From the IMG/VR virus record IMGVR_UViG_3300006917_000003, positions 1-58,644 of that record: a DNA stretch of 58,644 nucleotides. The stretch is one strand, 5' to 3'. A model generated the notes under the pieces. That model had not been told where the DNA came from. It saw only the letters and a list, made by a program, of their open reading frames with translations, and did not search any database. The number at the start of each line of letters is the position of its first letter. Positions within the stretch are counted from its first letter, which is position 1. The translations under genes were made by a program, and so were the position numbers. This document shows, in pieces, positions 1 to 58,644 of the stretch. This stretch comes from a virus.

Positions 1-123
1 CGATGTTGGGCAGGAACAGGAACGGGATCGGCAGCTTGCGCGAGTCGCACGCCAGCGGGAGGCCGTTCTGAACCGCGATGCCCGTGTTAAGGCCGAAACC
101 AACCGCAGTCGGCGGTTCCCACA
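1..123. repeat. Terminal direct repeat, left copy (circular join)
   Basis: These 123 bases are identical to the last 123 bases of the window. The repeat lies inside a coding sequence whose reading frame continues across the join, so it marks a circular or circularly permuted molecule that was cut open, not a repeat with its own function. Unique length is about 58,521 bp. Confidence 0.95.
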
Positions 124-625
124 CGCCACCACCCTGCGGGTAGCCGATCAGAGCGCCCGCGTTGCGGATGATGCCGTCACCGATCTGGAACTCCCAAGAC
201 AGGCTCTTGAGAGCCGAGAGCAAGCCCTGCACGGTCGAGACGGTGGTCTGCGAGCTACCCGTCAGCGTGGCAAGGCTCGCGCCGTTGTCCTTGTTGACGT
301 GCTTGTAGACCGACACCAAGCACTTGATGCCGATGAACACTTCGTTCGCAGGCAAGCGGCCCTGCGAATCGAGCACGTTGGTCTGACCACGGGTCATGGT
401 CACGCCAGCGGCGAGGCCCTGACCGCTATCACCGATCGCCGCTTGGAACAGATCCGCGTCGGTGTTGGCACCGATCGTGTCCGCGTTGAGCGGCGAGATG
501 AAGGTGGTGCTGAAGTAGCTCTGGGCGCTGCTGAAGTTCAGATCGCCCACCGTAACGCCCGGGACTACGGTCATGCGAGCGTAGGGCTGGAGATCCTTGA
601 GGTACTCGACGTTCTTGATTGCCAT
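1..625 (-). CDS. Probable virion shell protein, first part (gene crosses the circular join)
   Basis: ATG at 625 follows an AAGGAG-type site. The protein begins MAIKNVEYLKDLQPYARMTV, continues past base 1 into the other end of the window and stops at 58388, giving 252 aa once the duplicated bases are removed. It is a paralogue of the next gene upstream: both share PYA(R/K)MTVV near the start, a W(E/D)(F/L)QIG block in the middle and a K/F-L-TMPV ending. The composition is rich in beta-forming residues and glycine, with no membrane segment or enzyme motif. Tandem paralogous beta-rich proteins in a structural operon are typical of two-component capsid shells, so I infer a major capsid or vertex role. 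That role is inference; the paralogy is visible. Confidence 0.75.
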   Translation of the reverse strand, partial: MAIKNVEYLKDLQPYARMTVVPGVTVGDLNFSSAQSYFSTTFISPLNADTIGANTDADLFQAAIGDSGQGLAAGVTMTRGQTNVLDSQGRLPANEVFIGIKCLVSVYKHVNKDNGASLATLTGSSQTTVSTVQGLLSALKSLSWEFQIGDGIIRNAGALIGYPQGGGVWEPPTAVGFGLNTGIAVQNGLPLACDSRKLPIPFLFLPNI

Positions 626-652
626 GGTAGTTCTCCTTGGATGCTCCAGCGG

Positions 653-1348
653 TTAGCCGCCCACCGGCATGGTCATGAGGAAGCCGCGCAGAGTCGTGCG
701 GACTTCGATGACCGAGTTGTCCTCTACGTCCAGCAGCGCGAAGCTGTTGCCGCACTTGGCAGTCAGGCCCACGTTGACGAGGGGCGGGAAGATGATCGGG
801 ATCGACAGCTTGGCCGTCCAAGAGCTGGGGTCGCCGTTCTGCGCCGCCGAGGTGGCCGCAGTGTCTTCCAGCGAGGCCCACGCGCCGCCAGCGGAGGGGT
901 ACTCCAGCAGCGAGCCGATCGTCCGCTGGATGCCGCGACCGATCTGCAAGTCCCACGAGAAGTTCTGGATCAGCGAGAACAGGTCACGCGACGACAGAAG
1001 CGTCACAGCCTGCTCCACGCTGGGGTTGTCGCTGGTGGTCTTCCACGCGGTGAAGCCGAGATGCGTAGCAATGTACACTTGGTTCGCAGGCGGCTGACCC
1101 TTGCTGAACTTGCTGTTGGTCTGGTTGAGCGTCAGCGGCCCGCTGAAACCCTGCCCCACCTCCGACTGCGCGGCGGTGAAGAACTGCAACTCAGTGTTGG
1201 CGCCGACAGTCTTGGTGTTCAGGGTGAACACCGCGTCGCTGTACAGGTCTTGGGTGTTGGCGTAGTTCAGACGGCCAACGGTCACGTCCTTGACTACGGT
1301 CATCTTGGCATACGGAGCAAGCTGCTCAAAGATCGTCTGGTCTGCCAT
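653..1348 (-). CDS. Probable virion shell protein, paralogue of the join-spanning gene
   Basis: 231 aa from ATG at 1348 behind AAGGAAG; an earlier in-frame start lacks a good site. It shares blocks PYAKMTVV.DVTVG, an LQIGRGI region near residue 150 and the C-terminal TMPV with the gene immediately downstream, across nearly the whole length. It is soluble-looking and beta-rich, with a single cysteine and no catalytic motif. Position between a basic membrane-type protein and its paralogue, in the operon that also carries the candidate spike genes, argues for a capsomer subunit. The pair could form a heteromeric shell, as VP16/VP17 do in P23-77-type viruses; no direct sequence match to those is claimed. 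Confidence 0.72.
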   Translation of the reverse strand: MADQTIFEQLAPYAKMTVVKDVTVGRLNYANTQDLYSDAVFTLNTKTVGANTELQFFTAAQSEVGQGFSGPLTLNQTNSKFSKGQPPANQVYIATHLGFTAWKTTSDNPSVEQAVTLLSSRDLFSLIQNFSWDLQIGRGIQRTIGSLLEYPSAGGAWASLEDTAATSAAQNGDPSSWTAKLSIPIIFPPLVNVGLTAKCGNSFALLDVEDNSVIEVRTTLRGFLMTMPVGG

Positions 1349-1429
1349 GTTCGTCTTCCTTGTGCGGTGACCCGCGTGATCTGTTGCAGGGAGGGAGGGC
1401 ACTCACGCACCCTCCCTCCCGTGGCTTGC

Positions 1430-2086
1430 CTACAGGCCGTACAGGTTCGCCCCCGGCATGATGCCAGCCATGGCGTGGCCACCACCAGTGGTGGTGTCGA
1501 TGTACATGCCGCCGCTCAGGGCGTAGTTGCCCGAGACGGGGACGTAAGCGCCGCTGCTGCCCGGGAGCAGCTTCTGCACGCCTTCCTTGACCTGCGTACC
1601 AACCGAGTCGTCGATCGCCTTGAAGACCGACAGCGCGATCGTGACCTTGGCCACGTCCTTCACCATCTGGTTCTTCATGTACTTGTGCGCGAGGAACGCA
1701 GCACCAGCGACCAACAGGTTCGGGGTGACCTTGCGGAGCGTCTCGTTCTGGATGGTGTTCGACAGGTACTTGTCAAACACGGCCTGACCGATCGAGCCGA
1801 GCGCGATGGTCGCCAGCGAGCCGACGCCCACGTTCACCAGATTGACGCCACCAAAATCGACGCCGCCGATCGACGGGTTGCGGCGCTTGCGGCGGTACGA
1901 GATCGGGTTGCGGCGCTTGTGGCTGCGCTTCGGGTTGGCCCGCTTCTTGCGGCGCGGGTTGGCCATGAGTGCCGACAGGCTGCGGTGCTTGCGCTTCGCG
2001 CCGTGGCGCTTCTTGCCACTGCGCTTCTTGCGCGGGTTGGCGACGAGGGTGCCGTGCGAGCGGCGAGCAGACAGACGCTTGATCAT
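1430..2086 (-). CDS. Basic N-terminus plus hydrophobic domain, NP-repeat protein (virion)
   Basis: 218 aa from ATG at 2086, with GAGGT seven bases upstream. Residues 1-70 are dominated by arginine, lysine and histidine and carry five Asn-Pro pairs in ANPR, ANPK and RRNP contexts. The second half holds two or three hydrophobic stretches (GVGSLATIALGSIGQ, LLVAGAAFLAHKY, VTIALSVFKAI) and a glycine-rich tail. A highly basic arm fused to membrane-type helices suits a protein linking packaged DNA to an internal membrane, but this is inference. It is the most concentrated carrier of the genome-wide [R/K]NP motif. Confidence 0.75.
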   Translation of the reverse strand: MIKRLSARRSHGTLVANPRKKRSGKKRHGAKRKHRSLSALMANPRRKKRANPKRSHKRRNPISYRRKRRNPSIGGVDFGGVNLVNVGVGSLATIALGSIGQAVFDKYLSNTIQNETLRKVTPNLLVAGAAFLAHKYMKNQMVKDVAKVTIALSVFKAIDDSVGTQVKEGVQKLLPGSSGAYVPVSGNYALSGGMYIDTTTGGGHAMAGIMPGANLYGL

Positions 2087-2169
2087 CGTTCGACCTCTTG
2101 GAAAGGAGGAGAGCAAGCCGCTCTCACGACGTGCAAGCTACGCACACTTTGCAGGACGAATCAAGTGTC

Positions 2170-2189
2170 AAGTGAACGCGGGTTCACTT
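2170..2189. promoter_or_regulatory. Perfect 8-bp stem-loop between two virion genes
   Basis: AAGTGAAC, GCGG, GTTCACTT forms a perfect hairpin just after the stop codon at 2196 on the minus strand. A minus-strand TTGACA (2166-2171) overlaps its outer edge, but no good -10 follows. There is a T run only on the plus-strand side, so it is not a standard terminator for the operon. An operator, attenuator or processing site is possible. Confidence 0.5.
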
Positions 2190-2195
2190 TTTGGG

Positions 2196-2966
2196 CTAGT
2201 CTACAATGCCCCGGTCTTCGACGTGCATGCCGCCACCGTTGATCACCAGCGTGCGGTAGTGGCCGTTCTTGTCCGCAGGCCCGAGGGCGTAGACGCTGGG
2301 GTAGGTGCCCGACTCCTCACCAAAGAGGTGGTAGTACTCCTCCCACTTGCCTTCCTTCTTGGCCCCGTACTCGATGCGCCGTCCGATCCCAAGCAGCACC
2401 AACGGGCCTGCCACGCCGGGGATGTCCTTGACGCTCATGGTCTTGGACTCGTCGCCCCAATGGAAGTCTTCGTACTGCTTCTTGGCGTCCTCGTAGCTCT
2501 CTTCCTGTTCTTCCGCCATGCGGATCACCCGCATGAGTTCGTTGCGGTCGTAGTCGAGCGCCAAGATCTCGTCGGGATCTTCGTACACGTCCCACTTGTC
2601 GGGGTCGAGGTTGTGGGTGTCGTTGTACTCCTGAAGGTCCTCGATGCGGCCAAAGTAGGCCCGCCCGTCATCGTAGACCGCGACCACGTCGTCGCTGGTG
2701 CCGAGCACACGGTAGGCCGCAGCCGCCGTGCTCAGATTGCGCTCCGCGTCGGGGTACTCAAAGCACCACGAAGACCCGTCGCTGACTTCGTCGTCGCCGT
2801 CGTCGTCATCGTCCTCGTCGTCGCCGTCGTCTTCACCACCCAGATCTTCGGGATTGATCTGCAAGGCTTCCGGCAGCGAGCCGTTAATCTTCTTGGTGAT
2901 CTCGTTGCGGGCTTTGGTACGCAGCGCGTCTGCAAGTCGCGAGAAGTCCTTCACAATAGCCTCCAC
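2196..2966 (-). CDS. Acidic virion-operon protein, function unknown
   Basis: 256 aa from GTG at 2966, which overlaps the end of the preceding small gene by 16 bp. Residues 1-38 look helical (KDFSRLADALRTKARNEI). An almost pure Asp/Glu/Gly tract follows at about 42-62, then a mixed domain rich in tyrosine and acidic residues, with a hydrophobic patch near residue 185 (VAGPLVLLGIG). No membrane anchor or enzyme motif is recognised. The acidic tract sits two genes from a strongly basic protein and could pair with it; that is speculative. It is followed by the stem-loop at 2170. Confidence 0.7.
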   Translation of the reverse strand: MEAIVKDFSRLADALRTKARNEITKKINGSLPEALQINPEDLGGEDDGDDEDDDDDGDDEVSDGSSWCFEYPDAERNLSTAAAAYRVLGTSDDVVAVYDDGRAYFGRIEDLQEYNDTHNLDPDKWDVYEDPDEILALDYDRNELMRVIRMAEEQEESYEDAKKQYEDFHWGDESKTMSVKDIPGVAGPLVLLGIGRRIEYGAKKEGKWEEYYHLFGEESGTYPSVYALGPADKNGHYRTLVINGGGMHVEDRGIVD

Positions 2967-3244
2967 AGTCCCTTGAGGGTCACGGCTACGAACGTCTTGG
3001 CCACTTCGGTGGTCACGTCCTGTAGGAAAGTCGGGTCGGGGACGACTTCCGCGTCCACCACCAGATCACGCCCGCTCCCAACAGGAGCAGGGGCAGGCTC
3101 CACTTCGTCGGTGAACTCCGCGTCCACGAACCGTTCGTGAAGGACGATTGCCCCTGCACTGGCGGGTGCTGGCGCAGCCGTGCGTCGAGGGCGCTTTGCC
3201 CGGGGGCTTGATCCACCATCGCCCACTCGCGTTCGCTTTGCCAT
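2951..3244 (-). CDS. Small protein encoded inside the 3' end of the transglutaminase-like gene
   Basis: 97 aa from ATG at 3244, in a different frame from the transglutaminase-like gene; the two share 3013-3244 (232 bp). The N-terminus is basic (RAKRPRR), the middle is alanine/proline-rich, and the second half has an amphipathic acidic pattern ending in VAVTLKGLWRLL. Its stop overlaps the next start by 16 bp, as expected for a coupled operon gene, which supports it being translated. The ribosome site (GGAT) is weak. It could instead be an incidental open frame, but without it there would be a 46-bp gap in an otherwise overlapping operon. Confidence 0.5.
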   Translation of the reverse strand: MAKRTRVGDGGSSPRAKRPRRTAAPAPASAGAIVLHERFVDAEFTDEVEPAPAPVGSGRDLVVDAEVVPDPTFLQDVTTEVAKTFVAVTLKGLWRLL

Positions 3245-3687
3245 ACGGGATCCACGATGACCCACTGGGTCGGGTTGTGGGGAGGCATCCCGACGCGAGC
3301 GCGAACGTGGAAGCCCCAACCCTGCTGGTCTTTCAAGATCTCGACCACCGACTGGACGCCCAGCGAGCGGATGCCGCCCACCAGCAAGATCGTAAGGTCG
3401 TCGCAGTCGCCGCCCGTGGGCACGCCTGTGTCGTAGCCCACGATCTCCTTCCACGCCCGATACACCTCGCCGTTCTCGCGGCGGTACGGGAGGCTCTCGA
3501 CGTAGGCGCACCACGCGGCCACCTGCTGGTCGGCAGGGTTGCCTGCGCCTGCAATCTTACGCAGCACAAACTCGTTGAAGTCACGATCCATCGACAGGGA
3601 GTCCGCGACTTCCGTCATGAGGATTGCCTTGTCGAGCGCCCCCTCGTCCTTGTCCCGTGTAGGCACATCTGCGTAGCCAAGCGCCAT
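3013..3687 (-). CDS. Membrane-anchored transglutaminase-like cysteine protein
   Basis: 224 aa from ATG at 3687, one base after the preceding stop. A papain-fold transglutaminase triad is visible: Cys95 in GGDCDD, His127 in GWGFHV and Asp146 in VIVDPVW, with the usual order and spacing. After a linker, residues 196-211 form one hydrophobic segment (LPLLLLGAGVIWWW) followed by TRK, so the enzyme would be C-terminally anchored with its catalytic domain on one face of a membrane. Family members cross-link proteins or act as cysteine proteases. In a virion operon with no other obvious maturation enzyme except the metalloprotease at 49680, a processing or cross-linking role is plausible. Confidence 0.75.
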   Translation of the reverse strand: MALGYADVPTRDKDEGALDKAILMTEVADSLSMDRDFNEFVLRKIAGAGNPADQQVAAWCAYVESLPYRRENGEVYRAWKEIVGYDTGVPTGGDCDDLTILLVGGIRSLGVQSVVEILKDQQGWGFHVRARVGMPPHNPTQWVIVDPVWQSEREWAMVDQAPGQSALDARLRQHPPVQGQSSFTNGSWTRSSPTKWSLPLLLLGAGVIWWWTRKSSPTRLSYRT

Positions 3688-3688
3688 G

Positions 3689-4870
3689 CTAGTCCTCGTC
3701 GCCCCCGCCTTCCTTCTCGATCGCGTTGAGCACCGCGCTCTCCAAGGCAGGGTTCGCCTTCAATGCTTGCATGAAGCTCTTGGCGATGCCAGTGGGATTC
3801 CGCATGGCGATCTTCTGGATGATCTCTGGCGACTGGAACGCCTGCTCGATCATGCCGTCCACCATCTCAGGCGGCAGTTGCGGCGCAGCCCCGCCGCTCT
3901 TGCCCGCGAGGATCGACGGCAACATCGAGGTCAGCATGGTCTTCATCATGCCGTCGTCTTCGTCGTCGTCATCGTCGCGGCTCGACCGCTCTGCACGCGC
4001 AGCGCGAGACTCCGCGAGCTTGTCCAGCACCACCAACAACTCCAGCGAGTCGCGCATGCCGTTGGCCTGCGGCGTGCGGTTGCGGCGCTCGTCCAGCAGT
4101 TCGCGCAGGAGCACATCGTTCACGTCCTTCTGCGGTGGCGCGGCCTGCGGCTTGGTCAGGAACGCTTGGGCAAGGCCAAGGCCAGCGGTCAGCAAGGTGT
4201 TCATGCGGTCGTCGCGGCGCTGGGCCTCTGCCTCCCGCTGCTTGCGCTCCGCTTCCTTCTGGCGCTCCTCGCGCTCTTGGCGCTCAAACTCGCGCAGCGC
4301 CAGCTTCTCCTCAAACGCCGCCTGCCGCGCTGCGGCCTCGTCGGCCCGCCGACGCTGCTCTGCACGCTCTTCTGCGGCCTGCTGCATCTGCCACCGCATC
4401 CACGCAGGCATCTCGTCCATGGCTGCCATGCCACCCAGCGGCATGGGGTTGTACGTTTCCTCCGCTGCGCGGGGGAAGGGGAGCACACCGCCGCCCCCGG
4501 GCTGACCGACTGCCGCCGAGATCAGCCGCACCTTGCGAAGCTGCTTGACCGGCTTGCCGCTGCGAGGGTCGATGGGGTAGATCTCGTACTTGCCTGCCCC
4601 ATAGTTGTCGCGCAGGTCATGGTCGAACGGACGCGAGTCCACGCGCTCCAAGAACTCCCAACCGTCTGCCGTCTGCTTGCGAACTTCCCACTCCGCGTCC
4701 TCAAAGTCCTCTTCGGTGGGCATGCGGTCGTCTTCGACAGCGCGACCAGACCCGACTTGCTTGGCGAACGAGGTCGTGAACACCACCGGGGTGCCGTCGT
4801 CGGGCAGATCGTGCGGGGCTACGGGCAACGTGGCGGAAGCAGCAGGGTTCTTCACGGTCTTGGTCGGCAT
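3689..4870 (-). CDS. Coiled-coil protein, first gene of the virion operon
   Basis: 393 aa from ATG at 4870 behind AAGGAG. Residues 1-130 are soluble and mixed, with a KNP near the start. Residues about 150-235 are a long charged heptad region (many E, R, Q and A: EEKLALREFERQEREERQKE), followed by a hydrophobic patch, an acidic run (DDDDDEDD) and a helical C-terminus. No Walker, terminase or portal motif is present. It starts about 22 bases after the predicted operon promoter. A scaffold or assembly factor would suit both the coiled coil and the first position. The function is not recognised. Confidence 0.72.
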   Translation of the reverse strand: MPTKTVKNPAASATLPVAPHDLPDDGTPVVFTTSFAKQVGSGRAVEDDRMPTEEDFEDAEWEVRKQTADGWEFLERVDSRPFDHDLRDNYGAGKYEIYPIDPRSGKPVKQLRKVRLISAAVGQPGGGGVLPFPRAAEETYNPMPLGGMAAMDEMPAWMRWQMQQAAEERAEQRRRADEAAARQAAFEEKLALREFERQEREERQKEAERKQREAEAQRRDDRMNTLLTAGLGLAQAFLTKPQAAPPQKDVNDVLLRELLDERRNRTPQANGMRDSLELLVVLDKLAESRAARAERSSRDDDDDEDDGMMKTMLTSMLPSILAGKSGGAAPQLPPEMVDGMIEQAFQSPEIIQKIAMRNPTGIAKSFMQALKANPALESAVLNAIEKEGGGDED

Positions 4871-4898
4871 GGTTGCTCCTTGGGGTAGGTGGCGCTAG

Positions 4899-4927
4899 AG
4901 TATCTCTCAACTGGAAGATCTAGTCAA
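4899..4927 (-). promoter_or_regulatory. Promoter of the virion operon
   Basis: Read on the minus strand: TTGACT (4927-4922), 17 bases, GATACT (4904-4899). The leader is about 22 bases and contains AAGGAG before the ATG at 4870. This is the only clear promoter found for the roughly 20 kb operon that crosses the join, although internal promoters may exist. Confidence 0.65.
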
Positions 4928-4941
4928 CAAGGGAGGTGTGC

Positions 4942-6294
4942 GTGGGAGCCAGACCCTACCAGAGTGCGTTGATCTACGAGGTCACCAAGCTGTTCGCCAA
5001 GGGGCACACCCGCCTCATGGTTCAGCTTGCCACGGGTGGCGGCAAGACGAAGATCGCAAGCGAACTGGTCAGGCGGGCACAATGTAAGCGGCTGCTGTAC
5101 ATCGTGCCATCGGACGAGATCTTGGAGCAGACCAGCGAGACGCTCGACGCGGTCGGCATCGCCCACGCCACGCTGACGGCGGGCAAGTACGTCGATCTGG
5201 ACGGGGTGTCGTGCCTGCTCGCGATGTCGCAGACGCTCCAGCGGCGGCTGGGCACCGACATGTTCGCCCGCTGGAAGCCAGACCTGATCTTCGTGGACGA
5301 GGCCCACAAGCTGATCGAGCAGCACCGCCGCGTGCTGGGCCACTGGAAGTGCCCCGTGATCGGCATGAGCGCCACGCCTGTGCGTCTGGACAACAAGCCT
5401 CTCAGCACCTTGTGGCCTGTACTGGTCTGCGGCCCGTCGATCAAGTCGTTGCAGCGGCAAGGCTTCTTGGTCAACTGCCGCACGGTCAACGCCTACATGC
5501 CCGATCTGTCGCTGATCCGAAAGCGCGGGCACGACTACGACGCCGACGCCCTCGACCTCGCCTACAGCGACGACCGCATCATCCGCAGCGCCCCCGACTG
5601 GTGGCTCAAGTTCGCCAAGGGCAAGCGCACCATCGCGTTCACGCCGGGGATCCGCTCCTCCCTGCGCCTCATGGAAGCCTACAAGCGCCGAGGCATCCGC
5701 GCCGAGCATGTGGACGGCACCACACCCCGCACCGAGCGCAAGGCTGCACTGGAACGCCTGCGGCGGCACCAGATCGACGTGCTCTTCAACTGCAACCTGT
5801 TCGTCGAAGGGCTTGATCTGATCGAGACACAGTGTGTCCAGCTACTTACAGCCTCTGAAAGCCTCGCAAGGTTCATGCAACAAGTGGGCCGGGGCCTCAG
5901 AGTAGCCCCCGGCAAGCGCGAGCTTCTGTTGCTCGACCACGGGGGCAACTCCGCACGGCACGACCGCGTGGACGCTGATCGCGACTGGTACAACGGCGGC
6001 ATCTCGCTGGAGAACAGCAAGAAGACTTGCCTGTGCTGCGGGACGCTGATCGAAGCCGAGCGCAACCTGTGTCCTGCGTGCTTCAAGGATCCAGAGCCTA
6101 AGCCCAAGCACAGCCCGCTGGCAGAGGGTCGCGCCGAGCAAGCCACCTCCCGAGCTACCCCGCCCCGGCCTTGCCCCTCTTGGGCGCTCGCCGTGCGCCC
6201 GCAGTGGGAGCAGATGGAGCAGGAGCGATACGCCCAAGCCCTGCCCCTGTCGGAGACGGAACGGTACTGCCGTCGTCTGCTGCGGGTGGCTTGA
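4942..6294 (+). CDS. SF2 DEAD/DEAH-type helicase with C-terminal zinc finger
   Basis: 450 aa; the GTG at 4942 is preferred because GGGAGG lies five bases upstream. Superfamily 2 motifs appear in order: Q-like PYQ at the start, motif I ATGGGKT (about 35), motif II FVDEAHK (about 120), motif III MSATP (about 145) and motif VI QVGRGLRV (about 315). The C-terminus has a four-cysteine finger (CLCCG then CPACF). The layout resembles phage ATP-dependent DNA helicases that act in replication or recombination. It is divergent from the virion operon, and its last 140 bp run antisense to the 3' end of the nuclease gene. Confidence 0.88.
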   Translation: MGARPYQSALIYEVTKLFAKGHTRLMVQLATGGGKTKIASELVRRAQCKRLLYIVPSDEILEQTSETLDAVGIAHATLTAGKYVDLDGVSCLLAMSQTLQRRLGTDMFARWKPDLIFVDEAHKLIEQHRRVLGHWKCPVIGMSATPVRLDNKPLSTLWPVLVCGPSIKSLQRQGFLVNCRTVNAYMPDLSLIRKRGHDYDADALDLAYSDDRIIRSAPDWWLKFAKGKRTIAFTPGIRSSLRLMEAYKRRGIRAEHVDGTTPRTERKAALERLRRHQIDVLFNCNLFVEGLDLIETQCVQLLTASESLARFMQQVGRGLRVAPGKRELLLLDHGGNSARHDRVDADRDWYNGGISLENSKKTCLCCGTLIEAERNLCPACFKDPEPKPKHSPLAEGRAEQATSRATPPRPCPSWALAVRPQWEQMEQERYAQALPLSETERYCRRLLRVA

Positions 6295-6640
6295 GGTAGC
6301 CAAGCTCCACAAGCGTAGCGTGCAACTCTGCGTATCCTTTGACGACCCGTGCTTCCCACCCACGGTCGCGAAAGGCTTGCAACCAGCCCTCCTGTTGCGC
6401 CGTTGTTGCACCACCGACGCGCCGCTTCAACTCCAACGCTGCGCCAACCTTGCCCGTGCTCGTCGGGTCGATGATGATCAGGTCAGGGACGCCCGCTTGA
6501 ACGCCTTCTGCCCACAGTTTCGCGGCTGTAGCCTTGCTACGCAGGCCACCGTTCGGCACGGCAAAGAACTTGACACGGGCTTCCCGTAGTGCGAGTACAG
6601 CCCTCCTCTGCACCTCATGCTCTGACCACTCTTTAGCCAT
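6155..6640 (-). CDS. VRR-NUC family nuclease
   Basis: 161 aa from ATG at 6640. The VRR-NUC (PD-(D/E)XK-like) core is clear: E8 in the first helix, PNGG at 29-32, GVPDL with Asp53, LELKR with Glu70 and Lys72, then QQ and W86. Phage members are structure-specific or Holliday-junction-type nucleases. Residues after about 118 are a low-complexity Pro/Ala/Gly/Arg tail encoded opposite the end of the helicase gene, so the tail may be a by-product of that antisense overlap. It lies just left of the large inverted repeat and probably works with the adjacent replication proteins. Confidence 0.88.
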   Translation of the reverse strand: MAKEWSEHEVQRRAVLALREARVKFFAVPNGGLRSKATAAKLWAEGVQAGVPDLIIIDPTSTGKVGAALELKRRVGGATTAQQEGWLQAFRDRGWEARVVKGYAELHATLVELGYLKPPAADDGSTVPSPTGAGLGRIAPAPSAPTAGARRAPKRGKAGAG

Positions 6641-6663
6641 GCTGCACCTTGGGTTGCGGTCGT

Positions 6664-6960
6664 TTCGGAGGCTTTGGGCACAAGAGCTACAAGTACCGGC
6701 TACAAGCCCAAAAAACTGGGGTCAACTGCCGGATAGTACTAGGCAACAAGGACTACCAAGACTTTTTTGCCCCATAGTTTCTATCGCCAACAAGGATCGA
6801 GGAGGTACTACTATGCCCCGTCGTGACCATGATCACGATGAAAAGTTTGGGCCAAAAAAGTGCTGGTAGTCCTTGTTGGGCCGTGATCTCGCGGGGTTGA
6901 CCCCCGTTTCTGCCCCTCGTAGCTGGTGCTTGTAGGTCTTGTGCGCCCAACCCTGTAAAC
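6664..6960. repeat. Large imperfect inverted repeat in a 420-bp non-coding block (candidate origin)
   Basis: The region 6641-7060 has no convincing large gene. Arms 6664-6780 and 6844-6960 match as inverted copies over about 118 bases, at roughly 80 per cent by eye, around a 63-bp centre. Shared blocks, read outward, include CAAAAAAGT, TGGTAGTCCTTGTTG, GTTGACCCC and CTTGTAG.TCTTGTGC. Each arm carries an outward TTGACC with TAGCYG 17 bases further on. The location between the nuclease and primase-helicase genes suggests a replication origin or a recombination structure. A former mobile element is an alternative. Confidence 0.8.
6813..6869 (+). CDS. Possible 18-aa peptide starting in the inverted-repeat centre
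   Basis: ATG at 6813 has AGGAGG seven bases upstream and encodes MPRRDHDHDEKFGPKKCW. The minus strand has a 25-aa frame (6830 to 6753) that starts in the same centre and ends YGAKKSW in the other arm, without a good ribosome site; the matching C-termini come from the inverted repeat. It may be a leader peptide or chance, so confidence is low. Confidence 0.25.
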   Translation: MPRRDHDHDEKFGPKKCW

Positions 6961-7060
6961 CACCGCAACTACAGACACTGCAAGGCGAAAGTGCGGTCGT
7001 GGCGCGAAGTGCGGTAGACGTGCAACCGACACTTCTGGAAGTCCTAGTCAAGCCCCCTGC

Positions 7061-8689
7061 TTACGCTTTCAGTTCCAAGGGATAGCGGTAGTTCCGCACC
7101 CCGTTGTCATAGAACCTCTTGCAGCGCCTGTCAACCGCCTGCAAGAACTTCTGCCGGTTCCGCACGACGTAGCCGTTGGCTTGCGCCCAGACGGCGTAGC
7201 TGGCGTACAAGCTCGCGCCATCGCTGCCCTTTCCGCGCACCGGCTCGCAGTGGTTGCACACGTCCGTGATGAACTGGCTGATCTCGTCTTGGCCCAGCCG
7301 CCAACTGTTGACCTCGTCCACGCTCTGCTGCGGCTCATGGTAGCGCCCACGCTGGAGCAGGGTGGCTGCGTGGCGCAGTGCCCAGCACACGATGGCGTCC
7401 CGCTCTTCGGCCAAGATGGTCTGCGCCAGCGCGTTGCCTTCTGCCGTGGCCTCAAACTTGCGGGCGAAGTCGAACAGCATGAAGCGACGGAAGAAGCCAA
7501 AGCTATCGTCCTCGACCTCTGGCAGCGCGTTGCAAGATGCGAGGTGGCCCGCCTTGGGCCGGAAGAAGAACGGCGACTCGCGAATCACACGCCCGTCGAT
7601 CTGATCACCCGACACCAGCGCCTTGATCGCCGCCGCCGCGTTCTGGTCGAGGCGCTTCTCAGGCAGTTCGCCCACCACATTGAGCAGCGCACCCGAGAGC
7701 ATGGCGCGGTAGTACTGCTGCCCAAAGTTCTGCGGGGTCACGTTGGTCACCGTGCCCTCTGGGAACAGCCCCGTCACGACCGTGATCACAGTAGACTTGC
7801 CGTTGGAGCCGCTGCCCTTCAAGATCACAGCCTTCTGCATCCGAGTGGCCACGCCACACAGGGCCGCACCGATAAACTCGATGAACGCCTGCACCTTGTC
7901 GCCCCGGCCCGCTTCGCCCTCCCACACGTCGTCCAGCAGCTTCAAGAACTTGACCGGCTTCTTGTCGCTCCAACCAAACTCGTAGCCCACCCGCGACCGC
8001 TGCGCGGGGCTGTGGTGGTGGAAGTTCAGCTTGTTGTCGCAGACCTCGACCCAGCGGTCAGCCAGCGTCAGGCCAGCCGGGGCGTTGGCAAAGAAGTCCT
8101 TCTGCGCCCGCGACTGACACAGCACCTCGTAGGTGCCCGCGACCGTCGAGGCGTTGATCTTCAAGGGGTGCAAAGCCCAGCCACCCTGCGGGCGAGCCAC
8201 GCGCACCTGCAAGCCAGCGAAAGAGTGAATCACCTGCTCGACCCGAGACTTGGCCAACTCAACCCACACCCCAGCGTTGCCGTACAACCACAGCTTGCCC
8301 AAGTCGAACACCAGCCGCTCTGTGCCCTTCTCCAGCACCCGTGCTACGCGCTCTGCCAACTCGACATGGTCGCCGCGCTCCAGCCGCTCCTCTTGCCCTT
8401 CTGGGTCAACCCCCTCGCCGTCGCCGTCACCCCCGCCCCCACCACCCCCGCCGCCGTCGTCCTCGTCTGCCCCCAACCGCGCCGCCCAGCGGGCGATCCC
8501 CTCAAGCTCGCCCATGTTCTCGTCTTGCACGGGCGGGTCGCACCGACGCCGGTCGAACAAGACCAGCAGGGCAAGGATCGTCTCCTCGTCGCCCTTGTGC
8601 TTGTTGGCGATGTGGCCAGCGTAGCGCGTCAGTTCCTTGTGCCGCTCACCCTGCCCCACGCGCTCAGGCGGGACGTAGGGCATGAACAC
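7061..8689 (-). CDS. SF3 (D5-type) primase-helicase, helicase part
   Basis: 542 aa from the first ATG at 8689, but the same frame stays open up to 8770 and reads RGGLFAGIEHAEV before that ATG, which looks coding. Residues 1-75 resemble a primase C-terminal (PriCT) segment with RHKELTRYAG and RRCDPP. A polyglycine/Asp linker follows, then a D5-N-like region and an SF3 ATPase with Walker A GSGSNGKST, an LNVVGELPE Walker B block and FFRRFMLFDF. It probably unwinds DNA at the phage origin. It seems to be the second half of a gene whose first half is in the next frame upstream. Confidence 0.85.
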   Translation of the reverse strand: MFMPYVPPERVGQGERHKELTRYAGHIANKHKGDEETILALLVLFDRRRCDPPVQDENMGELEGIARWAARLGADEDDGGGGGGGGGDGDGEGVDPEGQEERLERGDHVELAERVARVLEKGTERLVFDLGKLWLYGNAGVWVELAKSRVEQVIHSFAGLQVRVARPQGGWALHPLKINASTVAGTYEVLCQSRAQKDFFANAPAGLTLADRWVEVCDNKLNFHHHSPAQRSRVGYEFGWSDKKPVKFLKLLDDVWEGEAGRGDKVQAFIEFIGAALCGVATRMQKAVILKGSGSNGKSTVITVVTGLFPEGTVTNVTPQNFGQQYYRAMLSGALLNVVGELPEKRLDQNAAAAIKALVSGDQIDGRVIRESPFFFRPKAGHLASCNALPEVEDDSFGFFRRFMLFDFARKFEATAEGNALAQTILAEERDAIVCWALRHAATLLQRGRYHEPQQSVDEVNSWRLGQDEISQFITDVCNHCEPVRGKGSDGASLYASYAVWAQANGYVVRNRQKFLQAVDRRCKRFYDNGVRNYRYPLELKA

Positions 8690-9348
8690 TTCGGCGTGCT
8701 CGATCCCCGCGAACAGCCCGCCCCGAGGCGGCAGCGGTGGCGGGGAGTGAACACCGCAGGCTCGACCAGTTCAGCCGCCAGCGCCCGCTTCTTGCCGTCC
8801 ACAATCGAGTACGGCAGCCAGTAGAACTGCAACGGGTTGGAGATCTCGTCCACCCGCTCAAGCCCGCCGTCGCGCAAGCACTGCCGGAAGTCCTTGCACC
8901 ACCGTGCGTACTCTTCAACCTCCATCGTGTGCGGCAGCGCAACGACCACGCGCATCCCACGCGGGGTGTCGTAGATCAGCGAGCCGGGGGCGATGAACCT
9001 CGCTTTGGCCCACATCTCGTCACGCCACTGCTGCGGCACCTTGTTCTTCTTGTTGCGGTGGGCGTCGGGGTTGTCCACGTCGGCCACGGCCACGTCGAAC
9101 ACCAGCCGCAGCCCGTAGTCCGCGAGCCTGCCAAGCGCGTCCGAGTCCAACCACGGGCACCTGTCCACGTCCGCGCCGCTTGCGTCCACCAGCCGGTAGG
9201 GCACGAAGAACGCGGGCGAGGCGTACTCCGTGCTCGCTGCCTCGACCAGCGGCATCGTGCGGTAGCTGACGACCTGACTTCCCGGCTTGCCGTCCCACGC
9301 AGTCTGACCCGCGACCAGACCGTTGGGCTTGACTGTGACCTTCACCAT
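8629..9348 (-). CDS. Primase-polymerase (AEP-like) N-terminal part, out of frame with the helicase
   Basis: ATG at 9348 with AAGGA seven bases upstream. Residues up to about 200 look like an archaeo-eukaryotic primase domain: a DVAVADVDNPD block with the D-x-D pattern, then RGMRVVVALPH and a WLPYSI ending usual before PriCT. After EPAVFTP the frame degenerates into Cys/Arg/Ser-rich sequence until the stop at 8629, while the -1 frame continues sensibly into the helicase part. The split is due to a one-base shift near 8742-8746 (a TCCCC run on the coding strand). It may be a real two-protein arrangement, a programmed -1 shift or an assembly error. Confidence 0.75.
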   Translation of the reverse strand: MVKVTVKPNGLVAGQTAWDGKPGSQVVSYRTMPLVEAASTEYASPAFFVPYRLVDASGADVDRCPWLDSDALGRLADYGLRLVFDVAVADVDNPDAHRNKKNKVPQQWRDEMWAKARFIAPGSLIYDTPRGMRVVVALPHTMEVEEYARWCKDFRQCLRDGGLERVDEISNPLQFYWLPYSIVDGKKRALAAELVEPAVFTPRHRCRLGAGCSRGSSTPKCSCPTSRLSAWGRVSGTRN

Positions 9349-9396
9349 CTTGCCATCCTTCACTGGCCTTGCCAGCCTTGTAGAACGCGGTCAACC

Positions 9397-9654
9397 TTAC
9401 TTGTCGTCTGGCGGCGTCAAGGTGTCGCTAGGAGCACCAAGCGGCTCCACCAGCGACCGCCCACCCGACACGAACGACCGCGCCGAGATCTCACCCTTGG
9501 ACAGCACCTCCAGCTTGGCCAGCGCCTCCGCGCTGGGGCGGCTATCCCCCTGTTTCCAAGCGTAGATCGTCTGACGAGACACCCCCAGCAAGTCGGCCAG
9601 TTCGTTGGTCTTCCAGCCGGTCACCTGCATCCACTTGCGAAAGAACCCACTCAT
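9397..9654 (-). CDS. Cro/CI-like helix-turn-helix regulator
   Basis: 85 aa from ATG at 9654 behind a strong GGAGGTGATC site. Residues 11-50 form a classic XRE-type HTH (TNELADLLGVSRQTIYAWKQG), followed by RPSAEALAKLEVL and a short disordered tail. It lacks a protease-sensitive or multimerisation domain, so it is closer to Cro-type repressors. It is divergent from the exonuclease-polymerase operon, and the 16-bp palindrome overlapping both -35 elements between them is its likely binding site. The primase-helicase lies downstream on the same strand. Confidence 0.88.
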   Translation of the reverse strand: MSGFFRKWMQVTGWKTNELADLLGVSRQTIYAWKQGDSRPSAEALAKLEVLSKGEISARSFVSGGRSLVEPLGAPSDTLTPPDDK

Positions 9655-9675
9655 GCGATCACCTCCGAGGCGCGG

Positions 9676-9704
9676 ACTCTAGCCGCCGGTCTGGGCGGCG
9701 TCAA
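9676..9704 (-). promoter_or_regulatory. Promoter of the HTH regulator
   Basis: On the minus strand TTGACG (9704-9699), 17 bases, TAGAGT (9681-9676), then a short leader with GGAGG before the ATG at 9654. Its -35 overlaps the palindrome at 9700-9715, so autoregulation is likely. Confidence 0.6.
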
Positions 9705-9715
9705 GATCTCTTGAC
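9700..9715. promoter_or_regulatory. Operator-like palindrome between divergent promoters
   Basis: GTCAAGA, TC, TCTTGAC is a perfect 16-bp palindrome made of the two back-to-back -35 regions. A regulator bound here would cover both the leftward and rightward promoters. The adjacent HTH protein is the obvious candidate. Confidence 0.6.
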
Positions 9716-9739
9716 ACTTTCGGCCCACCGGCCTATGCT
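9711..9739 (+). promoter_or_regulatory. Promoter of the replication operon, apparently leaderless
   Basis: TTGACA (9711-9716), 17 bases, TATGCT (9734-9739). The ATG of the exonuclease lies at 9746, six bases after the -10, which is where transcription should begin. No ribosome site precedes it, so the mRNA is predicted to be leaderless. Confidence 0.7.
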
Positions 9740-9745
9740 GCGGCC

Positions 9746-11179
9746 ATGAACTTGAAGCCCCTGCGACATGTCAGCGCGAGCCAGATCAAGACCTTCTCCC
9801 AGTGCGCCCGCAAGCACTTCTACGAGAAGATCATGGGCATCGAGGTGCCGGTCAGCGCAGGCGCACAGTTCGGCACGCGGGGCCACACGGCAGTTGAGAC
9901 GCGCATCCAGACCGGGGCGTGGCCGACTGACGACCCCGAGGCCGTGCAGCGTGCCATGGCGGGCTGGAAGTTCGTACCCCAGAACACCAAGCTGCTGGTC
10001 GAAGAAGAGATGCAGCTAGACGACGCGGCTCTGCCGGTCATCGGGCGCGTGGACTTGGTTGCACCGCACGCGAGCGTCATCCTCGACCACAAGTTCATGT
10101 CGAGCTTTCGCTACGCCAAGACGCCAGCGCAGTTGCGCGTAGACCCGCAGGCGATCCTCTACTCGACGTGGGGCTTGCGGGCGGGCTACCTGCGCCCCCG
10201 GGAGATCACCTTCCGGCACATCACCTACCTGACGCGAGGCAACCCCGACGCGCAGACCTCGCAGGTGCAGTTCGAGATTCGCGAATTGCAAATGGCCTAC
10301 GACGGCCTGCGGGGTGTGATCGACCGCATGGTTGAGGCGAGCCACAAGGACGACCCCCGCGCCGTGCAAGGTGCGATGGAGTCGAGCGACCCATCGCCCT
10401 GCGAGGCGTATGGAGGCTGCCCCCACAAGGGCAGGTGTTTGGCGCTCACAGGCAAGGGCCTGTGGGGGCAGTTGGGAGTGACGGACAAGGCAAAGGAGAA
10501 GGAGACTGCGATGAACCTGTTGGACAAGTTGAAGAGCCGCAAGGCCACACCGGCCCCCATGTTGGAGGCGCTGCCGCTCGACTACGGGGCGGTCAACCCC
10601 CCAGACGGCACCGACGAGGCTCCCACGCCGGTCGAGAAGCCCAAGAAGACCAAGGCCGCGACCAAGCCCGCCCCGGGCATGGACTTGCAGGCCGAGTTGG
10701 CCATGGAGTTCTTGCCTGTGGTCAAGGTGGGCGAGGGCCAGAACGGCAAGCGCACGGTGGGCGTCGTTGCAGCGGTCAACGACGCACTGGCGTCGATGGG
10801 CAGCGTCGAGGCTGCGCCCGACTTGAGCTTCCCGCCCAGCGATGCCGAGATGTCCGAGTTTCGCGCCAAGGAGACGCGGCGGCAGGCCAACGCCAGTACG
10901 CTGTTCATCGGGTGTCTGCCCAGCGGCGAGGGCTACGACCACCTCGACAACTGGCTCGCCCCCCTGCTCGCGCAGGCTGCCGAGACGATGGGCGTTGACC
11001 ACTACACCCAAGCCGACTTCGGCAAGGGCAAGGCGGCGCTCTTGGCGCTGATCGTCCACAAGGCCAAGTCGGGCGACCTGCCGACTGCGATGGTGGTTGA
11101 TCCCCGCTCGCCGTCTGCGGACTTGGCGGTCGAGATCTTGCGTCCCCACTACGGGCGCGTCATCCAGCGGTTCAGCTAG
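9746..11179 (+). CDS. Cas4/RecB-like PD-(D/E)XK exonuclease
   Basis: 477 aa. The N-terminal half shows the family signature: SASQIKTFSQCARKHFYEK with Cys20, then GRVDLV, ILDHKF with Asp114 and Lys116, a QAILYSTWG motif IV, and a trio CEAYGGCPHKGRC near 218-230. Together with Cys20 the trio would hold an iron-sulfur cluster. After a Lys/Pro linker (about 255-310), the C-terminal 170 aa form a separate mixed domain (STLFIGCLPSGEGYDHLDNW) that I do not recognise. It probably resects DNA ends for recombination-linked replication. It starts the plus-strand replication operon, and the start has no ribosome site. Confidence 0.85.
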   Translation: MNLKPLRHVSASQIKTFSQCARKHFYEKIMGIEVPVSAGAQFGTRGHTAVETRIQTGAWPTDDPEAVQRAMAGWKFVPQNTKLLVEEEMQLDDAALPVIGRVDLVAPHASVILDHKFMSSFRYAKTPAQLRVDPQAILYSTWGLRAGYLRPREITFRHITYLTRGNPDAQTSQVQFEIRELQMAYDGLRGVIDRMVEASHKDDPRAVQGAMESSDPSPCEAYGGCPHKGRCLALTGKGLWGQLGVTDKAKEKETAMNLLDKLKSRKATPAPMLEALPLDYGAVNPPDGTDEAPTPVEKPKKTKAATKPAPGMDLQAELAMEFLPVVKVGEGQNGKRTVGVVAAVNDALASMGSVEAAPDLSFPPSDAEMSEFRAKETRRQANASTLFIGCLPSGEGYDHLDNWLAPLLAQAAETMGVDHYTQADFGKGKAALLALIVHKAKSGDLPTAMVVDPRSPSADLAVEILRPHYGRVIQRFS

Positions 11180-11188
11180 GAGGCCAGC

Positions 11189-11521
11189 ATGACACGGGAA
11201 GAACTGAAGAGCGTGCTGCAACAAGGCTTGGCCGAGATTGAAGCAGGGAGCGCAGGTGAGCTTGCTGCTGCCCGCAACGAGGTCAAACGGTGGAAGGACG
11301 AGTGGCAGTCGCTCATGGGGTACGTCAGCAACATCCGCGAGTCGCGCATCTGGGCAGACCAAGCCTACTTCAAGGCCAAACAGGAGGCCAGCGACTTGGC
11401 CAAGCGTGCGGAAGAGCTTGAGCGCGAGAACGGTCAGCTTCGCGAGTTGATCGGTGCAAACACCATTCAGATCGCACTGCTTGAGCGCAAGGTTGAGCGT
11501 TTGACCAAGGGGGCAGCGTGA
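11189..11521 (+). CDS. Coiled-coil protein of the replication operon
   Basis: 110 aa with AGGAGG upstream. It is almost entirely helical and charged, with heptads from about residue 55 (KAKQEASDLAKRAEELEREN) to the end (ALLERKVERLTKG). There is no enzymatic motif. It starts 9 bp after the exonuclease stop and overlaps the next gene by 4 bp (GTGA). It could be a dimerising accessory factor of the exonuclease or sigma-like protein, but the function is unknown. Confidence 0.75.
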   Translation: MTREELKSVLQQGLAEIEAGSAGELAAARNEVKRWKDEWQSLMGYVSNIRESRIWADQAYFKAKQEASDLAKRAEELERENGQLRELIGANTIQIALLERKVERLTKGAA

Positions 11522-11712
11522 GCGTGTATTACCCGAGTGCAGAGGCAACGTGCGACCGTTGCGGCCACACCGAGTCGATTGACGGCGACAGCATCGGCTC
11601 TGGCCACTACATGTTCCCCACGCTCGACGAGATCGGCTGGGGTTGGGGCGAGGAGGGCGACCTGTGCCCCGAGTGCTTGGATGGAGGCAACAAGGGCGAG
11701 GCCGAGCCATGA
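11518..11712 (+). CDS. Small zinc-ribbon protein
   Basis: 64 aa from GTG at 11518, overlapping the previous stop (GTGA) and ending in an ATGA overlap with the sigma-like gene. Two CxxC pairs (CDRCG at about 12 and CPECL at about 50) flank an acidic, Trp/Gly-rich middle (EIGWGWGEEG), consistent with one zinc-binding knuckle. Such proteins often bind nucleic acid or RNA polymerase, and its location directly before the sigma-region-4 gene hints at transcription. No family is recognised. Confidence 0.7.
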   Translation: MSVYYPSAEATCDRCGHTESIDGDSIGSGHYMFPTLDEIGWGWGEEGDLCPECLDGGNKGEAEP

Positions 11713-12176
11713 CGGGCCGGAACTACTCACCAGAGCACTACCTGCTCGCGGCTGACCTCTTGCCCCACGCCAAGGAGGAGGTCGCCCGAGTGTCGTGGCA
11801 CGACCTTGAGGAGTCGCTGGAGCGCCACGCACACGGGCGCATCCCGCTTGCCTGTGCGGACACGCGGCGGGAGCTTGCCTTCGCTCGTGAGGTGGGGATG
11901 TTTCCTGAAGACGGGGTTGAGGAGCGGGTGTGCGCTATTGAACTGTCCAAGATTGTCGCAAAGTTGCTTGCCGACTTGCATCCCCGAGAGGAGAAGGTGC
12001 TGCGGATGCGCTTTGGGTTCGATGGCGGGGACGGTGCCACGCTGGAAGCTGTTGGCAAGCGTTTCGGCCTTCACAAGACGCGCATCCGGCAGATTGAGGC
12101 CAAGGCGATCCTCAAGCTGCGCCACACTTCGCGAGCCAGACTGCTCAAGCCGCACACCGAGTGGGGTGACCTGTGA
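11709..12176 (+). CDS. Sigma-70 region 4-like protein
   Basis: 155 aa from ATG at 11709. Residues about 88-140 match sigma region 4: LADLHPREEKVLRMRFGF, then GATLEAVGKRFGLHKTRIRQ, the helix-turn-helix that contacts the -35 element. Regions 1-3 are missing; the N-terminal 85 aa are helical and unrecognised. A protein with only region 4 could be a partial sigma, an anti-sigma-like mimic or a phage activator that changes -35 recognition. It is relevant to the dozen near-identical TTGACA promoters further right. Confidence 0.8.
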   Translation: MTGRNYSPEHYLLAADLLPHAKEEVARVSWHDLEESLERHAHGRIPLACADTRRELAFAREVGMFPEDGVEERVCAIELSKIVAKLLADLHPREEKVLRMRFGFDGGDGATLEAVGKRFGLHKTRIRQIEAKAILKLRHTSRARLLKPHTEWGDL

Positions 12177-12349
12177 GCCAGACCAAGCGGTACTTGGAAG
12201 ACCACCCGTACATGGAGCCGTGCTGGTGGGAGCACTGGTGCCCCCACTGCGGGCACACCCATGTGTGCTGCGGGCTGCCGTGTGAGGACTGCATCGAGAC
12301 GGACGAGGAGGTGGAGCGTGAACCTGTGGGAGAGGCTGGCGGCGCGTAA
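12173..12349 (+). CDS. 58-aa cysteine-rich zinc-binding protein
   Basis: GTG at 12173 overlaps the sigma-like stop (GTGA), and the gene overlaps the next helicase by 32 bp. The protein has nine-residue clusters of Cys/His (CWWEHWCPHCGHTHVCC, then CEDC) that could hold two zinc ions, followed by an acidic tail. It is probably a small nucleic-acid or polymerase-binding factor. No family is recognised. Confidence 0.6.
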   Translation: MSQTKRYLEDHPYMEPCWWEHWCPHCGHTHVCCGLPCEDCIETDEEVEREPVGEAGGA

Positions 12350-14069
12350 GCAGCCGCACCAAGGCTTGGTCGTGTGGCGCGGGGGAGAGCCGGAAGCAGG
12401 CAACGAGATGCACCGCATCATCGGCCTGCCCACGGTCGAGCCTACGCCGTGGGACGGTAGCAGTGTCCGCAAGTCGGCGGGCATCGACCTGCGCCCCTTG
12501 CAGCAGCAGGCGCTTGGGGCGATCCATGAGGCCAAGGGCGGGTTCTTCCCGCTCGCAGTCGGCGCGGGCAAGACCTACGTCAGCGTGCTGGCGGGTGCGG
12601 CCTTGGGCTGTGACTTGGCGATTCTCTTGGTGCCGCCGCGCACCGTGCAGCAGACCTACGACGCACTGGCCAAGGCAGACGGCTGCTTCCGGCTGCCGCG
12701 TACCGAGGTCGTGCCCTACAGCATCCTCAGCCGCCCCGAGGCGAGCGACCTGCTGGAGCGGTTGATCAGCGGCTACGCCCCCGAGCGGGTGGTCATCGTG
12801 GCAGACGAGGCCCACAACTTGAAGCGGTTCACCAGCGCCCGCACCAAGCGGGTCGTGCGCTTCTTCGACGCCCACCCGGGCGTGCGCTTCGTCGCCATGA
12901 GCGGGACGCTGACCAGCCGGTCGATCAAGGACTTCGCTCACCTTGCCGAGTGGGCGCTGGGCGAGGGGTCGCCCGTGCCGCGCATGAGCCACCCGCATGG
13001 ACGGACAGCCCTCGCACACTGGTCAAGCTGCATCGACAGCGAAGGCAGGCCCGGGACGCTTGAGTGGACATGGTGCGAGCCGCTGTGGCGCTGGGCGGGC
13101 ATGGAGCCAGCCAACATCCTCATGGCGCACTACACCGACCGCCGCGAGGGAGTACGCAAGGCGCTGGCGCGGCGCATCGCCACAGCCCCCGGGGTGGTGT
13201 CCACGACCGAGTCGAGCTTGGGCACTGCGCTCTACATCGAGCGGTGGACGAGCTTGAAGACGCCCAGCGAGATCACTGCTGCGATGTCCGACGTGGAGGA
13301 CACCCAGTGCAGGCCAGACGGCGAGGCGCTGGAGTCGCCGGTCGAGCAGTGGCGCGTGCAGCGGCAGTTGTCCTTGGGCTTCTACTACCGCTGGGTCTGG
13401 CCCAACGGCGAGCCTGACGTGGAGTGGCTGGTCGCACGCTCCGACTGGAACAAGGCCGTGCGCCAGCAGCTAGACCGGCACGCGGGCGAAGGCTACGACA
13501 GCCCCCTGCTGGTGTTCAACCGCACGGCCCGCGAACACGCCGCAGGCCAGCGCCGCGCCATTCACCGCGCTTGGGAAGAGTGGTGCCGAGTCAAAGACCG
13601 GCCCACGCCCCCGACCGAGGCCGTCTGGGTGTCACGCAAGGTCGTTGACACAGTAAGTGCAGAAGTGCTACACTCCAAGGAACCCGTGCTGGTCTGGTAC
13701 TCAGACGACGCGGTGGCGACTGCGCTCGCGCAGTGCGGGATGGAGGTCGTGCCAGCGGGCAAGCCAGTCCCTGTGGACAGGCCGCGCACGCTGGCGGTGT
13801 CGGTGCGGAGCCACGGGACAGGGTTGAACCTGCAACCGTGGGCGCACAACCTGATCTTGACGCCAGACCAGAGCGGTCTGGTGTGGGAGCAACTGCTTGG
13901 CCGGACGCACCGGCCCGGGCAGGAGGCAGACGAAGTGTGGGCGACCGTGCTGGCGCACACCTTTGCCTTCCGTGACGCCTTGGCAGCCGCCAAGGTGAAC
14001 GCGGAGTACATCCAGCACACCACGGGTCAAAAGCAGAAGCTGCTGCTGGCGACCCACCTTGAGAAGTGA
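12318..14069 (+). CDS. SNF2-like superfamily 2 helicase
   Basis: 583 aa from GTG at 12318. Motifs: LRPLQQQALGAI (Q/Ia region, about 57), VGAGKT (about 78), VADEAHN (about 162), MSGTLTS (about 193), then in the second lobe SVRSHGTGLNLQPW and LLGRTHRPGQEADEV. The TG.NL and GR.HR.GQ blocks are diagnostic of SNF2-like DNA translocases. Phage versions remodel forks or displace proteins from DNA. It starts inside the end of the small Cys-rich gene and is followed 13 bp later by the DNA-binding-type gene. Confidence 0.88.
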   Translation: MNLWERLAARKQPHQGLVVWRGGEPEAGNEMHRIIGLPTVEPTPWDGSSVRKSAGIDLRPLQQQALGAIHEAKGGFFPLAVGAGKTYVSVLAGAALGCDLAILLVPPRTVQQTYDALAKADGCFRLPRTEVVPYSILSRPEASDLLERLISGYAPERVVIVADEAHNLKRFTSARTKRVVRFFDAHPGVRFVAMSGTLTSRSIKDFAHLAEWALGEGSPVPRMSHPHGRTALAHWSSCIDSEGRPGTLEWTWCEPLWRWAGMEPANILMAHYTDRREGVRKALARRIATAPGVVSTTESSLGTALYIERWTSLKTPSEITAAMSDVEDTQCRPDGEALESPVEQWRVQRQLSLGFYYRWVWPNGEPDVEWLVARSDWNKAVRQQLDRHAGEGYDSPLLVFNRTAREHAAGQRRAIHRAWEEWCRVKDRPTPPTEAVWVSRKVVDTVSAEVLHSKEPVLVWYSDDAVATALAQCGMEVVPAGKPVPVDRPRTLAVSVRSHGTGLNLQPWAHNLILTPDQSGLVWEQLLGRTHRPGQEADEVWATVLAHTFAFRDALAAAKVNAEYIQHTTGQKQKLLLATHLEK

Positions 14070-14082
14070 GAAGGAGGACAAG

Positions 14083-14541
14083 ATGGGTCTTTTCAGTGGG
14101 ATTGAGAACGCGGAGAGCTACAAGCAGGGTCGCTACCTCGACCCGGGCAAGTACACGCTGAAGGTGACCGGCATCACGCTGGTGGACAGCAAGAAGGAGC
14201 GTGGCCGCAAGTTCTTCGTCGTCGAGGCCGAGGTCGTGAAGTCGAGCAACGAGGACTTCCGCGAGGGCGACGGCGTGACTTGGATGGTCGATGTGACCCC
14301 CAAGCTGGTCGATGGCGGGCTGGAGATCGCCCCCACGGCCAAGGCCAACTGCTCGCAGTTCGCCTGCGCGGTGCTGGATTGCAGCCCTCGCGAGGTCAAC
14401 GAAGAGGTCATGGACAAGCTGCTGGGGCCTGAGCAGCCTGCGAGCGGCGTGCTGGTGAAGGCTGAGGCTTTCGTCATCCAGACCAAGGCGGGCAACGACT
14501 TCACCAAGGTGCAGTGGAGCGCGATCCCGGTCGCGAGCTAG
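14083..14541 (+). CDS. DUF669-like, probable single-stranded DNA-binding protein
   Basis: 152 aa from ATG at 14083 behind AAGGAGG. It begins MGLFSGIENAES and has the pattern Y-L.PG.Y.LKV, KKERGRKFFVVEAEVV and a beta-rich body, matching the DUF669/SSB-like proteins that phages encode beside helicases and family A polymerases. These bind single-stranded DNA with an OB-like fold. It lies between the SNF2-like helicase and the polymerase, as in many phage replication cassettes. Followed by a strong hairpin. Confidence 0.75.
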   Translation: MGLFSGIENAESYKQGRYLDPGKYTLKVTGITLVDSKKERGRKFFVVEAEVVKSSNEDFREGDGVTWMVDVTPKLVDGGLEIAPTAKANCSQFACAVLDCSPREVNEEVMDKLLGPEQPASGVLVKAEAFVIQTKAGNDFTKVQWSAIPVAS

Positions 14542-14562
14542 AGCAAGTCGAGAGGGCCAAGG

Positions 14563-14598
14563 GCAGGGCAGCGCGGGGCGACCTCCGCGCTGCCCTGC
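14563..14598 (+). terminator. Perfect 14-bp hairpin before the DNA polymerase
   Basis: GCAGGGCAGCGCGG (14563-14576) pairs exactly with 14585-14598 around an 8-base loop. There is no T run after it, and the polymerase ribosome site (GGAGG, 14606-14610) begins eight bases later. It may therefore reduce read-through, protect the upstream message or hide the polymerase start, and need not be a true terminator. Confidence 0.5.
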
Positions 14599-14616
14599 TC
14601 GCTGCGGAGGTGCGTC

Positions 14617-16455
14617 TTGCGTTGGTTTGCACTTGATCTTGAGACTTGGCTGATCTCCCCGGGCAACCTTGCCCCGCACCCCGTGTCGATCGCATGGGCC
14701 GACGTGGAGACGCCGCAAGCGGTCACGATCTGCAAGTGGGATGCTCCGTCTATCGAGAGGCACTTGCGCGACGTGCTGGTTTGCGGCGTCGTCGGGCACC
14801 ACGTCGCGTTCGACCTTGGCGTGATCGCCCAGTGGTATCCCAGCCTGCGCCCGCTCGTCTGGCAAGCCTACGACGAGGGGCGGGTGCGGGATACCAAGCT
14901 GGCCTGTCAGTTGGCCGACGTAGCATCTGGCGAGCCGTTGGGCAAGTACGACCTCGCGACGTGTTGCCAGCGCCTGTTGGGCGTGACGGTCACCGGCAAG
15001 CATGGCCCCGACGTGTGGCGCTTGCGCTACCGTGAACTGACCGACGTGCCGCTTGACCAGTGGCCCGCCGCCGCCCGCAACTACGCCGAGGCTGACGTGA
15101 CGCACACCGCTGAACTGTGGCGCAAAGTGCGAACCCATCCTCAAGATGTGAACTTCGATTCAACTGTGGAGTTTCACACCCGTGCTGGGTGGGCGCTCCA
15201 CTTGTCGGGTGCGTGGGGCTTGCGTACTGACCCCGAGGCGGTCGAGACGCTGGGCGTGCGGCTGGAGCAGCAGGTGCAGGCTTGCACCGACGCGCTGGCA
15301 GCGCACGGCGTCTTGCGGCGCGACGGCACCCGCGACCAGACGCTGGTGGCCAAGCTGGTCGAGGACGACTACAAGGCCCGAGGCGCGGCAGTGCCCAAGA
15401 CGCCCACAGGCCGCACCAAGACCGACACCGACGCGCTTGGCCCCTGCACGCACCCTGCGCTGGTGGCACTGCGGGAGTCGAGCAAGGCCCGCACCTTGAG
15501 CGGCACGTTCCTGCCGGTGCTCAAGAGCGGCACCAAACTGCCGATCAACCCCAACTACACGGTCGTGCGCGAGTCGGGCCGCACAAGCTGCTCCAACCCC
15601 AACATCCAGAACCTGCCCCGGGACGGCGGCGTGCGCGAGGCGTTCGTCGCCCGCAAGGGGTACGTTTACGCCTGCGCCGACTTCCATGTGGCCGAGTTGG
15701 TGTGCTTGGCCCAAGTGTGCCTCAAGCTGTTCGGGCGCAGCAGCATGGCCGACGCGCTGCGGGCGGGCATGGATCTGCACCTCACCACGGCGTCCAAGAT
15801 CTTGGGCCGCGAGTACGAGGAGACGGTCGCGCTTTACAAGGCGGGCGACAAGAAGGCCAAGGAGGCTCGCCAACTGGCCAAGGCGATGAACTTTGGCGTC
15901 CCGGGCGGCATGGCTGCGCCCAAGCTCCGCGAGTATCTGGAGGGCTACGGCATCCACCTGAGCGAAGCTGACGTGAAGAGCCTGCGCGACGGCTGGCTTG
16001 CGCTCTACCCTGAGATGGGCGAGTACTTCCGGCACCTGAAGGGGCTGGCTCGCGCCCGCGAGTTCAAGATCGTACACCCGCTGACCGGCTTCGTGCGTGG
16101 CGGCTGCGAGTACACCAGCGGGGCCAACCACTACTTCCAGCACCTGTGTGCTCAAGTGGCCAAGCAGGCGCTCTGGGACGTGTCGGTCGAGTGCTACACC
16201 GTGCCCGAGTCGGCGCTGTACGGCAGCCGCATCGTGGCGTTCGTCCACGATGAGATCATCTTGGAGTCGCCCGAGCACAAGGCTCCCGAGGCCGCAGAAC
16301 TGCTGGCCAAGCTCATGCAGTGGGCATCGCACACATGGATGCCCGACCTGCCGCTGCACGCCGAGGCACACCTCATGCGCCGCTGGTACAAGGCGGCGGG
16401 GCCTGTGCGCGACGAGCGTGGGCGACTAGTACCGTGGGAGCCAAAAGCGGTGTAG
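14617..16455 (+). CDS. polA-like: Family A DNA polymerase with 3'-5' exonuclease domain
   Basis: 612 aa from TTG at 14617, chosen because GGAGG lies six bases upstream. The exonuclease starts at residue 7 with D-L-E (Exo I) and includes HHVAFDL and an NYAEADVTHTAELW Exo III region. In the polymerase domain, SGRTSCSNPNIQNLPR precedes motif A, which is CADFHVAELV with catalytic Asp355 in place of the usual DYSQIEL. Motif B is RQLAKAMNFGVPGG and motif C is FVHDE with Asp545. There is no 5' nuclease domain. This is the replicative polymerase. The start codon is rare and lies just after the hairpin, which suggests low translation. Confidence 0.95.
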   Translation: MRWFALDLETWLISPGNLAPHPVSIAWADVETPQAVTICKWDAPSIERHLRDVLVCGVVGHHVAFDLGVIAQWYPSLRPLVWQAYDEGRVRDTKLACQLADVASGEPLGKYDLATCCQRLLGVTVTGKHGPDVWRLRYRELTDVPLDQWPAAARNYAEADVTHTAELWRKVRTHPQDVNFDSTVEFHTRAGWALHLSGAWGLRTDPEAVETLGVRLEQQVQACTDALAAHGVLRRDGTRDQTLVAKLVEDDYKARGAAVPKTPTGRTKTDTDALGPCTHPALVALRESSKARTLSGTFLPVLKSGTKLPINPNYTVVRESGRTSCSNPNIQNLPRDGGVREAFVARKGYVYACADFHVAELVCLAQVCLKLFGRSSMADALRAGMDLHLTTASKILGREYEETVALYKAGDKKAKEARQLAKAMNFGVPGGMAAPKLREYLEGYGIHLSEADVKSLRDGWLALYPEMGEYFRHLKGLARAREFKIVHPLTGFVRGGCEYTSGANHYFQHLCAQVAKQALWDVSVECYTVPESALYGSRIVAFVHDEIILESPEHKAPEAAELLAKLMQWASHTWMPDLPLHAEAHLMRRWYKAAGPVRDERGRLVPWEPKAV

Positions 16456-16501
16456 CCTTGCACGCCTGTCCGTGTATGATTGCGGGCAGGTGAGGTCGAG
16501 C

Positions 16502-18595
16502 ATGGCGCAGCGAGTCTATGTGGTACTGGACGGCAAGGGCACGCCCCTTGGCTTTGGCACACGGCTGGAAGCGGTTGCCGCCGCACAAGACGAGGCGGCA
16601 AAGACAGGCGGCATCGCGGTCGTGCAAGAGCCAGACCCTCGCGACGTGGACAAGGTTCGCAACCCAGTCGAGCCTGAGAAGCAGCCCGAGGCTGCGTACA
16701 AGATGTCGGGCCTTCCCGAGATCTGCATGGCCAAGTACGGGCAGTACAACCTCGACATCAACTTGGTCGAAGCCCTGAGCCTGCAAGAGGCGCTCGACCT
16801 CGTTCGCCCGCACCTGCCGCAGAGCGCCAAGTACAGCAAGATCTCCGACGACCTCTTGGGTGGACAGAGTGCGAACCTGCAAGACGAGAACCTGAACCAG
16901 TTTGGTATGCTGGGCCGCAACGCCAAGCTGGCCAAGGGCGACTCGCCAGACGGGCGCATGGCGCTGGCGTTTGGCCTGTCCTTGGCTCCGCACCAAGCGG
17001 GCCTGCGGCTGACGGGCAAGGCTACGCCCCACGGCTGGGAGCCGCCTGCTGACTTTGGCGAGAAGAAGTTTGGCGACAAGCTGTTCGACTCCAAGTACCG
17101 AGACGTGTCCGGCGAACTGTACGAGTTGAGCGAGGCCAAGCTGGGCGAGCGCGGTGCGTACACCACCTGCTACCTGTCCACGTCCGACTGCCGTGCGTCC
17201 TGCCTCGTCCACAGTGGGCAGAACGCAGCCAGCATCGAGGCGCTGACCGCCAAGTTGTGCCTGACCCGGGCGCTGTACGCCGAGCCTGCGGCCTTCTGCC
17301 GCCTGCTCTTGGAGAACCTGCGCCGCTACTTCACTTGGGGCGGCTGCGGCGACTTCGACCTGTTCGTTCGGCTCAACGTGTTCAGCGACATCCCGTGGGA
17401 ACTGTTCTTCCCCGACCTGATCGACCCCTTCAAGAAGGTGGCGATGCGTGCGCCGGACGGCAACAAGGACAGCAAGTACCCGCCACCCGTGTGGGACGGC
17501 AAGAAGTGGCAGAACAAGGACGCCTACCTTCAGCGTCCGCAGACAGGCCACGGCAGCTTCTACGACTACACCAAGGTGCCCGCCCGCATGGAGGTGTTTG
17601 CACACCTCCTGTCGATGGTTCACAAGACCAAGAAGACCGACGTGTTGCAAGCGGCCAAGAGCTTCTACCACCTCACCTTCTCGTTCAGCGGCAACAACGA
17701 GGCCGACAGCGTCTGGCACTTGGAGCGTGGCGACAAGGTCGCGGTGGTGTTCGTGCTGGAGCGGCTGGAGAAGTACGGCGGCGAGCAGGTGCGTCGTGGG
17801 GCCAAGACTGTTGGCGTGACGCCGGACACCACTCGACGAACGCTGCGGCTGCCGCGTGACACCCCAACCAAGACGATCACCGTTCTGGGGCAACTGCTCA
17901 AGTACGCAGACTCTGGCACCTACAGCAAGGACTCCGATCTTGGGCGGTTCTTGAAAGCCAACGGACTGGCACTCCCCGCTGACCCTCACCCGCGAGAGCG
18001 CGAGTTCTGGGCAGCCGAGACGGCCAGTCACTTGGGCTTCCGCTTTGCGCCCAACGACTTCAGGCTCCCCGTCAGTCCAGACAGCGAGGGCAACCTGCGC
18101 GGCGAGTTTGAGGGCGACTGGTTCTACAACCTCAAGTTTCCGTCTGGGCCGTTCGCGGGCTATCCGATCCTCAACGCTGACCGCAACGACTTGCGGGCCA
18201 AGGACGGGCTGATCTTGCACAAGACGTTCGGCAAGGACAGTGGCGCGATCGTCGGCTTGGACTTCAAGGTGGCCAAGATCCGCATCGCACTCGACGAGTA
18301 CGCCGTCGTCAAGCGGCTGGGTGGCAAGAAGCTCCAGTACTACGACGCCAGCGGTGAGCCGGTCAGCAGCAAGTACCAAGCAGCGTTGTGGCCCACGCAG
18401 CGCGAGGCCGAGGACGCTATCCGCGCCGGTCGCTTCCCCCGCGACGTGATCGTGCGCCGAGAGGGCGAGCTTGCACAGGTGAAGCTCGATCTGGAAAAGA
18501 ACCGCTTCGTCACGCCGGTCTACAAGGAGGGCGACGTGTTCTACGTTGCCCAGACCCCGCCGCAGACGATGGACGGCTCGCAGGAGCATGGATGA
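16502..18595 (+). CDS. gp88-like phage protein with extra N-terminal RNP-linked module
   Basis: 697 aa from ATG at 16502. Residues 1-48 are a small beta-beta-alpha-beta module (GFGTRLEAVAAA), followed by VRNP at 52-55. The body matches the gene-product-88 family known from actinobacteriophages: TTCYLSTSDCRASCLVHSGQNA with its cysteine set, RLNVFSDIPWE, and later FSGNNEADSVW and VAVVF. The family's role is unknown; it is usually in replication regions. The last 250 aa include a second module (WPTQREAEDAI) not usual in the family. It overlaps the next gene by ATGA. Domain fusion with an NP linker is the odd feature. Confidence 0.82.
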   Translation: MAQRVYVVLDGKGTPLGFGTRLEAVAAAQDEAAKTGGIAVVQEPDPRDVDKVRNPVEPEKQPEAAYKMSGLPEICMAKYGQYNLDINLVEALSLQEALDLVRPHLPQSAKYSKISDDLLGGQSANLQDENLNQFGMLGRNAKLAKGDSPDGRMALAFGLSLAPHQAGLRLTGKATPHGWEPPADFGEKKFGDKLFDSKYRDVSGELYELSEAKLGERGAYTTCYLSTSDCRASCLVHSGQNAASIEALTAKLCLTRALYAEPAAFCRLLLENLRRYFTWGGCGDFDLFVRLNVFSDIPWELFFPDLIDPFKKVAMRAPDGNKDSKYPPPVWDGKKWQNKDAYLQRPQTGHGSFYDYTKVPARMEVFAHLLSMVHKTKKTDVLQAAKSFYHLTFSFSGNNEADSVWHLERGDKVAVVFVLERLEKYGGEQVRRGAKTVGVTPDTTRRTLRLPRDTPTKTITVLGQLLKYADSGTYSKDSDLGRFLKANGLALPADPHPREREFWAAETASHLGFRFAPNDFRLPVSPDSEGNLRGEFEGDWFYNLKFPSGPFAGYPILNADRNDLRAKDGLILHKTFGKDSGAIVGLDFKVAKIRIALDEYAVVKRLGGKKLQYYDASGEPVSSKYQAALWPTQREAEDAIRAGRFPRDVIVRREGELAQVKLDLEKNRFVTPVYKEGDVFYVAQTPPQTMDGSQEHG

Positions 18596-19296
18596 CCAAG
18601 GACTTGACCATCCCCGAGTTGCCGCGCTTCCAGTACGACACGCCGACCGTGGCCGTGGACGAACTTGTGCTCGACGCCGAGGCGCTCAACGCCTACATCC
18701 GGCGAGCCGAGAGCGCCTACAACCGCGCCAACGTCAAGTACTGCATCGGGCAGGACTGCCCCGACAAGGGCAAGGGCAAGGCCGACTTGGAGGCCGACAC
18801 GGGTGCAGAACTGTACCTCGACTGCTCAGGCTTCGCTTGGTGGGCGACCTACCGGCGCGGCATCTGGGCGCACGCCCCGGGTAAAGATCCCAAGGGCAGC
18901 GAGAACTGGGTGGTCATCTCGCAGCCGCTCCCGGGCACGACTGTGCGCTACGGGGCAGCACCGGGACGCAGCTACGGGCACTCAGGCGTCATCATCGCAC
19001 CGGGGCCAGACGGCAACTTCCAGACGCTCGACTCGACCAACGAAGGCCCGCCCAAGGCGTCCGAGGGGTCGATCGTCTACCGTCCAGACGGGCGCAAGAA
19101 GTGGCTGGCACCCAACCGCCCCAACCCGCAGTTCCTTGTGTCGAGCGAGGCGATCATCTCCAAGGGCGGGCAGCCCTACCCGCGCAAGCAGAACCTGCTG
19201 CTGGCTGCGGCCAAGCACCCGATTGCCACGCTCAGTCTGGCGACGGTTGCACTGATCGGACTGGGCTACTACCTCTACCGCAGGCAGACAGCATGA
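18592..19296 (+). CDS. NlpC/P60-like peptidase with C-terminal membrane anchor
   Basis: 234 aa from ATG at 18592. LDCSGFAWW with Cys78 and SYGHSGVII with His130 fit the NlpC/P60 (CHAP-like) catalytic pair. Residues about 206-228 form one membrane segment followed by YRRQTA. The family cleaves peptide bonds in peptidoglycan. The anchor topology equals that of the virion-operon membrane proteins, although this gene is in the replication-side operon, so it could be a virion-associated entry enzyme or a late lysis factor. It overlaps the neighbouring genes at both ends by 4 bp. Confidence 0.75.
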   Translation: MTKDLTIPELPRFQYDTPTVAVDELVLDAEALNAYIRRAESAYNRANVKYCIGQDCPDKGKGKADLEADTGAELYLDCSGFAWWATYRRGIWAHAPGKDPKGSENWVVISQPLPGTTVRYGAAPGRSYGHSGVIIAPGPDGNFQTLDSTNEGPPKASEGSIVYRPDGRKKWLAPNRPNPQFLVSSEAIISKGGQPYPRKQNLLLAAAKHPIATLSLATVALIGLGYYLYRRQTA

Positions 19297-20129
19297 AGCA
19301 GCGCAACCCCGCAAGAACCGTGGCTGACCTGCCCGCCGGGGTGGTGGTCAAGCTGGTCAAGACGCCGAAAAACATCTCTGCGATGTTGCAACGCAAAGGA
19401 GAGCAGAGGATCGTCGGAGTCATGGCCACCAAGGCGTGGTGGCGGCGAGGCAAGGCCGACCCTTACACCGTCGATTTTGCCCAAGCCCCCAAGGGCTGGG
19501 GACCGCTGCTGTACGACGTGGTCATGGAGGCTGCGGGCGCAAGCGGCCTCACGTCCGACCGCAAAGAGGTCAGCGACGCAGCACGCGCCGTGTGGCAGCA
19601 CTACAGGGACAAGCGCCCCGACGTGCGTAGCGAGATCACCACGCTGGACCATGAGCCAGATCTCGACCCACGCTACAGCGAGCGCGGCTTCAGCCTGTCT
19701 CCACTGGCCCGGGTCTACTATGCCACCGGCACGCCGACGATCGACGCCCTGCGGCGGGCAGGAAGGCTGGTGGTCGAGGGCGAGGCCGCGCCGCTGGCGG
19801 CGGTGGCCAACCCTAGCCCGCGCACCTTCATCCCACCCAAGGCCGTGGCCGACCAAGCCCGCATGGGTCTGGCGCTGCGCGAGTCCTTGCCGCCGTCGCA
19901 AAGGTGCTGTACTACTGTGGGCATCCGCAGGGCTGTGCAGTTGGCCAACCGACAGCCCGTGAGCGTGTCCACGCTCAAGCGGATGCGGTCCTACTTTCAG
20001 CGTCATGCTGTGGATTCACGCGGCGTGGGCTGGCGAGAGACCAGCAAGGGTTGGCAGGCCCACCTCGCGTGGGGTGGCGACGCTGGACGCAAGTGGTGCA
20101 ACGAGATCTTGGACAGGCTGGGGGAATAG
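19293..20129 (+). CDS. GNAT-like domain plus phage virion-associated C-terminal domain
   Basis: 278 aa from ATG at 19293, which overlaps the previous stop (ATGA); the protein starts MKQRNPART. Residues 50-110 (PKGWGPLLYDVVMEAAG, then LTSDRKEVSDAARAVW) match a phage acetyltransferase-like domain with an acetyl-CoA-binding helix. The C-terminal 70 aa (TLKRMRSYFQRH..D..G.GW, AHLAWGGDAGRKW) match a domain often attached to phage head proteases and structural proteins. A substrate is not evident. It is the first of four adjacent genes that carry RNP motifs. Confidence 0.65.
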   Translation: MKQRNPARTVADLPAGVVVKLVKTPKNISAMLQRKGEQRIVGVMATKAWWRRGKADPYTVDFAQAPKGWGPLLYDVVMEAAGASGLTSDRKEVSDAARAVWQHYRDKRPDVRSEITTLDHEPDLDPRYSERGFSLSPLARVYYATGTPTIDALRRAGRLVVEGEAAPLAAVANPSPRTFIPPKAVADQARMGLALRESLPPSQRCCTTVGIRRAVQLANRQPVSVSTLKRMRSYFQRHAVDSRGVGWRETSKGWQAHLAWGGDAGRKWCNEILDRLGE

Positions 20130-21044
20130 ATGGCTGGACGACCCTTGCGACGGATGCGCCTGCGGAACCCTGAGACGCGGCAGTGGATTGAGTACGTCCC
20201 CGGCTTGCCCAACGACACCTTCGTGTCTTACGGTGGTCCCAACTTCAAGCCCGAGCGCAAGAAGCTGCACAAGAAGATCTTGCAGCAGGTCCTGAGCGAC
20301 TGCACCAAGGACAAGAAAAAGCAGGCCATCATGACGATGGGCGGCCCCGCTTCGGGCAAGTCGTTTGCGCTGAAGTCCTTGGACACCAGCGGCTTTGTCC
20401 ACATCGACAGCGATGCGATCAAGGGCCTCTTGCCCGAGTATCTGGTGGCCATTGAAGCCCATGCTCGCAACGCCGCTTCGATGGTGCATGACGAGTCGAG
20501 CGAGTTGGCCGAGGCCGCACTGGCGACGGCGATCCAGCGCGGTTGCAATCTGGTCTACGACGGCACGGGCAAGAACGCCGCCAAGTACGCACGGATCATC
20601 GACCAGTTGCACGACGCTGGCTACTCTGTGCGGCTGATCTACGTCCATGTGGACCCCAGCGTTGCAGTGCCCCGGGCGCTCGACCGCGCCGAGCGGTCAG
20701 GTCGCTACGTCCCCGACTACGTCATCCAAGAAGCCTACGCCAGCATCCCGTACAACTTCGCGGAGATCGCCAACCGCGCCGACGCTTGGACGCTGTTCGA
20801 CACCACCGAGACGCCTGCGCGGCTGGTCGCGTCCAAGGAGTCGCACCAGCGCCCGCAGGTGTTCAAGCCCATGCTGCTGGAGTCGTTCGTTTCCAAGTAC
20901 CCGCAGAAGGCTGAGTTGAAGCTCAACCCGCGCCGCAACCCTGTCCGCAACCCCGTGCAGATCGACGCCAAGGCGTTTGAGCAGGCCCTGTCGAGCTACC
21001 TGCGCTCGCGCAGCGCCGACGACGGCGACACTGGCCTGAGCTAG
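20130..21044 (+). CDS. Zeta-toxin-like P-loop kinase
   Basis: 304 aa from ATG at 20130. Walker A GGPASGKS at 71-78 is followed by HIDSDAIKGLLPEY at 91-104, ESSELAEAAL, a YDGTGKN block and an arginine-rich lid (RALDRAERSGRYVP), all typical of zeta-toxin/UDP-GlcNAc-kinase-like proteins. No epsilon antitoxin is adjacent, so a toxin-antitoxin pair is unlikely. Phage homologues may phosphorylate nucleotides, sugars or host proteins. RNP motifs occur at 12-14 and in a cluster near residue 272 (LNPRRNPVRNP), separating N- and C-terminal extensions from the kinase core. Confidence 0.82.
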   Translation: MAGRPLRRMRLRNPETRQWIEYVPGLPNDTFVSYGGPNFKPERKKLHKKILQQVLSDCTKDKKKQAIMTMGGPASGKSFALKSLDTSGFVHIDSDAIKGLLPEYLVAIEAHARNAASMVHDESSELAEAALATAIQRGCNLVYDGTGKNAAKYARIIDQLHDAGYSVRLIYVHVDPSVAVPRALDRAERSGRYVPDYVIQEAYASIPYNFAEIANRADAWTLFDTTETPARLVASKESHQRPQVFKPMLLESFVSKYPQKAELKLNPRRNPVRNPVQIDAKAFEQALSSYLRSRSADDGDTGLS

Positions 21045-21053
21045 GAGCGAGTC

Positions 21054-21863
21054 ATGGCTGGTCAGCTTTCTTCCGACGACCTCAACAAGCTCACTGCCGT
21101 CAAGCTCAAGCACATCAGCGCGGGGGGTAAACTCCCCCCGCGCTGTAAGATTACCTATGCCCCACTGCGATCCGAGTACCTGCTTGATGGGATCGATCTG
21201 TACGGTTACATCTCCCCCCCAGTGTCGGAAAAGTACCAATACTACTATGTTATGGAAGGGTTTTGGTACGAAAGAGCCGGGGCTTTCTTCGCGGGGCGAG
21301 TTGTTGGCACCTTCTCGACGTTGAAAGAAGCGGAAAAAGCCCTAAAGCGCCTTGCCAAGCGATACCAGCGATGGGGCATCGAGCGCAACCCCGCCGAGGT
21401 GGTGGACGCGGGCTACTCGCCGCTGACCTACTTCGGCAGCAAGCATCACGGCAAGAAGCGGCTGGTGGCGATCGACCTCGACGCACCAGACGCTGCCCCG
21501 GGCACCGAATACTACAAGACCAAGGAGGTCTGGCGGCGGTGGTCAAAGCGCGGGGGCAAGCTCAAGAAGCCCGTGCTGGACGAGGTGATCCCGGGCGCAC
21601 CGCCGCACGCGGTGGCGTTCCTCGATTGGCACTACGACGGCAGCCCGCAGTGGATCTACATCGACTACCTGCACGTTCGCGGCGACATGCGCGGGCGCAA
21701 GCTCGCCCGCAAGCTGATCCAGACCCTGATCGACCTCAACCCGCAGTTGACCCTGCTTGACTTCGGGAAGATGATGCAGGAGGAGATCGGCCACCTGATG
21801 CAGTCCATGCGCGAGAAATACAAGGGCCAGATCGAGGTGATCGGCAAGAACTGGTACTCGTAG
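21054..21863 (+). CDS. GNAT-family N-acetyltransferase-like protein with N-terminal module
   Basis: 269 aa. Residues 60-105 form a small module ending TFSTLKEAEKALKRLAKRYQ, followed by ERNP at 110-113. The C-terminal half carries GNAT motif A: IYIDYLHVRGDMRGRKLARKL near 200-217, with the R-G-R-K-L-A acetyl-CoA loop and a preceding strand. The acceptor is unknown; phage GNATs can modify DNA bases, tRNA or host proteins. It is separated by 9 bp from its neighbours within an operon of RNP-bearing proteins. Bases 21120-21340 use noticeably more A/T-rich codons than the surroundings. Confidence 0.65.
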   Translation: MAGQLSSDDLNKLTAVKLKHISAGGKLPPRCKITYAPLRSEYLLDGIDLYGYISPPVSEKYQYYYVMEGFWYERAGAFFAGRVVGTFSTLKEAEKALKRLAKRYQRWGIERNPAEVVDAGYSPLTYFGSKHHGKKRLVAIDLDAPDAAPGTEYYKTKEVWRRWSKRGGKLKKPVLDEVIPGAPPHAVAFLDWHYDGSPQWIYIDYLHVRGDMRGRKLARKLIQTLIDLNPQLTLLDFGKMMQEEIGHLMQSMREKYKGQIEVIGKNWYS

Positions 21864-21871
21864 GAGAGAGC

Positions 21872-23656
21872 ATGGCAGGCCGTCGCAACCCCAATGCCTA
21901 CACCCAGCGCAACCCGCGCCAACCCGCGCAGAAGGCGTGGGTCGCCAAGTACCCGCAGAGCCACTTCGATCACCCGCCTGCGATGGCGGGAGAGACGCGC
22001 ACGCACTTCAACTTGCACACGGGCGGCTACACCATCGACGCCAAGAAGCCGGAAGGCTGGCGAGCGCGTGACAAGAAGGCCATGTCGGTGGTCATGCTGG
22101 GGGCGACGTTTGAGTACGCCCCCGCTGGCCACCGAGAGTACAGCGAGGGGCCAAAGGCTGGGCGGCGCAACGTCCATGCTTGGGTGTACGGTCAAGAGAG
22201 CCTTGAGCAGGTCGATCTGTCGAAAGGCTGGCGACCGTGCCGCTACAGCCAAAACCCGCCCTGCTTCGTGGACATGCAGACCAAGCAGTGCCTGCCCAAC
22301 GACCGCTCGATCGACGTCTACTTGGGCAGCAAGCCAAATGTCGAGTACACGATCGCGACTCGCAAGAGCAAGCCCGACGTGCTTGCCGTGTTCGACACCG
22401 CGCAAGAGGCCGAGCAGGCGCTGCGTGCTGGCGGCTACCCCGCCAAGGCGTTCGTGCTGCGCCGGTCCAAGCCATCCAAGTACGAGCATGGCAAGGCCGT
22501 ACCGTGGGCACCCACCATGTTTTGGCGACCCTCTGCTGCCAAGGTCCGCAACCCCGACGCGATGCTGGAAGCTATCGAGAGGGAGAACTTGCGAGCAGCA
22601 GAGCAGCTTGCAAAGCACAACTCGCGAGAGCTTGCGGTTCTTGCGAGCATCGCACGCGAGTCCGGCTGGGACGTCGAGCGGCTGACCTCTTCCGCGCAAG
22701 CCTTCACGCGGGAAGGCTCGCGGCTCTTCGTCATGCAGCGAGGCAAGGGATGGTACGTTGAAGTCGGACCCGTGCTTGACCCCACACAAGCAAAGCGCGG
22801 CTACTATGGCGGCACCGTTGCCCGCGTGCTTGAAGGGCCGGACGGCAAGCGGGTGCATGTGTCGAGGCGTGCAGCCTTCCGCACTGCGGCCAAGTTCATG
22901 CGATTGAACGCCACCAAGGTCCGCAACCCCTACATCGACAAGTTCATCCCACCGGGGGGCAAGGGCTACCAATACGTCTACAGCGAGGAGGACGTGGCCC
23001 TGCGCCACGCCAAGAAGGCCCAACGCATCGAGGCGCTCAAGCACAAGGAAGCCCAGTTGCGCCAAGCCATCGAGCGCGACGTGGCCAAGGGCGACGACAC
23101 CGCGCTGGCGGCGGGGCTGATCTTGGCCACCTACGAGCGCCCCGGCAACCCCGAGTCTGCCAAGGAGGGCCACTACGGAGTGACCGGCTGGGAGTGCCGC
23201 CACCTGTCGGTGGACGGGCGCAAGGCCGTGATCGACTACATCGGCAAGAGCGGCGTCCACCAGACCAAAGAGGTGGACAACCCGACGCTGGTGCGGGCGC
23301 TCTCCCGCAAGGCCAAGGGTTGCACGCGCCGGGGCGGCAAGCTCATGCGAGTGTCAGCGTCTGCGGTCAATCGCTACCTCGATAGCTTTGACATTAGCTC
23401 CAAAGATCTTCGCACCTTTGGTGCAAACACTGAAATGCAAAAGGAACTTCGCCTCGCACGTCGCGCCGGGCCTGACCTGAGCACGCTCAAGTCTAGGGAC
23501 GTGAGGAGGGTGCTCAAGGCCGAGTTCAACGCGGCGCTAGGCGTCGTAGCCGGTCGGCTGGGACACACCACCAGCGTGCTCCGCAAGCAGTATCTGGTGT
23601 CAAGCATCGAGCCTACCTACTTGGAATCTGGCTCGATTGTTCAGACCTTTGCGTAA
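21872..23656 (+). CDS. Type IB DNA topoisomerase fused to NP-linked N-terminal modules
   Basis: 594 aa. The C-terminal 240 aa match poxvirus/bacterial topoisomerase IB, with all five catalytic residues: Arg423 (ERPGN), Lys459 (IGKSG), Arg514 (KDLRTFG), His565 (LGHTTS) and Tyr574 (RKQYL). The His-to-Tyr distance of 9 and Arg-to-Lys distance of 36 agree with vaccinia (9 and 37). Residues 1-350 are foreign to the family. RRNP and QRNP stand at 4-15, a module with FDTAQEAEQAL follows, then VRNP at 225-228, another module, and VRNP at 350-353 directly before the topoisomerase. It would relax supercoils during replication or packaging. Confidence 0.85.
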   Translation: MAGRRNPNAYTQRNPRQPAQKAWVAKYPQSHFDHPPAMAGETRTHFNLHTGGYTIDAKKPEGWRARDKKAMSVVMLGATFEYAPAGHREYSEGPKAGRRNVHAWVYGQESLEQVDLSKGWRPCRYSQNPPCFVDMQTKQCLPNDRSIDVYLGSKPNVEYTIATRKSKPDVLAVFDTAQEAEQALRAGGYPAKAFVLRRSKPSKYEHGKAVPWAPTMFWRPSAAKVRNPDAMLEAIERENLRAAEQLAKHNSRELAVLASIARESGWDVERLTSSAQAFTREGSRLFVMQRGKGWYVEVGPVLDPTQAKRGYYGGTVARVLEGPDGKRVHVSRRAAFRTAAKFMRLNATKVRNPYIDKFIPPGGKGYQYVYSEEDVALRHAKKAQRIEALKHKEAQLRQAIERDVAKGDDTALAAGLILATYERPGNPESAKEGHYGVTGWECRHLSVDGRKAVIDYIGKSGVHQTKEVDNPTLVRALSRKAKGCTRRGGKLMRVSASAVNRYLDSFDISSKDLRTFGANTEMQKELRLARRAGPDLSTLKSRDVRRVLKAEFNAALGVVAGRLGHTTSVLRKQYLVSSIEPTYLESGSIVQTFA

Positions 23657-23678
23657 GGCAAAGAGCTTTTCCTAACGC
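23651..23678. terminator. Inverted repeat between convergent genes
   Basis: GCGTAAGG (23651-23658) faces CCTAACGC (23671-23678) with one mismatch. The middle holds AAAGAGCTTTT, which can extend the stem. It covers both stop codons of the converging topoisomerase and small membrane-protein genes, so it may end transcription from both sides. There is no long T run. Confidence 0.4.
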
Positions 23679-23878
23679 TGAACGAGCTTCACAGTCGGCG
23701 GGGCGATCAAGTCAATCTTGACCTCGATGCGCTCCAGCCGCTTGTCGACCTGATTGACGCGCTCTTCGATCCGACCTTGGTACATGGCCACTGTCGTGAT
23801 AATGCCGGCAGCCCCAAGGAGCAAGGTCACGATGCCAACGACCACGCTAGTCTTGCTGGTCCAATCGGGGCGGCTCAC
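23672..23878 (-). CDS. Small membrane protein with periplasm-facing coiled coil (possible inner spanin/holin)
   Basis: 68 aa from ATG at 23878. One membrane segment at about 11-31 (VVVGIVTLLLGAAGIITTV) is followed by a heptad stretch (RIEERVNQVDKRLERIEVKI) and a short tail. It overlaps by 4 bp the upstream gene for a lipoprotein. N-terminal anchor plus coiled coil next to a lipoprotein is the layout of an inner/outer spanin pair, although 68 aa is short for crossing the periplasm. A holin is the alternative. Confidence 0.6.
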   Translation of the reverse strand: MSRPDWTSKTSVVVGIVTLLLGAAGIITTVAMYQGRIEERVNQVDKRLERIEVKIDLIAPPTVKLVQR

Positions 23879-24075
23879 TTGGTCCCCGTCGTCTCGCTGG
23901 CAGCATCCGAGGGGCTGACCGCCGCCGCAGGACTGACCGCCACCGGCACGTCCACAGCCTCACTCGCAGCGTCGGCCACAGCCTCAACGACTGCGTCAGC
24001 GACAGCATCCGAGCCAGCAGTTGCAGCCTTGTTGCACGCGGCCAGTAGCATCACACACCAAAGAACTCGCTTCAT
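23875..24075 (-). CDS. Small lipoprotein
   Basis: 66 aa from ATG at 24075 with a GGAGG site. The N-terminus MKRVLWCVMLLAAC is a short signal sequence ending in a lipobox (LAAC), so the mature protein would be acylated on Cys14. The rest is Ala/Val/Asp/Pro-rich and disordered. Paired with the following membrane gene it could be an outer spanin, but no spanin family match is claimed. A lipoprotein signal supports a Gram-negative host. Confidence 0.65.
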   Translation of the reverse strand: MKRVLWCVMLLAACNKAATAGSDAVADAVVEAVADAASEAVDVPVAVSPAAAVSPSDAASETTGTK

Positions 24076-24134
24076 TGCTTACCTCCGACGCCAAGCCTAC
24101 CGCTGAAGGGCAACAGAGGCAACAGGCAAGCTGC

Positions 24135-24163
24135 TTGACAAGCTATTCTAGGCGTGATACCAT
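24135..24163 (+). promoter_or_regulatory. Promoter of the 24.18-kb gene pair
   Basis: TTGACA (24135-24140), 17 bases, TACCAT (24158-24163). The first plausible start after it is ATG at 24181 with GGAGGTGAAG, which excludes the upstream in-frame ATG at 24154. Confidence 0.7.
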
Positions 24164-24180
24164 CCCGGCTGGAGGTGAAG

Positions 24181-24504
24181 ATGGACAAGGAGATCAAGAC
24201 GTTGTTGGTGGAGGTGGCAAAGACGGTCTTGCGGGTGCTGGATGCGCCTGCCCGTGTGGAGCAGCCCGAGCGCCCGAGCAAGCCGCAGGCGAGCCTGCCG
24301 TTGTCGGACGCTGCGCCGCCGATTGCGCGGGGGGACGCTGTGCGGATCTGGACCGGCGACAAGTACGCCGTGGGCACGGTGGACAGCATCTGCCGTGGCA
24401 CGCCCAAGAAGGTCAAGGTGCGCGTGAGTCGGGGCGAGGGTCGCCGCGACTCGCTGCACACGGTCGAGGCCATCCGAGCGGTGGTGGTCAAGGGGGTCGC
24501 ATGA
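24181..24504 (+). CDS. Small protein with SH3-like half, function unknown
   Basis: 107 aa from ATG at 24181. Residues 1-20 are an amphipathic helix (KEIKTLLVEVAKTVLRVLD), then a Pro/Ser linker. The last 60 aa form a beta-rich segment (DAVRIWTGDKYAVGTVDSI, KVKVRVSRGEG), resembling small SH3-type barrels. No enzyme motif is seen. It is expressed from its own promoter and overlaps the next tiny membrane gene (ATGA-type junction). Confidence 0.65.
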   Translation: MDKEIKTLLVEVAKTVLRVLDAPARVEQPERPSKPQASLPLSDAAPPIARGDAVRIWTGDKYAVGTVDSICRGTPKKVKVRVSRGEGRRDSLHTVEAIRAVVVKGVA

Positions 24505-24611
24505 AGAAGGACGAGGGGCCGATGCGGCTGGTGGAAGAGGTGGTGGTGCTGGGCTGCGGGGCGGTGCTGCTCTACGCCTTCGACGTGCTGATCTGCGCGT
24601 TGCGGGGGTAG
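24501..24611 (+). CDS. 36-aa single-pass membrane peptide
   Basis: ATG at 24501 overlaps the preceding stop. The charged start (MKKDEGPMRLVEE) leads into one hydrophobic helix (VVVLGCGAVLLYAFDVLICAL). It ends just before the next promoter. It could be a holin-like or superinfection-exclusion peptide. The size is small, but the position and overlap support translation. Confidence 0.5.
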   Translation: MKKDEGPMRLVEEVVVLGCGAVLLYAFDVLICALRG

Positions 24612-24616
24612 GGTAC

Positions 24617-24645
24617 TTGACAAGGAACGTCAGATCTGCAATACT
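24617..24645 (+). promoter_or_regulatory. Repeated-cassette promoter, copy 1
   Basis: TTGACA, spacer AGGAACGTCAGATCTGC, AATACT. This is the first of the near-identical promoters that recur between 34.4 and 40.9 kb. The leader before the gene at 24706 ends GGAAACCAAACAGGAGG, then TGCGAG and ATG. Confidence 0.85.
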
Positions 24646-24705
24646 CCAATCGTGAGGTGAGAGGGAGAGTGGAGAGGGAGAAGGAAACCAAACAGGAGGT
24701 GCGAG

Positions 24706-25077
24706 ATGCGATACACCAAGACTCCTTTCAAGATCGACGATGCCAGCAACGAGCGGGTGCTGGAGATGCTGGGCAACGTGGCCGGCATCCTCAAAGTTGA
24801 GTGCAGCAAGGTTGGCTTGGACCGCGCTCTGACTCTGGAGGGCTTTGGTCGGACGCTGGACCAGCAGGCGTGGGGCGACGAGGTGGGTTGGTACGTCAGC
24901 TACCGCAAGTCGGCGTTCTACGACGGCAACCAGAAGGCAACACGCGCAGCAGAGGCGGCAGAGCAGCGGTTCTTCGCGCTCTTCCCCAACCCTCGCGGCA
25001 AGGACCGCAAGGTGGAGGACGACGGGCGCACGGTGACGCTGGCGGTGGCCACCGACTACTTCTCGATCGGTGACTGA
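24706..25077 (+). CDS. Small protein behind cassette promoter, function unknown
   Basis: 123 aa from ATG at 24706 with the repeated leader and AGGAGG. It is a soluble alpha/beta protein with an aromatic strand pair (EVGWYVSYRKSAFYDGNQ) followed by an alanine-rich helix (ATRAAEAAEQRFFALF). No family is recognised. It has its own promoter and shares its leader type with two downstream genes, so it is probably early and accessory. Confidence 0.7.
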   Translation: MRYTKTPFKIDDASNERVLEMLGNVAGILKVECSKVGLDRALTLEGFGRTLDQQAWGDEVGWYVSYRKSAFYDGNQKATRAAEAAEQRFFALFPNPRGKDRKVEDDGRTVTLAVATDYFSIGD

Positions 25078-25118
25078 GCAAGACGAGACGGACAACGAAA
25101 CCAAACAGGAGGTGTGAG

Positions 25119-25496
25119 ATGGCTCTCTACGTTGACACCAGCAAGTGCGCGGCTGACGCGCAGATCCGCAACGATGGCGCGATCCAGTACAACCTTGGCC
25201 TGATCATGATGGTCTTGGGCGTGCCCGAGTTGACCGACAAGACCCTGCCCGAGTTCCACGCACGGCTGGAGTTCTACCAGCGGTTGAGCGAGTTCTTGCA
25301 GCCCGACGAGGCCGACGCCTACTGGACGGCGGCGCAGGCGGCAAAGGGCGTGCGGATCAACTGCACGGCAGAGAAGCAGACGGCGTGGATCAAGCGCATG
25401 TCCACCGAGCGGTTCCGCGACATTGTGTACTCGCAGAAGCGCCGCGCCGAGCAGGCGCAAGGGCAGACCAGCAACCAACTGCCGCTGGCGGTCTGA
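25119..25496 (+). CDS. Small protein behind repeated leader, function unknown
   Basis: 125 aa from ATG at 25119, preceded by AACGAAACCAAACAGG and AGGTGTGAG. It is mostly helical, with QYNLGLIMMVLGVPEL in the first half and a basic, glutamine-rich C-terminus (QKRRAEQAQGQTSNQ). It has no promoter of its own, so it depends on the one at 24617. No recognisable motif. Confidence 0.7.
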   Translation: MALYVDTSKCAADAQIRNDGAIQYNLGLIMMVLGVPELTDKTLPEFHARLEFYQRLSEFLQPDEADAYWTAAQAAKGVRINCTAEKQTAWIKRMSTERFRDIVYSQKRRAEQAQGQTSNQLPLAV

Positions 25497-25516
25497 GTCA
25501 ACCAAGGAGGTGTGAG

Positions 25517-25771
25517 ATGTTCATTGCATACGACGGAAACGGGGCGATCTGGGGCTTGGGCGAGGACCGCACCGACGCGCTGGCCGACGCGGCAGCGCAG
25601 GGCATCCCGGGGTTCGCGCTCGCCCTGAGCGTGGCACCCTGCACGACCAAGCTGGCCCACGACGTTCTGGAGATCGGCGGGCGCGTGCGCTGGCTGATCG
25701 TGGACGGGGTGGCGCACTCGATGGTCCCCGCGTGGGACGACGACTTGGACGTCGAGGCGCAGTACAACTAG
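25517..25771 (+). CDS. Small acidic protein, function unknown
   Basis: 84 aa from ATG at 25517 behind AAGGAGGTGTGAG, a short form of the repeated leader. Two beta-rich blocks (MFIAYDGNGAIWGLGEDRT and GGRVRWLIVDGVAHSMV) surround a hydrophobic middle, with an acidic end. It is a compact globular fold with no catalytic signature. Third gene of the 24.7-kb transcript. Confidence 0.65.
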   Translation: MFIAYDGNGAIWGLGEDRTDALADAAAQGIPGFALALSVAPCTTKLAHDVLEIGGRVRWLIVDGVAHSMVPAWDDDLDVEAQYN

Positions 25772-25774
25772 GGG

Positions 25775-25803
25775 TTGACAAGAAAGCTCAGATCGACTAT
25801 ACC
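25775..25803 (+). promoter_or_regulatory. Promoter of the DUF932 gene
   Basis: TTGACA, spacer AGAAAGCTCAGATCGAC, TATACC. It is related to the cassette promoters (same AG...CAGATC spacer pattern) but has a stronger -10, suggesting higher expression. Confidence 0.75.
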
Positions 25804-25861
25804 AAGGGTGTCAGCAGGGTGCTGGCAGGAAGTGGAAACCGAGACGGAGATGGAGGTAAAG

Positions 25862-26653
25862 ATGGCGACGATGATGCTTCACTGCGGCGGCGAACTGGTG
25901 ACCCGCGAGCAGGTGGATCTGGTGTACAAGCCCGAGGCGACTGCGACTTACCAGCCGGTCGGACACGGGCAGGTGGTGGACTTGGCCAAAGAGATCGTGG
26001 ACTACCGCTTGGGCTACAAGCTGCGGTCGGAGCAGTACGGCCTCAACCAAGAGGGGATGCAGTTCTTCTTCGCCCTGACCTACGACACGGGCAGGGAGCA
26101 GGGCTTCACCATCGCGGGCCGCAACAGCTACAACAAGACGCTGAAGGTGGCCTACGTTGGCGGGGCGCGAGTGTTCGTCTGCGACAACCTCGCCCTGAGT
26201 GGGGACGCGATGTTCATCCAGCGCAAGCACACCAAGAATGTGCTGCAAGACATCCAAGACCTCTGCGACACGGCGGTGCAGGGCAGCGTGAAGGCCCACC
26301 AGAGCCTGACGGACTTGTGGCACCAGATGCGGCTGATCGATGTGGACGAGGACCGGGGCTACGAGATCATGGGCCGTGCGCTGGGCCACGATGTGGTCAA
26401 GCCGCAGCAGGTGACGCTCGCCATGGAAGCGTGGCGGGAGAACCTGCACGGCTTCGGGCGCAACATGTACGGCGTGTACCAAGCCTTCACCGAGGGGTGC
26501 AAGCGGGGCGTGCCCGCGCAGGTGGTCGACCGGCTGACCGACGTGAACAGCTTCATGGTGCAGGAGTTGGGTCGGGTGCGCGACGGCGCTCCGATGACGG
26601 ACGCAGGCGAGCGCCTGCTGGCTGCCCCGGTCGCGGGGCTTGAGATCGACTAG
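25862..26653 (+). CDS. DUF932 phage/plasmid-like protein
   Basis: 263 aa from ATG at 25862, preceded by a degenerate leader with GGAGG. The DUF932 hallmarks are visible: YRLGYKLRSEQYGL, FALTYDTGREQGFTIAGRNSYNK, then GGARVFVCDNLALSG and a KHTKNV block. The family is widespread on phages and plasmids and has no settled biochemical role; proposals include replication or anti-defence functions. The gene has its own strong promoter and is followed by a hairpin, so it is a single-gene unit. Confidence 0.82.
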   Translation: MATMMLHCGGELVTREQVDLVYKPEATATYQPVGHGQVVDLAKEIVDYRLGYKLRSEQYGLNQEGMQFFFALTYDTGREQGFTIAGRNSYNKTLKVAYVGGARVFVCDNLALSGDAMFIQRKHTKNVLQDIQDLCDTAVQGSVKAHQSLTDLWHQMRLIDVDEDRGYEIMGRALGHDVVKPQQVTLAMEAWRENLHGFGRNMYGVYQAFTEGCKRGVPAQVVDRLTDVNSFMVQELGRVRDGAPMTDAGERLLAAPVAGLEID

Positions 26654-26680
26654 CAGCGGCACTCTCCCTGCTAGTCCAGC

Positions 26681-26715
26681 CCAAGGCCCCGGGGATGCGC
26701 CCCCCGGGGCTTTGG
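26681..26715 (+). terminator. Hairpin after the DUF932 gene
   Basis: CCAAGGCCCCGGGG (26681-26694) pairs with CCCCGGGGCTTTGG (26702-26715), with one wobble and a 7-base loop. No strong T run follows. The next gene's GGGAGG lies directly after it, so the hairpin may attenuate. Confidence 0.5.
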
Positions 26716-26732
26716 TGCGTCGGGAGGTTGCC

Positions 26733-26978
26733 TTGGACACTGAGAAGTTGTTGCAGTTGCGCGAAGTGCTGAAAGAGGTACGCAGCCGGTGGGACTGGGA
26801 GTTGCAGCAGGCCGAGAACGCCCGACTGGCAGGCGACGAGCAGCCATTCCTGCGTGTGGCTGCGGGATTCCGCGCCACCCAAGACGCGCTCGACTTGGTC
26901 GAGAATCTGATCGGCCACCACACCGACTGGCCGGACATGTTCCCTGACCAGCCCGCGCCGTGGGAGGTGCTGCCGTGA
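26733..26978 (+). CDS. Small helical protein, TTG start, function unknown
   Basis: 81 aa. TTG at 26733 is preferred because GGGAGG ends five bases before it; the ATG further up would place the start inside the hairpin. It is a helical protein (LLQLREVLKEVRSRWDWELQQ) with a Pro/Trp-rich tail (HTDWPDMFPDQPAPWEV). It overlaps the next gene by 4 bp. No motif. Confidence 0.6.
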   Translation: MDTEKLLQLREVLKEVRSRWDWELQQAENARLAGDEQPFLRVAAGFRATQDALDLVENLIGHHTDWPDMFPDQPAPWEVLP

Positions 26979-27169
26979 CCTGCGACAAGTGCGGCAAAGA
27001 CCGCAGTATTGCGTTCAAGACGACCTGCTGGGCCTGCTACCAGCGAGAGCGCCGCGCCAAGCTACCGCCCAAGCGGGTGCCAGCGTGCATCTCGCCCCGG
27101 CGCTACCACGCCTACGGTCTGGACGACCGCTGCACCCACTGTGGGGCGGTCAAGGTGTTTGCAAACTGA
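26975..27169 (+). CDS. Small zinc-finger protein
   Basis: 64 aa from GTG at 26975 (GTGA overlap). Two CxxC pairs near the start (CDKCG and CWACY) and another at the end (CTHCG), joined by a basic stretch (RERRAKLPPKRV), suggest two zinc knuckles and nucleic-acid binding. It lies directly before the DNA methyltransferase gene. Confidence 0.65.
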   Translation: MTCDKCGKDRSIAFKTTCWACYQRERRAKLPPKRVPACISPRRYHAYGLDDRCTHCGAVKVFAN

Positions 27170-27182
27170 GAAGGGGGATGAA

Positions 27183-27908
27183 GTGGGAGCGATTCACAAC
27201 GTGCGCCTGTATCAGGGGCGCTGGCAGGATACCGTGGCCGACGAGGGGGCCGATCACCTGATCATCGACGCACCCTACAGCGACCGCGTCCATGCCAGCA
27301 AGTATGAGCACAGCCAAGGGGATCTTCACGGCAGCAGTCGCAGGGCAGTTGGTGAGAGCTTCGCCTCTTGGGGCGTGGACGAGATCCGCGAGGTCTGCGC
27401 GTGGGCCAAGACCCACGTCCGGCACTGGGTGGTGAGCCTGACCGACCACATCCTGTTTCCGATCTGGGAAGCCGAGTTGCAAGCGCAGGGGTACTTGGTG
27501 TTCGCGCCGGTCATCTTGGTCGAGACGAACCGCACGGTGCGTCTGGCGGGCGACGGGCCAGCGTGCTGGGCCACCATGATGGTGGTCGCACGTCCGCGTG
27601 GGGCCGAGTTCCTCAAGTGGCGCTCGCTGCCGGGGGCCTACGTCACCCACAGGACTAACGACAAGATGCAGGGCGGCAAGTCGCTGGAGGTCATGCGGCA
27701 GATCGTGCGCGACTACAGCAACCCCGGCCACCGCATCATCGACCTGTGCGCGGGCTTTGGCACGACCCTGCTCGCTGCTGCCATCGAGGGACGCAAGGCT
27801 GTGGGTGCGGAGGTTGATCCCGCCACCTACGCCAAGGCCCGCGCTCGCATGTATGAGCGCCTGCACAACCCCCTGTTCGACGGGGTCGAGCAGCCTGCGC
27901 TCTTCTAG
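27183..27908 (+). CDS. DNA methyltransferase (N4/N6-type, DAPY motif)
   Basis: 241 aa from GTG at 27183 behind GGGGG. The catalytic loop is IIDAPYSDR, a variant of DPPY, at about residue 29. The AdoMet-binding motif I, IIDLCAGFGTTLLAAAIEGRKAVGAEVDP, is near the C-terminus, so the order (catalytic motif first) is that of beta-class amino-methyltransferases. It probably methylates adenine or cytosine N4 to protect phage DNA from restriction. No cognate endonuclease is adjacent. Its stop overlaps the convergent membrane gene by 4 bp. Confidence 0.85.
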   Translation: MGAIHNVRLYQGRWQDTVADEGADHLIIDAPYSDRVHASKYEHSQGDLHGSSRRAVGESFASWGVDEIREVCAWAKTHVRHWVVSLTDHILFPIWEAELQAQGYLVFAPVILVETNRTVRLAGDGPACWATMMVVARPRGAEFLKWRSLPGAYVTHRTNDKMQGGKSLEVMRQIVRDYSNPGHRIIDLCAGFGTTLLAAAIEGRKAVGAEVDPATYAKARARMYERLHNPLFDGVEQPALF

Positions 27909-28111
27909 GGCCGGGGCGTCGTCTTGTCTTGTTCGTCCACGACCTTGGCGTTCTTGCAGTGGCCGTAGTTGGCAGCGACCAAGTCGAGCACCTTGAACAC
28001 GGTCGAGGCAGTGGCACGGTACTGCGTCGGCACCAGCGTCAGCACATGCGGGAAGACGGCAAGGCCCAGCACTGCGTACTGGATCCACTCAGGAGCTTGG
28101 CAGATGTCCAT
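27905..28111 (-). CDS. Small membrane protein of the lysis group (possible holin)
   Basis: 68 aa from ATG at 28111. One or two hydrophobic stretches (WIQYAVLGLAVFPHVLTLV, then STVFKVLDLVAAN) precede a charged tail with an acidic/basic mix (KVVDEQDKTTPRP). Size, topology and position behind endolysin and lipoprotein genes suggest a holin. It ends within the methyltransferase stop codon on the other strand. Confidence 0.6.
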   Translation of the reverse strand: MDICQAPEWIQYAVLGLAVFPHVLTLVPTQYRATASTVFKVLDLVAANYGHCKNAKVVDEQDKTTPRP

Positions 28112-28113
28112 GG

Positions 28114-28317
28114 TCACCTCGACGTGGCAGTGGGGCAGGTAGGCGTCGGCAGGGGCGTCGGACTGTCGCACAGCACACGCGGTGGCTTGCCGTCGCAGAC
28201 CTCGACCGCGTAGAAGGGGCGCTTGGTTGCGCCCCCGTCGTTGCGTAGGTAGACGGTGCAGGGCTTGACCGGCAGGCAGCAGCCGCCGAGCACAAGGATC
28301 GGCAAGAGTCGCATCAT
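28114..28317 (-). CDS. Small lipoprotein of the lysis group (possible outer spanin)
   Basis: 67 aa from ATG at 28317, overlapping the endolysin stop. The N-terminus MMRLLPILVLGGC ends in a lipobox (LGGC). The mature part has four more cysteines and a Pro/Thr-rich C-terminus (PTPLPTPTCPT) like Rz1-type lipoproteins. Position between endolysin and a candidate holin supports a lysis role. A second lipoprotein/membrane pair exists at 23.7-24.1 kb. Confidence 0.65.
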   Translation of the reverse strand: MMRLLPILVLGGCCLPVKPCTVYLRNDGGATKRPFYAVEVCDGKPPRVLCDSPTPLPTPTCPTATSR

Positions 28318-28964
28318 GGGCAGGCACGCTGGAAGTGCATGTCGTCCTTCATCTTCCAGTCGCCGCCCCACGTCCAGCCCGCATCCGTGAACACCCGCAC
28401 AAACGCTTGCCCTTCTGGTGTGCGGAGCTTGCTGTTGTTGCCGCCCATGGGGTTGGACGGCGGGTCGAAGTCCACGGCGATGCCCCAGCTATGCAGGCTC
28501 AACGACTTGGCGGGATCCCACAGGGTGTGCCGAGGCACAAACGTCTGCACGCTGGCAGGAGTGTAACCCGAGGTCGCACACGCCGCCGCGAACAACTGCG
28601 CGAACTCCACCGCCGCCAGCACATGGAACTGCACTGTCTTGCCTGTGTGCAGCTTGGCCGACATGATGTTGGCCCGCACCCAAGCGGGGTCGATCATGAT
28701 GCGCCCGCCTTGGCCTTCCTTGTAGTTGAACTTGCCGTAGGTGAACTCGACGCCACTGCGCCCCGTGGGGATCGGCGTGATGCCCGAGTACAGCGCCGCC
28801 AACACCCGCTGGGTCGCGGGGCCAGCCTTGCCGTCAGCCGCTAGACCGTACTTGCGCTGCACGGCAACGATGCCACCCGCCGCTGCCGCCACGTCAAGCA
28901 TGGCTTGGGTCAGCCGCCCTGCGGCCTGCTCGCTTGCGTTGTACTGGTCAGGAGAGGTGGGCAT
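28314..28964 (-). CDS. Endolysin: peptidoglycan-binding domain plus M15 peptidase
   Basis: 216 aa from ATG at 28964. Residues 30-60 resemble a peptidoglycan-binding domain (VAVQRKYGLAADGKAGPATQ). The catalytic part has the M15 metallopeptidase signature: SLHSWGIAVDFDP with His158 and Asp165, and WKMKDDMHFQ with His210 as the third zinc ligand. It cleaves the peptide cross-bridges of peptidoglycan. No signal peptide is present, so it needs the neighbouring holin-like gene for export. It is coupled to the lipoprotein by ATGATG. Confidence 0.9.
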   Translation of the reverse strand: MPTSPDQYNASEQAAGRLTQAMLDVAAAAGGIVAVQRKYGLAADGKAGPATQRVLAALYSGITPIPTGRSGVEFTYGKFNYKEGQGGRIMIDPAWVRANIMSAKLHTGKTVQFHVLAAVEFAQLFAAACATSGYTPASVQTFVPRHTLWDPAKSLSLHSWGIAVDFDPPSNPMGGNNSKLRTPEGQAFVRVFTDAGWTWGGDWKMKDDMHFQRACP

Positions 28965-28973
28965 AGCTGGAGA

Positions 28974-29378
28974 CTACCCCCGCACGACCCCAGCTTGCAA
29001 GGCCAACAATCGGTCTGGCCCATACGCAGTCGGCCCCCCAAGGACGAAGGACTGCACCCGCGCCATGGCCCAAGCGTGCTGGCTCGCCCCTCGCCTGTGC
29101 CCGCCAGTCGACCACGCCGCCAGCCCCCGGTCGTAGACCTGCTGGAGCAGTCGGCGGTCAATGCCGGTCAGATGCGCCACGTCGGTCACGTTGCGCGGTC
29201 GCCGTCCGTAGGCGTTCTCAAACCGCACCGACCACTTGCTGCGGCGGGTCTTGACGCCGACGTCGCTGGGCAGGGGCAGGTAGGTGCCTCGTTCCCGCTC
29301 GCGCAAGATCTCTCGCTTGCGCTGCTCGCGGGCTGCACCCGTGAGGCCAGTCAGGTAGCGGGAGGGGATCTTGGCCAC
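28974..29378 (-). CDS. DUF5824-like protein
   Basis: 134 aa from GTG at 29378. It starts IPSRYLTGLTGAAREQRKRE and continues with a basic, regularly charged body and the conserved ending TGIDRRLLQQVYDRGLAAW, STGGHRRGASQHAWAMARV. This is the pattern of DUF5824, found in giant viruses and phages, whose role is unknown. It is strongly basic, so nucleic-acid binding is likely. Occurrence inside a lysis-type operon is unusual. Confidence 0.7.
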   Translation of the reverse strand: MAKIPSRYLTGLTGAAREQRKREILRERERGTYLPLPSDVGVKTRRSKWSVRFENAYGRRPRNVTDVAHLTGIDRRLLQQVYDRGLAAWSTGGHRRGASQHAWAMARVQSFVLGGPTAYGPDRLLALQAGVVRG

Positions 29379-29380
29379 GG

Positions 29381-29707
29381 TCAATACTCGATCTCGCGCC
29401 AAGGGTAGGGCTTGTGCTTCGGTTCGCGCACAAGCGTCAGGACGTAGTGACCGACACCGTGCGTGAAGTCCAAGACCGAGGCTTGGCCTGCCCAGTTGTT
29501 GTGCATGGCTGTGGCGGCGACGCTCTTGGCCATGTGCATCGCACTGGACTTGCGCTTGAAGGTGTCGAACTCTTCGGTGTCCCAACGCACGACGGGGCCG
29601 TTCAGCTTGTCATGGTAGGCGACACTGATCTCCCAGCCGCGCCCAGCGTCGGACGGGAACACGTTGATCAGCACCTTGGCGTACTTCTTCGACTGCTTCG
29701 TGGCCAT
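29381..29707 (-). CDS. Hypothetical protein between DUF5824 and membrane genes
   Basis: 108 aa from ATG at 29707 behind GAGGGGAAC. It has a basic N-terminus (TKQSKKYAKVLINVF) and alternating beta-type strands (GWEISVAYHDKLNGPVVRW, SVLDFTHGVGHYVLTLV). It is a compact globular protein without cysteine or recognisable motif. It shares the minus-strand operon with the endolysin. Confidence 0.65.
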   Translation of the reverse strand: MATKQSKKYAKVLINVFPSDAGRGWEISVAYHDKLNGPVVRWDTEEFDTFKRKSSAMHMAKSVAATAMHNNWAGQASVLDFTHGVGHYVLTLVREPKHKPYPWREIEY

Positions 29708-29716
29708 GTTCCCCTC

Positions 29717-29983
29717 TCACTTCCGCTGGTGCGCCGCCGTCCAGAGGATGACGTAGATCTCGATGGCCAGCGTGGCATACGCTGCCTTCTTCCACAGGTG
29801 CTCGCGCTCGCCCGCAAGGTGCAAGCCACCAGCGATGACGAAGCCCCGCAAGGTTGACCAGACCAGAACGTCGATCAGCGCCCCCGGCGTGCCGCTCAAG
29901 AGCCGGTTGGCGGCAACTTGCGACGGAAGAGGGGCCGACCCTCCCTTCTCATGCGGTTCAAGCGACCTCGACATGTCCAGCAT
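29717..29983 (-). CDS. Small membrane protein, function unknown
   Basis: 88 aa from ATG at 29983. It has two hydrophobic helices (ALIDVLVWSTLRGFVIAGGL and AAYATLAIEIYVILWTAA) separated by a charged loop (AGEREHLWKK), and a basic tail. Two-helix topology and the lysis neighbourhood make it another holin or antiholin candidate. Confidence 0.6.
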   Translation of the reverse strand: MLDMSRSLEPHEKGGSAPLPSQVAANRLLSGTPGALIDVLVWSTLRGFVIAGGLHLAGEREHLWKKAAYATLAIEIYVILWTAAHQRK

Positions 29984-30013
29984 CGACCACCTCGCGCTCG
30001 CAAGCCTACCTTG

Positions 30014-30481
30014 TCAGCGAACTGGCGGCAACGACAACGTCGGCAGTACGTCACGCTTGAGCGTGCGCTTGGCTCCCGGGTACAGATAAGCCGTCAGAGT
30101 CCACGGCTCGACGCGGCAGACGTACAGGTTGCCGCCAGACACCCGTTGCAGTTCGCGCATGGCAGCGTCTGCGTCGTCCACATACTCCAGCACACACGAC
30201 ACGAACACCACGCAGGAGTTGTCGGGCAGCGGGATCTGCTTGCAGATGTCAGCTTGGATCGAGTTGGGGCAGCGGCTGGGAGCGATGTCGATCACCAAGT
30301 CGCCACACCCCGGCCCCGAGGTTGCCCCGAGGTCTGGTGCCCCGACCACCACCAACGGCTTGCCAAGACGCTTCGCAAGCGCCTCTGCCTGCTTGTACAT
30401 GGTCGCACGCTTGCCGTTGCGAATGGCCCACCAGCCACCTTCCCAAGCAGCAACGCCGATTGCGAGCTTCTTCCAGTTCAT
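30014..30481 (-). CDS. Methyltransferase-like protein with N-terminal hydrophobic segment
   Basis: 155 aa from ATG at 30481. A short hydrophobic N-terminus (LAIGVAAWEGGWWAI) is followed by a truncated Rossmann methyltransferase: a KPLVVVGAPDLGAT loop, DLVIDIAPS, the ADICKQIPLPDNSCVVFVSC motif and VLEYVDDADAAMREL, as in type 11 AdoMet methyltransferases. The N-terminal helix and loop I are shortened, so activity is uncertain. First gene of the minus-strand lysis operon. Confidence 0.65.
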   Translation of the reverse strand: MNWKKLAIGVAAWEGGWWAIRNGKRATMYKQAEALAKRLGKPLVVVGAPDLGATSGPGCGDLVIDIAPSRCPNSIQADICKQIPLPDNSCVVFVSCVLEYVDDADAAMRELQRVSGGNLYVCRVEPWTLTAYLYPGAKRTLKRDVLPTLSLPPVR

Positions 30482-30683
30482 GCCCGCAAGACTACCAGAG
30501 CGCCGACTTCGACAACAGCCCCCCAAACGAGACGACCCAAGACCCGCCCGCATGCAAAAGCGCCCGTCCTAGGGCAAGTGTGTGCGTCGTTTGGTAGGGC
30601 AACTGAGTTCTTGTGTCACCTAGCTTGCAAAACTAGGGGTATTCCGATAGCCTCTATTGTCGGAAGTCCTTTGGTGGGTGCAG

Positions 30684-30712
30684 TTGACGAGCAACGCGCC
30701 CCGGGCTATACA
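30684..30712 (+). promoter_or_regulatory. Promoter of the 30.7-34.4 kb operon
   Basis: TTGACG (30684-30689), 17 bases, TATACA (30707-30712), then GAGGAGGTGAG before GTG at 30733. Two short inverted repeats lie just upstream (CCTAG...CTAGG and TTCCGA...TCGGAA, about 30620-30665) and could be operators. The rest of the 250-bp divergent gap shows no gene. Confidence 0.7.
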
Positions 30713-30732
30713 CGGGCGCGAGGAGGTGAGAC

Positions 30733-31236
30733 GTGGACATCGAGGCAGCAAAGAGGGTGGTGGAGGAGGAGTTCGCCCAGCCGGCAGTGGTCTGGTGCAA
30801 GGTGTGTCACAGCCCCAAGGTGGGCTTTGGTGACTGGCTGCCGTGTCGGTGTGCTACGCCGGGGCAGATGCGGGCGCTCAGGCGTGCAGCCAAAGAGTTG
30901 CCCGGGTGGCAGGTGCGCTACGACGTTATCGGCGGCGGGCGCATGTACATGATCCCCAAGAAGCACCCGTGGAAGGACTACTGGCCCATGCACAAGGACG
31001 AGCCGATCGGCTGCGAGCTTGTGGTGCGCGATGGGTTCGACTTCCCACAGCTTGCCGACAAGACCACGACTCTTGCCAAGTGGTACGCATGCTGGGACGA
31101 AGACCCGCTCGAAGGCGACTACGTCGCTTCTGGTCGGACGCCTCTGGAGGTCGTCCGTAAGATTCGCAAGCACCTCGCCCGGGTTGCGGCTTACTATGCC
31201 AAGCTGGCCAAAGCGCCGACCAAGGAGACCAAGTGA
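30733..31236 (+). CDS. Zinc-binding protein, function unknown
   Basis: 167 aa from GTG at 30733 with GAGGAGG. CKVC at about 22 and CRC near 38 could form a zinc knuckle. A basic helix (RALRRAAKELPGW) and beta-rich middle follow, with a tail of aromatic and lysine residues (YYAKLAKAPTKETK). It is first in a coupled operon that also contains the recombinase. No family recognised. Confidence 0.7.
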   Translation: MDIEAAKRVVEEEFAQPAVVWCKVCHSPKVGFGDWLPCRCATPGQMRALRRAAKELPGWQVRYDVIGGGRMYMIPKKHPWKDYWPMHKDEPIGCELVVRDGFDFPQLADKTTTLAKWYACWDEDPLEGDYVASGRTPLEVVRKIRKHLARVAAYYAKLAKAPTKETK

Positions 31237-31550
31237 GCAAAGAACTGGTGGACGAAGTAGTGTTGGCCGAGGCCGCGCAGATGTTTGACCGCTGGCTGTC
31301 CGAGATCTGCCTTGAAGCAGCCCGTCCCGAGTGCGCCCGGGTCGACAAGCTGCGTCGCAGTCTTCAGAACGCAGAGCGCCTGCCCAACGTCAGCCCCAAG
31401 CGGGTGCAGAACTTGCACCGTGCGCTAGAAGTGGCCTTGGCCGACGTGAGCGACCGCTGCCGCAAGGAGTCGCTGCGGGTGCCGACAGCGGCGGTGGCTT
31501 GCCCAGACGGTGATCACACCCATCGCGTCGTGCAGGTAGGTGTCGGGTGA
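31233..31550 (+). CDS. Helical protein, function unknown
   Basis: 105 aa from GTG at 31233 (GTGA overlap with the preceding gene). It is mainly helical, rich in Arg, Glu and Leu (LVDEVVLAEAAQMFDRWLSE), and ends with a Cys/His segment (CPDGDHTHRVVQ). No enzymatic signature. Translational coupling supports it being genuine. Confidence 0.65.
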   Translation: MSKELVDEVVLAEAAQMFDRWLSEICLEAARPECARVDKLRRSLQNAERLPNVSPKRVQNLHRALEVALADVSDRCRKESLRVPTAAVACPDGDHTHRVVQVGVG

Positions 31551-31768
31551 AGAAGCTACCGTTCGAGGTTGTGCAGATCGACCAAGACCTCGACCCCACC
31601 GCGACGTGGGGCGACTACGCAACCTTCGACGAGGCCCGCGACGTGTTCAACGCGCTGGTCAACGACAAGCCCGACGACGCCGACCACGGCTTTGCCGTCC
31701 GGCACCACAACAAGAGCGTACTGATCAACCCGCCTGCGGGCACGACGACCAAGGTGGTGAAGCCGTGA
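31547..31768 (+). CDS. Small acidic protein with T-x-x-E-A module
   Basis: 73 aa from GTG at 31547 (GTGA overlap). The middle reads ATFDEARDVFNALVNDK, the helix of the small beta-alpha module seen in several larger proteins of this genome, and the end has SVLINPPAGTTTK with an NP. Function unknown. Next start overlaps its stop. Confidence 0.65.
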   Translation: MKKLPFEVVQIDQDLDPTATWGDYATFDEARDVFNALVNDKPDDADHGFAVRHHNKSVLINPPAGTTTKVVKP

Positions 31769-32022
31769 ACCTCACCTTCTCAGACGAGCAGGAAAACATG
31801 GCCTTCTTGGCCAAGCAGACAAGCGGCATCTGGCGGCGGCACTTCAACGCCATGTTCACCAGCTACTGCTTCAAGCCGCAGGGCTGCGGCGGCTTGGTTC
31901 GACCAAGCGACGACTACTACCACAACCGTATGAACGGGTACTCCATCCACTGCTCCTGCGCCACCAAGTGGCGCGAGAAGACCGAGGCCGAAGCTAAGGA
32001 GACGACCGATGCCGACGTATGA
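31765..32022 (+). CDS. Small cysteine-containing protein, function unknown
   Basis: 85 aa from GTG at 31765 (GTGA overlap). It has aromatic- and Cys-rich stretches (SYCFKPQGCGGLVRPSDDYY, then YSIHCSCATKW) that may bind one zinc, and an acidic tail. It overlaps the following zinc-ribbon gene by 14 bp. Confidence 0.6.
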   Translation: MNLTFSDEQENMAFLAKQTSGIWRRHFNAMFTSYCFKPQGCGGLVRPSDDYYHNRMNGYSIHCSCATKWREKTEAEAKETTDADV

Positions 32023-32227
32023 CTACAAGTGCAACGCCTGCGGCCACCGCTGGGAAGGCGTGGCCAAGATGAACGACCCCCGCCCGCCGTGCGAGAAGTG
32101 CGGCGGCGAGGCGCAGGTGGTATTTGGCGCGGTCAAGGCCCACTTCCACGGCAGCGGCTGGGCTAAGGACGGCTACGAGAACAAGAATCTCAACCGCTTG
32201 ATCAAGAACCACGGGCTGGAAGAATGA
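32009..32227 (+). CDS. FmdB-type zinc-ribbon protein
   Basis: 72 aa from ATG at 32009. The sequence MPTYDYKCNACGHRWEG with a second pair CEKCG matches the FmdB/CxxC_CxxC zinc-ribbon family, small putative regulators. The remainder is a basic, aromatic tail. It probably binds nucleic acid or a transcription protein. ATGA overlap with the next gene. Confidence 0.75.
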   Translation: MPTYDYKCNACGHRWEGVAKMNDPRPPCEKCGGEAQVVFGAVKAHFHGSGWAKDGYENKNLNRLIKNHGLEE

Positions 32228-32397
32228 GACCTTGCGTCCCGGCGCTGCCGCCCGACTTCGTGTGCGCCTACTGTCGCGCACCACTTCGCACGCTGGGGGA
32301 GGCGGTACAGCATGTCTGCCCGCCAAAGCCGCCAGTGGACCGTTGCCCCTGCGGTTTTCCCAAGGGCGTGTGCTGGCGTTGTGCGCCTGTGGAGTGA
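32224..32397 (+). CDS. 57-aa cysteine-rich protein
   Basis: ATG at 32224 overlaps the previous stop (ATGA); the stop lies directly before the recombinase start. Cysteines occur as CAYC, CPCG and CWRC, enough for two zinc sites, separated by proline-rich links. Probably a small nucleic-acid-binding or protein-binding knuckle; no family recognised. Confidence 0.55.
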   Translation: MRPCVPALPPDFVCAYCRAPLRTLGEAVQHVCPPKPPVDRCPCGFPKGVCWRCAPVE

Positions 32398-32400
32398 GTG

Positions 32401-33381
32401 ATGGACGAAACGACCGACTTGGTGCCAGTCGCTGAAGGCGTGCTGGCCCGCCGCGAAGAGATCGAAAGCGCGGCAAGCTACGCCGAGGAGGCGCTGGCCA
32501 AGAACACCCGCAAGGCATACACCGCTGCGTGGCGCAAGTTCACGCGGTGGTGCGACGAACGGCAGTTCGATCCGTATGGCCCCCGGGGGCAGATCGCGAT
32601 CTATCTCGCGTGGCTGGCCGACGAGGGTGCCAAGGTGAGCACACTTTCGATCGCCCTGTGCGCCATCACCAAAGCGTTCGACACCAAGGGCCTGCCGTCG
32701 CCCCGGGAAGACCGCGCCGTGCGGCTGGTGTATCAGGGCATCCGGCGCAAGGTCGGTATCGCGCCCGAGCAGGTCGAGGCAATCCTGCCCCACCACCTGC
32801 GCTCGATGGTGGACAGCTTGCCCGAGCCGCTGGAGCGCGAGCGCCTCCGCACGCTCCGCAACCGCGCCATCCTGACCATGGGCTGGGTGGGCGGTATGCG
32901 CCGCAGCGAGATTGTGGCGCTCGACGTGGCCGACGTGGCTGAAGTCCCTGAAGGGCTGAAGGTCACCATCCGGCGCAGCAAGACCGACCAAGAAGGTCTT
33001 GGCCGCACCATCGCGGTGCCCTACGGTGCATGGCTCCAGACTTGCCCAGTACGCAACTTGAAGGCTTGGCTGGAGGCGTCGGGTGTGAAAGACGGCCCGC
33101 TGTTTCGCACGGTGACGCCTGACGGCTACGACGTGCGCCCGTGGGCGCTGACCGACCGCCAGTTGGCCAACATGGTCCAGCAGGCAGCCAAGCGGGCGGG
33201 CGTCGAGGGCCGGTTCAGCGGCCACAGCCTGCGGGCGGGGCTGGTGACGTCGGCGGTTCGCGCCGGCAAGCAAGTCAAGTCGATCCAAGCCGTGACCGGC
33301 CACAAGACGCTAGAGGTGCTGTACCGCTACGTCCGTGAGCAGGAGGCATTCAAGGACAGCCCCGCTGCGGGGTTGGTGTAG
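32401..33381 (+). CDS. int-like: Tyrosine recombinase/integrase
   Basis: 326 aa; ATG at 32401 has GGAG six bases upstream and is preferred over the GTG at 32398. An N-terminal SAM-like core-binding domain (NTRKAYTAAWRKFTRWCDER) precedes the catalytic domain with all residues: Arg in GGMRRSEI, Lys in RRSKTDQ, HSLRAG, His in VTGHKTLE and Tyr in LYRYVRE. It could integrate the genome or resolve replication multimers. No att site or excisionase is recognised nearby, and it lies inside a multi-gene operon, so resolution or a lost lysogeny function should also be considered. Confidence 0.92.
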   Translation: MDETTDLVPVAEGVLARREEIESAASYAEEALAKNTRKAYTAAWRKFTRWCDERQFDPYGPRGQIAIYLAWLADEGAKVSTLSIALCAITKAFDTKGLPSPREDRAVRLVYQGIRRKVGIAPEQVEAILPHHLRSMVDSLPEPLERERLRTLRNRAILTMGWVGGMRRSEIVALDVADVAEVPEGLKVTIRRSKTDQEGLGRTIAVPYGAWLQTCPVRNLKAWLEASGVKDGPLFRTVTPDGYDVRPWALTDRQLANMVQQAAKRAGVEGRFSGHSLRAGLVTSAVRAGKQVKSIQAVTGHKTLEVLYRYVREQEAFKDSPAAGLV

Positions 33382-33390
33382 GAGGGTGAA

Positions 33391-33792
33391 GTGGGCAAGC
33401 TGACTGAACTGAAGAAGGGGATCGCCAAGCAGCAGGAGCAGCGCGAGGAGGTGCAGTCGTCGCAGTACGCGGTGGACGGCGAGAAGCCGTCGCGCCTGCC
33501 GCGCCCGGGCGAGGTGGTGGTGATCACATGGGCCGACCCCAACGTGATCGGCTCGCCCAAGTTGTCGCTGGGCCTCTTGGTGAGCCTGCCTACGCAGGGC
33601 AACGAGGCCGAGGGCCGCGTCAACGGCTGGGTGGTCATGGATCCGACCATGTCGATGCCCGGGCCGCAGGGTCGCCCCGTGCAGGTGCCGGCGCTGATCC
33701 CGGTCGCCAACGTGGCCTACTCGAAAGAACCCAAGCCGCTGACTTGGCGCTACCCCGCTGACCTCGTCGAGGTCACTGCGGAGCCGGCGTGA
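33391..33792 (+). CDS. Hypothetical protein after the recombinase
   Basis: 133 aa from GTG at 33391 behind GGAGGGTGAA. The N-terminus is a short charged helix (LTELKKGIAKQQEQREEVQ); the rest is beta- and proline-rich (GEVVVITWADPNVIG, GWVVMDPTMSMPGPQG). No catalytic motif. It overlaps the transglycosylase gene by 4 bp. Confidence 0.65.
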   Translation: MGKLTELKKGIAKQQEQREEVQSSQYAVDGEKPSRLPRPGEVVVITWADPNVIGSPKLSLGLLVSLPTQGNEAEGRVNGWVVMDPTMSMPGPQGRPVQVPALIPVANVAYSKEPKPLTWRYPADLVEVTAEPA

Positions 33793-34151
33793 TCGGCTTG
33801 GCAGCCTTGGCCATCCTCTTGGCGCAGCCCGCGCACCCTGCACCACTTGAGCAGGCGCTGGAGTACGTCGAGAGCCGGGGCAACCCGATGGCCCGCAACG
33901 GCGTCCACCGTGGCCTGTGGCAGGTGAACCCGCGCTTTGCTACCCCGACCGTCCGCAAGCACCCGTGGCTCCTGCACCTGCCGCCAGTAGGCCGTGCAGA
34001 GGGCCGGCGGGCGCTGGCCTACTGGCAGCACCGCTGTGGCGGTCGGCTGCGCTGCGCGCTGGCTGCGTACAACTGCGGCAACGCGGGTGTGCATGGCAAG
34101 TGTGGGCGCGGCTACGCCGCCGAGGTGCTGCGGCTGGCGAGAGCGCCATGA
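33789..34151 (+). CDS. Secreted lytic transglycosylase-like protein
   Basis: 120 aa from GTG at 33789. The N-terminus IGLAALAILLAQPAHPAP looks like a cleavable signal. The SLT pattern follows: VESRGNP with catalytic-type Glu28, GLWQVNP, and near the end ALAAYNCGNAG. It is shorter than most SLT domains, so it may be minimal or degraded. It would cut glycan strands in the periplasm. Coupled on both sides by 4-bp overlaps. Confidence 0.7.
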   Translation: MIGLAALAILLAQPAHPAPLEQALEYVESRGNPMARNGVHRGLWQVNPRFATPTVRKHPWLLHLPPVGRAEGRRALAYWQHRCGGRLRCALAAYNCGNAGVHGKCGRGYAAEVLRLARAP

Positions 34152-34354
34152 TCAAGCCCCGCTGGAAGCCCGAGGACGACGCCCGCTTGCGCGGGCACAT
34201 CGAGCACACGCACCTGCGTCGGCAGTGCGATTGGTACGCATACGTCGCCACCGACATGGGACGCACCGCCGGGGCCATCCAGCAGCGGTGTCACGTTCTG
34301 GGCATCCACCCGCGCAAGCTCGCGGTGTGCCCCAAGTGCAAGCGCCCCTTGTAG
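34148..34354 (+). CDS. Small HTH/SANT-like DNA-binding protein with zinc knuckle
   Basis: 68 aa from ATG at 34148. WKPEDDARLRGHIEH and GRTAGAIQQRCHVLGI form a three-helix Myb/SANT- or GcrA-like pattern, followed by CPKCKRP. Such small proteins bind DNA and may regulate the array of cassette promoters that begins right after it. It is the last gene of the 30.7-kb operon. Confidence 0.65.
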   Translation: MIKPRWKPEDDARLRGHIEHTHLRRQCDWYAYVATDMGRTAGAIQQRCHVLGIHPRKLAVCPKCKRPL

Positions 34355-34376
34355 CGACTCCATCTTGAGAGGGCCA

Positions 34377-34414
34377 AGTCCCGACCCCGTGCGCGAGTGT
34401 GCGGGGTCGGGACT
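34377..34414 (+). terminator. Hairpin terminator before the cassette array
   Basis: AGTCCCGACCCCG (34377-34389) pairs perfectly with CGGGGTCGGGACT (34402-34414); the loop is 12 bases. Only CTTG follows, so the T run is weak. It separates the operon from the first cassette promoter. Confidence 0.65.
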
Positions 34415-34429
34415 CTTGCGCCCAGACAC

Positions 34430-34458
34430 TTGACAAGGAACGTCAGATCTGCAATACT
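34430..34458 (+). promoter_or_regulatory. Repeated-cassette promoter, copy 2
   Basis: TTGACA, spacer AGGAACGTCAGATCTGC, AATACT; identical to copy 1. It is followed by CCAAGGCGTGAGAGGGAGAG and the leader ending AACGAGGAGGTGTGAG before ATG at 34509. Confidence 0.85.
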
Positions 34459-34508
34459 CCAAGGCGTGAGAGGGAGAGAGGAGACGGAAGCCAACGAGGA
34501 GGTGTGAG

Positions 34509-34754
34509 ATGGAGAAGCAGTGGGCAGAGGCGGAAACTTGGCCGGGGGCAAGCAAGCTCAAGCACTTGCTGGAACAAGCCAACAAGGATCGCCAAAACAA
34601 CGACCCCTTCTGGGAGGCGCGGAACCTCAAGGATTGCTTGGAGCACCTGCACGCAGTGGCGATGGAAGACTTCAAGGCTCACAAGTACGAGGACTACTGC
34701 GAGAAGGTGCGGTGGGTGGTCGAGGCTTGGGCTGCCAACTGGGGCGTGAAGTGA
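34509..34754 (+). CDS. Cassette-array protein, function unknown
   Basis: 81 aa from ATG at 34509 behind the repeated leader. It is highly helical and rich in Trp, Lys and Glu (KQWAEAETWPGASKLKHLLE, then CEKVRWVVEAWAANWG). It resembles small all-helical early phage proteins that inhibit host factors, but no family is recognised. It shares its transcript with the next gene. Confidence 0.7.
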   Translation: MEKQWAEAETWPGASKLKHLLEQANKDRQNNDPFWEARNLKDCLEHLHAVAMEDFKAHKYEDYCEKVRWVVEAWAANWGVK

Positions 34755-34788
34755 AGGACGGAGACGGAAACCAAACAGGAGGTGTGAG

Positions 34789-35115
34789 ATGGAGAAGGTG
34801 ACTTACCGCAAGACGCAGGACGGGGCTTGGGTGGCCTTCGGCCCCGCCCACACGGTGCAGCCCGGGTGCGCGGTGACCGTGACCAAGCGCGACGGCACGA
34901 CCAAGGTCGAGTTCGTGGAGCGCATCGGACGGCCCTTCACGGTGGACGGTGTGATGTGCGTCTACGGCTACCTGCGAGCACCCGACTTGCCGCGAGGCCA
35001 AGCCATCCGGCGCATGATGGCGCAGGGGAAGGTGGGCGGTCGGGCTTGCCCGCTCTGCGGAGCGCGGGACTGCCCCAAGGCGTGGGACCAGCGCGACCTC
35101 TGCCAAGAGGACTAG
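34789..35115 (+). CDS. Cassette-array protein with zinc-like C-terminus
   Basis: 108 aa from ATG at 34789, preceded by GGAAACCAAACAGG and AGGTGTGAG. A beta-rich first half (VTYRKTQDGAWVAFGP, GCAVTVTKRDGTTKVEFVE) leads to a CPLCGARDCPK site and a final Cys. It may be a small DNA- or protein-binding factor. There is no own promoter. Confidence 0.7.
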   Translation: MEKVTYRKTQDGAWVAFGPAHTVQPGCAVTVTKRDGTTKVEFVERIGRPFTVDGVMCVYGYLRAPDLPRGQAIRRMMAQGKVGGRACPLCGARDCPKAWDQRDLCQED

Positions 35116-35118
35116 GGG

Positions 35119-35147
35119 TTGACAAGGAACGTCAGTTCTGCAATACT
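35119..35147 (+). promoter_or_regulatory. Repeated-cassette promoter, copy 3
   Basis: TTGACA, spacer AGGAACGTCAGTTCTGC, AATACT. The spacer differs from copies 1 and 2 by one base (GTT for GAT). Followed by TCTAGGCGTGAGGTGAGG. Confidence 0.85.
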
Positions 35148-35203
35148 CTAGGCGTGAGGTGAGGGAGAGAGGACGGAGACGGAAACCAAACAGGAGGTGT
35201 GAG

Positions 35204-35401
35204 ATGGAAAACACTGGGGACGACCTCAAGGCTCTGGAACTGCTGGCAGAGACGCACAAGCTGCTGGGCGACACCAAGGGCTACATCGCGACGATGATGG
35301 TGCTGGCGGCAGAGCACCTGCGGCTGGGCAACACCGACGCCTACTGCGAGACGGTGTGGGCGCTGGTCATTGACGAGAACTGCACCATCGAGGAGGTGTG
35401 A
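35204..35401 (+). CDS. Cassette-array protein, helical, function unknown
   Basis: 65 aa from ATG at 35204 behind the full leader. It is nearly all helical, with a repeat-like pattern (LLAETHKLLGDTKGYIATMM and LAAEHLRLGNTDAYCETVW) like two TPR-type hairpins. Its last codons GAGGAGGTG plus TGA serve as the ribosome site for the following gene. Confidence 0.7.
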   Translation: MENTGDDLKALELLAETHKLLGDTKGYIATMMVLAAEHLRLGNTDAYCETVWALVIDENCTIEEV

Positions 35402-35402
35402 G

Positions 35403-35723
35403 ATGAAGCACCTGCCACCGATCACGCTCAAGAACGCCAAGCGGCCTGTGCGCTGGCGCTACTTCCCAGAGGTCAACCGCTACGGGCTGGGTGTGGTGGA
35501 GGTCGCCCCCGACACGCCGTGGGGCGAGCGACTGCGCTGGCTGGTGATCTACAACCAGACCGATTGGGAAAACCCCGACCTGCGCGGCTTTGGCCTGTGG
35601 GAGCGCGCCCGCGACGACAGCATGATCGCCCACTTTGGCAACTTCAAGTCCCTGCGCGAGGCGCAGGAGGCGAGCTACGACCTGCTGCGAGAACTCTTTG
35701 ACGGCGACGACGCAGGGGCTTGA
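35403..35723 (+). CDS. Cassette-array protein with S-L-R-E-A-Q module
   Basis: 106 aa from ATG at 35403, using a ribosome site inside the preceding gene's last codons. Beta-rich, with RYGLGVVEVAPDTPWGE and RLRWLVIYNQT, ending in FKSLREAQEASYDLLREL, which is the helix of the recurrent small module. The stop overlaps the next promoter. Function unknown. Confidence 0.68.
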   Translation: MKHLPPITLKNAKRPVRWRYFPEVNRYGLGVVEVAPDTPWGERLRWLVIYNQTDWENPDLRGFGLWERARDDSMIAHFGNFKSLREAQEASYDLLRELFDGDDAGA

Positions 35724-35748
35724 CAAGGAACGTCAGTTCTGCAATACT
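35720..35748 (+). promoter_or_regulatory. Repeated-cassette promoter, copy 4
   Basis: TTGACA, spacer AGGAACGTCAGTTCTGC, AATACT; same spacer as copy 3. It begins within the stop codon of the preceding gene, so the cassettes are packed end to end. Confidence 0.85.
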
Positions 35749-35796
35749 CTAGGCGTGAGGTGAGAGAGGAGACGGAAGTCAACGAGGAGGTGCGAG

Positions 35797-36096
35797 ATGG
35801 AGATCAAGATCACAAACGCCAAGGTCAACTACCACCGCAACGGTGTGGGCGGCTGGCCCTTCTACCTCGTCACGTTCGATTGGAAGGACGACGACGGCAA
35901 GGACCGCAAGATGCTGGCCACGGTGCCATGCACGACCGAGAGCGGCGACAAACTGACCCGCGAGGACCGCGTCCTGAGCGTGCTGGACATTGGCCTGCTG
36001 GCCAGCGGCGGCGACCCAACCGACCCCTACAGCAACCACTGGCGCGGCGACAAGTTCGCGGACGAGGTGTGGAACGCAATCGACAACCTTGCGTGA
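35797..36096 (+). CDS. Cassette-array protein, function unknown
   Basis: 99 aa from ATG at 35797 behind the leader GAAGTCAACGAGG and AGGTGCGAG. A beta-rich start (EIKITNAKVNYHRNGVGGW, FYLVTFDWKDDDGKDR) is followed by an acidic, glycine-rich half. It looks like a small beta-sandwich with no catalytic motif. Single-gene unit. Confidence 0.7.
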   Translation: MEIKITNAKVNYHRNGVGGWPFYLVTFDWKDDDGKDRKMLATVPCTTESGDKLTREDRVLSVLDIGLLASGGDPTDPYSNHWRGDKFADEVWNAIDNLA

Positions 36097-36101
36097 GGGG
36101 C

Positions 36102-36130
36102 TTGACAAGGAACGTCAGTTCTGCAATACT
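36102..36130 (+). promoter_or_regulatory. Repeated-cassette promoter, copy 5
   Basis: TTGACA, spacer AGGAACGTCAGTTCTGC, AATACT. Identical to copies 3 and 4, including the downstream TCTAGGCGTGAGGTGAGG. Confidence 0.85.
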
Positions 36131-36186
36131 CTAGGCGTGAGGTGAGGGAGAGAGGACGGAGACGGAAACCAAACAGGAGGTGTGAG

Positions 36187-36531
36187 ATGAAGTACGGTAG
36201 CATGATGAATCTGCTGGCGAGTCGGAGCAAGAACCCCACCCCCGAGGTCGGCATGGGCGCGACCATGCTGCTGTGGAGCGACCGGCACGCGGGCACGGTG
36301 GTGGAGGTCAAGGGCAAGCGGCTGGTGTGGCAGCGGGACAAGGCCACGCGGGCAGACACCTACGGCATGAGCGACTGCCAGAGCTACACCTACGAGGCCA
36401 ACCCCGAGGGGGAAACCGAGGCGTTCACCCTGCGGAAGAACGGCGAGTGGGTGCGGGAAGGCTCCTCGATGAAGAGCGGCACGACCCTTGGGCTGGGATA
36501 CCGGCGGGAGTACTACGACTACAGCTTCTAG
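36187..36531 (+). CDS. Cassette-array protein, function unknown
   Basis: 114 aa from ATG at 36187 with the full leader. It contains a KNP near residue 16 and a beta-rich body (ATMLLWSDRHAGTVVEVKG, RLVWQRDKATRADTYG), ending in aromatic residues (REYYDYSF). Soluble, unrecognised. It is followed by a good terminator, so it is an independent unit. Confidence 0.7.
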   Translation: MKYGSMMNLLASRSKNPTPEVGMGATMLLWSDRHAGTVVEVKGKRLVWQRDKATRADTYGMSDCQSYTYEANPEGETEAFTLRKNGEWVREGSSMKSGTTLGLGYRREYYDYSF

Positions 36532-36545
36532 GTGAGGGGTGAGGT

Positions 36546-36582
36546 CAAGGCCCGTGCGAGAGCGCGGGCCTTGGTGTTTTTT
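36546..36582 (+). terminator. Rho-independent terminator in the cassette array
   Basis: CAAGGCCCG pairs perfectly with CGGGCCTTG (36565-36573), followed by GTGTTTTTTGGG. A near copy, including the downstream GGCCGTGCGCGA, lies at 38026, showing that terminator and promoter were copied together. Confidence 0.8.
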
Positions 36583-36603
36583 GGGCCGTGCGCGACAAAG
36601 TAC

Positions 36604-36632
36604 TTGACAAGGGATACCAGATCTCGTACCAT
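36604..36632 (+). promoter_or_regulatory. Variant cassette promoter, copy 6
   Basis: TTGACA, spacer AGGGATACCAGATCTCG, TACCAT. The CAGATCT core of the spacer is kept while the rest differs, as does the -10. Confidence 0.8.
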
Positions 36633-36681
36633 CTAGACGTGAGAGGGAGAGAGGACGGAGACGGAAACAAGGAGGTGTGAG

Positions 36682-36759
36682 ATGGTGGTGGAGATGCTGG
36701 TGCTGACGGTGTTGTTGGCGGTATGTTTGGCCTGCCCCAAGGAAGGGGAGGAGGTCTGA
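36682..36759 (+). CDS. 25-aa lipoprotein-like peptide
   Basis: ATG at 36682 has the full ACAAGGAGGTGTGAG leader. The peptide is one hydrophobic stretch (MVVEMLVLTVLLAVCLAC) ending in a lipobox-like LAVC/CLAC, then PKEGEEV. With its own promoter and leader it is probably translated. A membrane-targeted or lipid-modified micropeptide is the reading; confidence is moderate because of size. Confidence 0.5.
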   Translation: MVVEMLVLTVLLAVCLACPKEGEEV

Positions 36760-36789
36760 CCGAGACGGAAACCAAACAGGAGGTGTGAG

Positions 36790-36966
36790 ATGTGGCGAGT
36801 GAGCGACTTGGGCAAGGGCTACTACATGGGTCGGTGGGGTGCAAGGGACGCCTCTACCGGCGAGGTGCGGCTGGTATCGAACAGCCACCGGCTCGTCACC
36901 ACGTTGGGCAACACACGCAAGGCGGCGCGAGAGCTTGCCCGCCTGCTGAACGCACGGGAGGTGTGA
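36790..36966 (+). CDS. 58-aa cassette-array protein
   Basis: ATG at 36790 behind GGAAACCAAACAGG and AGGTGTGAG. It has a short beta hairpin (GKGYYMGRWGARDASTGEVR) and a basic helix (NTRKAARELARLLNARE), giving a compact basic protein that could bind nucleic acid. Its final codons plus stop form the ribosome site of the next gene. Confidence 0.6.
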   Translation: MWRVSDLGKGYYMGRWGARDASTGEVRLVSNSHRLVTTLGNTRKAARELARLLNAREV

Positions 36967-36967
36967 G

Positions 36968-37237
36968 ATGGTTGAGTTCGACAAGGCGCAGGGCGCGCGC
37001 CGGGACGAGGACAGGGAGTGGTGGGTGATGGTCGATGGCAAGTCGGTCGGCTTAGTGACCGGCAACGTGATCAACGAGAACCAGCGAGGGTTGTACTCCT
37101 TCAGCTTGCAGCCGGCGCGGTATGTGATCAAGGACTACAGCGTCGAGGTGGAGGACGCCCACGGCCAAGAGTACACGGGCACGTTCGCGACTCTCAAGGA
37201 GGCCAAGCAGTTCGTGCGGTCGTTGTTCAAGGCGTGA
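36968..37237 (+). CDS. Cassette-array protein containing the recurrent small module
   Basis: 89 aa from ATG at 36968. Beta strands (WWVMVDGKSVGLVTGN, RYVIKDYSVEVEDA) end in FATLKEAKQFVRSLFKA, the same strand-helix unit found before NP motifs in the acetyltransferase-like and virion proteins. Here it is the C-terminus and no NP follows. Function unknown. Confidence 0.68.
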   Translation: MVEFDKAQGARRDEDREWWVMVDGKSVGLVTGNVINENQRGLYSFSLQPARYVIKDYSVEVEDAHGQEYTGTFATLKEAKQFVRSLFKA

Positions 37238-37277
37238 GAGGGGGAGACGGAGACGGAAACCAACAAGGAGGTGCGAG

Positions 37278-37637
37278 ATGGAGACGTTGAAGCTGATGGA
37301 GACGCCCAAGGACATGCCGGTGTGGCTCAAGCGCGACGTGGACAACATGCGCGAGCGATTGGCCGACACGGGGCTGGCGTTTGAGCGAGACGGTGTGCGG
37401 TACTGGCACGCCAACGGTCGGGTGGTGCCGACCGAGGTCTACCAGAACGCCTACGTCGAGTGCCCCAAGGCCCAGCGGGTCGCCTACGAGGCGCAGACCC
37501 GCCAGTTCTTGGACGAGTACCTCGCAGCCGAACGCGACCGCCAGCCCTCTGCGGAGGAGCAGTACGAGATGCGAGCGGCCTTTGGCACCAACGCCACGGT
37601 GGTCAACGTGCTCACGGGGCGGCGGTGGCGCACCTGA
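37278..37637 (+). CDS. Cassette-array protein, function unknown
   Basis: 119 aa from ATG at 37278 behind GGAAACCAACAAGG and AGGTGCGAG. It is helical and charged (LKRDVDNMRERLADTGLAFE, then AQTRQFLDEYLAAERDRQP), with a hydrophobic end (ATVVNVLTGRRW). No motif. Last gene of the 36.6-kb transcript. Confidence 0.68.
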   Translation: METLKLMETPKDMPVWLKRDVDNMRERLADTGLAFERDGVRYWHANGRVVPTEVYQNAYVECPKAQRVAYEAQTRQFLDEYLAAERDRQPSAEEQYEMRAAFGTNATVVNVLTGRRWRT

Positions 37638-37644
37638 TAGGGGG

Positions 37645-37673
37645 TTGACAAGGAACGTCAGATCTGCAATACT
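37645..37673 (+). promoter_or_regulatory. Repeated-cassette promoter, copy 7
   Basis: TTGACA, spacer AGGAACGTCAGATCTGC, AATACT; identical to copies 1 and 2. Confidence 0.85.
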
Positions 37674-37722
37674 CCAAGGCGTGAGAGGGAGACGGAGACG
37701 GAAACCAAACAGGAGGTGTGAG

Positions 37723-38004
37723 ATGGCGACCAAGTTGGGCGAGATGACTTTCTGGCACTTGAAGCGGGACTCCAAGGTGTGGACGCGGGTCTGGGTTGAG
37801 TTGGCCGGCTTGCAGCCCGGGCAGTGGAAGGGCAACACCGAGTGCGAGGACGAGGACACGGGCGAGGTCTGGCAGTACATGGGCAGCTACTGCGACGACG
37901 CGATGGACCCCGTGGGCGTGCATGAGTTCCGGCACCGCTGCCACCCTGCGGACGGCGAGCGGTGGTACTTGCAGATCCCGGCCAAGCAGGTCAAGGAGGC
38001 TTGA
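37723..38004 (+). CDS. Cassette-array protein, function unknown
   Basis: 93 aa from ATG at 37723 with the full leader. It starts ATKLGEMTFWHLKRDSKV and is tryptophan- and acidic-rich, with His/Cys residues (HEFRHRCHPADGERW) that might bind metal. Single gene between promoter and terminator. No family recognised. Confidence 0.7.
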   Translation: MATKLGEMTFWHLKRDSKVWTRVWVELAGLQPGQWKGNTECEDEDTGEVWQYMGSYCDDAMDPVGVHEFRHRCHPADGERWYLQIPAKQVKEA

Positions 38005-38025
38005 GCCTCACGCAAGTCGAGGCCG

Positions 38026-38059
38026 AGGCCCGTGCGAGAGCGCGGGCCTTGGTGTTTTT
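38026..38059 (+). terminator. Rho-independent terminator, second copy
   Basis: AGGCCCG (38026-38032) pairs with CGGGCCT (38043-38049), followed by TGGTGTTTTTGGG. It closely matches the terminator at 36546, including the flanking GGGCCGTGCGCGA. Confidence 0.8.
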
Positions 38060-38090
38060 GGGCCGTGCGCGAGAGGGTACTTGACAAGGA

Positions 38091-38119
38091 ACGTCAGATC
38101 TGCAATACTCCAAGGCGTG
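38091..38119 (+). promoter_or_regulatory. Repeated-cassette promoter, copy 8
   Basis: TTGACA, spacer AGGAACGTCAGATCTGC, AATACT; identical to copies 1, 2 and 7. Confidence 0.85.
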
Positions 38120-38159
38120 AGAGGGAGAGAGGACGGAGACGGAAACAAGGAGGTGTGAG

Positions 38160-38366
38160 ATGGCAAAGGTCAAGTGGGTGTCTTGCGGCGACTGTGAACA
38201 CTGCTGGCGGGGCGACAGCGACTACTGCAACTACCGGCGCGAGGTGAAGGTCGCGGCCAAGCCGCGCAAGCGGAAGGTGGCTGACGACGGCTGGCGGCGG
38301 GAGATGGCGATGGAAGCCGGCATGGGGCTGGGAGTTGAAGCCTACAACGACGCGATGGGTTGCTAA
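38160..38366 (+). CDS. Cassette-array zinc-binding protein
   Basis: 68 aa from ATG at 38160. CGDCEHCWRGDSDYC at residues 9-23 gives four cysteines and a histidine for zinc, followed by a basic stretch (KPRKRKV) and a helical, methionine-rich end. Probably nucleic-acid or protein binding. Coupled to the next gene through AAGGAGGTGTGAG. Confidence 0.65.
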   Translation: MAKVKWVSCGDCEHCWRGDSDYCNYRREVKVAAKPRKRKVADDGWRREMAMEAGMGLGVEAYNDAMGC

Positions 38367-38377
38367 GGAGGTGTGAG

Positions 38378-38569
38378 ATGGAGACGACGGTCGAGGAGAA
38401 GGTCAAGCTGGAGCACTACTTGGGCAGGGTGTGTCCCTACTGCCACGCCCGAGCGGTGCGGGGTCATGAGGACAACGGCCTGCGGGGTTGGGAGCGGGCC
38501 TACTTGTGCGGGAACTGCCGCGAGCAGTGGGACGCCGAGAACTACGCCCCCGACAACGAGGGGGGTTGA
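38378..38569 (+). CDS. Cassette-array zinc-ribbon protein
   Basis: 63 aa from ATG at 38378 behind a short leader. A CPYC and CGNC pair, about 25 residues apart, makes a zinc ribbon between two acidic ends. Such small ribbons often target RNA polymerase. The stop lies within the next promoter. Confidence 0.65.
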   Translation: METTVEEKVKLEHYLGRVCPYCHARAVRGHEDNGLRGWERAYLCGNCREQWDAENYAPDNEGG

Positions 38570-38594
38570 CAAGGAATGTCCCTTGTGCAATACT
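38566..38594 (+). promoter_or_regulatory. Variant cassette promoter, copy 9
   Basis: TTGACA, spacer AGGAATGTCCCTTGTGC, AATACT. The -10 and the AGGAAYGTC start are kept, but the palindromic CAGATCTG core is replaced by CCCTTGTG. Confidence 0.8.
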
Positions 38595-38645
38595 CCAAGG
38601 CGTGAGAGGGAGAGAAGAGACGGAAACCAACACAGGAGGTGTGAG

Positions 38646-39095
38646 ATGGGCAACCGAGTTGTGGTGACGTTGGACAGCAAGCCGACCAAGAACAGCATGG
38701 GCCTCTACCTGCACTGGAACGGCGGGCCGGAGAGCGTGCTGGCCTTTGCGGAGTACGCCCGGGAAGTTGGGTTGTGCAGCGGCGGGGACAACTGCTACGG
38801 GATCGCCCAGTTGGCGCGGATCGTGGGCAACTTCTTCGGGGACAACCTGAGCGTGGGTGTGGGGACGCTGGGGACGCTGGACTGCGACAACGGCGACAAC
38901 GGGCTGGTGGCGGTCGAGTGGGACACGGTCGGGGTGCGGATGCGGCAGGCCAAGCGGGGCGAGATCGACAAGCTGGAGCCGGTGGACTTGGCCAAGGTCC
39001 GGCAGCACCCCTACTGGACACACAGCGAGGGCGACGAGGCGATGCTCAAGGTGGTGCGGGAGAAGAACTGGGCTAGCCGCCACGGGAGCCTGTAG
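38646..39095 (+). CDS. Cassette-array protein, function unknown
   Basis: 149 aa from ATG at 38646 with the full leader (ACCAACACAGG and AGGTGTGAG). It is glycine- and aspartate-rich, with beta-type strands (RVVVTLDSKPTK, GLYLHWNGGPESVLAFAEYA). The form WNGG..S.L resembles a domain common in small phage proteins of unknown role. One of the larger members of the array and the only gene of its unit. Confidence 0.7.
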   Translation: MGNRVVVTLDSKPTKNSMGLYLHWNGGPESVLAFAEYAREVGLCSGGDNCYGIAQLARIVGNFFGDNLSVGVGTLGTLDCDNGDNGLVAVEWDTVGVRMRQAKRGEIDKLEPVDLAKVRQHPYWTHSEGDEAMLKVVREKNWASRHGSL

Positions 39096-39099
39096 GGGC

Positions 39100-39128
39100 T
39101 TGACAAGGGATTCCACTTGTGGGATGCT
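39100..39128 (+). promoter_or_regulatory. Variant cassette promoter, copy 10
   Basis: TTGACA, spacer AGGGATTCCACTTGTGG, GATGCT. The stretch ATTCCACTTGTGGGAT is a near-perfect inverted repeat inside the spacer and could be an operator for a different regulator. Confidence 0.8.
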
Positions 39129-39183
39129 CTGGGCGTGAGGTGAGGAGAGAGACGGAGACGGAAACCAACACAGGAGGTGCGAG

Positions 39184-39519
39184 ATGGCAACAACAGACTT
39201 CAGCACGGACCACTTGAACGGCTACAGAGCGGATCTGGCTTGGGGCATCGTCAAGTGGCTGGCCGCTCGCACGGGTGAGCACCCTGACGGTGGCGGCTGC
39301 AAGGCGTTCTACAGCCCCCGGGAGTGGGTGAAGCGCGGCGAGAGCTACGGCAAGGACGCGGTGCTCATCCTCTGCCACGACGGCGGGGCGCTGGCCCCCT
39401 TCTGCAACTACAACTACGGCAACTGGGAAGGGATGAAGGCTTTCAGCGACTTCCTGAGCAGCAAGGGCTACTACGTCGAGTGCTGCACAAGCTGGTACAG
39501 CGCGGTCTACCGCGCCTGA
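39184..39519 (+). CDS. Cassette-array protein, function unknown
   Basis: 111 aa from ATG at 39184 behind the leader. It is rich in Tyr, Cys and Gly: ADLAWGIVKWLAARTGEHP, KDAVLILCHDGGALAPFCNY, GYYVECCTSWYSAVY. The ILCHDGG strand-turn is reminiscent of a compact alpha/beta fold, but no catalytic set is evident. Confidence 0.7.
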   Translation: MATTDFSTDHLNGYRADLAWGIVKWLAARTGEHPDGGGCKAFYSPREWVKRGESYGKDAVLILCHDGGALAPFCNYNYGNWEGMKAFSDFLSSKGYYVECCTSWYSAVYRA

Positions 39520-39552
39520 GCGACCCAACCAACAACGAGACGGAGGTGTGAG

Positions 39553-39813
39553 ATGCACAAGGACGCGCTGCGGGCAGTCGAGAAGAGCATGTCTTGCGAC
39601 AGTGTGGAGTGGTGCGAGGCGACCGAGTACAACATCTACTGGTTGCGCCGCTGGTCGAATGACGCAGCACGCACGGACGGCTCGCCCTACGGTGAGACGC
39701 ACCACCACGACCGCTGGATGTTTCGCGGCCTCGACTATGACGAGAACAACTGGGAGTGCGACTGGTGTGTGGCAATCGAGCCGCCCGCCGATGGTGCGGA
39801 GGTGGAGCCATGA
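39553..39813 (+). CDS. Small protein before the DUF2325-like gene
   Basis: 86 aa from ATG at 39553 with GAGACGGAGGTGTGAG. Acidic and Trp-rich, with scattered Cys/His residues (SVEWCEATEYNIYWLRRW, WECDWCVAIEP). The ending overlaps the next start (ATGA). Function unknown. Confidence 0.65.
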   Translation: MHKDALRAVEKSMSCDSVEWCEATEYNIYWLRRWSNDAARTDGSPYGETHHHDRWMFRGLDYDENNWECDWCVAIEPPADGAEVEP

Positions 39814-40841
39814 AGGCGCTGGTGGTAGGTGGCTTTGCCGCCAAGACACGCGGATCGTGGGCCAAGGCGTTGCGAGAGCACTGCGGCATTGAAGTCGCGC
39901 ATGTGTACGGAGCCGACAACGACTTCAAGGGCCTGCCAAGCACCCTGCCCTCCGACGTGGGCTTGGTGCTGGCGGTGGTTGGCACCTGCTCGCACAAGGC
40001 AAGCAATCGCGCAAAGGCGTTGGCGGTTGCAGCCGGGGCACGCTGGGAGCCTGTGAGCAAGGACACCACCCGGGCGGTGCAGTGGCTCAGGCAGAAGGGG
40101 TTCACGTCCGCGCCGCAGCCTGTGTCCACGGTCGAGGTTCACATGGGCGAGCCAACGTGGCTGGTCGAGGGGATGCAGCAGGAAACTACACCCGAGGTTG
40201 AGCAGGAGGTCAAGGTGGAGGCGCAGACCAAAACAGAGTTCGCAGACTGGCTGGACTTCTCGCAGGTGCGTGAGCTACTGCCAGACCTGCACCCGGCGAC
40301 GTTCTACGGGCTGACGCGCAAGCTGGTGAAGCGCGACGAGGTGCGCGAGCCGCGCACACGCATCGATGCCACGGGGCGCACAGTGACCACCAACATGCTC
40401 CTTTGGTCGCTGGCCGAGGTCGAGGAGGTGGAGGCGCTGGCCAAGTCGCGTGGGTTGCTCAAGCCCAAGGTCAAGCCCGAGCCTGCGCCCGAGCCGCCCA
40501 AGTCCAACGCGATCATGGGCACGCCGTTTCGCCCCCTGTCCGAGGCTCCCAAGTGGAGGTTCGTACCGGCTGAGTCCGAGCCGCTCAAGCCGGTGTCCGA
40601 AGCGCCGCCGCTATACAAGCTCGTTGCATCGGAGCAGTACTCCGCGCCAGCGGTTCACGCCTCGCCCGAGGCGGTGTCCGTGCTTCGCGACTACCACGCC
40701 GAGATGGCGACGCTCATGGACGAGTACGCCCACAAGAAGACCCGCGACCTGCGCGGGATGCTCGACAAGGTCGTGGCCGAGCGGGACGCCCTGCGGGCGC
40801 AGTTGGACAAGATCAAGCTCGCCTTGGGGCTTGACAAGTGA
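39810..40841 (+). CDS. DUF2325-like N-terminal domain with coiled-coil C-terminus
   Basis: 343 aa from ATG at 39810. The first 95 residues (MKALVVGGFAAKTRGSWAKA, VAHVYGADND, LVLAVVGTCSHKASNRAKAL) fit DUF2325-type Rossmann-like domains. A winged-helix-like middle (HPATFYGLTRKLVKRDEV), a Pro/Lys/Glu linker and a C-terminal coiled coil follow. The design (ligand domain, DNA-binding-like domain, multimerising tail) suggests a regulator or DNA-associated sensor. This is inference. The next promoter begins inside its 3' end. Confidence 0.65.
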   Translation: MKALVVGGFAAKTRGSWAKALREHCGIEVAHVYGADNDFKGLPSTLPSDVGLVLAVVGTCSHKASNRAKALAVAAGARWEPVSKDTTRAVQWLRQKGFTSAPQPVSTVEVHMGEPTWLVEGMQQETTPEVEQEVKVEAQTKTEFADWLDFSQVRELLPDLHPATFYGLTRKLVKRDEVREPRTRIDATGRTVTTNMLLWSLAEVEEVEALAKSRGLLKPKVKPEPAPEPPKSNAIMGTPFRPLSEAPKWRFVPAESEPLKPVSEAPPLYKLVASEQYSAPAVHASPEAVSVLRDYHAEMATLMDEYAHKKTRDLRGMLDKVVAERDALRAQLDKIKLALGLDK

Positions 40842-40859
40842 TTCCAGATCTCCTATCTT
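40831..40859 (+). promoter_or_regulatory. Variant cassette promoter, copy 11
   Basis: TTGACA, spacer AGTGATTCCAGATCTCC, TATCTT. It keeps the CAGATCT core, like copy 6. Confidence 0.8.
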
Positions 40860-40895
40860 CTGGGTGTGGGGCGAGAGGCCCCGGGGAGGTGGGAG

Positions 40896-41162
40896 ATGGT
40901 GGCGACGATGGAGGAGATGGTGGCGGCGGTGAAAGCCCACGCCCAAGCCAACTACGGCAAGGACGGCTGGGACACCATCGTCGAGTGCTACGAGGACGAC
41001 GAGCTTGCCAAGCTGATCGAGGATAACGGATCGACCACGGTGGCCGAGGCCATCCGCGAGGTAGGTGAGGGGTGCAAGGTGCGGGCTGACTACGAGGCCG
41101 ACATTCGGGCCGAGGGTGGCTGGGGACCTTACGCCGGGGGCAAGCACTGGTGGGAAGTCTGA
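40896..41162 (+). CDS. Cassette-array protein, function unknown
   Basis: 88 aa from ATG at 40896 behind GGAGGTGGGAG, a short leader form. It has helical (MEEMVAAVKAHAQANYGKD) and acidic segments (EDDELAKLIEDNG) and an aromatic end (GPYAGGKHWWEV). Soluble and acidic; no motif. Confidence 0.65.
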   Translation: MVATMEEMVAAVKAHAQANYGKDGWDTIVECYEDDELAKLIEDNGSTTVAEAIREVGEGCKVRADYEADIRAEGGWGPYAGGKHWWEV

Positions 41163-41190
41163 GGTGGTGAAGCCAACACGGAGGTGGGAG

Positions 41191-41535
41191 ATGGAAGTTA
41201 CTTGTGTGAAGACGTACAAGGGTGAGCATGAGATCAAGGGCGTGGCCTATGGCATCGAGGACGACCGAGGCCGCGAGGTCGGCATCCTCGCCATCCTTTG
41301 GGAAGAAGCCTACATGCAGGCCACGCGGGAGCAAGAACGGACAGGCATGTGGCATCGGAGTGTGGAGCCGGGGCGCTACTTCGTCGCCAACATCCAGACC
41401 ACGCGAGGTGGCAAGCGGTACGGGGCGGTCCAGCCCGACCAGCTATTCAAGACGACAGAGGAGCGGGACGCCTACGTTGCCAAGCGGGTCGAGGACGGGC
41501 GAAAGCAGGCTACCAAGAAGTTCGGGGTCTGCTAG
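41191..41535 (+). CDS. Last cassette-array protein, function unknown
   Basis: 114 aa from ATG at 41191 behind GGAGGTGGGAG. It has beta strands (EHEIKGVAYGIEDDRGREV) and a Glu/Arg helix, then RYFVANIQTTRGGKRYGAV and a lysine-rich end. No family recognised. A terminator follows. Confidence 0.65.
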   Translation: MEVTCVKTYKGEHEIKGVAYGIEDDRGREVGILAILWEEAYMQATREQERTGMWHRSVEPGRYFVANIQTTRGGKRYGAVQPDQLFKTTEERDAYVAKRVEDGRKQATKKFGVC

Positions 41536-41554
41536 ACTGGCAGTGGGGGATCGT

Positions 41555-41597
41555 ACCAAGCCCTCGCGGGGAGACTCGCGGGGGCTTGGTGCTTTTG
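41555..41597 (+). terminator. Terminator at the end of the cassette array
   Basis: ACCAAGCCC pairs with GGGCTTGGT (9 bp), with an inner CGCG pairing, followed by GCTTTTGG. It isolates the fibre genes from the array. Confidence 0.75.
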
Positions 41598-41602
41598 GAC
41601 TC

Positions 41603-41631
41603 TGGACGACTTCTGACCTTGGGCGTACAGT
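41603..41631 (+). promoter_or_regulatory. Weak promoter candidate before the fibre genes
   Basis: TGGACG, 17 bases, TACAGT, then GCGAGG ahead of the ATG at 41656. Matches to consensus are partial. It differs from the cassette type, as would be expected if the fibre genes are late. Confidence 0.3.
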
Positions 41632-41655
41632 AGCCCCACAACCTGCGAGGCTGCT

Positions 41656-42009
41656 ATGCCCCTGTCCTCCTTCTACGCCTTCCCGCCCAAGACTGTGGTC
41701 AAGCTGGTGAACACTGGCGGCGGCAACACGTTTCTGACCGGCGACGGCATGTCCAAGTCCGTCAACGCCACGACGACCGCCGACGTAGTGGTGGTGCTCG
41801 ACGGCGGCGAGTACGCCTACGAGAACTGCAAGCTGGAGGTGCTCAACCCCACTTGCCTCGCGGGCTTCTTGGACGCCACCCAAGCCTACACTTACACAGG
41901 CTCCAACCTCGCGACTGAGGCGATCACCTACGCTGGCTCGACCTACACCCGCACCTACAGCTATACTGGCTCCAACCTGACCAGCGTCAGCGCATGGGTG
42001 GTGACATGA
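41656..42009 (+). CDS. Fibre-associated beta-repeat protein
   Basis: 117 aa. The C-terminal half repeats a Thr/Tyr/Ser beta pattern: AYTYTGSNLATEAITYAGS, then TYTRTYSYTGSNLTSVSAW, typical of phage fibre shafts or connectors. It ends in an ATGA overlap with the fibre-like gene, so the two are probably co-translated partners. Convergent with the virion operon but on the other strand. Confidence 0.7.
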   Translation: MPLSSFYAFPPKTVVKLVNTGGGNTFLTGDGMSKSVNATTTADVVVVLDGGEYAYENCKLEVLNPTCLAGFLDATQAYTYTGSNLATEAITYAGSTYTRTYSYTGSNLTSVSAWVVT

Positions 42010-43454
42010 GTTGCGGCCCCACTTACGGTCAGTTCGTCGCTTGGCTGCACGCAGCGGGGCTGTTGCCGCCAAGTCCGTCACCGAGCACCTCCCTCACGGC
42101 GACCGCTGGCCTGCTCAACGCGGGCGGGCCTGCCATCGCGGCGGGGACGCTGGTGTTCGTATCGGGCTGGGACAACGTCAACAACTGCCCGATGGTGTGG
42201 CCTGCCGATCCTGCCGACTTGCTGACGTGCGCCACCTACCTCGCCACGGCGACGATACCCACCGGCTTGGTGGCCGCAACCCCGGGCACCATCGCCAAGC
42301 AGGGCACCATCACAGGCTTGGCGCTGGTCGCGGCCATTGGCGACCCCGCCTACTTGGCGGCAGCAGGCGCGGGTGCAGTGCAGGCAGGCACGACCGGCCT
42401 GACCACGTCCAACATCTGTCAGCAGGTGGCGGGCTACTTCGTCACGGCTGGCACCAGCGTGTACGTTGACCTGACCTCTGCGCCTGTCAGCGTGCTTGGC
42501 ACCAGCGAGTTGCAGAACCAGTCGGTGACGCCTGCCAAGGCCGACTTGACCCAGAAGTGGACGTGGACAGGCACGCACCCGCAGATCCAGCTTGGCCAGA
42601 ACGGCGTCTTGGGTGCCATCGACTTTGGCGACGGTGGCACCAAGCTGGTGCGTGTGGAGCCTGCGACGTTTGCGGCCAACCGCACGCTGACCATCCCCGA
42701 CCCGGGGGCCAACGCCACCTTCATCCTGTCGGTGGGCACAACTGCGCTTCAGATCACAAGTGCGGCTCCACAGATCACCATTGGTGACGGTGCTGGCGTG
42801 TCGGGTGTGCTGCGCTTGAACGATGGCACAGCGTCTGTGCGCCACGCTGACATCACGCAGGCCACGCTGGCCGCGAACCGCACCTACACCGTGCCGGATG
42901 CAGGGGCCGACGCCACCTTCATCTTGTCGCAGGGCACGACTGCCATGACCAACACGGCGGCGTCCCCGCAAGTCACGCTGGGCAACGGTGGTGTGGCGGG
43001 TGGCTTGGCCTTGCGCGATGGTACAAGCGCCAACGCGGGCACGCTCAAGGCCACCACGCTGACCGGCGCACGCACCTACACCTTCCCCAACGCCACGGGC
43101 AACGTGCCTGTGACCGCTGGTGCGATGGTGTCGCTGCCGCAGGCGAGCTACTCCAACACCAACCCTGCCAACATCCGTTTCGGTGACGTGGGCATCGCGC
43201 CCAGCACCAGCAGCATCGCAGTGACCGTGACCGGCGTACCTGACACCAGCGCAGCCAGCGGGTCTGTGGTGTTCGTGCAGTTCAACGGGTTGGCTGCCGC
43301 CCCGGGGCCGGTGGTTTACCCGGGGGCGTTCGTGCTCCGCGCTTCGATCAGCGGTGGCACCTTGAACATCTCACTGCTGAACGCAACAACGGGTGCGGCG
43401 CTCGCTATGGGCGCGGCCACCGCCATGAGCCTGAGCTACGTCATCCTGTACTAG
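42006..43454 (+). CDS. Receptor-binding fibre/spike-like protein with repeats
   Basis: 482 aa from ATG at 42006 (ATGA overlap). It is low in charge and rich in Thr, Ala, Gly and Val. A shaft repeat appears at least three times: RTLTIPDPGANATFILS, RTYTVPDAGADATFILS and RTYTFPNATGNVPVT, each followed by GTTA-type turns and an I/L-T-(I/L)-G-(D/N)-G-(G/A) block. This layout is common in trimeric tail-fibre and spike proteins that bind the host surface. The C-terminal 90 aa are a smooth beta domain. It ends 8 bp from the convergent virion operon. Confidence 0.75.
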   Translation: MSCGPTYGQFVAWLHAAGLLPPSPSPSTSLTATAGLLNAGGPAIAAGTLVFVSGWDNVNNCPMVWPADPADLLTCATYLATATIPTGLVAATPGTIAKQGTITGLALVAAIGDPAYLAAAGAGAVQAGTTGLTTSNICQQVAGYFVTAGTSVYVDLTSAPVSVLGTSELQNQSVTPAKADLTQKWTWTGTHPQIQLGQNGVLGAIDFGDGGTKLVRVEPATFAANRTLTIPDPGANATFILSVGTTALQITSAAPQITIGDGAGVSGVLRLNDGTASVRHADITQATLAANRTYTVPDAGADATFILSQGTTAMTNTAASPQVTLGNGGVAGGLALRDGTSANAGTLKATTLTGARTYTFPNATGNVPVTAGAMVSLPQASYSNTNPANIRFGDVGIAPSTSSIAVTVTGVPDTSAASGSVVFVQFNGLAAAPGPVVYPGAFVLRASISGGTLNISLLNATTGAALAMGAATAMSLSYVILY

Positions 43455-43461
43455 CCGAGGC

Positions 43462-43644
43462 TCACTTCTTGGCGTACTTGTGGAAGCAGTAGCCAACCAG
43501 AAGGCCGAGCAGCAACACACCTACGATCGGGCCTGCGGGCAGGCGCTTGGGCGTGCGGAAGGAGTTGGGGTCGCGGTTGCTTCCAGCCAAAGCGTAGCCT
43601 TGGGTGGTGTAGCCGTAGCCGATCGGGGACTCTTGAACCATCAT
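43462..43644 (-). CDS. Small C-terminally anchored virion membrane protein
   Basis: 60 aa from ATG at 43644 behind GAGGAAGG. The first 38 residues are polar, with GSNRDPNS; residues 39-56 form one membrane helix (GPIVGVLLLGLLVGYCF) followed by HKYAKK. It has the same plan as many proteins of this operon: outside domain, C-terminal helix, short basic tail. It is the last gene of the operon. Confidence 0.72.
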   Translation of the reverse strand: MMVQESPIGYGYTTQGYALAGSNRDPNSFRTPKRLPAGPIVGVLLLGLLVGYCFHKYAKK

Positions 43645-43657
43645 GGTGTGCCTTCCT

Positions 43658-43789
43658 CTAGCGCCGCTTGCGCGACTTGACGTTCAGGCCCTTGTACACA
43701 GCGTAGGCCAGTCCAGCAAGGACTACCACGCCAGCCACGGTCAGGCCGACGTTGCGGGTGGAGATGTATCCGTTGGTCGAGTGCATCAT
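43658..43789 (-). CDS. 43-aa membrane protein of the virion operon
   Basis: ATG at 43787-43789 is followed by MHSTNGYISTRNVGLTVAG and a helix (VVVLAGLAYAVYKG) ending in a very basic tail (NVKSRKRR). The gene fits exactly between its neighbours with 2- and 13-bp gaps, which supports it despite its length. It is probably a minor membrane component of the virion. Confidence 0.7.
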   Translation of the reverse strand: MMHSTNGYISTRNVGLTVAGVVVLAGLAYAVYKGLNVKSRKRR

Positions 43790-43791
43790 GG

Positions 43792-44226
43792 TCAGTCCTT
43801 CTTGCGGAAGATGAAGTACAGCACTGCTGCCCCGCCCAGCAGCAGCGCGATGGTGGGGATGCCCCCAGACGGCGGGGCAGCAGCGGGCACAGTGGCAGGC
43901 ACCAGCTTGTCGAGAGTGACCTTGGTGACTCCCAACTTGAAAGACTCTGCCAAGTCGCTGGCAAGGTCGTCGATCGATTGGAGGCCACCACCAATGGCCT
44001 GCACCTTGTCGTTGGCTTGCCCAGCAGAGAAGGCGAAGAGCAGCCCACCAGCGACCATCTGCTTGTCTGGGATCTTGAACACGCCCGATGGCGTGTAGAG
44101 CGTCATCAGATACGGCCCGTTGAGGCGCGGTGCCAAAGCCTTGAACAGGTCAACAGTCGTCACCGTCTGCTGGGCAGTCGGATCGACCACATAGGGCTTG
44201 CCTTCGATCACAATCGCTTCAGCCAC
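43792..44226 (-). CDS. C-terminally anchored virion protein
   Basis: 144 aa from GTG at 44226. It has a soluble domain (IVIEGKPYVVDPTAQQTV, GPYLMTLYTPSGVFKIPD), a helical middle and an Ala/Pro linker. Residues about 121-139 form one helix (IPTIALLLGGAAVLYFIF) with RKKD behind it. No catalytic motif. It belongs to the run of membrane-anchored proteins from 43.5 to 47 kb. Confidence 0.72.
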   Translation of the reverse strand: MAEAIVIEGKPYVVDPTAQQTVTTVDLFKALAPRLNGPYLMTLYTPSGVFKIPDKQMVAGGLLFAFSAGQANDKVQAIGGGLQSIDDLASDLAESFKLGVTKVTLDKLVPATVPAAAPPSGGIPTIALLLGGAAVLYFIFRKKD

Positions 44227-44229
44227 GGC

Positions 44230-44865
44230 TTACTCCCCCTTCTGGTTCAAGAGCCACAGCAGCCCGCCTGCGATAGCCAGAGCAGCCAAACCGCCGCCGC
44301 CCTCTTCCTTCTTCGGTGGCGGGGGTGGAGGCGTGGCGGCGGGTGTCTTTGCTGGTGCCGCCGTGCCGATCGCATTGAACGTGGCGTCGGTCACCTGCTT
44401 GTCTTCACCCTTGGACAAGGGCAGAAGATCGACAGGGTCTTGCGGGCCAGCGAAGAGGCGCGAGAAGCGGTCGCTCTTGTTGGCTTGCGTGATCAGTACG
44501 CCGTCCGCGCCCTCGTAGAACATCCACTGGTTGGGCGCAGTCGGGGCAGACTCGATGATCCAGTTGCCGTTCTTGCCCGGGATCTTGACCACGTCAGCGG
44601 CCTTGTCGTACCCCAGCAGGTCAGCAGCCTGCTTGATCGAAAGCTCGCCCTCGTAGATGCGAACTGGCGTGCCCTTCTTGAGCGTCTTGGGCTGACCCAC
44701 GGCGTTGGTCAACAGGTCGCTGACGTACTGAACGTCCACGTCAACGGGCAGGTAGCCGTTTCGCCACTTGAGCTTGCCCGACTTGGTCGCAAACTGCGGC
44801 GCAGGCTCCACTGGGGCACCCGCCAAGAAGTGTTCGTCTTCGCTATCGTCTCCGATGCCAAACAT
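44230..44865 (-). CDS. C-terminally anchored virion protein, paralogue of the next gene
   Basis: 211 aa; ATG at 44865 has AAGGAG five bases upstream and is preferred over GTG at 44871. It shares with the following upstream gene a KKGT.VR.Y.G strand, a DLLPL.K block, an ATFN/MFDP-like segment and a poly-Gly linker before a C-terminal helix (GLAALAIAGGLLWLL). Between these, a polyproline stretch acts as a stalk. It appears to be a soluble head held above a membrane. Function unknown. Confidence 0.72.
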   Translation of the reverse strand: MFGIGDDSEDEHFLAGAPVEPAPQFATKSGKLKWRNGYLPVDVDVQYVSDLLTNAVGQPKTLKKGTPVRIYEGELSIKQAADLLGYDKAADVVKIPGKNGNWIIESAPTAPNQWMFYEGADGVLITQANKSDRFSRLFAGPQDPVDLLPLSKGEDKQVTDATFNAIGTAAPAKTPAATPPPPPPKKEEGGGGLAALAIAGGLLWLLNQKGE

Positions 44866-44867
44866 GC

Positions 44868-45482
44868 TCACTCCTTGCTGCCAAACAGCGCCAGCGCCCC
44901 GATGCCCAAGAGCGCCAAGAGGCCGACGCCACCGCCGCCCTTGTCGCCCTTGTCGCCGTCTTTCGTACCCGAACTCTTGCGCTTGGGCTTGCCAGCAGCA
45001 TCGAGCACCGGGAACCCTTGGGCGTCGACCTCGTAGACGGCGGGGTCGAACATGCCCTGCGCGTTGGCCGCGTTGTCGGTGGTGCCAGCCTTGTCGATCG
45101 GCAGCAAGTCCTTGGGGGCGAGCTTGGCCGACAGCATCCGCTTGCGGATGGTGGGCAGAGCCGCCGCGTAAGCAGGCGAGGACATGAGCGCCTGCGCCTC
45201 TGGGGTGTCAGGGTAGGCTGCCCAGTAGCCGCCGCCCGCAAGCTCGACCAAGTACTGGTCGTTGGTGGGGCTTTGGATCGTAGCTTGATCCGTCCACGGG
45301 ATGGTGCCCACATACACGCGCACGATGGTGCCCTTCTTGATCACCGTGTCCGGCTCCGCGCCGCCCCAGTTGGGCAGCGTCTTGGCGGGCGTATCTTCAG
45401 CCACGACGCCGTTCGACCAGCCGAACTTGCCGACGTTGAACTTGGTGCCTGTCGTCGCTTCGCCGTTGCCTGCCAGCATCAT
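44868..45482 (-). CDS. C-terminally anchored virion protein with glycine stalk
   Basis: 204 aa from ATG at 45482 in a TGATG overlap with the preceding gene. The N-terminal domain is beta-rich (NVGKFGWSNGVVAED, KKGTIVRVYVGTIPW, YLVELAGGGYWAAY), then helical (APKDLLPIDKAG). A Lys/Asp/Gly stalk (GDKGDKGGGGVG) precedes the terminal helix (LLALLGIGALALFG). Diverged paralogue of the next gene downstream; the two may occupy equivalent positions on the virion membrane. Confidence 0.72.
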   Translation of the reverse strand: MMLAGNGEATTGTKFNVGKFGWSNGVVAEDTPAKTLPNWGGAEPDTVIKKGTIVRVYVGTIPWTDQATIQSPTNDQYLVELAGGGYWAAYPDTPEAQALMSSPAYAAALPTIRKRMLSAKLAPKDLLPIDKAGTTDNAANAQGMFDPAVYEVDAQGFPVLDAAGKPKRKSSGTKDGDKGDKGGGGVGLLALLGIGALALFGSKE

Positions 45483-45808
45483 CACACACCCCGCTTGGCC
45501 AAGCACCACGCCTCGACGGCGGGGATCGGCCCTGAGAACTTGGCCACCTGCTCACCTTGCGCTGCCCAGCCGCCGCCTTCTTTGGCGAAGGTACGCACAG
45601 GCCGCACGGTGGTATAGTACCCCGCATCTCCCTTGCCCACCAGCCCCCAAAAGTTGTGACCGAGGGCGTAGCGCCCCCAGCCAGACTTGGCGGCTGCCTC
45701 TGCCAAGCACTGCTTGGGGTCGAGGCCGTAGCGCGGGCACACGGTGGCCGCAGCGGGCACCAGCGCCCGCAGGAACGCCTCCTGCTGCTGGCGGGTGGGC
45801 TGGTTCAC
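45482..45808 (-). CDS. Glucosaminidase-like (FlgJ-type) protein with altered catalytic position
   Basis: 108 aa from GTG at 45808 (GTGA overlap). CLAEAAAKSGWGRYALGHNFWGL matches the helix-turn of beta-N-acetylglucosaminidases (usual form A..ESGWG..ALG.N.FGIKG). The usual catalytic Glu before SGWG is Lys here, with a Glu six positions earlier. The continuation (TFAKEGGGWAAQ, FSGPIPAVEAW) fits the family. Either the enzyme is rearranged, or it is an inactive glycan-binding subunit. Four cysteines are spread over the protein. Confidence 0.65.
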   Translation of the reverse strand: MNQPTRQQQEAFLRALVPAAATVCPRYGLDPKQCLAEAAAKSGWGRYALGHNFWGLVGKGDAGYYTTVRPVRTFAKEGGGWAAQGEQVAKFSGPIPAVEAWCLAKRGV

Positions 45809-46656
45809 TTGCTGCCCTTCTTGAGCAGGGCAGGCCCAAAGGTGACCGCAGCGTAGATGACCGCGCCCCACAAGAGGTACTTGGTCAGTTCGCCAAAGGT
45901 GCCGCTGAACGACTTGGCGATGTTCTCTTCTGCGTCCTTCTTGAAGATCGGGGCCTTGGTGGCCAGCTTGGCGCTACCGCGCTCCCGCAGCAGCTTGATC
46001 AGCCGCGCAGGCGCACCAGCCTTTACCAACGCCTTGAAGGCGTCGTCGTACTGGTTGCCGTAGGAGTGGTCGCCACAGCCTTGCGGAGGGTCGGCCTCCA
46101 GCACGGGGGCCGTCCACCACTTCTTGACCGACGAACCAAAGCCGAGGTCATCCTCAGACGGCGTGCCGTTGAGCCAGTGGTTGATCGTGCAACGCTCCCA
46201 GCCCTTGGGGTCGAGGTAGTAGTCCACCTCCACCATCGTGGCCAGAATCATGGGGCCGTCCAAGGCCATGGGCAAGTCAGTGCCTTGAGCGCGGCTTTGG
46301 CCTGCGTACTCAGGCGACTGCGCCTTGGCCCGCGCCTCTGCCCACTGCTGCTCCAGCACTTCGGCGCGGCCCTCTGGGGTCGTGCCCTCTGGGGGGTTTA
46401 CTGCACCAGCCTGCACGCCAGCCAGCGACCCGCTCAGGGGCACAGCCCGTGACACCAAAGGTGCCATGCTGGGCGTCTGCGCGGCTTCGCGCAGGTAGTA
46501 GGGCTGCTCGCCCACCGTGGGGTTCAGCGGGGCAAGACGGGGCAGGACGACGGCGCGGTTGGCGTAGGTCGAGTGCGGGGTGGTGTAGCTGCGGTAGTTG
46601 TACGGGTCGCCGCACTCGCAGCCGCTCAGGGCGTAGGGGTCGTCGTGCAGCATCAT
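45805..46656 (-). CDS. C-terminally anchored virion protein
   Basis: 283 aa from ATG at 46656. It starts with a Tyr/Cys-rich segment (SGCECGDPYNYRSY), followed by Pro/Thr-rich extended sequence, a mixed domain with Trp and Cys (DPKGWERCTINHW), a helical bundle and a final helix (LLWGAVIYAAVTFGPALL) with KKGSK. It has no enzyme motif. It may be a spike-base or membrane-linked minor protein. Confidence 0.7.
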   Translation of the reverse strand: MMLHDDPYALSGCECGDPYNYRSYTTPHSTYANRAVVLPRLAPLNPTVGEQPYYLREAAQTPSMAPLVSRAVPLSGSLAGVQAGAVNPPEGTTPEGRAEVLEQQWAEARAKAQSPEYAGQSRAQGTDLPMALDGPMILATMVEVDYYLDPKGWERCTINHWLNGTPSEDDLGFGSSVKKWWTAPVLEADPPQGCGDHSYGNQYDDAFKALVKAGAPARLIKLLRERGSAKLATKAPIFKKDAEENIAKSFSGTFGELTKYLLWGAVIYAAVTFGPALLKKGSK

Positions 46657-46665
46657 GGTGGCACC

Positions 46666-47043
46666 TTACTTGCGGGAGCCAAAGTAGTAGCCCACCGCCA
46701 GACCTACCACGAACAGTGGGATCGAGATCGTCATCACCGACTTCTGGACGCTGCCCTTGACCGTCTCGATCGTCTCTTGGCCCTTGGGCGAGGCGACGAA
46801 CTTCTGGCCGGTCTTGCTCAGTACGTCGGAGAAGAACTCCGTGCGATCCGCACGCTCCTTCGATCCGGCAGGGCCACCTTGGATGGTCTTGTTGATCGCC
46901 TCTGCAAGGGCGTTGGCGATCGGGTCGCCGCCCAGCGGGTCACCCGGGCCAGCCAAGTTGCCCGCCATGTAGCCACGCGGGAAGTTGGTGCGCGGAGGGG
47001 CTTGGGCAGGCCCAAGGATCTCGACGTAGTCAGGCTGGATCAT
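46666..47043 (-). CDS. C-terminally anchored virion protein
   Basis: 125 aa from ATG at 47043, overlapping the upstream stop by 4 bp. Extended Pro/Gly-rich N-terminus (GPAQAPPRTNFPRGYMAG), then helical (ANALAEAINKTIQGG) and a terminal helix (MTISIPLFVVGLAVGYYFG) with SRK. Same plan as its neighbours. Function unknown. Confidence 0.7.
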   Translation of the reverse strand: MIQPDYVEILGPAQAPPRTNFPRGYMAGNLAGPGDPLGGDPIANALAEAINKTIQGGPAGSKERADRTEFFSDVLSKTGQKFVASPKGQETIETVKGSVQKSVMTISIPLFVVGLAVGYYFGSRK

Positions 47044-47993
47044 CGCTTCTCCCCTTGCATGACGTAGCCGACGAACGCGGCAGGGTCAGTGATGTGCGGC
47101 ATGTGGCGGCGAACGTAGCGCATCTTCTTGCGGAAGGTGTCAGCGCCGGCCCTGTGCATGGTCTGGATCAGGTGTCGCTTACCCGCCTTGGTCAGGCCGG
47201 GGTTCTGCTTGGCCGACTCACGCTTCTTGCTGTACTCGTCAGCCGCCTGCTTGGCCTTCTCTGCCGCGTGCTTGGCACCCGCGCCGGCTGCGCGAGCCAG
47301 CGAGTGGACGCTCGCCCGCACCGTCTCCGACCGCCCATAAGCGTAAGCGCCGCCGGCCAAGAGCGCGGTGGTGAGCCACGTCGGGTTGCGCTTGGGGTTG
47401 CGACGATAGGGCGCTGACACCGACGTGTAGCCCAGCCGCTTGTTGGCCGACACCTTGTCGGCCCACTCCTTGGCACCCTCGTAGGTGGCAAACTTCAACT
47501 CGCCAGTGTAGTCGCCGGAAAGCCACCTAGTCGTCTTGCCAAGGTCTTGGACGTATGTGACCGCCCACGGGTAGATACGCTTCATCGCTTCATCGTATTC
47601 GTCGTAGTCGGGGTTGCGGTGCTTGGCATCGCGCTTCTCGACCAAGTGCGCCACCGGCAGGCCCACGGCCTCGCGGCGCTCGATCTCGCGCTCCAGCGAG
47701 CGGCCGGGGTTCTTGCGGGTCTTGAGGGCGTACACCTTGCGAACTCGGCTCTCGATCTCTGGCCAGCGCGAGGCAGCCACGCCCAAGTCGGCGGTCCGGC
47801 CAAGGTACACGCTATCGGTGGAGTCGCCCACCCTGCCGGGATGCGGCAGGAACACATACCAGCCGCGATCGTCGCCGTGCCGGCTGTCGTTGCCGATGTA
47901 GCCAAAGGTGATGCCGGGGAGTTCCTTGGACAGGTGCCCGATGGCGTCACTCAGCGAGGCGAGCGACGAGGGGTTGCGCTTGTACTTGGACAT
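47040..47993 (-). CDS. Multi-module virion protein with [R/K/Q]NP boundaries
   Basis: 317 aa from ATG at 47993. NP motifs occur at RNP 6-8, KNP 94-96, RNP 126-128, RRNPKRNP 197-204 and QNP 263-265, cutting the chain into modules: a beta-rich one (GWYVFLPHPGRVG), a small module with FATYEGAKEWADKV, a hydrophobic/helical one (TTALLAGGAYAYG with an Ala/Lys helix), and a basic C-terminal domain (LTKAGKRHLIQTMHRAG). The last resembles the segment after an RNP in the next protein (LTKTDKAVI). Role unknown. Confidence 0.72.
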   Translation of the reverse strand: MSKYKRNPSSLASLSDAIGHLSKELPGITFGYIGNDSRHGDDRGWYVFLPHPGRVGDSTDSVYLGRTADLGVAASRWPEIESRVRKVYALKTRKNPGRSLEREIERREAVGLPVAHLVEKRDAKHRNPDYDEYDEAMKRIYPWAVTYVQDLGKTTRWLSGDYTGELKFATYEGAKEWADKVSANKRLGYTSVSAPYRRNPKRNPTWLTTALLAGGAYAYGRSETVRASVHSLARAAGAGAKHAAEKAKQAADEYSKKRESAKQNPGLTKAGKRHLIQTMHRAGADTFRKKMRYVRRHMPHITDPAAFVGYVMQGEKR

Positions 47994-48012
47994 GGTCTTC
48001 CTCGCTGTCGGC

Positions 48013-49623
48013 TCAGTAGTCGTTCGCCTCGTAGCTCATGTATCTGGGCTTGAATCCCGCCTTGAGCGCAGCGAGATACTCCTTGAGCGTCTTGCCGTGG
48101 GCCTTGGCTTCCAGTTGGAAGGCCACCAACCCGGGATCAGGAGGCGATGCAGTGATCCAATCTGGCTTGTCTGCTGGCTTCAAGGTGAAGCGGGTGGCGT
48201 CCTTGCCACCATAGGAGCCTCCCCGACCGACCTTGTCTGCCTTGGTGCGCGCCGTAAGCTCGTTGACCGGCTTGTCAAACTCCAGCCAATTATCATCCCA
48301 GCCAAGGTAATCGCTTACTTTCCAACTACTAGCCTTGCCAAGATCTCGTTTGGGCGGCACCTTGGCCTCTCCACCAAAGGAGAAGCCGTAAGCCAGCGGG
48401 GGGTTCTTGCGCTTGCGGGACTTGGTGTACCCAACGTGGGCGTGAAGGGGCAACTGCCAGCGGTGCTTGGCGAGCTTGACGGCGCAGGAGGTGACGGCAC
48501 GGGCCGGCGGCGGGGGAACGTGCCACCGCTTGCCGATCAGGATGGTGCCGCACTCGCTGACCGACCGCGACGGCTCGGCGTCGAACAGCGACTCCTGCCG
48601 CTTGGACGCCTTCTTCTTGCCGTTGCGCTGCAAGCCGCCCATGGCGCGGTGCCACGCGGGGGTCATTTCGCCGCTGGGGGCGACAAACGGGATCTGCACC
48701 GACGTGTCCCAGCCGTCTTTGCTGCTGAACTGGATGGTGTGGTCACCCACTTTCGTCACCGTGTACTTGCCGACCTTGGAGCCGACACGCAGCGGCTTGG
48801 TGTCCATGGCGTGTGCAAGCACAGCCTCTTGAAGCGTGGCGGGGTTGCGCTGGAAGCCCACCATGCTCGCGCTGGGGTTCTTGCTGGTGGCATAGTGCCG
48901 CTTCACCCACGCGGACACCGCTGCCTTGGCGGCGGCCTTCGTCGCGTGTTTGTGTGAGTCAACCGTCTCCCAAGGCGTCCAAACGCCAGACACCGCCTCG
49001 CAGCGATCAGCATGGTAGCTACCGCCCTCTCGGATGATGCGTGCCGCACCCAAGATCCCGCCTTTGCCGCGCTCGATGTAGGCGACCTCAATGCTCGCAG
49101 GAGCACCAGCCGGCGTGTGCCACTTCGTCAACTTGACGCTTGCGGGGTTGCGCTGGAAGCCCACCATGTGCGCGGTGGGGTTCTTGGCGATCCAGTTGCG
49201 CGGGGCCTCCTTGAGGACGGCCCGAATCACCACGTCGCCGGTCTTGCCGCCGGTTTCGCGCAGGTGGATCTTGTCGCCCGACCACCGTGCGATGCCGCTG
49301 CCGCCCATGTAGTTGCCGCTCAGGGTGTCGCCGTCGCTGGTCAGCAGCTTGCTGCTCGCCGCACGGTGCTCGGTGAACGCACGAATGACCGCCTTGTCGG
49401 TCTTGGTCAGGCTCGGGTTGCGCTGGAAGCCCACCATGCTCGCGCTGGGGTTCTGCGTCGTGTAGCGCATCGAGGCCATCGCCACGATCTTGCCGCTCTT
49501 GCCAGCCTCGGCCTTGGCCTCCTTGAGCGTCGTGCAGTAGCACTTGCGAGCGCCCGTGGGCGACAGGACGAGGAACTTGAACCCGTCGCGGGCGGCTTTC
49601 TTGTCGGCAGAAGTCAGGTGCAT
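48013..49623 (-). CDS. Modular protein with three copies of a 14-residue NP linker
   Basis: 536 aa from ATG at 49623. The motif (Q/K)NP(S/T)A(S/H)MVGFQRNP occurs at 57-70, 147-160 and 248-261. Between copies lie modules of about 76 and 87 aa, with a 56-aa first module containing CTTLKEAKAEA. A degenerate form (GGLQRNGKKK) is near 337 and a basic KNP near 400. The modules themselves are not alike, so this is not a simple tandem repeat. Exact conservation of the linker suggests a recognition site, for example for a protease or for assembly. No enzyme motif is seen. Confidence 0.75.
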   Translation of the reverse strand: MHLTSADKKAARDGFKFLVLSPTGARKCYCTTLKEAKAEAGKSGKIVAMASMRYTTQNPSASMVGFQRNPSLTKTDKAVIRAFTEHRAASSKLLTSDGDTLSGNYMGGSGIARWSGDKIHLRETGGKTGDVVIRAVLKEAPRNWIAKNPTAHMVGFQRNPASVKLTKWHTPAGAPASIEVAYIERGKGGILGAARIIREGGSYHADRCEAVSGVWTPWETVDSHKHATKAAAKAAVSAWVKRHYATSKNPSASMVGFQRNPATLQEAVLAHAMDTKPLRVGSKVGKYTVTKVGDHTIQFSSKDGWDTSVQIPFVAPSGEMTPAWHRAMGGLQRNGKKKASKRQESLFDAEPSRSVSECGTILIGKRWHVPPPPARAVTSCAVKLAKHRWQLPLHAHVGYTKSRKRKNPPLAYGFSFGGEAKVPPKRDLGKASSWKVSDYLGWDDNWLEFDKPVNELTARTKADKVGRGGSYGGKDATRFTLKPADKPDWITASPPDPGLVAFQLEAKAHGKTLKEYLAALKAGFKPRYMSYEANDY

Positions 49624-49679
49624 GGTCGTCTCCTTGAGCGTACTCTACAGCGGAAAGTTCAAGTGCGCCAGATGGGATC

Positions 49680-50066
49680 TCACTGGTGCAGGTGCTTGGG
49701 TCGAGGTGCGCGGCCCCGGTCGAGGTTCTGCACGTCGCGCTCGTCGTACAGGATGGGTTGGCCCAGCGCCTCAAACGCCAGCCGGTCGGCCCGCCGCTCC
49801 GCGCCACGGCGGTCAGAGTGCTCGTCGGCGGCGTGGCCAAGCTCATGCGCCAAGATGCCCGCCACGCGGCCTTCGGGCTGCTCTAGCAGCCGCTCGACAA
49901 CGTACACGGTGCGCTCGTCGGGGATGTACCAGCCAAAGTCGCGGTAGCCGCTGCGGGGCAGGTAGTGGCGATCCACCACCACCAGCCGCACGTCGCCCAC
50001 CGGGAACCGCTGTGCGAAGCGTTTCCGCAGGCGCAGGAACAGCCTGTGCGCCCCGGCCCGGGTCAT
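49680..50066 (-). CDS. Small zinc metalloprotease (HExxH)
   Basis: 128 aa from ATG at 50066. ILAHELGHAADEH gives zinc ligands His74 and His78 with catalytic Glu75; GAERRADRLAFEAL supplies Glu90 as a likely third ligand, a minimal gluzincin-like pattern similar to ImmA/SprT-type domains. The N-terminus is basic and helical. No signal or membrane segment. Next to the protein with the triple NP linker, it is a candidate maturation protease. Antisense or host-directed roles cannot be excluded. Confidence 0.75.
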   Translation of the reverse strand: MTRAGAHRLFLRLRKRFAQRFPVGDVRLVVVDRHYLPRSGYRDFGWYIPDERTVYVVERLLEQPEGRVAGILAHELGHAADEHSDRRGAERRADRLAFEALGQPILYDERDVQNLDRGRAPRPKHLHQ

Positions 50067-50068
50067 GG

Positions 50069-50512
50069 TCAGTCCCGCAGAGCGAAGAACGCGGCAGCGG
50101 CGATGCCCACAGGCAACAGCCAGCCCATGCCGCCCTTGTCCTTGCCAGCGACGTAGTTGTCCAGCGCCTTCTTGACCGCATCGCGGAACGCCGTGGCGCT
50201 CTCGACCGTCCAAGCCGCGCCCATGGCAGTGGCCTTCTGGGTGTCGTAGTCGGCCTGCTTCAGCGCACCCGCAGTGATCAGCGTGGCAGCGTAGCCGTCA
50301 GCTTCCGCGATGATAGCGGGGATCGGATCGTAGAAGGTGGGCTTGATCCCAAACTTCACTTGCGCTTCTGACTGCGAGACGGTCTGCTTCTCGGGGGTCT
50401 TGAACTCGATCTCCTTCTGGATCTCAAGGGCCGACTTCTCGCTCGTCTTCTTCGGAGGAGCGCCCGCCAAAGCGTGGCTGTAGGAACCGTAGTTGTCACC
50501 TTCAAGCATCAT
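50069..50512 (-). CDS. C-terminally anchored virion protein
   Basis: 147 aa from ATG at 50512. The N-terminus is polar with a Lys/Glu helix (KKTSEKSALEIQKEIEFK), the middle helical and alanine-rich, and the end one helix (GGMGWLLPVGIAAAAFFAL) with RD. It follows the large 975-aa gene by 8 bp. Function unknown. Confidence 0.7.
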   Translation of the reverse strand: MMLEGDNYGSYSHALAGAPPKKTSEKSALEIQKEIEFKTPEKQTVSQSEAQVKFGIKPTFYDPIPAIIAEADGYAATLITAGALKQADYDTQKATAMGAAWTVESATAFRDAVKKALDNYVAGKDKGGMGWLLPVGIAAAAFFALRD

Positions 50513-50520
50513 TGGGAACC

Positions 50521-53448
50521 TCACTTCTTGCTCTGGGAGTATGCCACAGCGCCGCCAAGGAGCAACCACAACCACGGGAAAGGCTTCTTTTCTTCTTCGG
50601 AGATAACGAGCTTTGTCGCCACCTCTTCGTTCTTCTTGATCGTCTCCGATACAGCGGGAGGGATTGGCAGATTGTAGTCTTGGCCCAGCGCCTGCAATGC
50701 TTCGCCGGATCCAGCAACGTAGTCAAGGGCGTTTTCCACCTGCTCCTTGGTCTTGTCGTTCTGCTCCTTGGTCTCCTCGGCCTTCGCTTTCTCCTTGTCG
50801 GGCATGAGCGGGACGACGACGATCGTGCCGCCGCCAAGGTTGAGGCTGATCTTGTCGTCCTTGTGCTTGCGAGCCTCCCCCAAAGCCTTGCTCGACAGGT
50901 CCAAGTTCGACAGCACACCGCCCTTGTCGGTGGTGTTGTCTAGCAGACGGTTGCGCCGCGCACCGCGCAGACTGGCAAGCGCCGCCATCTTGGCCTGCAA
51001 TTCGCTAATCTTTGCCGACACGGCGTTGAGTGCGGCAATCGCCGTCTGGTCGCCCGCGTCGACTCGCTCCTTGAGCTTGGCGTACTCCACCAGCAGTTCG
51101 TTGAGCTTGTAGGCCAGCGAACCCTTCTTGGGATTCTTGGCGCACTCGGTCATGGTCTGCTTGTAATAATCGAGCTTGGCTTGCGGGTCGGTCAGCGTCT
51201 TGGGCGGGTCGGGGATGCTGCACCCGTACAGTTCGATTGCCATGTCGTTGAGCGCCACGATCATGTCCTCGGACAAGTCTTGAGACTCGCTTGCCAACTG
51301 CGAGGCCATCATGCCCAAGAGCAGTTGAGACTTGACCTCGCTCCGCGCATCAACATACGCCTTCTGCGGCTCGGTCAGTCCAGCCGTCTGAGCCTTGGCC
51401 TCTTCGGTAGCCTGCTTGTGCAGTTCCATCACCTTGTCGGCCACCAGCTTGAAGCCAAGCGGTATCGGCATGGGTTTGCTCTTGTCAGGCTGCCACGCAT
51501 AGAGCTTGGCCACGTTGCCACTCAGCTTGCTTGCGCGGGGTGGGGTGAACACTTTACCTGCAAAGAAGTCGGCCTTTTCGCTAATGGTAACAGCCATCTC
51601 TAGCTGCTTCTTGGTGTAGGTGGGGACAACGATGCTCTCGACCGGCCACGCGCCCATCATCTCCAGCAGCTTGTCTGGGTCTAGCTTCTCGCTGCCAAGG
51701 CAGTCCTTGTTGATCTGGGCAACACGGGATTGGAAGTTGGCGTAAGCAGTGGTGCCTTTGACTTCGGAGTACCACTTGTTCACCAGCAGCGTCAGCTTGG
51801 GTGCTACATCGGTGATCACCTTGCCTGACGGGGTCGTGTACGGTTCGTAGGTCCAGCCGACCTCCATCGGGGGCAAGAAGCAGACGAACTCAATCGCTGC
51901 CACCAGCATATCCCGGGCAGTCTTGACCTTGGCCCACGGGCCACCCTCTTCCTTGACGATGGGGTAGGTTGGCTTGTTGGGGTCGGTGTTGTCCTTCTTG
52001 GCGTAGAGAGAGGCTTGCATCAGCGTGAGGCGTTTGGCGTCTTGTGCAATGCGAATCAAAGGCAGAATAATGTCGGCCACTTGGTGAGGCGTTTTGGCAA
52101 CGCCGCCATACTCGCTTGACCACTCGGGATCTTCAGACAGGCCCTTCCAGATGAACATACCCAGCGTCTTTTCGGAGTACAAGCGATTGGTCTCGTCCTC
52201 GAACGGCGGGTGGAAAGCGGGTGGGCAAGCCCCCTTCTCTGGGCAGACCGGGATCTTGGCTCCCGGCTGCTTGGTCTTGAAGGCGTCCACGAACGGCTTC
52301 CCGCCGATACGATCCCACTGGTGGTGCAAGAAGTCGGCCAGAGCAATCGACGGCTCGATGTACTCGGCGTTTGCGCTCGCGGCCAGCTTCTCGTAGCCGA
52401 TCGATGCGACCGGCACAGACAGCCCGGGGAGCGTCTCGCCCCACTTGTCAGCCGGCACGTCCCAGCCAGAGCCTTGCACAGCTGAAAGCGTACCAGAGAA
52501 GAGAGGGTTGGTGGTCACGACCACGTTGGCGTCGCTGCCCTTGTAGGCGTACAGCGAGTGCAGCTTATAGTCGGCCAAGCCCGGGACGCTTGCACCGTAA
52601 ACTAGCGCCTGCTTGTTGCCGCTAGGGTTGTACTGCAAGTAGGGCATGTAGAGATCGGCAATCGGGAACTCCAGCGAGTCCACGCTCACCATCTTCTTGG
52701 CGTCTTGATCGTACTGCTGAATCGTGATCGGCTTTGCGACCTTGGGGTCGCATGCGACAGGGCCAAGCCACTGCACAGCGTTGATCTTGCTGAACGCCTC
52801 CGACAGCAGGAAGCCGATCCCGCCAGCTTCGCCAGCAACGGTCACCTGCGCCTTCATGTACTCAACTTCAGCCGCCTTCGCGTTCTTGACCAGCGTAGGG
52901 ATGCTCGATACCACGTTGCGCCAAGTGTCGCCAGTCAGCGACCCCTTGGGCGGGAGCCACGACAGCGTCTGGTCCACCAGCTTCTGAACCTGCGCTTGGG
53001 TGCCGTTCGGCCCCGGGTAGTCTTGCCAGTTGCAAGCCAGCGCGTAGACGAGGTTGAGAAGTTCCCAGCACCGCAAGCGGGTCTGGAACGCCAGCAGGTC
53101 AAACGCCCGCTTGTCGGCGGCTTCAGACACGATGCCGTAGAGGTCAACGCCCGGGGCTTGGCCGCTCTTCTGCGTCAACGGATTGAAGGGTGCAAGGTAC
53201 TTGGCCAGCGACACTGCCGACAGTGCCTGCATGGCCTTGGGCGAAAGCACGGCTGCCAGCTTGGCTGCATCCTCGGGCTTCAAGCCAGTCGGCAGGGCGT
53301 CGGGTGTCGAAAGGATCTCCTTGCCACCGATCGGCAAGTAGGTGTCGTACACGTCCTTGACGACGCCGCCTGCGCCAGCACCTGCGTCTGCGCCCTTGCC
53401 CCCGGGGGGCAAGCCGTTCAAGTTCCCCTCGTTGTTGAACAGCAACAT
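50521..53448 (-). CDS. Largest virion-operon protein, C-terminally anchored (975 aa)
   Basis: The first 90 residues are Gly/Ala/Pro-rich. A long mixed domain follows, with strands and Tyr/Pro patches (KPITIQQYDQDAKKMVSV, DLYMPYLQYNPSG), a Cys pair (PVCPEKGACPP) and helical segments from about 560. Residues 700-900 are coiled-coil-rich with few cysteines. The end is a helix (PFPWLWLLLGGAVAYS) and QSKK. No Walker, protease or glycosidase motif is seen. Size and single anchor suggest a spike, vertex or DNA-delivery protein of the virion. Codons in the last 300 bp are somewhat more A/T-rich. Confidence 0.75.
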   Translation of the reverse strand: MLLFNNEGNLNGLPPGGKGADAGAGAGGVVKDVYDTYLPIGGKEILSTPDALPTGLKPEDAAKLAAVLSPKAMQALSAVSLAKYLAPFNPLTQKSGQAPGVDLYGIVSEAADKRAFDLLAFQTRLRCWELLNLVYALACNWQDYPGPNGTQAQVQKLVDQTLSWLPPKGSLTGDTWRNVVSSIPTLVKNAKAAEVEYMKAQVTVAGEAGGIGFLLSEAFSKINAVQWLGPVACDPKVAKPITIQQYDQDAKKMVSVDSLEFPIADLYMPYLQYNPSGNKQALVYGASVPGLADYKLHSLYAYKGSDANVVVTTNPLFSGTLSAVQGSGWDVPADKWGETLPGLSVPVASIGYEKLAASANAEYIEPSIALADFLHHQWDRIGGKPFVDAFKTKQPGAKIPVCPEKGACPPAFHPPFEDETNRLYSEKTLGMFIWKGLSEDPEWSSEYGGVAKTPHQVADIILPLIRIAQDAKRLTLMQASLYAKKDNTDPNKPTYPIVKEEGGPWAKVKTARDMLVAAIEFVCFLPPMEVGWTYEPYTTPSGKVITDVAPKLTLLVNKWYSEVKGTTAYANFQSRVAQINKDCLGSEKLDPDKLLEMMGAWPVESIVVPTYTKKQLEMAVTISEKADFFAGKVFTPPRASKLSGNVAKLYAWQPDKSKPMPIPLGFKLVADKVMELHKQATEEAKAQTAGLTEPQKAYVDARSEVKSQLLLGMMASQLASESQDLSEDMIVALNDMAIELYGCSIPDPPKTLTDPQAKLDYYKQTMTECAKNPKKGSLAYKLNELLVEYAKLKERVDAGDQTAIAALNAVSAKISELQAKMAALASLRGARRNRLLDNTTDKGGVLSNLDLSSKALGEARKHKDDKISLNLGGGTIVVVPLMPDKEKAKAEETKEQNDKTKEQVENALDYVAGSGEALQALGQDYNLPIPPAVSETIKKNEEVATKLVISEEEKKPFPWLWLLLGGAVAYSQSKK

Positions 53449-53456
53449 GGCGGCTC

Positions 53457-54113
53457 CTACCCAAGACCTTTGAAACCCTTGGCGACGTACTGCTTGTAGG
53501 CAGCTTCCATCTTGTCGTCGTACCCGCGCTGGCCCTTGCCGTTGTAGCCCCGGGCAAACGTTGTCCAGTCGCCCTTGCGGGCAGCGTCCTCCAGCCCCTT
53601 GTTCTGCACGAAGTCGAAGAAGCCACGGATCTGTGCCTCCTCGCTGGTCGAGTAGGCGTCAAACATGGCTTGCACGGTGGGGAACTTCACCAGCTTGTGG
53701 TTGAAGCCCATGATCTGGGCCGACCCCATGCTGATCGACTTCATTGCGGCCTCGCGGTCAAGAGCAGCGGCGCGGGCAAAGTTGTCCCACTCGGCCTTCT
53801 GGCCAGCACGCACAACGCCAACATCCTTGCCGCCTGAGTACTCGCGGAAGACGTGCGGCTCAAAGCGAATGATCATGCGACCGTCTTTGCCAAAGCCCTT
53901 GCCGCCAGACTCCACAGTGAAGATTGCCAGCGCCACGGCCTCGGGGATGCCCCGCTCGGCTGCCAACGCCCTGATCTGCTTGATCCGCTCTTCCTTGCTC
54001 AGGATCTCTGCGACCATCTCCTTGACCTGCTTGCCATAGGTGACCACCAGCAGCAGCGCCGCGCCACCCAGCGCCCACCACAACCATGGCTGGACTTCTG
54101 GATTGCGCTTCAT
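53457..54113 (-). CDS. N-terminally anchored N-acetylmuramidase
   Basis: 218 aa from ATG at 54113. It starts MKRNPEVQPW, followed by a membrane helix at 11-25 (LWWALGGAALLLVVTYG). The enzyme domain has AIFTVESGGKGF with catalytic-type Glu68, MIIRFEPHVF, ISMGSAQIMGFNHKLV and FVQNKGLEDAARKGDW, the signature of the phage N-acetylmuramidase family (DUF3380-type). It hydrolyses the glycan backbone, probably during entry as a virion-bound enzyme. The RNP is directly before the membrane segment. Confidence 0.85.
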   Translation of the reverse strand: MKRNPEVQPWLWWALGGAALLLVVTYGKQVKEMVAEILSKEERIKQIRALAAERGIPEAVALAIFTVESGGKGFGKDGRMIIRFEPHVFREYSGGKDVGVVRAGQKAEWDNFARAAALDREAAMKSISMGSAQIMGFNHKLVKFPTVQAMFDAYSTSEEAQIRGFFDFVQNKGLEDAARKGDWTTFARGYNGKGQRGYDDKMEAAYKQYVAKGFKGLG

Positions 54114-54114
54114 A

Positions 54115-54969
54115 CTACCGCCCGTGCAGCTTGGCGGCGGCGTCCTTCATGCTCAGACGCTCGCCGTCGATCACGGCGTAGCCCTTGGACAGCTTACGCA
54201 CGCGGTGGGAGCCAGCCTGCACCGTCTTGCCGATCGGCAGTCGGGAAAGCATCGAAGCGAAGATCTTCTCCTCTTCCTTCTCATGGGCGAGGTGGGATTT
54301 GGACATGCCGTTGCGCTTCTTGGGATTCAGCACAGCCGGGACGTAGCGCGGGTCGGGGTTGCGGCTCTTGTAGCCGATGGCTTCGTAGACCTGCGCTTTG
54401 GTCATGCCACCCTTGAGGTAGCTCTTCCAGCACGACTCGTAGTAGTCCCGCTTGATGTCGCCAGAGTAGCCACGGGACAGCTTGCTCTCCTGCTCGTTGA
54501 TCGCGGCCCGCACGACAGCCCGGTCTCCAGCGGACGGCTGGTTGAGCGGATTCTGGCTCATGTACCGTTCGGCTTCAAACTTGCTGACCACCCCGCGCCG
54601 TTGCAGGTACGCCAGCGCCGCATTGAATCGCTCTCGGGCGTAGGTGTCGCGCTTGAGGAAGTCCCGCATGGCCTCGCCTTGGCGGCGACTCTGGGAAAGG
54701 GTAGTCAGCGCGTTTCGCGCCTCCTGCAAGGCTACACGGGGATCTAGACGCTCAATACGCTCCCAAGAGTACTCGATGCCAGTCTTGGTAGGGTTGCGGC
54801 GCTTCTTGGGGCCGCAGTGCGGGTTGCCGCACGCGCCCGCGCAGCCGCAGCCGCCGTTGCGCTTCTTGGTCTTGCGGAACTTGAAGCCGCCTTCCACCTG
54901 TTTGACCTCCGCGATGGAGTCGCACTGGTAGGCTTGGCCGTTGGGGCTGTGGGCGATGAACTTGGCCAT
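54115..54969 (-). CDS. Basic protein with Cys-rich knuckle and RNP motifs
   Basis: 284 aa from ATG at 54969. Residues 1-36 form a small beta-alpha module (MAKFIAHSPNGQAYQCDSIA). A basic Cys/Gly cluster (NGGCGCAGACGNPHCGPKK) follows, then RRNP. A long helical, arginine-rich domain, another SRNP near 218 and a C-terminal basic segment (GSHRVRKLSKGYAVIDGERL) complete it. Zinc or metal binding by the cluster is likely. Overall basic charge suggests contact with DNA or lipid head groups. Function unknown. Confidence 0.7.
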   Translation of the reverse strand: MAKFIAHSPNGQAYQCDSIAEVKQVEGGFKFRKTKKRNGGCGCAGACGNPHCGPKKRRNPTKTGIEYSWERIERLDPRVALQEARNALTTLSQSRRQGEAMRDFLKRDTYARERFNAALAYLQRRGVVSKFEAERYMSQNPLNQPSAGDRAVVRAAINEQESKLSRGYSGDIKRDYYESCWKSYLKGGMTKAQVYEAIGYKSRNPDPRYVPAVLNPKKRNGMSKSHLAHEKEEEKIFASMLSRLPIGKTVQAGSHRVRKLSKGYAVIDGERLSMKDAAAKLHGR

Positions 54970-54978
54970 GGCAGACTC

Positions 54979-55968
54979 CTAGCTCGACTTCTTGTTGCTC
55001 GACAAGACCAGCAGCAGCACCACGCCGCCTGCGACGTAGGGCAGCACTGAGGCGGCATCGCTCTTCTTGTCGTCTCCAGACTTGCCCGCAGCGGCAGCGG
55101 TGCTGTTGCCCACCAGACCGCCCGACTTGACCTTGAACGCCTGCTCCAGCCACGCCTCTTCGCGCTTGGGGTTGGGGCCAACCATGGCGAGGTACTTGTC
55201 GATGGTGCCAGCAGGCACGGAACTGATCCGCTTGTTGCCGTCGACTGCACCAGCGAGCTTGATCGGCACCCCAAACACGTCCTTGTTCGTGCCCTTCTGC
55301 GGCACGATGCTGGGCATACGGGTGCCCACCATCTGGGCATAGCCTGCCGCTGCTGCGGCTTCGTAGGGCTTGGCCCCGGCTGCAACCGCCTTCTGGTAGA
55401 TGAAGTCAGCGAGGCGGCTGGTCACGTTGAGGTCAGCGCCCATGAGACTCAGCACCTTCTCCCACAGCCAGCCCAAGATGGTGTCGCGGCCTTGCTTGAG
55501 GTCTGTCGCTGGCGAGCCGGTCGGCTTCATGCGGTAGGCGACCGCCACCATGGCGTCCTTGAGTGCATCCATGAAGACGGTGCCCTTGGCGTCGTTCATG
55601 GCTGCCAACACGCTGTTGGCCTGCGCTTCAGGCAGGTAGGTGATCACGCCTTCTGCACTGGACTTGACCGTCCAGTTGGCCTGCTCAACGATCCATGCCG
55701 CCATGTCGGCCAGCACGTTGAGCACTTCGCCCAGACCGGGGAGGGCCTTGTCGAGGTACGGCTTGATCACCGTGCCGCCCTTGTCCACCAGCCCGCCGAT
55801 GATGCCAGCGCCAACGCTGCCCGGGATGAACGCCTGTGCGGCCTCCGTGCCCAGACCCTCCAGCGTCGGGGGGCCTTGGTGCGTCAGTTGCTGGGTGTTG
55901 CCCACATACGAACTGACCGGCATGGAGTGCTTGGGCGCTTGTGCTGGGTGCAAGCTGGGGACGATCAT
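54979..55968 (-). CDS. C-terminally anchored virion protein (329 aa)
   Basis: ATG at 55968 has GGAGG six bases before it and overlaps the upstream stop (TGATG). Hydrophobic and Ala/Gly-rich from about residue 45 (GSVGAGIIGGLVDKGGTV), with amphipathic helices in the middle (FMDALKDAMVAVAYRMK) and an NPKR motif near 268. A Ser/Asp/Lys linker precedes the final helix (LPYVAGGVVLLLVL) and SSNKKSS. Possible membrane-shaping or pore protein; not recognised. Confidence 0.7.
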   Translation of the reverse strand: MIVPSLHPAQAPKHSMPVSSYVGNTQQLTHQGPPTLEGLGTEAAQAFIPGSVGAGIIGGLVDKGGTVIKPYLDKALPGLGEVLNVLADMAAWIVEQANWTVKSSAEGVITYLPEAQANSVLAAMNDAKGTVFMDALKDAMVAVAYRMKPTGSPATDLKQGRDTILGWLWEKVLSLMGADLNVTSRLADFIYQKAVAAGAKPYEAAAAAGYAQMVGTRMPSIVPQKGTNKDVFGVPIKLAGAVDGNKRISSVPAGTIDKYLAMVGPNPKREEAWLEQAFKVKSGGLVGNSTAAAAGKSGDDKKSDAASVLPYVAGGVVLLLVLSSNKKSS

Positions 55969-56327
55969 CACACACCTCCCGCCGCGAGGGCGGTCGCCTT
56001 GTAGTACTCCAACGTGTGTGGCTCTGTGTCCGCTGGTGGCCCCATCGAGAGTACCTTAGCACGCACCGTCTTGGCTACGGCTTCCAGATCTTCAACACGC
56101 ACCTTGCTGGCAATCTCCAGCACCCAGCCGATCGGCAGGCCCGCAGCCGCCGACACCATGGCCACCGTCTCGTACTTCTTCTGCTGCTCAGGGTCGACGG
56201 GGCGCGGCGGGGGCACTTGGTCTTTGGCGTAGGCCCGCAGCATGAGGTCTTGATACCAGTTGGGTCGCGTGGCCTTGAGCAACGCGAACCCAACCGCACC
56301 GATGATCAGCCACGTCCGCAGCTTCAC
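55968..56327 (-). CDS. N-terminally anchored virion protein
   Basis: 119 aa from GTG at 56327, directly after the preceding stop. A membrane helix at 5-19 (TWLIIGAVGFALL) is followed by a polar, proline-containing stretch (DQVPPPRPVDPEQQKK) and two helices with hydrophobic faces (AMVSAAAGLPIGWVLEIAS). Possible minor membrane protein. No motif. Confidence 0.68.
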   Translation of the reverse strand: MKLRTWLIIGAVGFALLKATRPNWYQDLMLRAYAKDQVPPPRPVDPEQQKKYETVAMVSAAAGLPIGWVLEIASKVRVEDLEAVAKTVRAKVLSMGPPADTEPHTLEYYKATALAAGGV

Positions 56328-56699
56328 TTACGACCTCGCCGCAGTCCACAGCTTGACTTGGCCTGCGCCAGCCTCGCCGTTGGTCACCACCACGTCGTAG
56401 ACCTGCCCTATGCCGTTGTTGGTGCCCAAGCCGTAGCGCAGCACAGTCGGGGTGTTGGCTGGGATCGCTGCTGAGATCGGCACGGTCACTGCGATCGTCT
56501 TGCTGCGTGCGTAGAGCACCAGCGAGACGGATTGCAGCGCCACCGTGCAAGTCAGCATGACGGTGATCTGCGTGGCGTGCAGCGACGACACCTCTTCGAC
56601 CACCGTAGTAGCCTGCCCAATGCCAGCCGCAACAGCGAGCGGCCCCGACGCTTCGATCACAAGCGGCGTGCGGATGTCTTGCCCAAACGCGCCTGCCAT
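56328..56699 (-). CDS. Small beta-rich virion protein
   Basis: 123 aa from ATG at 56699, adjacent to the previous stop. It is almost charge-free and rich in Val, Thr, Ala and Ser with alternating strands (TQITVMLTCTVALQSVSLVL, KTIAVTVPISAAIPANTP), suggesting a single beta sandwich. It groups with the three other beta-rich genes upstream as a candidate surface or spike subunit. Confidence 0.68.
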   Translation of the reverse strand: MAGAFGQDIRTPLVIEASGPLAVAAGIGQATTVVEEVSSLHATQITVMLTCTVALQSVSLVLYARSKTIAVTVPISAAIPANTPTVLRYGLGTNNGIGQVYDVVVTNGEAGAGQVKLWTAARS

Positions 56700-56700
56700 C

Positions 56701-57195
56701 TTAGGCCTCCCTGTAGCCCAGCCGCTCGCCTTCCCACTCTTCGGGCCGGATGCGACCGTAGATCTGGGTGTAGACCAGCGCGTTCTGTGCGCTTGCGTCA
56801 AAGTTGACAATACGCAAGGACACTTCCGTCACGCCCGAGAGCGCCACCGAGAAGTTGAGCTTGCCTTGGAACAAGGTCAGCAGACCCGACACATCGCGCT
56901 CCAGCAAAGGGAAGCTGGAAGCACCATTGTCGTCCACATCCACACCCAGCACAGGGAAGGGTCGGATGCGGAGGAACGCCTGCATGCTGGCGAGGCCAGC
57001 AGAAGCGTTGTCGGGGCGGATCTGAAAGCTCACTTGAGCCTCGTCCGCGAACCGCGCAAACAGCGCCTTGCCACGCAGGGCCGTCTCGTATCCCTCCAGA
57101 CGCGGGCGCAGCACCATGGTCGAGACAATGGTGGAGCTTTCGCCGCCTGCGGGAAGCGTGAAGGTGGAGGCTTGCTCGTAGACCAGTGCCAGCAT
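56701..57195 (-). CDS. Beta-rich virion protein
   Basis: 164 aa from ATG at 57195, overlapping the upstream stop (TAATG). It alternates strands throughout (STIVSTMVLRPRLEGYE, AQVSFQIRPDNASAG, KLNFSVALSGVTEVSLRIV), with little helix and no cysteine. A jelly-roll is plausible. It lies between the paralogous pair and another small beta protein, so it may be part of a penton or spike complex. Confidence 0.7.
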   Translation of the reverse strand: MLALVYEQASTFTLPAGGESSTIVSTMVLRPRLEGYETALRGKALFARFADEAQVSFQIRPDNASAGLASMQAFLRIRPFPVLGVDVDDNGASSFPLLERDVSGLLTLFQGKLNFSVALSGVTEVSLRIVNFDASAQNALVYTQIYGRIRPEEWEGERLGYREA

Positions 57196-57746
57196 TATGC
57201 CCCCGTGTTGAGGTAAGCGACCTTCCACGTCAGCGTGACGCTCACTGCCAGCGGGCCGGTGTTGGTCACCAGCAGCCGCCGCTTGAGCTTGTCGCGCCAC
57301 GTCTCAGGGGCGGGGAGGATCTGAGGCGACCAACCCACACCAAAGACGTTGCAGAGCGCCGAGTCTTGGATCTCAAGGAAACCCTCGACCAACTGCTGCC
57401 GCACCAGAATGTAGCCCCACGTCTGCGTAGGCAACTGCTGGGCGATGCCCGAGCCAAAGGCCAGCCCGGGGGTGGCGATCGCGTAGCGGCTGAACAGGAT
57501 GCCGTTACGACCACCAGTCAAGTCGAGTGCAACCTCTTCGGTGTTGGTCGGGTCGAACGGCGGAACGCCTGACCCTGCGGGCAGTTCGACCGTCACCGAT
57601 CGATCCTGCACCTGCACATAGCCCGCAGTGGGCCAGCGCGACGGATCATCGCAAGAGTCGGGGTTCGACTGCGGATCACCGTAGAGCCAGCCAGTGTACT
57701 GCTCACCCAGATCGAACTGCGCGAACGCAGGAGCTACCCAGCGCAT
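57195..57746 (-). CDS. Beta-rich virion protein, paralogue of the upstream gene
   Basis: 183 aa from ATG at 57746 behind GGGAGG. It shares with the neighbouring 176-aa protein W.YGD..SNP near 20-28, W-P.(A/S)G.V near 42, VFGVGWSP in the middle and the ending LTWKVAYLNTG. Beta-strand-dominated, with two cysteines. Tandem duplication followed by divergence suggests hetero-oligomeric capsomers or spikes. No family match can be stated from sequence alone. Confidence 0.74.
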   Translation of the reverse strand: MRWVAPAFAQFDLGEQYTGWLYGDPQSNPDSCDDPSRWPTAGYVQVQDRSVTVELPAGSGVPPFDPTNTEEVALDLTGGRNGILFSRYAIATPGLAFGSGIAQQLPTQTWGYILVRQQLVEGFLEIQDSALCNVFGVGWSPQILPAPETWRDKLKRRLLVTNTGPLAVSVTLTWKVAYLNTGA

Positions 57747-57765
57747 GGTCGCCTCCCTGAGCCAC

Positions 57766-58296
57766 TTAGCGGCCCGTGTTGAGGTAGGCGATCTTCCACG
57801 TCATGAACACGTTGACCGTGACGCCCGTGAGGTTGGTCACGGCGATGTTGCGCTGCTGGTTGCCCTGCCACCGCTCAGGAGCCGGGAAGCAGTGCGGCGA
57901 CCAGCCAAAGCCAAACACGTTGACGATCGGGGTCGACTCGATCTCCACCACACCATCCAGCCGAGTCTCGACCACGTTGACGTAGCCCGAGATCTGGTTG
58001 GGAAGCACCTTGGAGTTCGGAGTGTCTGCCGTCGTCGGGATCACAATGCACGTCCGCGTGTACACGATGACGTTCTTACCACCGCCGAGGTTCAACGACT
58101 GGGTCACCGTCGCGTTGTTAGCCACGCTGAAGAAGTTCAGCGAGCGATCAACAAACGTCACCTGCCCCGACACCGGCCACTTGTCCGGCTGGTCGTAGTA
58201 GGGGTTCGACTGCCGGTCGGCGTAGATCCAGCGGGTGTACGCATCCCCAAGGTTGGGGCCGTAGGGGGTGAACAGAGGGTCGATGTAGCCAGCCAT
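57766..58296 (-). CDS. Beta-rich virion protein, paralogue of the downstream gene
   Basis: 176 aa from ATG at 58296 behind AGGAGAAG. It carries the same landmarks as the next gene: WIYADRQSNPYYDQPDKWP, a strand-rich centre (SGYVNVVETRLDGVVEIES), VFGFGWSPHCFPAPERW and the ending MTWKIAYLNTG. It is separated by about 90 bp from the join-spanning shell protein. Soluble, beta-rich, no anchor. Candidate for a major or minor shell component. Confidence 0.74.
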   Translation of the reverse strand: MAGYIDPLFTPYGPNLGDAYTRWIYADRQSNPYYDQPDKWPVSGQVTFVDRSLNFFSVANNATVTQSLNLGGGKNVIVYTRTCIVIPTTADTPNSKVLPNQISGYVNVVETRLDGVVEIESTPIVNVFGFGWSPHCFPAPERWQGNQQRNIAVTNLTGVTVNVFMTWKIAYLNTGR

Positions 58297-58387
58297 GGTT
58301 GACTTCTCCTGCAAACACGAGGGGGCGCGGTGCTTGTCGCGACCGCGCCCCCCCAGAGTACCCCAGATCGAGGCGCTTGACTACAGC

Positions 58388-58644
58388 TTAGACCGGCATG
58401 GTCAGCTTGTAGCCTTGGAAGGTCATGCGAACGGCGAGGAACTCAGCCGGGGACTGAGCGTTACCCGGGGCAATGCCCGGGACGGTGAACTCGCCACCGC
58501 TCTTGATCTTCACGCGGGTCACGATGTTGGGCAGGAACAGGAACGGGATCGGCAGCTTGCGCGAGTCGCACGCCAGCGGGAGGCCGTTCTGAACCGCGAT
58601 GCCCGTGTTAAGGCCGAAACCAACCGCAGTCGGCGGTTCCCACA
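58388..58644 (-). CDS. C-terminal part of the join-spanning virion shell protein
   Basis: Continues the gene that starts at 625; bases 58522-58644 duplicate 1-123. It ends in QGYKLTMPV with TAA at 58390-58388, matching the TMPVGG end of its paralogue at 653. After the stop about 90 bases remain before the next gene, which include a C-rich stretch (GGGGGGCGCGGTC on the minus strand) that could form a hairpin. Confidence 0.75.
   Translation of the reverse strand, partial: WEPPTAVGFGLNTGIAVQNGLPLACDSRKLPIPFLFLPNIVTRVKIKSGGEFTVPGIAPGNAQSPAEFLAVRMTFQGYKLTMPV
58522..58644. repeat. Terminal direct repeat, right copy
   Basis: Exact copy of bases 1-123. Together with the uninterrupted reading frame it shows that the window is a circularly closed or permuted genome. 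Confidence 0.95.

What the first reader, a model, noticed from the sequence alone, without database searches (positions are those of the whole stretch)
34430..41535. Array of small genes behind a copied promoter and 5' leader
Eleven promoters here and at 24617 share TTGACA, a 17-base spacer and mostly AATACT, and about twenty starts share GGAAACCAAACAGG followed by AGGTGTGAG and ATG. Some copies include the upstream terminator. The genes themselves are unrelated. The design resembles the start-associated sequences of cluster K mycobacteriophages and would let one factor switch on many host-takeover or anti-defence genes, and let cassettes be gained by recombination between identical leaders.
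Basis: partly seen in the sequence, partly recalled or inferred. Interest (0 to 1): 0.8.

Follow-up and report, generated by a model that had tools for sequence, protein, structure and literature searches.

The report
Phage gene array with copied promoters
A bacterial virus carries about nineteen unrelated small genes, most grouped one to three behind near-identical copies of one strong 'on switch' and ribosome-landing sequence; some other viruses carry the same genes behind their own, different, copied switches, and in one such pair a whole cassette is gained or lost exactly at those copies.

Summary
In a complete-looking 58.5-kb phage genome, 11 TTGACA / 17-nt spacer promoters (8 with AATACT, 7 identical over 29 nt bar one variable base; two looser ones besides) precede small, mutually unrelated genes, and 21 starts carry AGGAGGTGNGAG-ATG. 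The long GGAAACCAAACAGG form is rarer than claimed (6 exact, 1 near). A leader-similarity test gave 96 high-scoring pairs of start regions, with none at that score in 6,000 between-genome pairs. Promoter and leader variants occur in all four combinations, which points to recombination inside the array. No close relative of this phage was found, so cassette turnover could not be tested in it. But three array genes (g54, g57, g61) recur in unrelated phages. In a minority of those (7-11 of 43 groups for g61, against 1-5% of distant genes), the gene sits behind a copied leader of quite different sequence. In one such pair (L033/L146) a ~1-kb cassette is present or absent exactly between two leader copies. 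I conclude: an expression-cassette array read by host sigma-70 RNA polymerase, akin to T4 PeSL cassettes and archaeal-virus shared early promoters, not a member of the cluster K SAS family. A dedicated activating factor and anti-defence functions remain unproven.

The parts
34430..34458 (+). promoter copy, TTGACA-17-AATACT, spacer variant CAGATCTG; drives g49-g50
34481..34511 (+). leader + SD (GGAAGCCAACGAGGAGGTGTGAG) + ATG of g49
   Evidence: family D4
34509..34754 (+). g49, 81 aa, no family
34761..34791 (+). leader + SD without promoter, before g50
   Evidence: D4
34789..35115 (+). g50, 108 aa, C-terminal zinc-ribbon-like Cys pattern (by eye)
35119..35147 (+). promoter copy, spacer variant CAGTTCTG; drives g51-g52
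35176..35206 (+). leader + SD + ATG of g51; block 35115-35206 is 99% identical to 36098-36189
   Evidence: D5
35204..35723 (+). g51 (65 aa) and g52 (106 aa); the stop of g51 lies inside the SD block of g52, the stop of g52 inside the -35 of the next promoter
35720..35748 (+). promoter copy, spacer variant CAGTTCTG; drives g53
35797..36096 (+). g53, 99 aa, no family
36102..36130 (+). promoter copy, spacer variant CAGTTCTG; drives g54
36187..36531 (+). g54, 114 aa; family shared with phages of Bacillus, Synechococcus, Streptomyces, Variovorax and with Enterococcus plasmids; phrog_19789, function unknown
36544..36575 (+). intrinsic terminator, near copy of 38022-38053
36604..36632 (+). diverged promoter copy TTGACA-17-TACCAT; drives a 25-aa ORF at 36682 and g55-g57
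36790..37637 (+). g55 (58 aa), g56 (89 aa), g57 (119 aa), each with its own leader/SD; a g57 homologue lies beside a g61 homologue in L022
37645..37673 (+). promoter copy, spacer variant CAGATCTG; drives g58
37723..38004 (+). g58, 93 aa, no family
38022..38053 (+). intrinsic terminator
38081..38109 (+). promoter copy, spacer variant CAGATCTG; drives g59-g60
38160..38569 (+). g59 (68 aa, Cys-rich) and g60 (63 aa, zinc-ribbon-like, below Pfam cut-off); the stop of g60 lies in the next -35
38566..38594 (+). promoter copy, spacer CCCTTGTG; drives g61
38646..39095 (+). g61, 149 aa; family with invariant HW.G and DCDNGDNG motifs, relatives in 364 viral stretches
39100..39128 (+). diverged promoter copy, spacer CACTTGTG, -10 GATGCT; drives g62-g64
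39184..40841 (+). g62 (111 aa), g63 (86 aa), g64 (343 aa)
40831..40859 (+). diverged promoter copy TTGACA-17-TATCTT; drives g65-g66; purine-rich leader absent, SD kept
40896..41535 (+). g65 (88 aa, net charge -11) and g66 (114 aa)
24617..24645 (+). outlying promoter copy; drives g27-g29 (24706-25771), leaders at 24678, 25091, 25488
25775..25803 (+). looser promoter copy TTGACA-17-TATACC; drives g30
   Evidence: (D9)
24135..24163 (+). weak member TTGACA-17-TACCAT before g25-g26

Best explanation
This is an array of accessory genes arranged as expression cassettes. Each transcription unit starts with a copied block: a -35 TTGACA, a 17-nt spacer with a short dyad, usually an extended -10 (TGC-AATACT), a short purine-rich and mostly unstructured 5' leader, and a nearly complete Shine-Dalgarno sequence (AGGAGGTG) 4-5 nt before ATG. 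One to four small genes follow and the next block often begins at or inside the last stop codon. Host RNA polymerase with its main sigma factor should read all blocks at once on entry, or on release of a repressor, and ribosomes should load strongly, so many small proteins appear together. Because the block is repeated in direct orientation, homologous recombination between copies can delete, add or reorder whole cassettes without breaking expression. Shown: the repeats, their boundaries, the SD strength, mosaic combinations of promoter and leader, reuse of the same gene families behind different copied leaders in some other phages, and one precise leader-to-leader cassette presence/absence in an analogous array. 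Inferred: sigma-70 use, early timing, high expression, recombination as the cause, accessory (probably host-interaction) function of the genes.
For: Seven matching promoters. 96 start pairs scoring >=24 in this phage against 0 of 6000 between-record pairs. Conservation stops at the element boundaries. Complementarity to AAGGAGGTG of 7-9 nt in 21/21 array starts against 9/69 other genes. Four-gamete pattern: promoter A/T variant x leader GGAAACCAAAC / GGAA[GT]YCAACG in all four combinations (P37645, P34430, P35119+P36102, P35720); P36604 and P38081 share terminator and leader but differ in promoter. g61 homologues in 23 then 80 viral loci; g54+g61 together in L024, g57+g61 in L022. g61's own leader is copied elsewhere in the locus in 7-11 of 43 groups against 8-31 of 586 genes >5 kb away, Fisher 2e-5 to 3e-4 over four thresholds. 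L033/L146: aligned blocks 2047-3072 / 7696-8722 and 3997-5260 / 8635-9900 overlap in L146 by exactly the leader, so the L033 cassette 3073-3996 is absent; in L157 the same gene families stand in another order.
Against: No transcript data. No close relative of this phage, so cassette turnover is shown only in an unrelated phage group. Some genes lack a promoter of their own and some promoters are diverged. Recent duplication with gene conversion would give the same mosaic signals. Relatives that share the replication module lack this leader, so age and function there are unknown. About three quarters or more of the g61-bearing groups show no copied leader at the thresholds used.
Confidence: 0.68

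Rival explanations
1. Repressed prophage regulon: the dyad in the spacer (CAGATCTG / CAGTTCTG / CACTTGTG) is the operator of a phage repressor (candidate: the XRE protein at 9397-9654, minus strand), so the copies are kept alike mainly as operators and the genes are silent in the lysogen and switched on at induction.
For: A tyrosine integrase (32401-33381) and an XRE-type regulator are present. Of all centres tested in the promoter, this 8-mer scores highest for dyad symmetry (40 of 52, next 23), and P39100 changes both half-sites. CAGATCTG occurs 4 times in the genome, all in these promoters.
Against: Identical copies score as dyads together; AGATCT itself occurs 31 times in the genome; the dyad is short and imperfect in 9 of 13 copies; no binding data.
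Confidence: 0.3
2. The leader is mainly a translation device like the SAS of cluster K phages: a phage or host factor binds GGAAACCAAACAGGAGGTGTGAG to favour phage messages.
For: The SD block is the most conserved part (94%) and stands before genes that lack a promoter.
Against: Most conserved bases are explained by pairing with 16S rRNA; the part upstream of the SD varies (52% mean identity, absent at P40831).
Confidence: 0.2
3. The copies are only a recent, neutral amplification (gene conversion or duplication) with no common regulation.
For: Seven near-identical 29-mers and a 92-nt block at 99% imply recent copying.
Against: Identity ends at functional boundaries, diverged copies keep TTGACA, the 17-nt spacer and the SD, and the same design recurs with other sequences in other phages.
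Confidence: 0.1

Closest known systems
PeSL (promoter early stem-loop) cassettes of T4-type phages (Arbiol 2010, Comeau 2014; read here only as cited in PMC4503421 and PMC3950731)
   Same: Copied early promoter with a stem-loop between small accessory genes; proposed to mediate gene shuffling.
   Different: Here the copied block is promoter plus 5' leader plus SD; a copied terminator accompanies two copies only; the phage is not T4-like; sequence differs.
Shared early-gene regulatory sequence of archaeal viruses (SIRV2 and others, PMC11065993)
   Same: Small unrelated genes share a nearly identical strong promoter region within one genome; different viruses have their own sequence; used there to predict anti-defence genes.
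   Different: Bacterial sigma-70 promoter instead of TATA/BRE; an SD leader is included; no known anti-defence gene has been found here.
Start-associated sequences of cluster K mycobacteriophages (PMC3203893, PMC12699233)
   Same: Repeated short sequence including the SD directly before starts of non-structural genes, one orientation, upstream stop codons inside the element.
   Different: Consensus GGGATAGGAGCCC and ESAS 17-bp inverted repeats against AGGAGGTGNGAG with a sigma-70 promoter; no mycobacteriophage kinship seen.
Hammerhead-flanked gene blocks in prophages (PMC3088659)
   Same: A repeated RNA element around individual variable phage genes; one published case flanks ardA, an anti-restriction gene.
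   Different: No ribozyme in this window; found in related loci L014-L020, where g61 homologues are.

Membership tests
Cluster K SAS/ESAS | 13-bp GGGATAGGAGCCC before starts | tested here: not met
   The element is AGGAGGTGNGAG; consensus taken from PMC3203893
Cluster K SAS/ESAS | paired imperfect 17-bp inverted repeats upstream (ESAS) | tested here: not met
   Leaders and promoters show only a short 8-bp dyad in the spacer
Cluster K SAS/ESAS | located before non-structural genes, one orientation | tested here: met
   All 21 on the + strand, outside the minus-strand block
T4 PeSL | copied early promoter between variable small genes | tested here: met
   (promoter by sequence; 'early' not tested)
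T4 PeSL | terminator stem-loop as part of the unit | tested here: inconclusive
   Clearly copied at 36544 and 38022 only
T4 PeSL | shuffling of genes at the cassettes between relatives | tested here: inconclusive
   No close relative of this phage; shown for the analogous L033/L146/L157 arrays
Archaeal-virus type shared early regulatory sequence | expression immediately after infection | not testable with these tools
   No transcript data
Archaeal-virus type shared early regulatory sequence | at least one known anti-defence gene under the sequence | tested here: not met
   No functional match for the array genes scanned in Pfam, PHROGs, PADLOC (defence models only) or the PDB
sigma-70 promoter | TTGACA, 16-18 nt, TATAAT-like hexamer | tested here: met
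   10 found in the 9-kb region, nine of them these copies, against 0.7 expected

The most novel reading that the evidence does not exclude
Copied promoter-leader blocks are a general phage device for holding interchangeable host-interaction genes: unrelated phages each evolve their own block, draw on a common pool of small gene families (g54, g57, g61 and others), and swap cassettes by recombination between block copies. g61-type genes would then be markers for finding unknown anti-defence or takeover genes across many phages.
Probability: 0.35. Interest if true: 0.75.

Novelty: new variant of a known kind. Interest (0 to 1): 0.57.

Why it matters
It gives a sequence rule, copied leaders within one genome, for finding phage accessory cassettes without knowing any of the genes, and three gene families with no known function that recur in such arrays in some unrelated phages. 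It also gives a clean, testable prediction of exact cassette deletion between leader copies (for example 983 bp between the blocks 35115-35206 and 36098-36189).

Tried and rejected
DNA search for the array in INPHARED phages: no match. Promoter 17-mer in viral contigs: four chance hits, none followed by a -10 or SD like those here. Leader 18-mer: one chance hit in a 35% GC contig. GP88-like gene and PolA as single queries: no relatives. Promoter pattern and helicase profile in GTDB genomes: none. Replication-module relatives (L043-L057, MW202816) share some of g7/g9/g14/g15/g16; the five read in full do not have this leader. Whether g49 and g51 are homologous (they looked alike by eye): no alignment. 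Rfam on the array: nothing above gathering. Structures of g61 (pLDDT 73) and g54 (73): no PDB fold match at E<=0.001. AGATCT as a genome-wide XRE operator: too common. Purine-rich leader as a structured RNA: folds about as expected or weaker than shuffles, except P40831, which is stronger.
Full report
What the window is. The first and last 123 bases are identical and the record is a single virus contig, so this is most likely a complete phage genome of 58,521 bp with terminal redundancy from assembly. A replication block (helicases, DUF5906 primase, PD-(D/E)XK nuclease, family A DNA polymerase, topoisomerase IB) and a tyrosine integrase are recognisable. Of the putative virion genes scanned on the minus strand, none has a convincing family match. 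The host is unknown; no genome of the GTDB collection gave a match.

Observation. Ten promoters in the interval plus the one at 24617 share TTGACA and a 17-nt spacer; eight have AATACT and an extended -10. Seven match one 29-nt pattern exactly. Two further members at 24135 and 25775 are looser. Twenty-one starts share the SD block AGGAGGTGNGAG-ATG within two mismatches. Two terminators are copied together with the block.

Beyond chance. Comparing the 90 nt before every plausible start, 96 pairs in this phage reach a score of 24; the highest of 6000 pairs taken between genomes is 20. Mean pairwise identity is 81% in the -35/-10 block and 94% in the SD, but 29% just upstream and 31% in the first twenty codons. 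Array starts can pair with the 16S anti-SD over 7-9 nt in 21 of 21 cases, other genes in 9 of 69. The leader is mostly unstructured.

Compactness. Stops are reused: the stop of g52, of g60 and of g64 lies inside or just after the next -35, and the stops of g51 and g55 lie inside the next SD block. The 18 called genes plus a 25-aa ORF fall into ten transcription units of one to four genes.

Shuffling inside the array. The promoter variant (CAGATCTG or CAGTTCTG) and the leader variant (GGAAACCAAAC or GGAAGYCAACG) occur in all four combinations at P37645, P34430, P35119/P36102 and P35720; P36604 and P38081 share terminator and leader but not promoter. Recombination or gene conversion between copies explains this; repeated mutation is less likely but not excluded.

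The genes elsewhere. A concatenated tblastn search found relatives of g54 and g61, and weaker matches to the region of g63-g65, in unrelated phages; the strongest plasmid matches, to g54, are in Enterococcus faecium. Family searches gave 23 and 6 loci, later 364 stretches for g61 with 80 kept. g54 and g61 occur together in L024, g57 and g61 in L022.

The same design with other sequences. In L024 (record G008) g54, g61 and two other genes share a TTGACA promoter and a CTAG-AAAACTC-GGAG leader; in G010 five genes share a promoter and leader (the g61 homologue there is nearby but not among the five); in L033 and L146 a block of about 107 nt with promoter, hairpin and AGAAAGGATAGAGA precedes four to five genes including g61; in L014-L020 an AACTGCTAGGAG leader, often after a hammerhead ribozyme, precedes several small genes. 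Over 43 independent groups, g61's own leader is copied elsewhere in the locus in 16-26% of cases against 1.4-5.3% of genes more than 5 kb away on the same contigs (Fisher 2e-5 to 3e-4 over four thresholds); neighbours within 3 kb are enriched too. The association is significant but covers a minority of groups; the test uses one strand and a rough gene caller.

Cassette turnover at leaders. L033 and L146 are 80-85% identical. Their aligned blocks overlap in L146 by exactly one leader (8635-8722), so the cassette L033 3073-3996 is present in one and absent in the other, leader to leader. In L157 the same families stand in a different order with an extra gene, a DUF932-type protein as recognised from memory. 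This is what recombination between direct leader copies predicts. It was not possible to show it in the phage of the window.

Mechanism and confidence. Sigma-70 reading, co-expression and strong translation follow from sequence. Repression through the spacer dyad is a live alternative (0.3) and is compatible with the cassette reading. Anti-defence or takeover function is plausible, by analogy with SIRV2 (PMC11065993) and with the ardA gene flanked by hammerheads in Agrobacterium (PMC3088659), but no array gene has a functional annotation.

Comparison. It works like T4 PeSL cassettes (as cited in PMC4503421 and PMC3950731; the originals are not held) and like the shared early promoters of archaeal viruses. 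It is not a cluster K SAS system: the consensus and the ESAS repeats are not met. I file it as a new variant of a known kind.

Noticed in passing
L014 3053-4711, L019 5379-6579, L017 5735 (related phages with a g61 homologue): Four hammerhead-like ribozymes (CTGAYGA, stem II, GAAA, stem III, TC or TA) each stand directly before an AACTGCTAGGAG SD and a small gene. All 16 pairs hold in all copies, 9 with changes on both sides; the Rfam search at E<=1 did not list them. Multiple prophage hammerheads around variable genes are known (PMC3088659).
   Followed up: yes
43462-56699, minus strand: Eight of 27 proteins of the putative virion block carry a single hydrophobic segment 2-12 residues from the C-terminus. 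With no terminase, portal or capsid match among the proteins scanned, a membrane-containing or otherwise unusual virion is possible.
   Followed up: partly
43462-50512, minus strand: Several virion-block proteins share an N-terminal ..LAG.. or ..LSG.. motif (HFLAGAPVEP, MMLAGNG, SHALAGAPP, YALAGSN); perhaps a cleavage or targeting signal.
   Followed up: no
19293, 20154, 21872, 47993, 49623, 54113, 54969: Many proteins begin with or repeat an RNP/KNP/QNP motif (up to 7 times in g78, with a threefold MVGFQRNP repeat).
   Followed up: no
G023 33957-35851 (L058-L061): A relative by replication module carries four small genes behind its own copied leader (ATCGAACGCGGCGAGCACCG..GGAG) inserted between the helicase and the g15 homologue, which are adjacent in the window.
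   Followed up: partly
G036 (six places, e.g. 2775, 31878, 69199 on the minus strand): Another replication-module relative has a scattered repeated promoter element AAGATTTTTGTTGAC before genes.
   Followed up: no
20154-21044: Zeta-toxin / P-loop kinase domain protein in the replication block.
   Followed up: no
9640-9740: Divergent promoters of the XRE gene and the nuclease gene overlap at an inverted repeat GTCAAGA-TC-TCTTGAC, a candidate operator (seen by eye output).
   Followed up: no

Follow-up and report, generated by a model that had tools for sequence, protein, structure and literature searches.

To our knowledge, no large tailless membrane phage other than SSIP-1 is known. It is represented by one hypersaline isolate, which has been cultured, and its genome is a circular dsDNA of 43.8 kb. 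In its late block gp44, a protein of membrane type, precedes gp45 and gp46, with roles assigned by position, and several of its late or virion proteins end in a C-terminal membrane segment with a short charged tail. Reviews describe the virion as tailless and icosahedral, with an internal membrane, T=49 and two capsid protein types (PMC6260650, PMC6356626). The Sphaerolipoviridae and Matsushitaviridae (SH1, HCIV-1 and P23-77; kingdom Helvetiavirae) have two single jelly-roll capsid types and an internal membrane, genomes of 17-31 kb and an A32/FtsK-type packaging ATPase. An ATPase of this type is present in nearly all dsDNA members of the jelly-roll membrane-virus lineage. P23-77 is circular, carries a virion lysozyme and has adjacent VP16 and VP17 genes; in SH1, the membrane protein VP12 is followed by the adjacent capsid genes VP7-VP4. 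VP10 of HCIV-1 and HHIV-2 probably ends in a membrane helix at its C-terminus and is a candidate for positioning the capsomers (PMC6414509). The double jelly-roll phages (PRD1, PM2, Autolykiviridae, the Odin group and FLiP) are tailless, and the cultured ones have an internal membrane. Putative prokaryotic double jelly-roll viruses in one large survey had genomes of 7-18 kb, and the Odin group and FLiP lack a packaging ATPase (PMC5894146); none was recognized in the genome described here either.

The window analyzed is the complete 58,644-nt record IMGVR_UViG_3300006917_000003. Bases 1-123 are an exact repeat of 58522-58644, and the contig closes to a circle of about 58,521 bp, in agreement with the preliminary description, which had reported a closed 58.5-kb genome; SSIP-1 is likewise circular. 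Two genomes of the group were found, this contig and a syntenic relative, G001, a second circle of 58,052 bp with a 127-bp end repeat; the late block is common to both. Since the two contigs break inside different genes, the molecule must be circular or permuted, and its breaks come from the assembly and do not mark fixed termini. Genes outside the late block include an integrase and, unlike in SSIP-1, a family A DNA polymerase, a P4-type primase-helicase and a type IB topoisomerase domain. A zeta-like kinase, gene 22, also lies outside the late block. The claim that the genomes of known tailless membrane phages are far smaller is wrong, as it overlooks SSIP-1; that this would be a large, undescribed type is overstated in view of that precedent for size and layout.

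Viral contigs searched with the capsid, shell, acidic protein and integrase queries, or with a degenerate DNA pattern of the motif in genes 1 and 93, returned G001 or nothing. Scans of genome contigs gave no match and hence no lead to a host or provirus, and tblastn of genes 84, 92, 5 and 2 against 50,697 phage records found no match. The scan for relatives of SSIP-1 gp46 returned SSIP-1 alone, so no bridging genome was obtained. MW202816, the record with the closest polymerase, was rejected as a relative, being a myovirus of the ordinary kind that has a terminase and a sheath, and it was reused as a positive control.

The late operon lies on the minus strand and runs from 4870 across the contig join down to 43462 (Table 1). 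An earlier delimitation to 43462-58296 did capture late genes; its coordinates cut the operon, which continues through 58388-625 and 653-4870, and the best capsid candidates (genes 1 and 93) fall outside it.

Table 1. Genes of the late block in order of transcription, with their identity to the G001 homologue.
Gene	Length (aa)	Position (strand)	Features	Identity in G001
6	393	3689..4870 (-)	First late-block gene; no family	65%
5	224	3013..3687 (-)	Transglutaminase-like core; C-terminal hydrophobic segment	63%
3	252	2196..2954 (-)	N-terminal part very acidic	67%
2	218	1430..2086 (-)	N-terminus strongly basic; hydrophobic stretches	
1	231	653..1348 (-)	Major capsid candidate A	67%
93	252	58388..58644 (C-terminal part) + 1..625 (N-terminal part) (-)	Major capsid candidate B	
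92	176	57766..58296 (-)	Beta-rich shell candidate; paralogue of gene 91	68%
91	183	57195..57746 (-)	Paralogue of gene 92 (39%)	
90	164	56701..57195 (-)	Conserved; no family	
89	123	56328..56699 (-)	High beta propensity; no family	
88	119	55968..56327 (-)	N-terminal hydrophobic segment by eye	57%
87	329	54979..55968 (-)	C-terminal anchor	
86	284	54115..54969 (-)	RNP motifs between modules	
85	218	53457..54113 (-)	N-terminal anchor; N-acetylmuramidase domain (PF11860, E=7e-41); candidate virion-borne lysozyme	
84	975	50521..53448 (-)	C-terminal hydrophobic segment; fast-evolving; candidate vertex or spike protein	26-27%
83	147	50069..50512 (-)	C-terminal anchor	
82	128	49680..50066 (-)	M48-like metallopeptidase (24.2 bits, cut-off 20.3)	
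81	536	48013..49623 (-)	Modules joined by repeated NPSASMVGFQRNP-like linkers	
80	317	47040..47993 (-)	Modules linked by RNP	
79	125	46666..47043 (-)	C-terminal anchor	
78	283	45805..46656 (-)	C-terminal anchor	
77	108	45482..45808 (-)	Weakly glucosaminidase-like	53%
76	212	44868..45506 (-)	C-terminal anchor	
75	211	44230..44865 (-)	C-terminal anchor	
74	144	43792..44226 (-)	C-terminal anchor	
73	43	43658..43789 (-)	Single-segment membrane protein; G001 homologue R10	
72	60	43462..43644 (-)	Single-segment membrane protein	

Genes 1 and 93 are adjacent paralogues (34% identity, hhalign 99.9%), and this pair and the 92/91 pair are both kept in both genomes. Kinship of the 1/93 pair with the proteins of genes 92/91, 90 or 89 was tested and rejected. 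The structural model of gene 1 is of low confidence (pTM 0.64, mean pLDDT 60). Its top PDB matches were single jelly-roll capsids, PCV2 Cap and SPV1 (probability 0.97 for SPV1), and P23-77 VP17 stood lower in the list; TM-scores were about 0.3, and no PDB match had an E value below 0.001; against BFVD, the named top matches were mostly capsid proteins. The model suggests that the fold of both proteins is probably a single jelly-roll. Genes 1 and 93 encode paralogues of similar size, in contrast to the Sphaerolipoviridae and Matsushitaviridae, whose large capsid protein consists of two stacked barrels; the double jelly-roll phages have one double-barrel capsid protein as opposed to the two smaller candidates here. 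Genes 92, 91, 90 and 89 had been described as four tandem genes for beta-rich proteins, and in a crude beta-propensity score 92, 91 and 89 are high but 90 is not; gene 92, the sole one of the four modelled, gave a mean pLDDT of 54.7.

Upstream of the 1/93 pair lies gene 2, a membrane-type protein with 40 K/R and 8 D/E residues over its whole length, a candidate DNA-binding membrane protein of an inner vesicle. Its place is that of SSIP-1 gp44 and of SH1 VP12, and the order of genes 2, 1 and 93 matches that of SH1. The match of gene 5 to PF01841 (E=9e-4, 19.9 bits) is below the Pfam cut-off of 23, and its product is a candidate virion protease or cross-linker.

Membrane anchors were called in a 17-residue Kyte-Doolittle window with a cut of 1.6, as one C-terminal segment with a tail of no more than 14 aa. 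Of the at least ten proteins previously noted to have a single C-terminal helix and a short charged tail, nine pass (genes 72, 73, 74, 75, 76, 78, 79, 83 and 87), and a tenth, that of gene 84, is just under the cut and has a G001 homologue that passes. Two N-terminal anchors had also been noted, of which that of gene 85 passes the cut and that of gene 88 is seen by eye only. Altogether, the late operon encodes about eleven membrane-anchored proteins. Among proteins of at least 80 aa, C-terminal anchors occur in 7/24 in the late block as compared to 1/51 elsewhere (p=0.001), and in 8/75 over the whole genome as compared to 1/116 in lambda, P22 and T7 together (p=0.003). They are also found in G001 (10/71) and SSIP-1 (5/52).

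Profiles for FtsK (PF01580), portal, HK97 capsid and TerL ATPase gave no match in the contig or G001 at E values up to 10, and a further terminase family had no match in the whole 58,644-nt stretch at E 0.001. Scans with Pfam, PHROGs and NCBIfam detected no terminase, portal, HK97 capsid or tail gene, and no tape-measure, sheath or tube was recognizable. A large terminase would have to be several hundred aa long and carry Walker motifs; Walker A is borne here only by two SF2-type helicases, the P4-type primase-helicase and the zeta-like kinase, and no Walker A protein was left unexplained. The same PHROG scan recognized 9/10 structural proteins of a similar-sized, divergent metagenomic myovirus. 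With no such gene in the profile scans and the control readily recognized, the absence of terminase, portal, HK97 capsid and tail genes noted in the preliminary description was confirmed. As judged by these profiles, the genome appears to lack the Caudoviricetes hallmarks (large terminase, portal, HK97-fold capsid) and the Helvetiavirae hallmark, an A32/FtsK-HerA packaging ATPase. A Terminase_5 Pfam hit fell on a helix-turn-helix protein at 9397-9654 and was rejected as a terminase.

The lack of tailed-phage head and tail genes, together with the two duplicated shell-like pairs and the anchored proteins, indicates that this is probably a large tailless phage with an internal membrane. A tailless, membrane-containing virion had been proposed before, and it is the best-supported reading. 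We consider it fairly probable that the two genomes represent an uncharacterized lineage of tailless, two-capsid-protein, internal-membrane phages. Points that weigh against this are the weakness of the gene 1 model, the lack of a sequence relationship to the virion proteins compared, the missing A32/FtsK-type ATPase and the finding of just two genomes. On this reading the late block is the operon for the virion of a tailless phage that has circular dsDNA and an integrase. Genes 1 and 93 would together form a two-capsid-protein lattice, the principal icosahedral shell, and genes 92/91 and 90/89 would contribute additional proteins of the shell, pentons or spike bases. Gene 2, basic and hydrophobic, may tie the DNA to the vesicle, and the C-terminally anchored proteins may stud the internal membrane and place capsomers, as proposed for VP10 and similar proteins of HCIV-1 and HHIV-2. 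During entry, the anchored muramidase of gene 85 could breach the cell wall, and the variable product of gene 84 could be a vertex or receptor protein. This explanation gives no account of how DNA is packaged without a recognizable packaging ATPase.

Three features remain new: the sequence family, the size of 58 kb and the fact that no packaging ATPase is recognizable. That these phages form a new family of 58-kb tailless membrane phages, with two paralogous single jelly-roll proteins and circular DNA packaged without a virus-encoded FtsK-type or terminase motor, is a possible, if doubtful, extension. In that case the shell and membrane might be assembled around the genome, or an encoded helicase might act as the motor; the helicase at 4942-6294, next to the late block, is a candidate. 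If there is no packaging ATPase, enclosure without the usual motor would extend to a genome that far exceeds those of FLiP and the Odin group in size. With two more circular genomes, each of 58 kb, the architecture would prove to reach larger sizes and not to be confined to the SSIP-1 isolate. Such viruses escape pipelines based on terminase, portal and HK97 markers.

Within the tailless reading, the phage could belong to the SSIP-1 lineage proper, in one family or order with it, and have diverged so far that the sequences no longer show it. The order of a membrane protein and two candidate shell proteins and the C-terminally anchored late proteins are SSIP-1-like, a resemblance of position and hydropathy only, and both genomes are circular dsDNA of similar size. 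SSIP-1 gp41 and gp44 carry NP-type motifs, RNP motifs occur here in genes 80 and 86, and the BFVD matches of gene 1 include I1ZBH9, an unnamed 211-aa protein equal in length to gp46. Against common descent, tblastn, phmmer and hhalign of the SSIP-1 virion proteins against the contig were all negative, with hhalign probabilities below 10% for every pair, no counterpart of the virion ATPase gp40 was found, and the only convincing match lies in the sigma factor region. We regard membership as rather unlikely. Comparisons by hhalign with the virion proteins of P23-77, SH1, PM2 and PRD1 revealed no sequence relationship either.

A tailed phage that has terminase, portal, capsid and tail genes too diverged for recognition would agree with the tailed-phage-like replication genes, the DNA polymerase having its best match in a metagenomic myovirus (27% identity along its full length). 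A 'minor head protein' PHROG is hit by gene 22, which lies outside the late block; the match runs through the kinase domain and was rejected as a head gene. Such divergence is improbable given the readily recognized myovirus control, Walker A proteins of which none is terminase-like, the missing tape-measure, sheath and tube, and the many C-terminal anchors, foreign to the lambda, P22 and T7 controls. An enveloped or pleomorphic virus, with its anchored proteins in an outer membrane and no icosahedral protein shell, has little probability: a budding virion needs no packaging ATPase and single-segment membrane proteins are many, but the genome has two conserved pairs of paralogues that are soluble and beta-rich, gene 1 matches icosahedral capsid proteins, and the muramidase, along with several further enzymes that cut cell walls, suggests that the virus enters through a wall and lyses it. 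Finally, a satellite or phage-plasmid packaged in the capsid of another virus, its late block serving cell-surface or conjugation-like functions, might explain an integrase-bearing genome with no capsid gene by sequence and no known packaging motor, and is highly improbable in that 58 kb is large for a satellite, gene 1 has no plasmid match, no late-block Pfam or PHROG match points to conjugation, and the late block is kept as a unit in G001.

The virus, probably a large tailless phage with a membrane, would belong to an uncharacterised lineage; the cultured phage SSIP-1 is a precedent of similar build. The preliminary description's observations are confirmed in part and its proposal of a tailless membrane virion of undescribed type is supported in part, but it overlooked SSIP-1. 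The exact 123-bp repeat at both ends of the 58,644-bp IMG/VR virus record indicates that the molecule is closed, with a length of about 58,521 bp, and a codon-based gene call placed 93 genes on the circle. The late block, a putative virion operon on the minus strand, had been placed at 43462-58296. This interval is part of the block but does not contain its start, because the block runs through the contig join to 4870; the most important part had therefore been left out.

A scan with gene 92 identified a single relative, G001; this contig measures 58,052 bp, has a 127-bp repeat at its ends and is syntenic with the window across the late block. Identity is 57-68% in genes 6, 5, 3, 2, 1, 93 and 92, drops to 40-52% in genes 91-89, and is 26-34% in genes 87 and 84. 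We infer that a conserved core beside a fast-evolving 975-aa protein is the pattern expected of shell versus receptor-binding parts. Assembly broke the two contigs within different genes: gene 93 in the window and the homologue of gene 84 in G001. This favours circular or permuted DNA over fixed termini. The G001 late block includes a SNF2-type helicase-like gene, R87, that is missing at the same place in the window.

When the window proteins were scanned against Pfam, PHROGs and NCBIfam, no tailed-phage module was found. Since the whole-set scans gave the best 25 families, late genes were additionally scanned singly. Targeted six-frame searches found no FtsK, portal, HK97 capsid or TerL ATPase in the window or G001. 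As a positive control, 10 structural proteins of a similar-sized metagenomic myovirus, picked because its DNA polymerase was the best match, were subjected to the same PHROG scan. Nine of the 10 matched a family, including terminase (9e-65), portal (3e-82), major head protein (6e-68), protease and sheath, so a sensitivity problem is an unlikely cause of the missing genes. Scans, six-frame searches and control together bore out the reported lack of recognisable terminase, portal and tail genes. Walker A motifs with known context occur in only four window proteins (helicases, a primase-helicase and a kinase). A packaging ATPase is absent from the Odin group and FLiP, whose genomes are small (PMC5894146, PMC6260650).

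Membrane anchors were scored by a fixed hydropathy criterion, one C-terminal segment plus a short tail. At least ten anchored proteins had been claimed within 43462-58296; nine pass, and the tenth, gene 84, passes as its G001 homologue. Among proteins of at least 80 aa, 7/24 in the late block are anchored versus 1/51 elsewhere in the window (Fisher p=0.001). The same count gave 8/75 for the whole window, 10/71 for G001, 5/52 for SSIP-1, which shares this tendency, 2/12 for PM2, 2/37 for SH1, 1/24 for P23-77, 0/19 for PRD1 and 1/116 for the tailed controls lambda, P22 and T7 combined. The excess of anchors is beyond chance.

Genes 1 and 93 are paralogous (34% identity, hhalign 99.9%), as are genes 92 and 91 (39%, 100%); no sequence kinship was found between the two pairs, or of either with genes 90 and 89. 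The AlphaFold2 model of gene 1, built from three sequences, is beta-rich with low to middling confidence (pLDDT 60.3, pTM 0.64). Its best PDB match was the porcine circovirus capsid (E 0.0016, probability 0.93), accompanied by Sulfolobus polyhedral virus 1 (E 0.0028, probability 0.97) and, lower-ranked, satellite panicum mosaic virus and P23-77 VP17. Against BFVD there were 22 matches with E <=0.001, the named ones mostly capsid proteins; the unnamed I1ZBH9 (probability 1.00) has 211 residues, the same length as SSIP-1 gp46. The model of gene 92 is of lower confidence (pLDDT 54.7) and matched mixed small beta proteins. We take genes 1 and 93 as probable capsid proteins of the single jelly-roll type.

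The dsDNA of SSIP-1 is circular and 43.8 kb long; reviews describe this phage as having an internal membrane, T=49 and capsid proteins of two types, which may be single jelly-rolls (PMC6260650, PMC6356626). The order gene 2, gene 1, gene 93 has the layout of its annotated late block gp44-gp45-gp46 and of SH1, where the membrane protein VP12 immediately precedes VP7 and VP4. VP10 of HCIV-1/HHIV-2, with a likely C-terminal membrane helix, is a candidate for positioning capsomers on the vesicle (PMC6414509). As far as layout tells, the virus would work like these viruses. Virion proteins showed no similarity to SSIP-1 by tblastn, phmmer or hhalign, or to P23-77, SH1, PM2 and PRD1 by hhalign. Both this result and the absence of an FtsK-type ATPase count against membership, so the window cannot be assigned to any of these families. 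The anchored proteins and gene 2 would arrange a membrane vesicle around or ahead of the DNA, and genes 1 and 93 would assemble on it; gene 84, possibly with genes 70-71, would be turned towards the host, and gene 85 may be the wall cutter.

Coordinates of features in the window and G001
Feature	Coordinates	Strand
Late block, gene 93	58388 to 625	minus
Late block, gene 1	653-1348	minus
Late block, genes 2, 3, 5, 6	up to 4870	minus
RadD-like helicase (Walker A)	4942-6294	
P4-type primase-helicase (Walker A)	7061-8689	
Second SF2-type helicase (Walker A)	12318-14069	
Zeta-like kinase (Walker A)	20154-21044	
Gene 24	21872-23656	
Promoter-like repeat	24609-40887	
Genes 70-71	41656-43454	plus
RNP-bearing stretches, window	1430-2086, 19293-23656, 47040-49623, 53457-54969	
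RNP-bearing stretches, G001	R3, R4, R75, R84, R85	
Peptidoglycan-cutting enzymes (CHAP/NlpC-like, M15 peptidase, SLT transglycosylase, glucosaminidase-like, N-acetylmuramidase)	18592-19296, 28314-28964, 33789-34151, 45482-45808, 53457-54113	
R87 (G001)	L006:16041-18467 (G001 55041-57467)	

Genes 70-71 have a beta-rich composition, and gene 71 contains internal repeats that resemble one another and weakly matches a virion protein (phrog_692); they have no match in G001 and are perhaps an exchangeable spike. Five peptidoglycan-cutting enzymes occur in this one genome, some recognised from weak matches only. The tripeptide RNP is about 14-fold over-represented in the window (23 observed; shuffle mean 1.7, maximum 6) and is also enriched in G001 (17 vs 1.8). 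In both it often lies between modules of otherwise unrelated proteins; possible roles are those of a cleavage site or a tag for packaging. Two ENP motifs occur in SSIP-1 gp41. Several RNP motifs precede the C-terminal eukaryotic-type topoisomerase I catalytic domain of gene 24 (PF01028, E=8e-16). At least 10 copies of a promoter-like repeat, TTGACAAGGAACGTCAG(A/T)TCTGCAATACT, lie upstream of small plus-strand genes, with a repeated leader behind them that ends in AGGAGGTGTGAGATG (families D1-D9); these genes look like a co-regulated early set.
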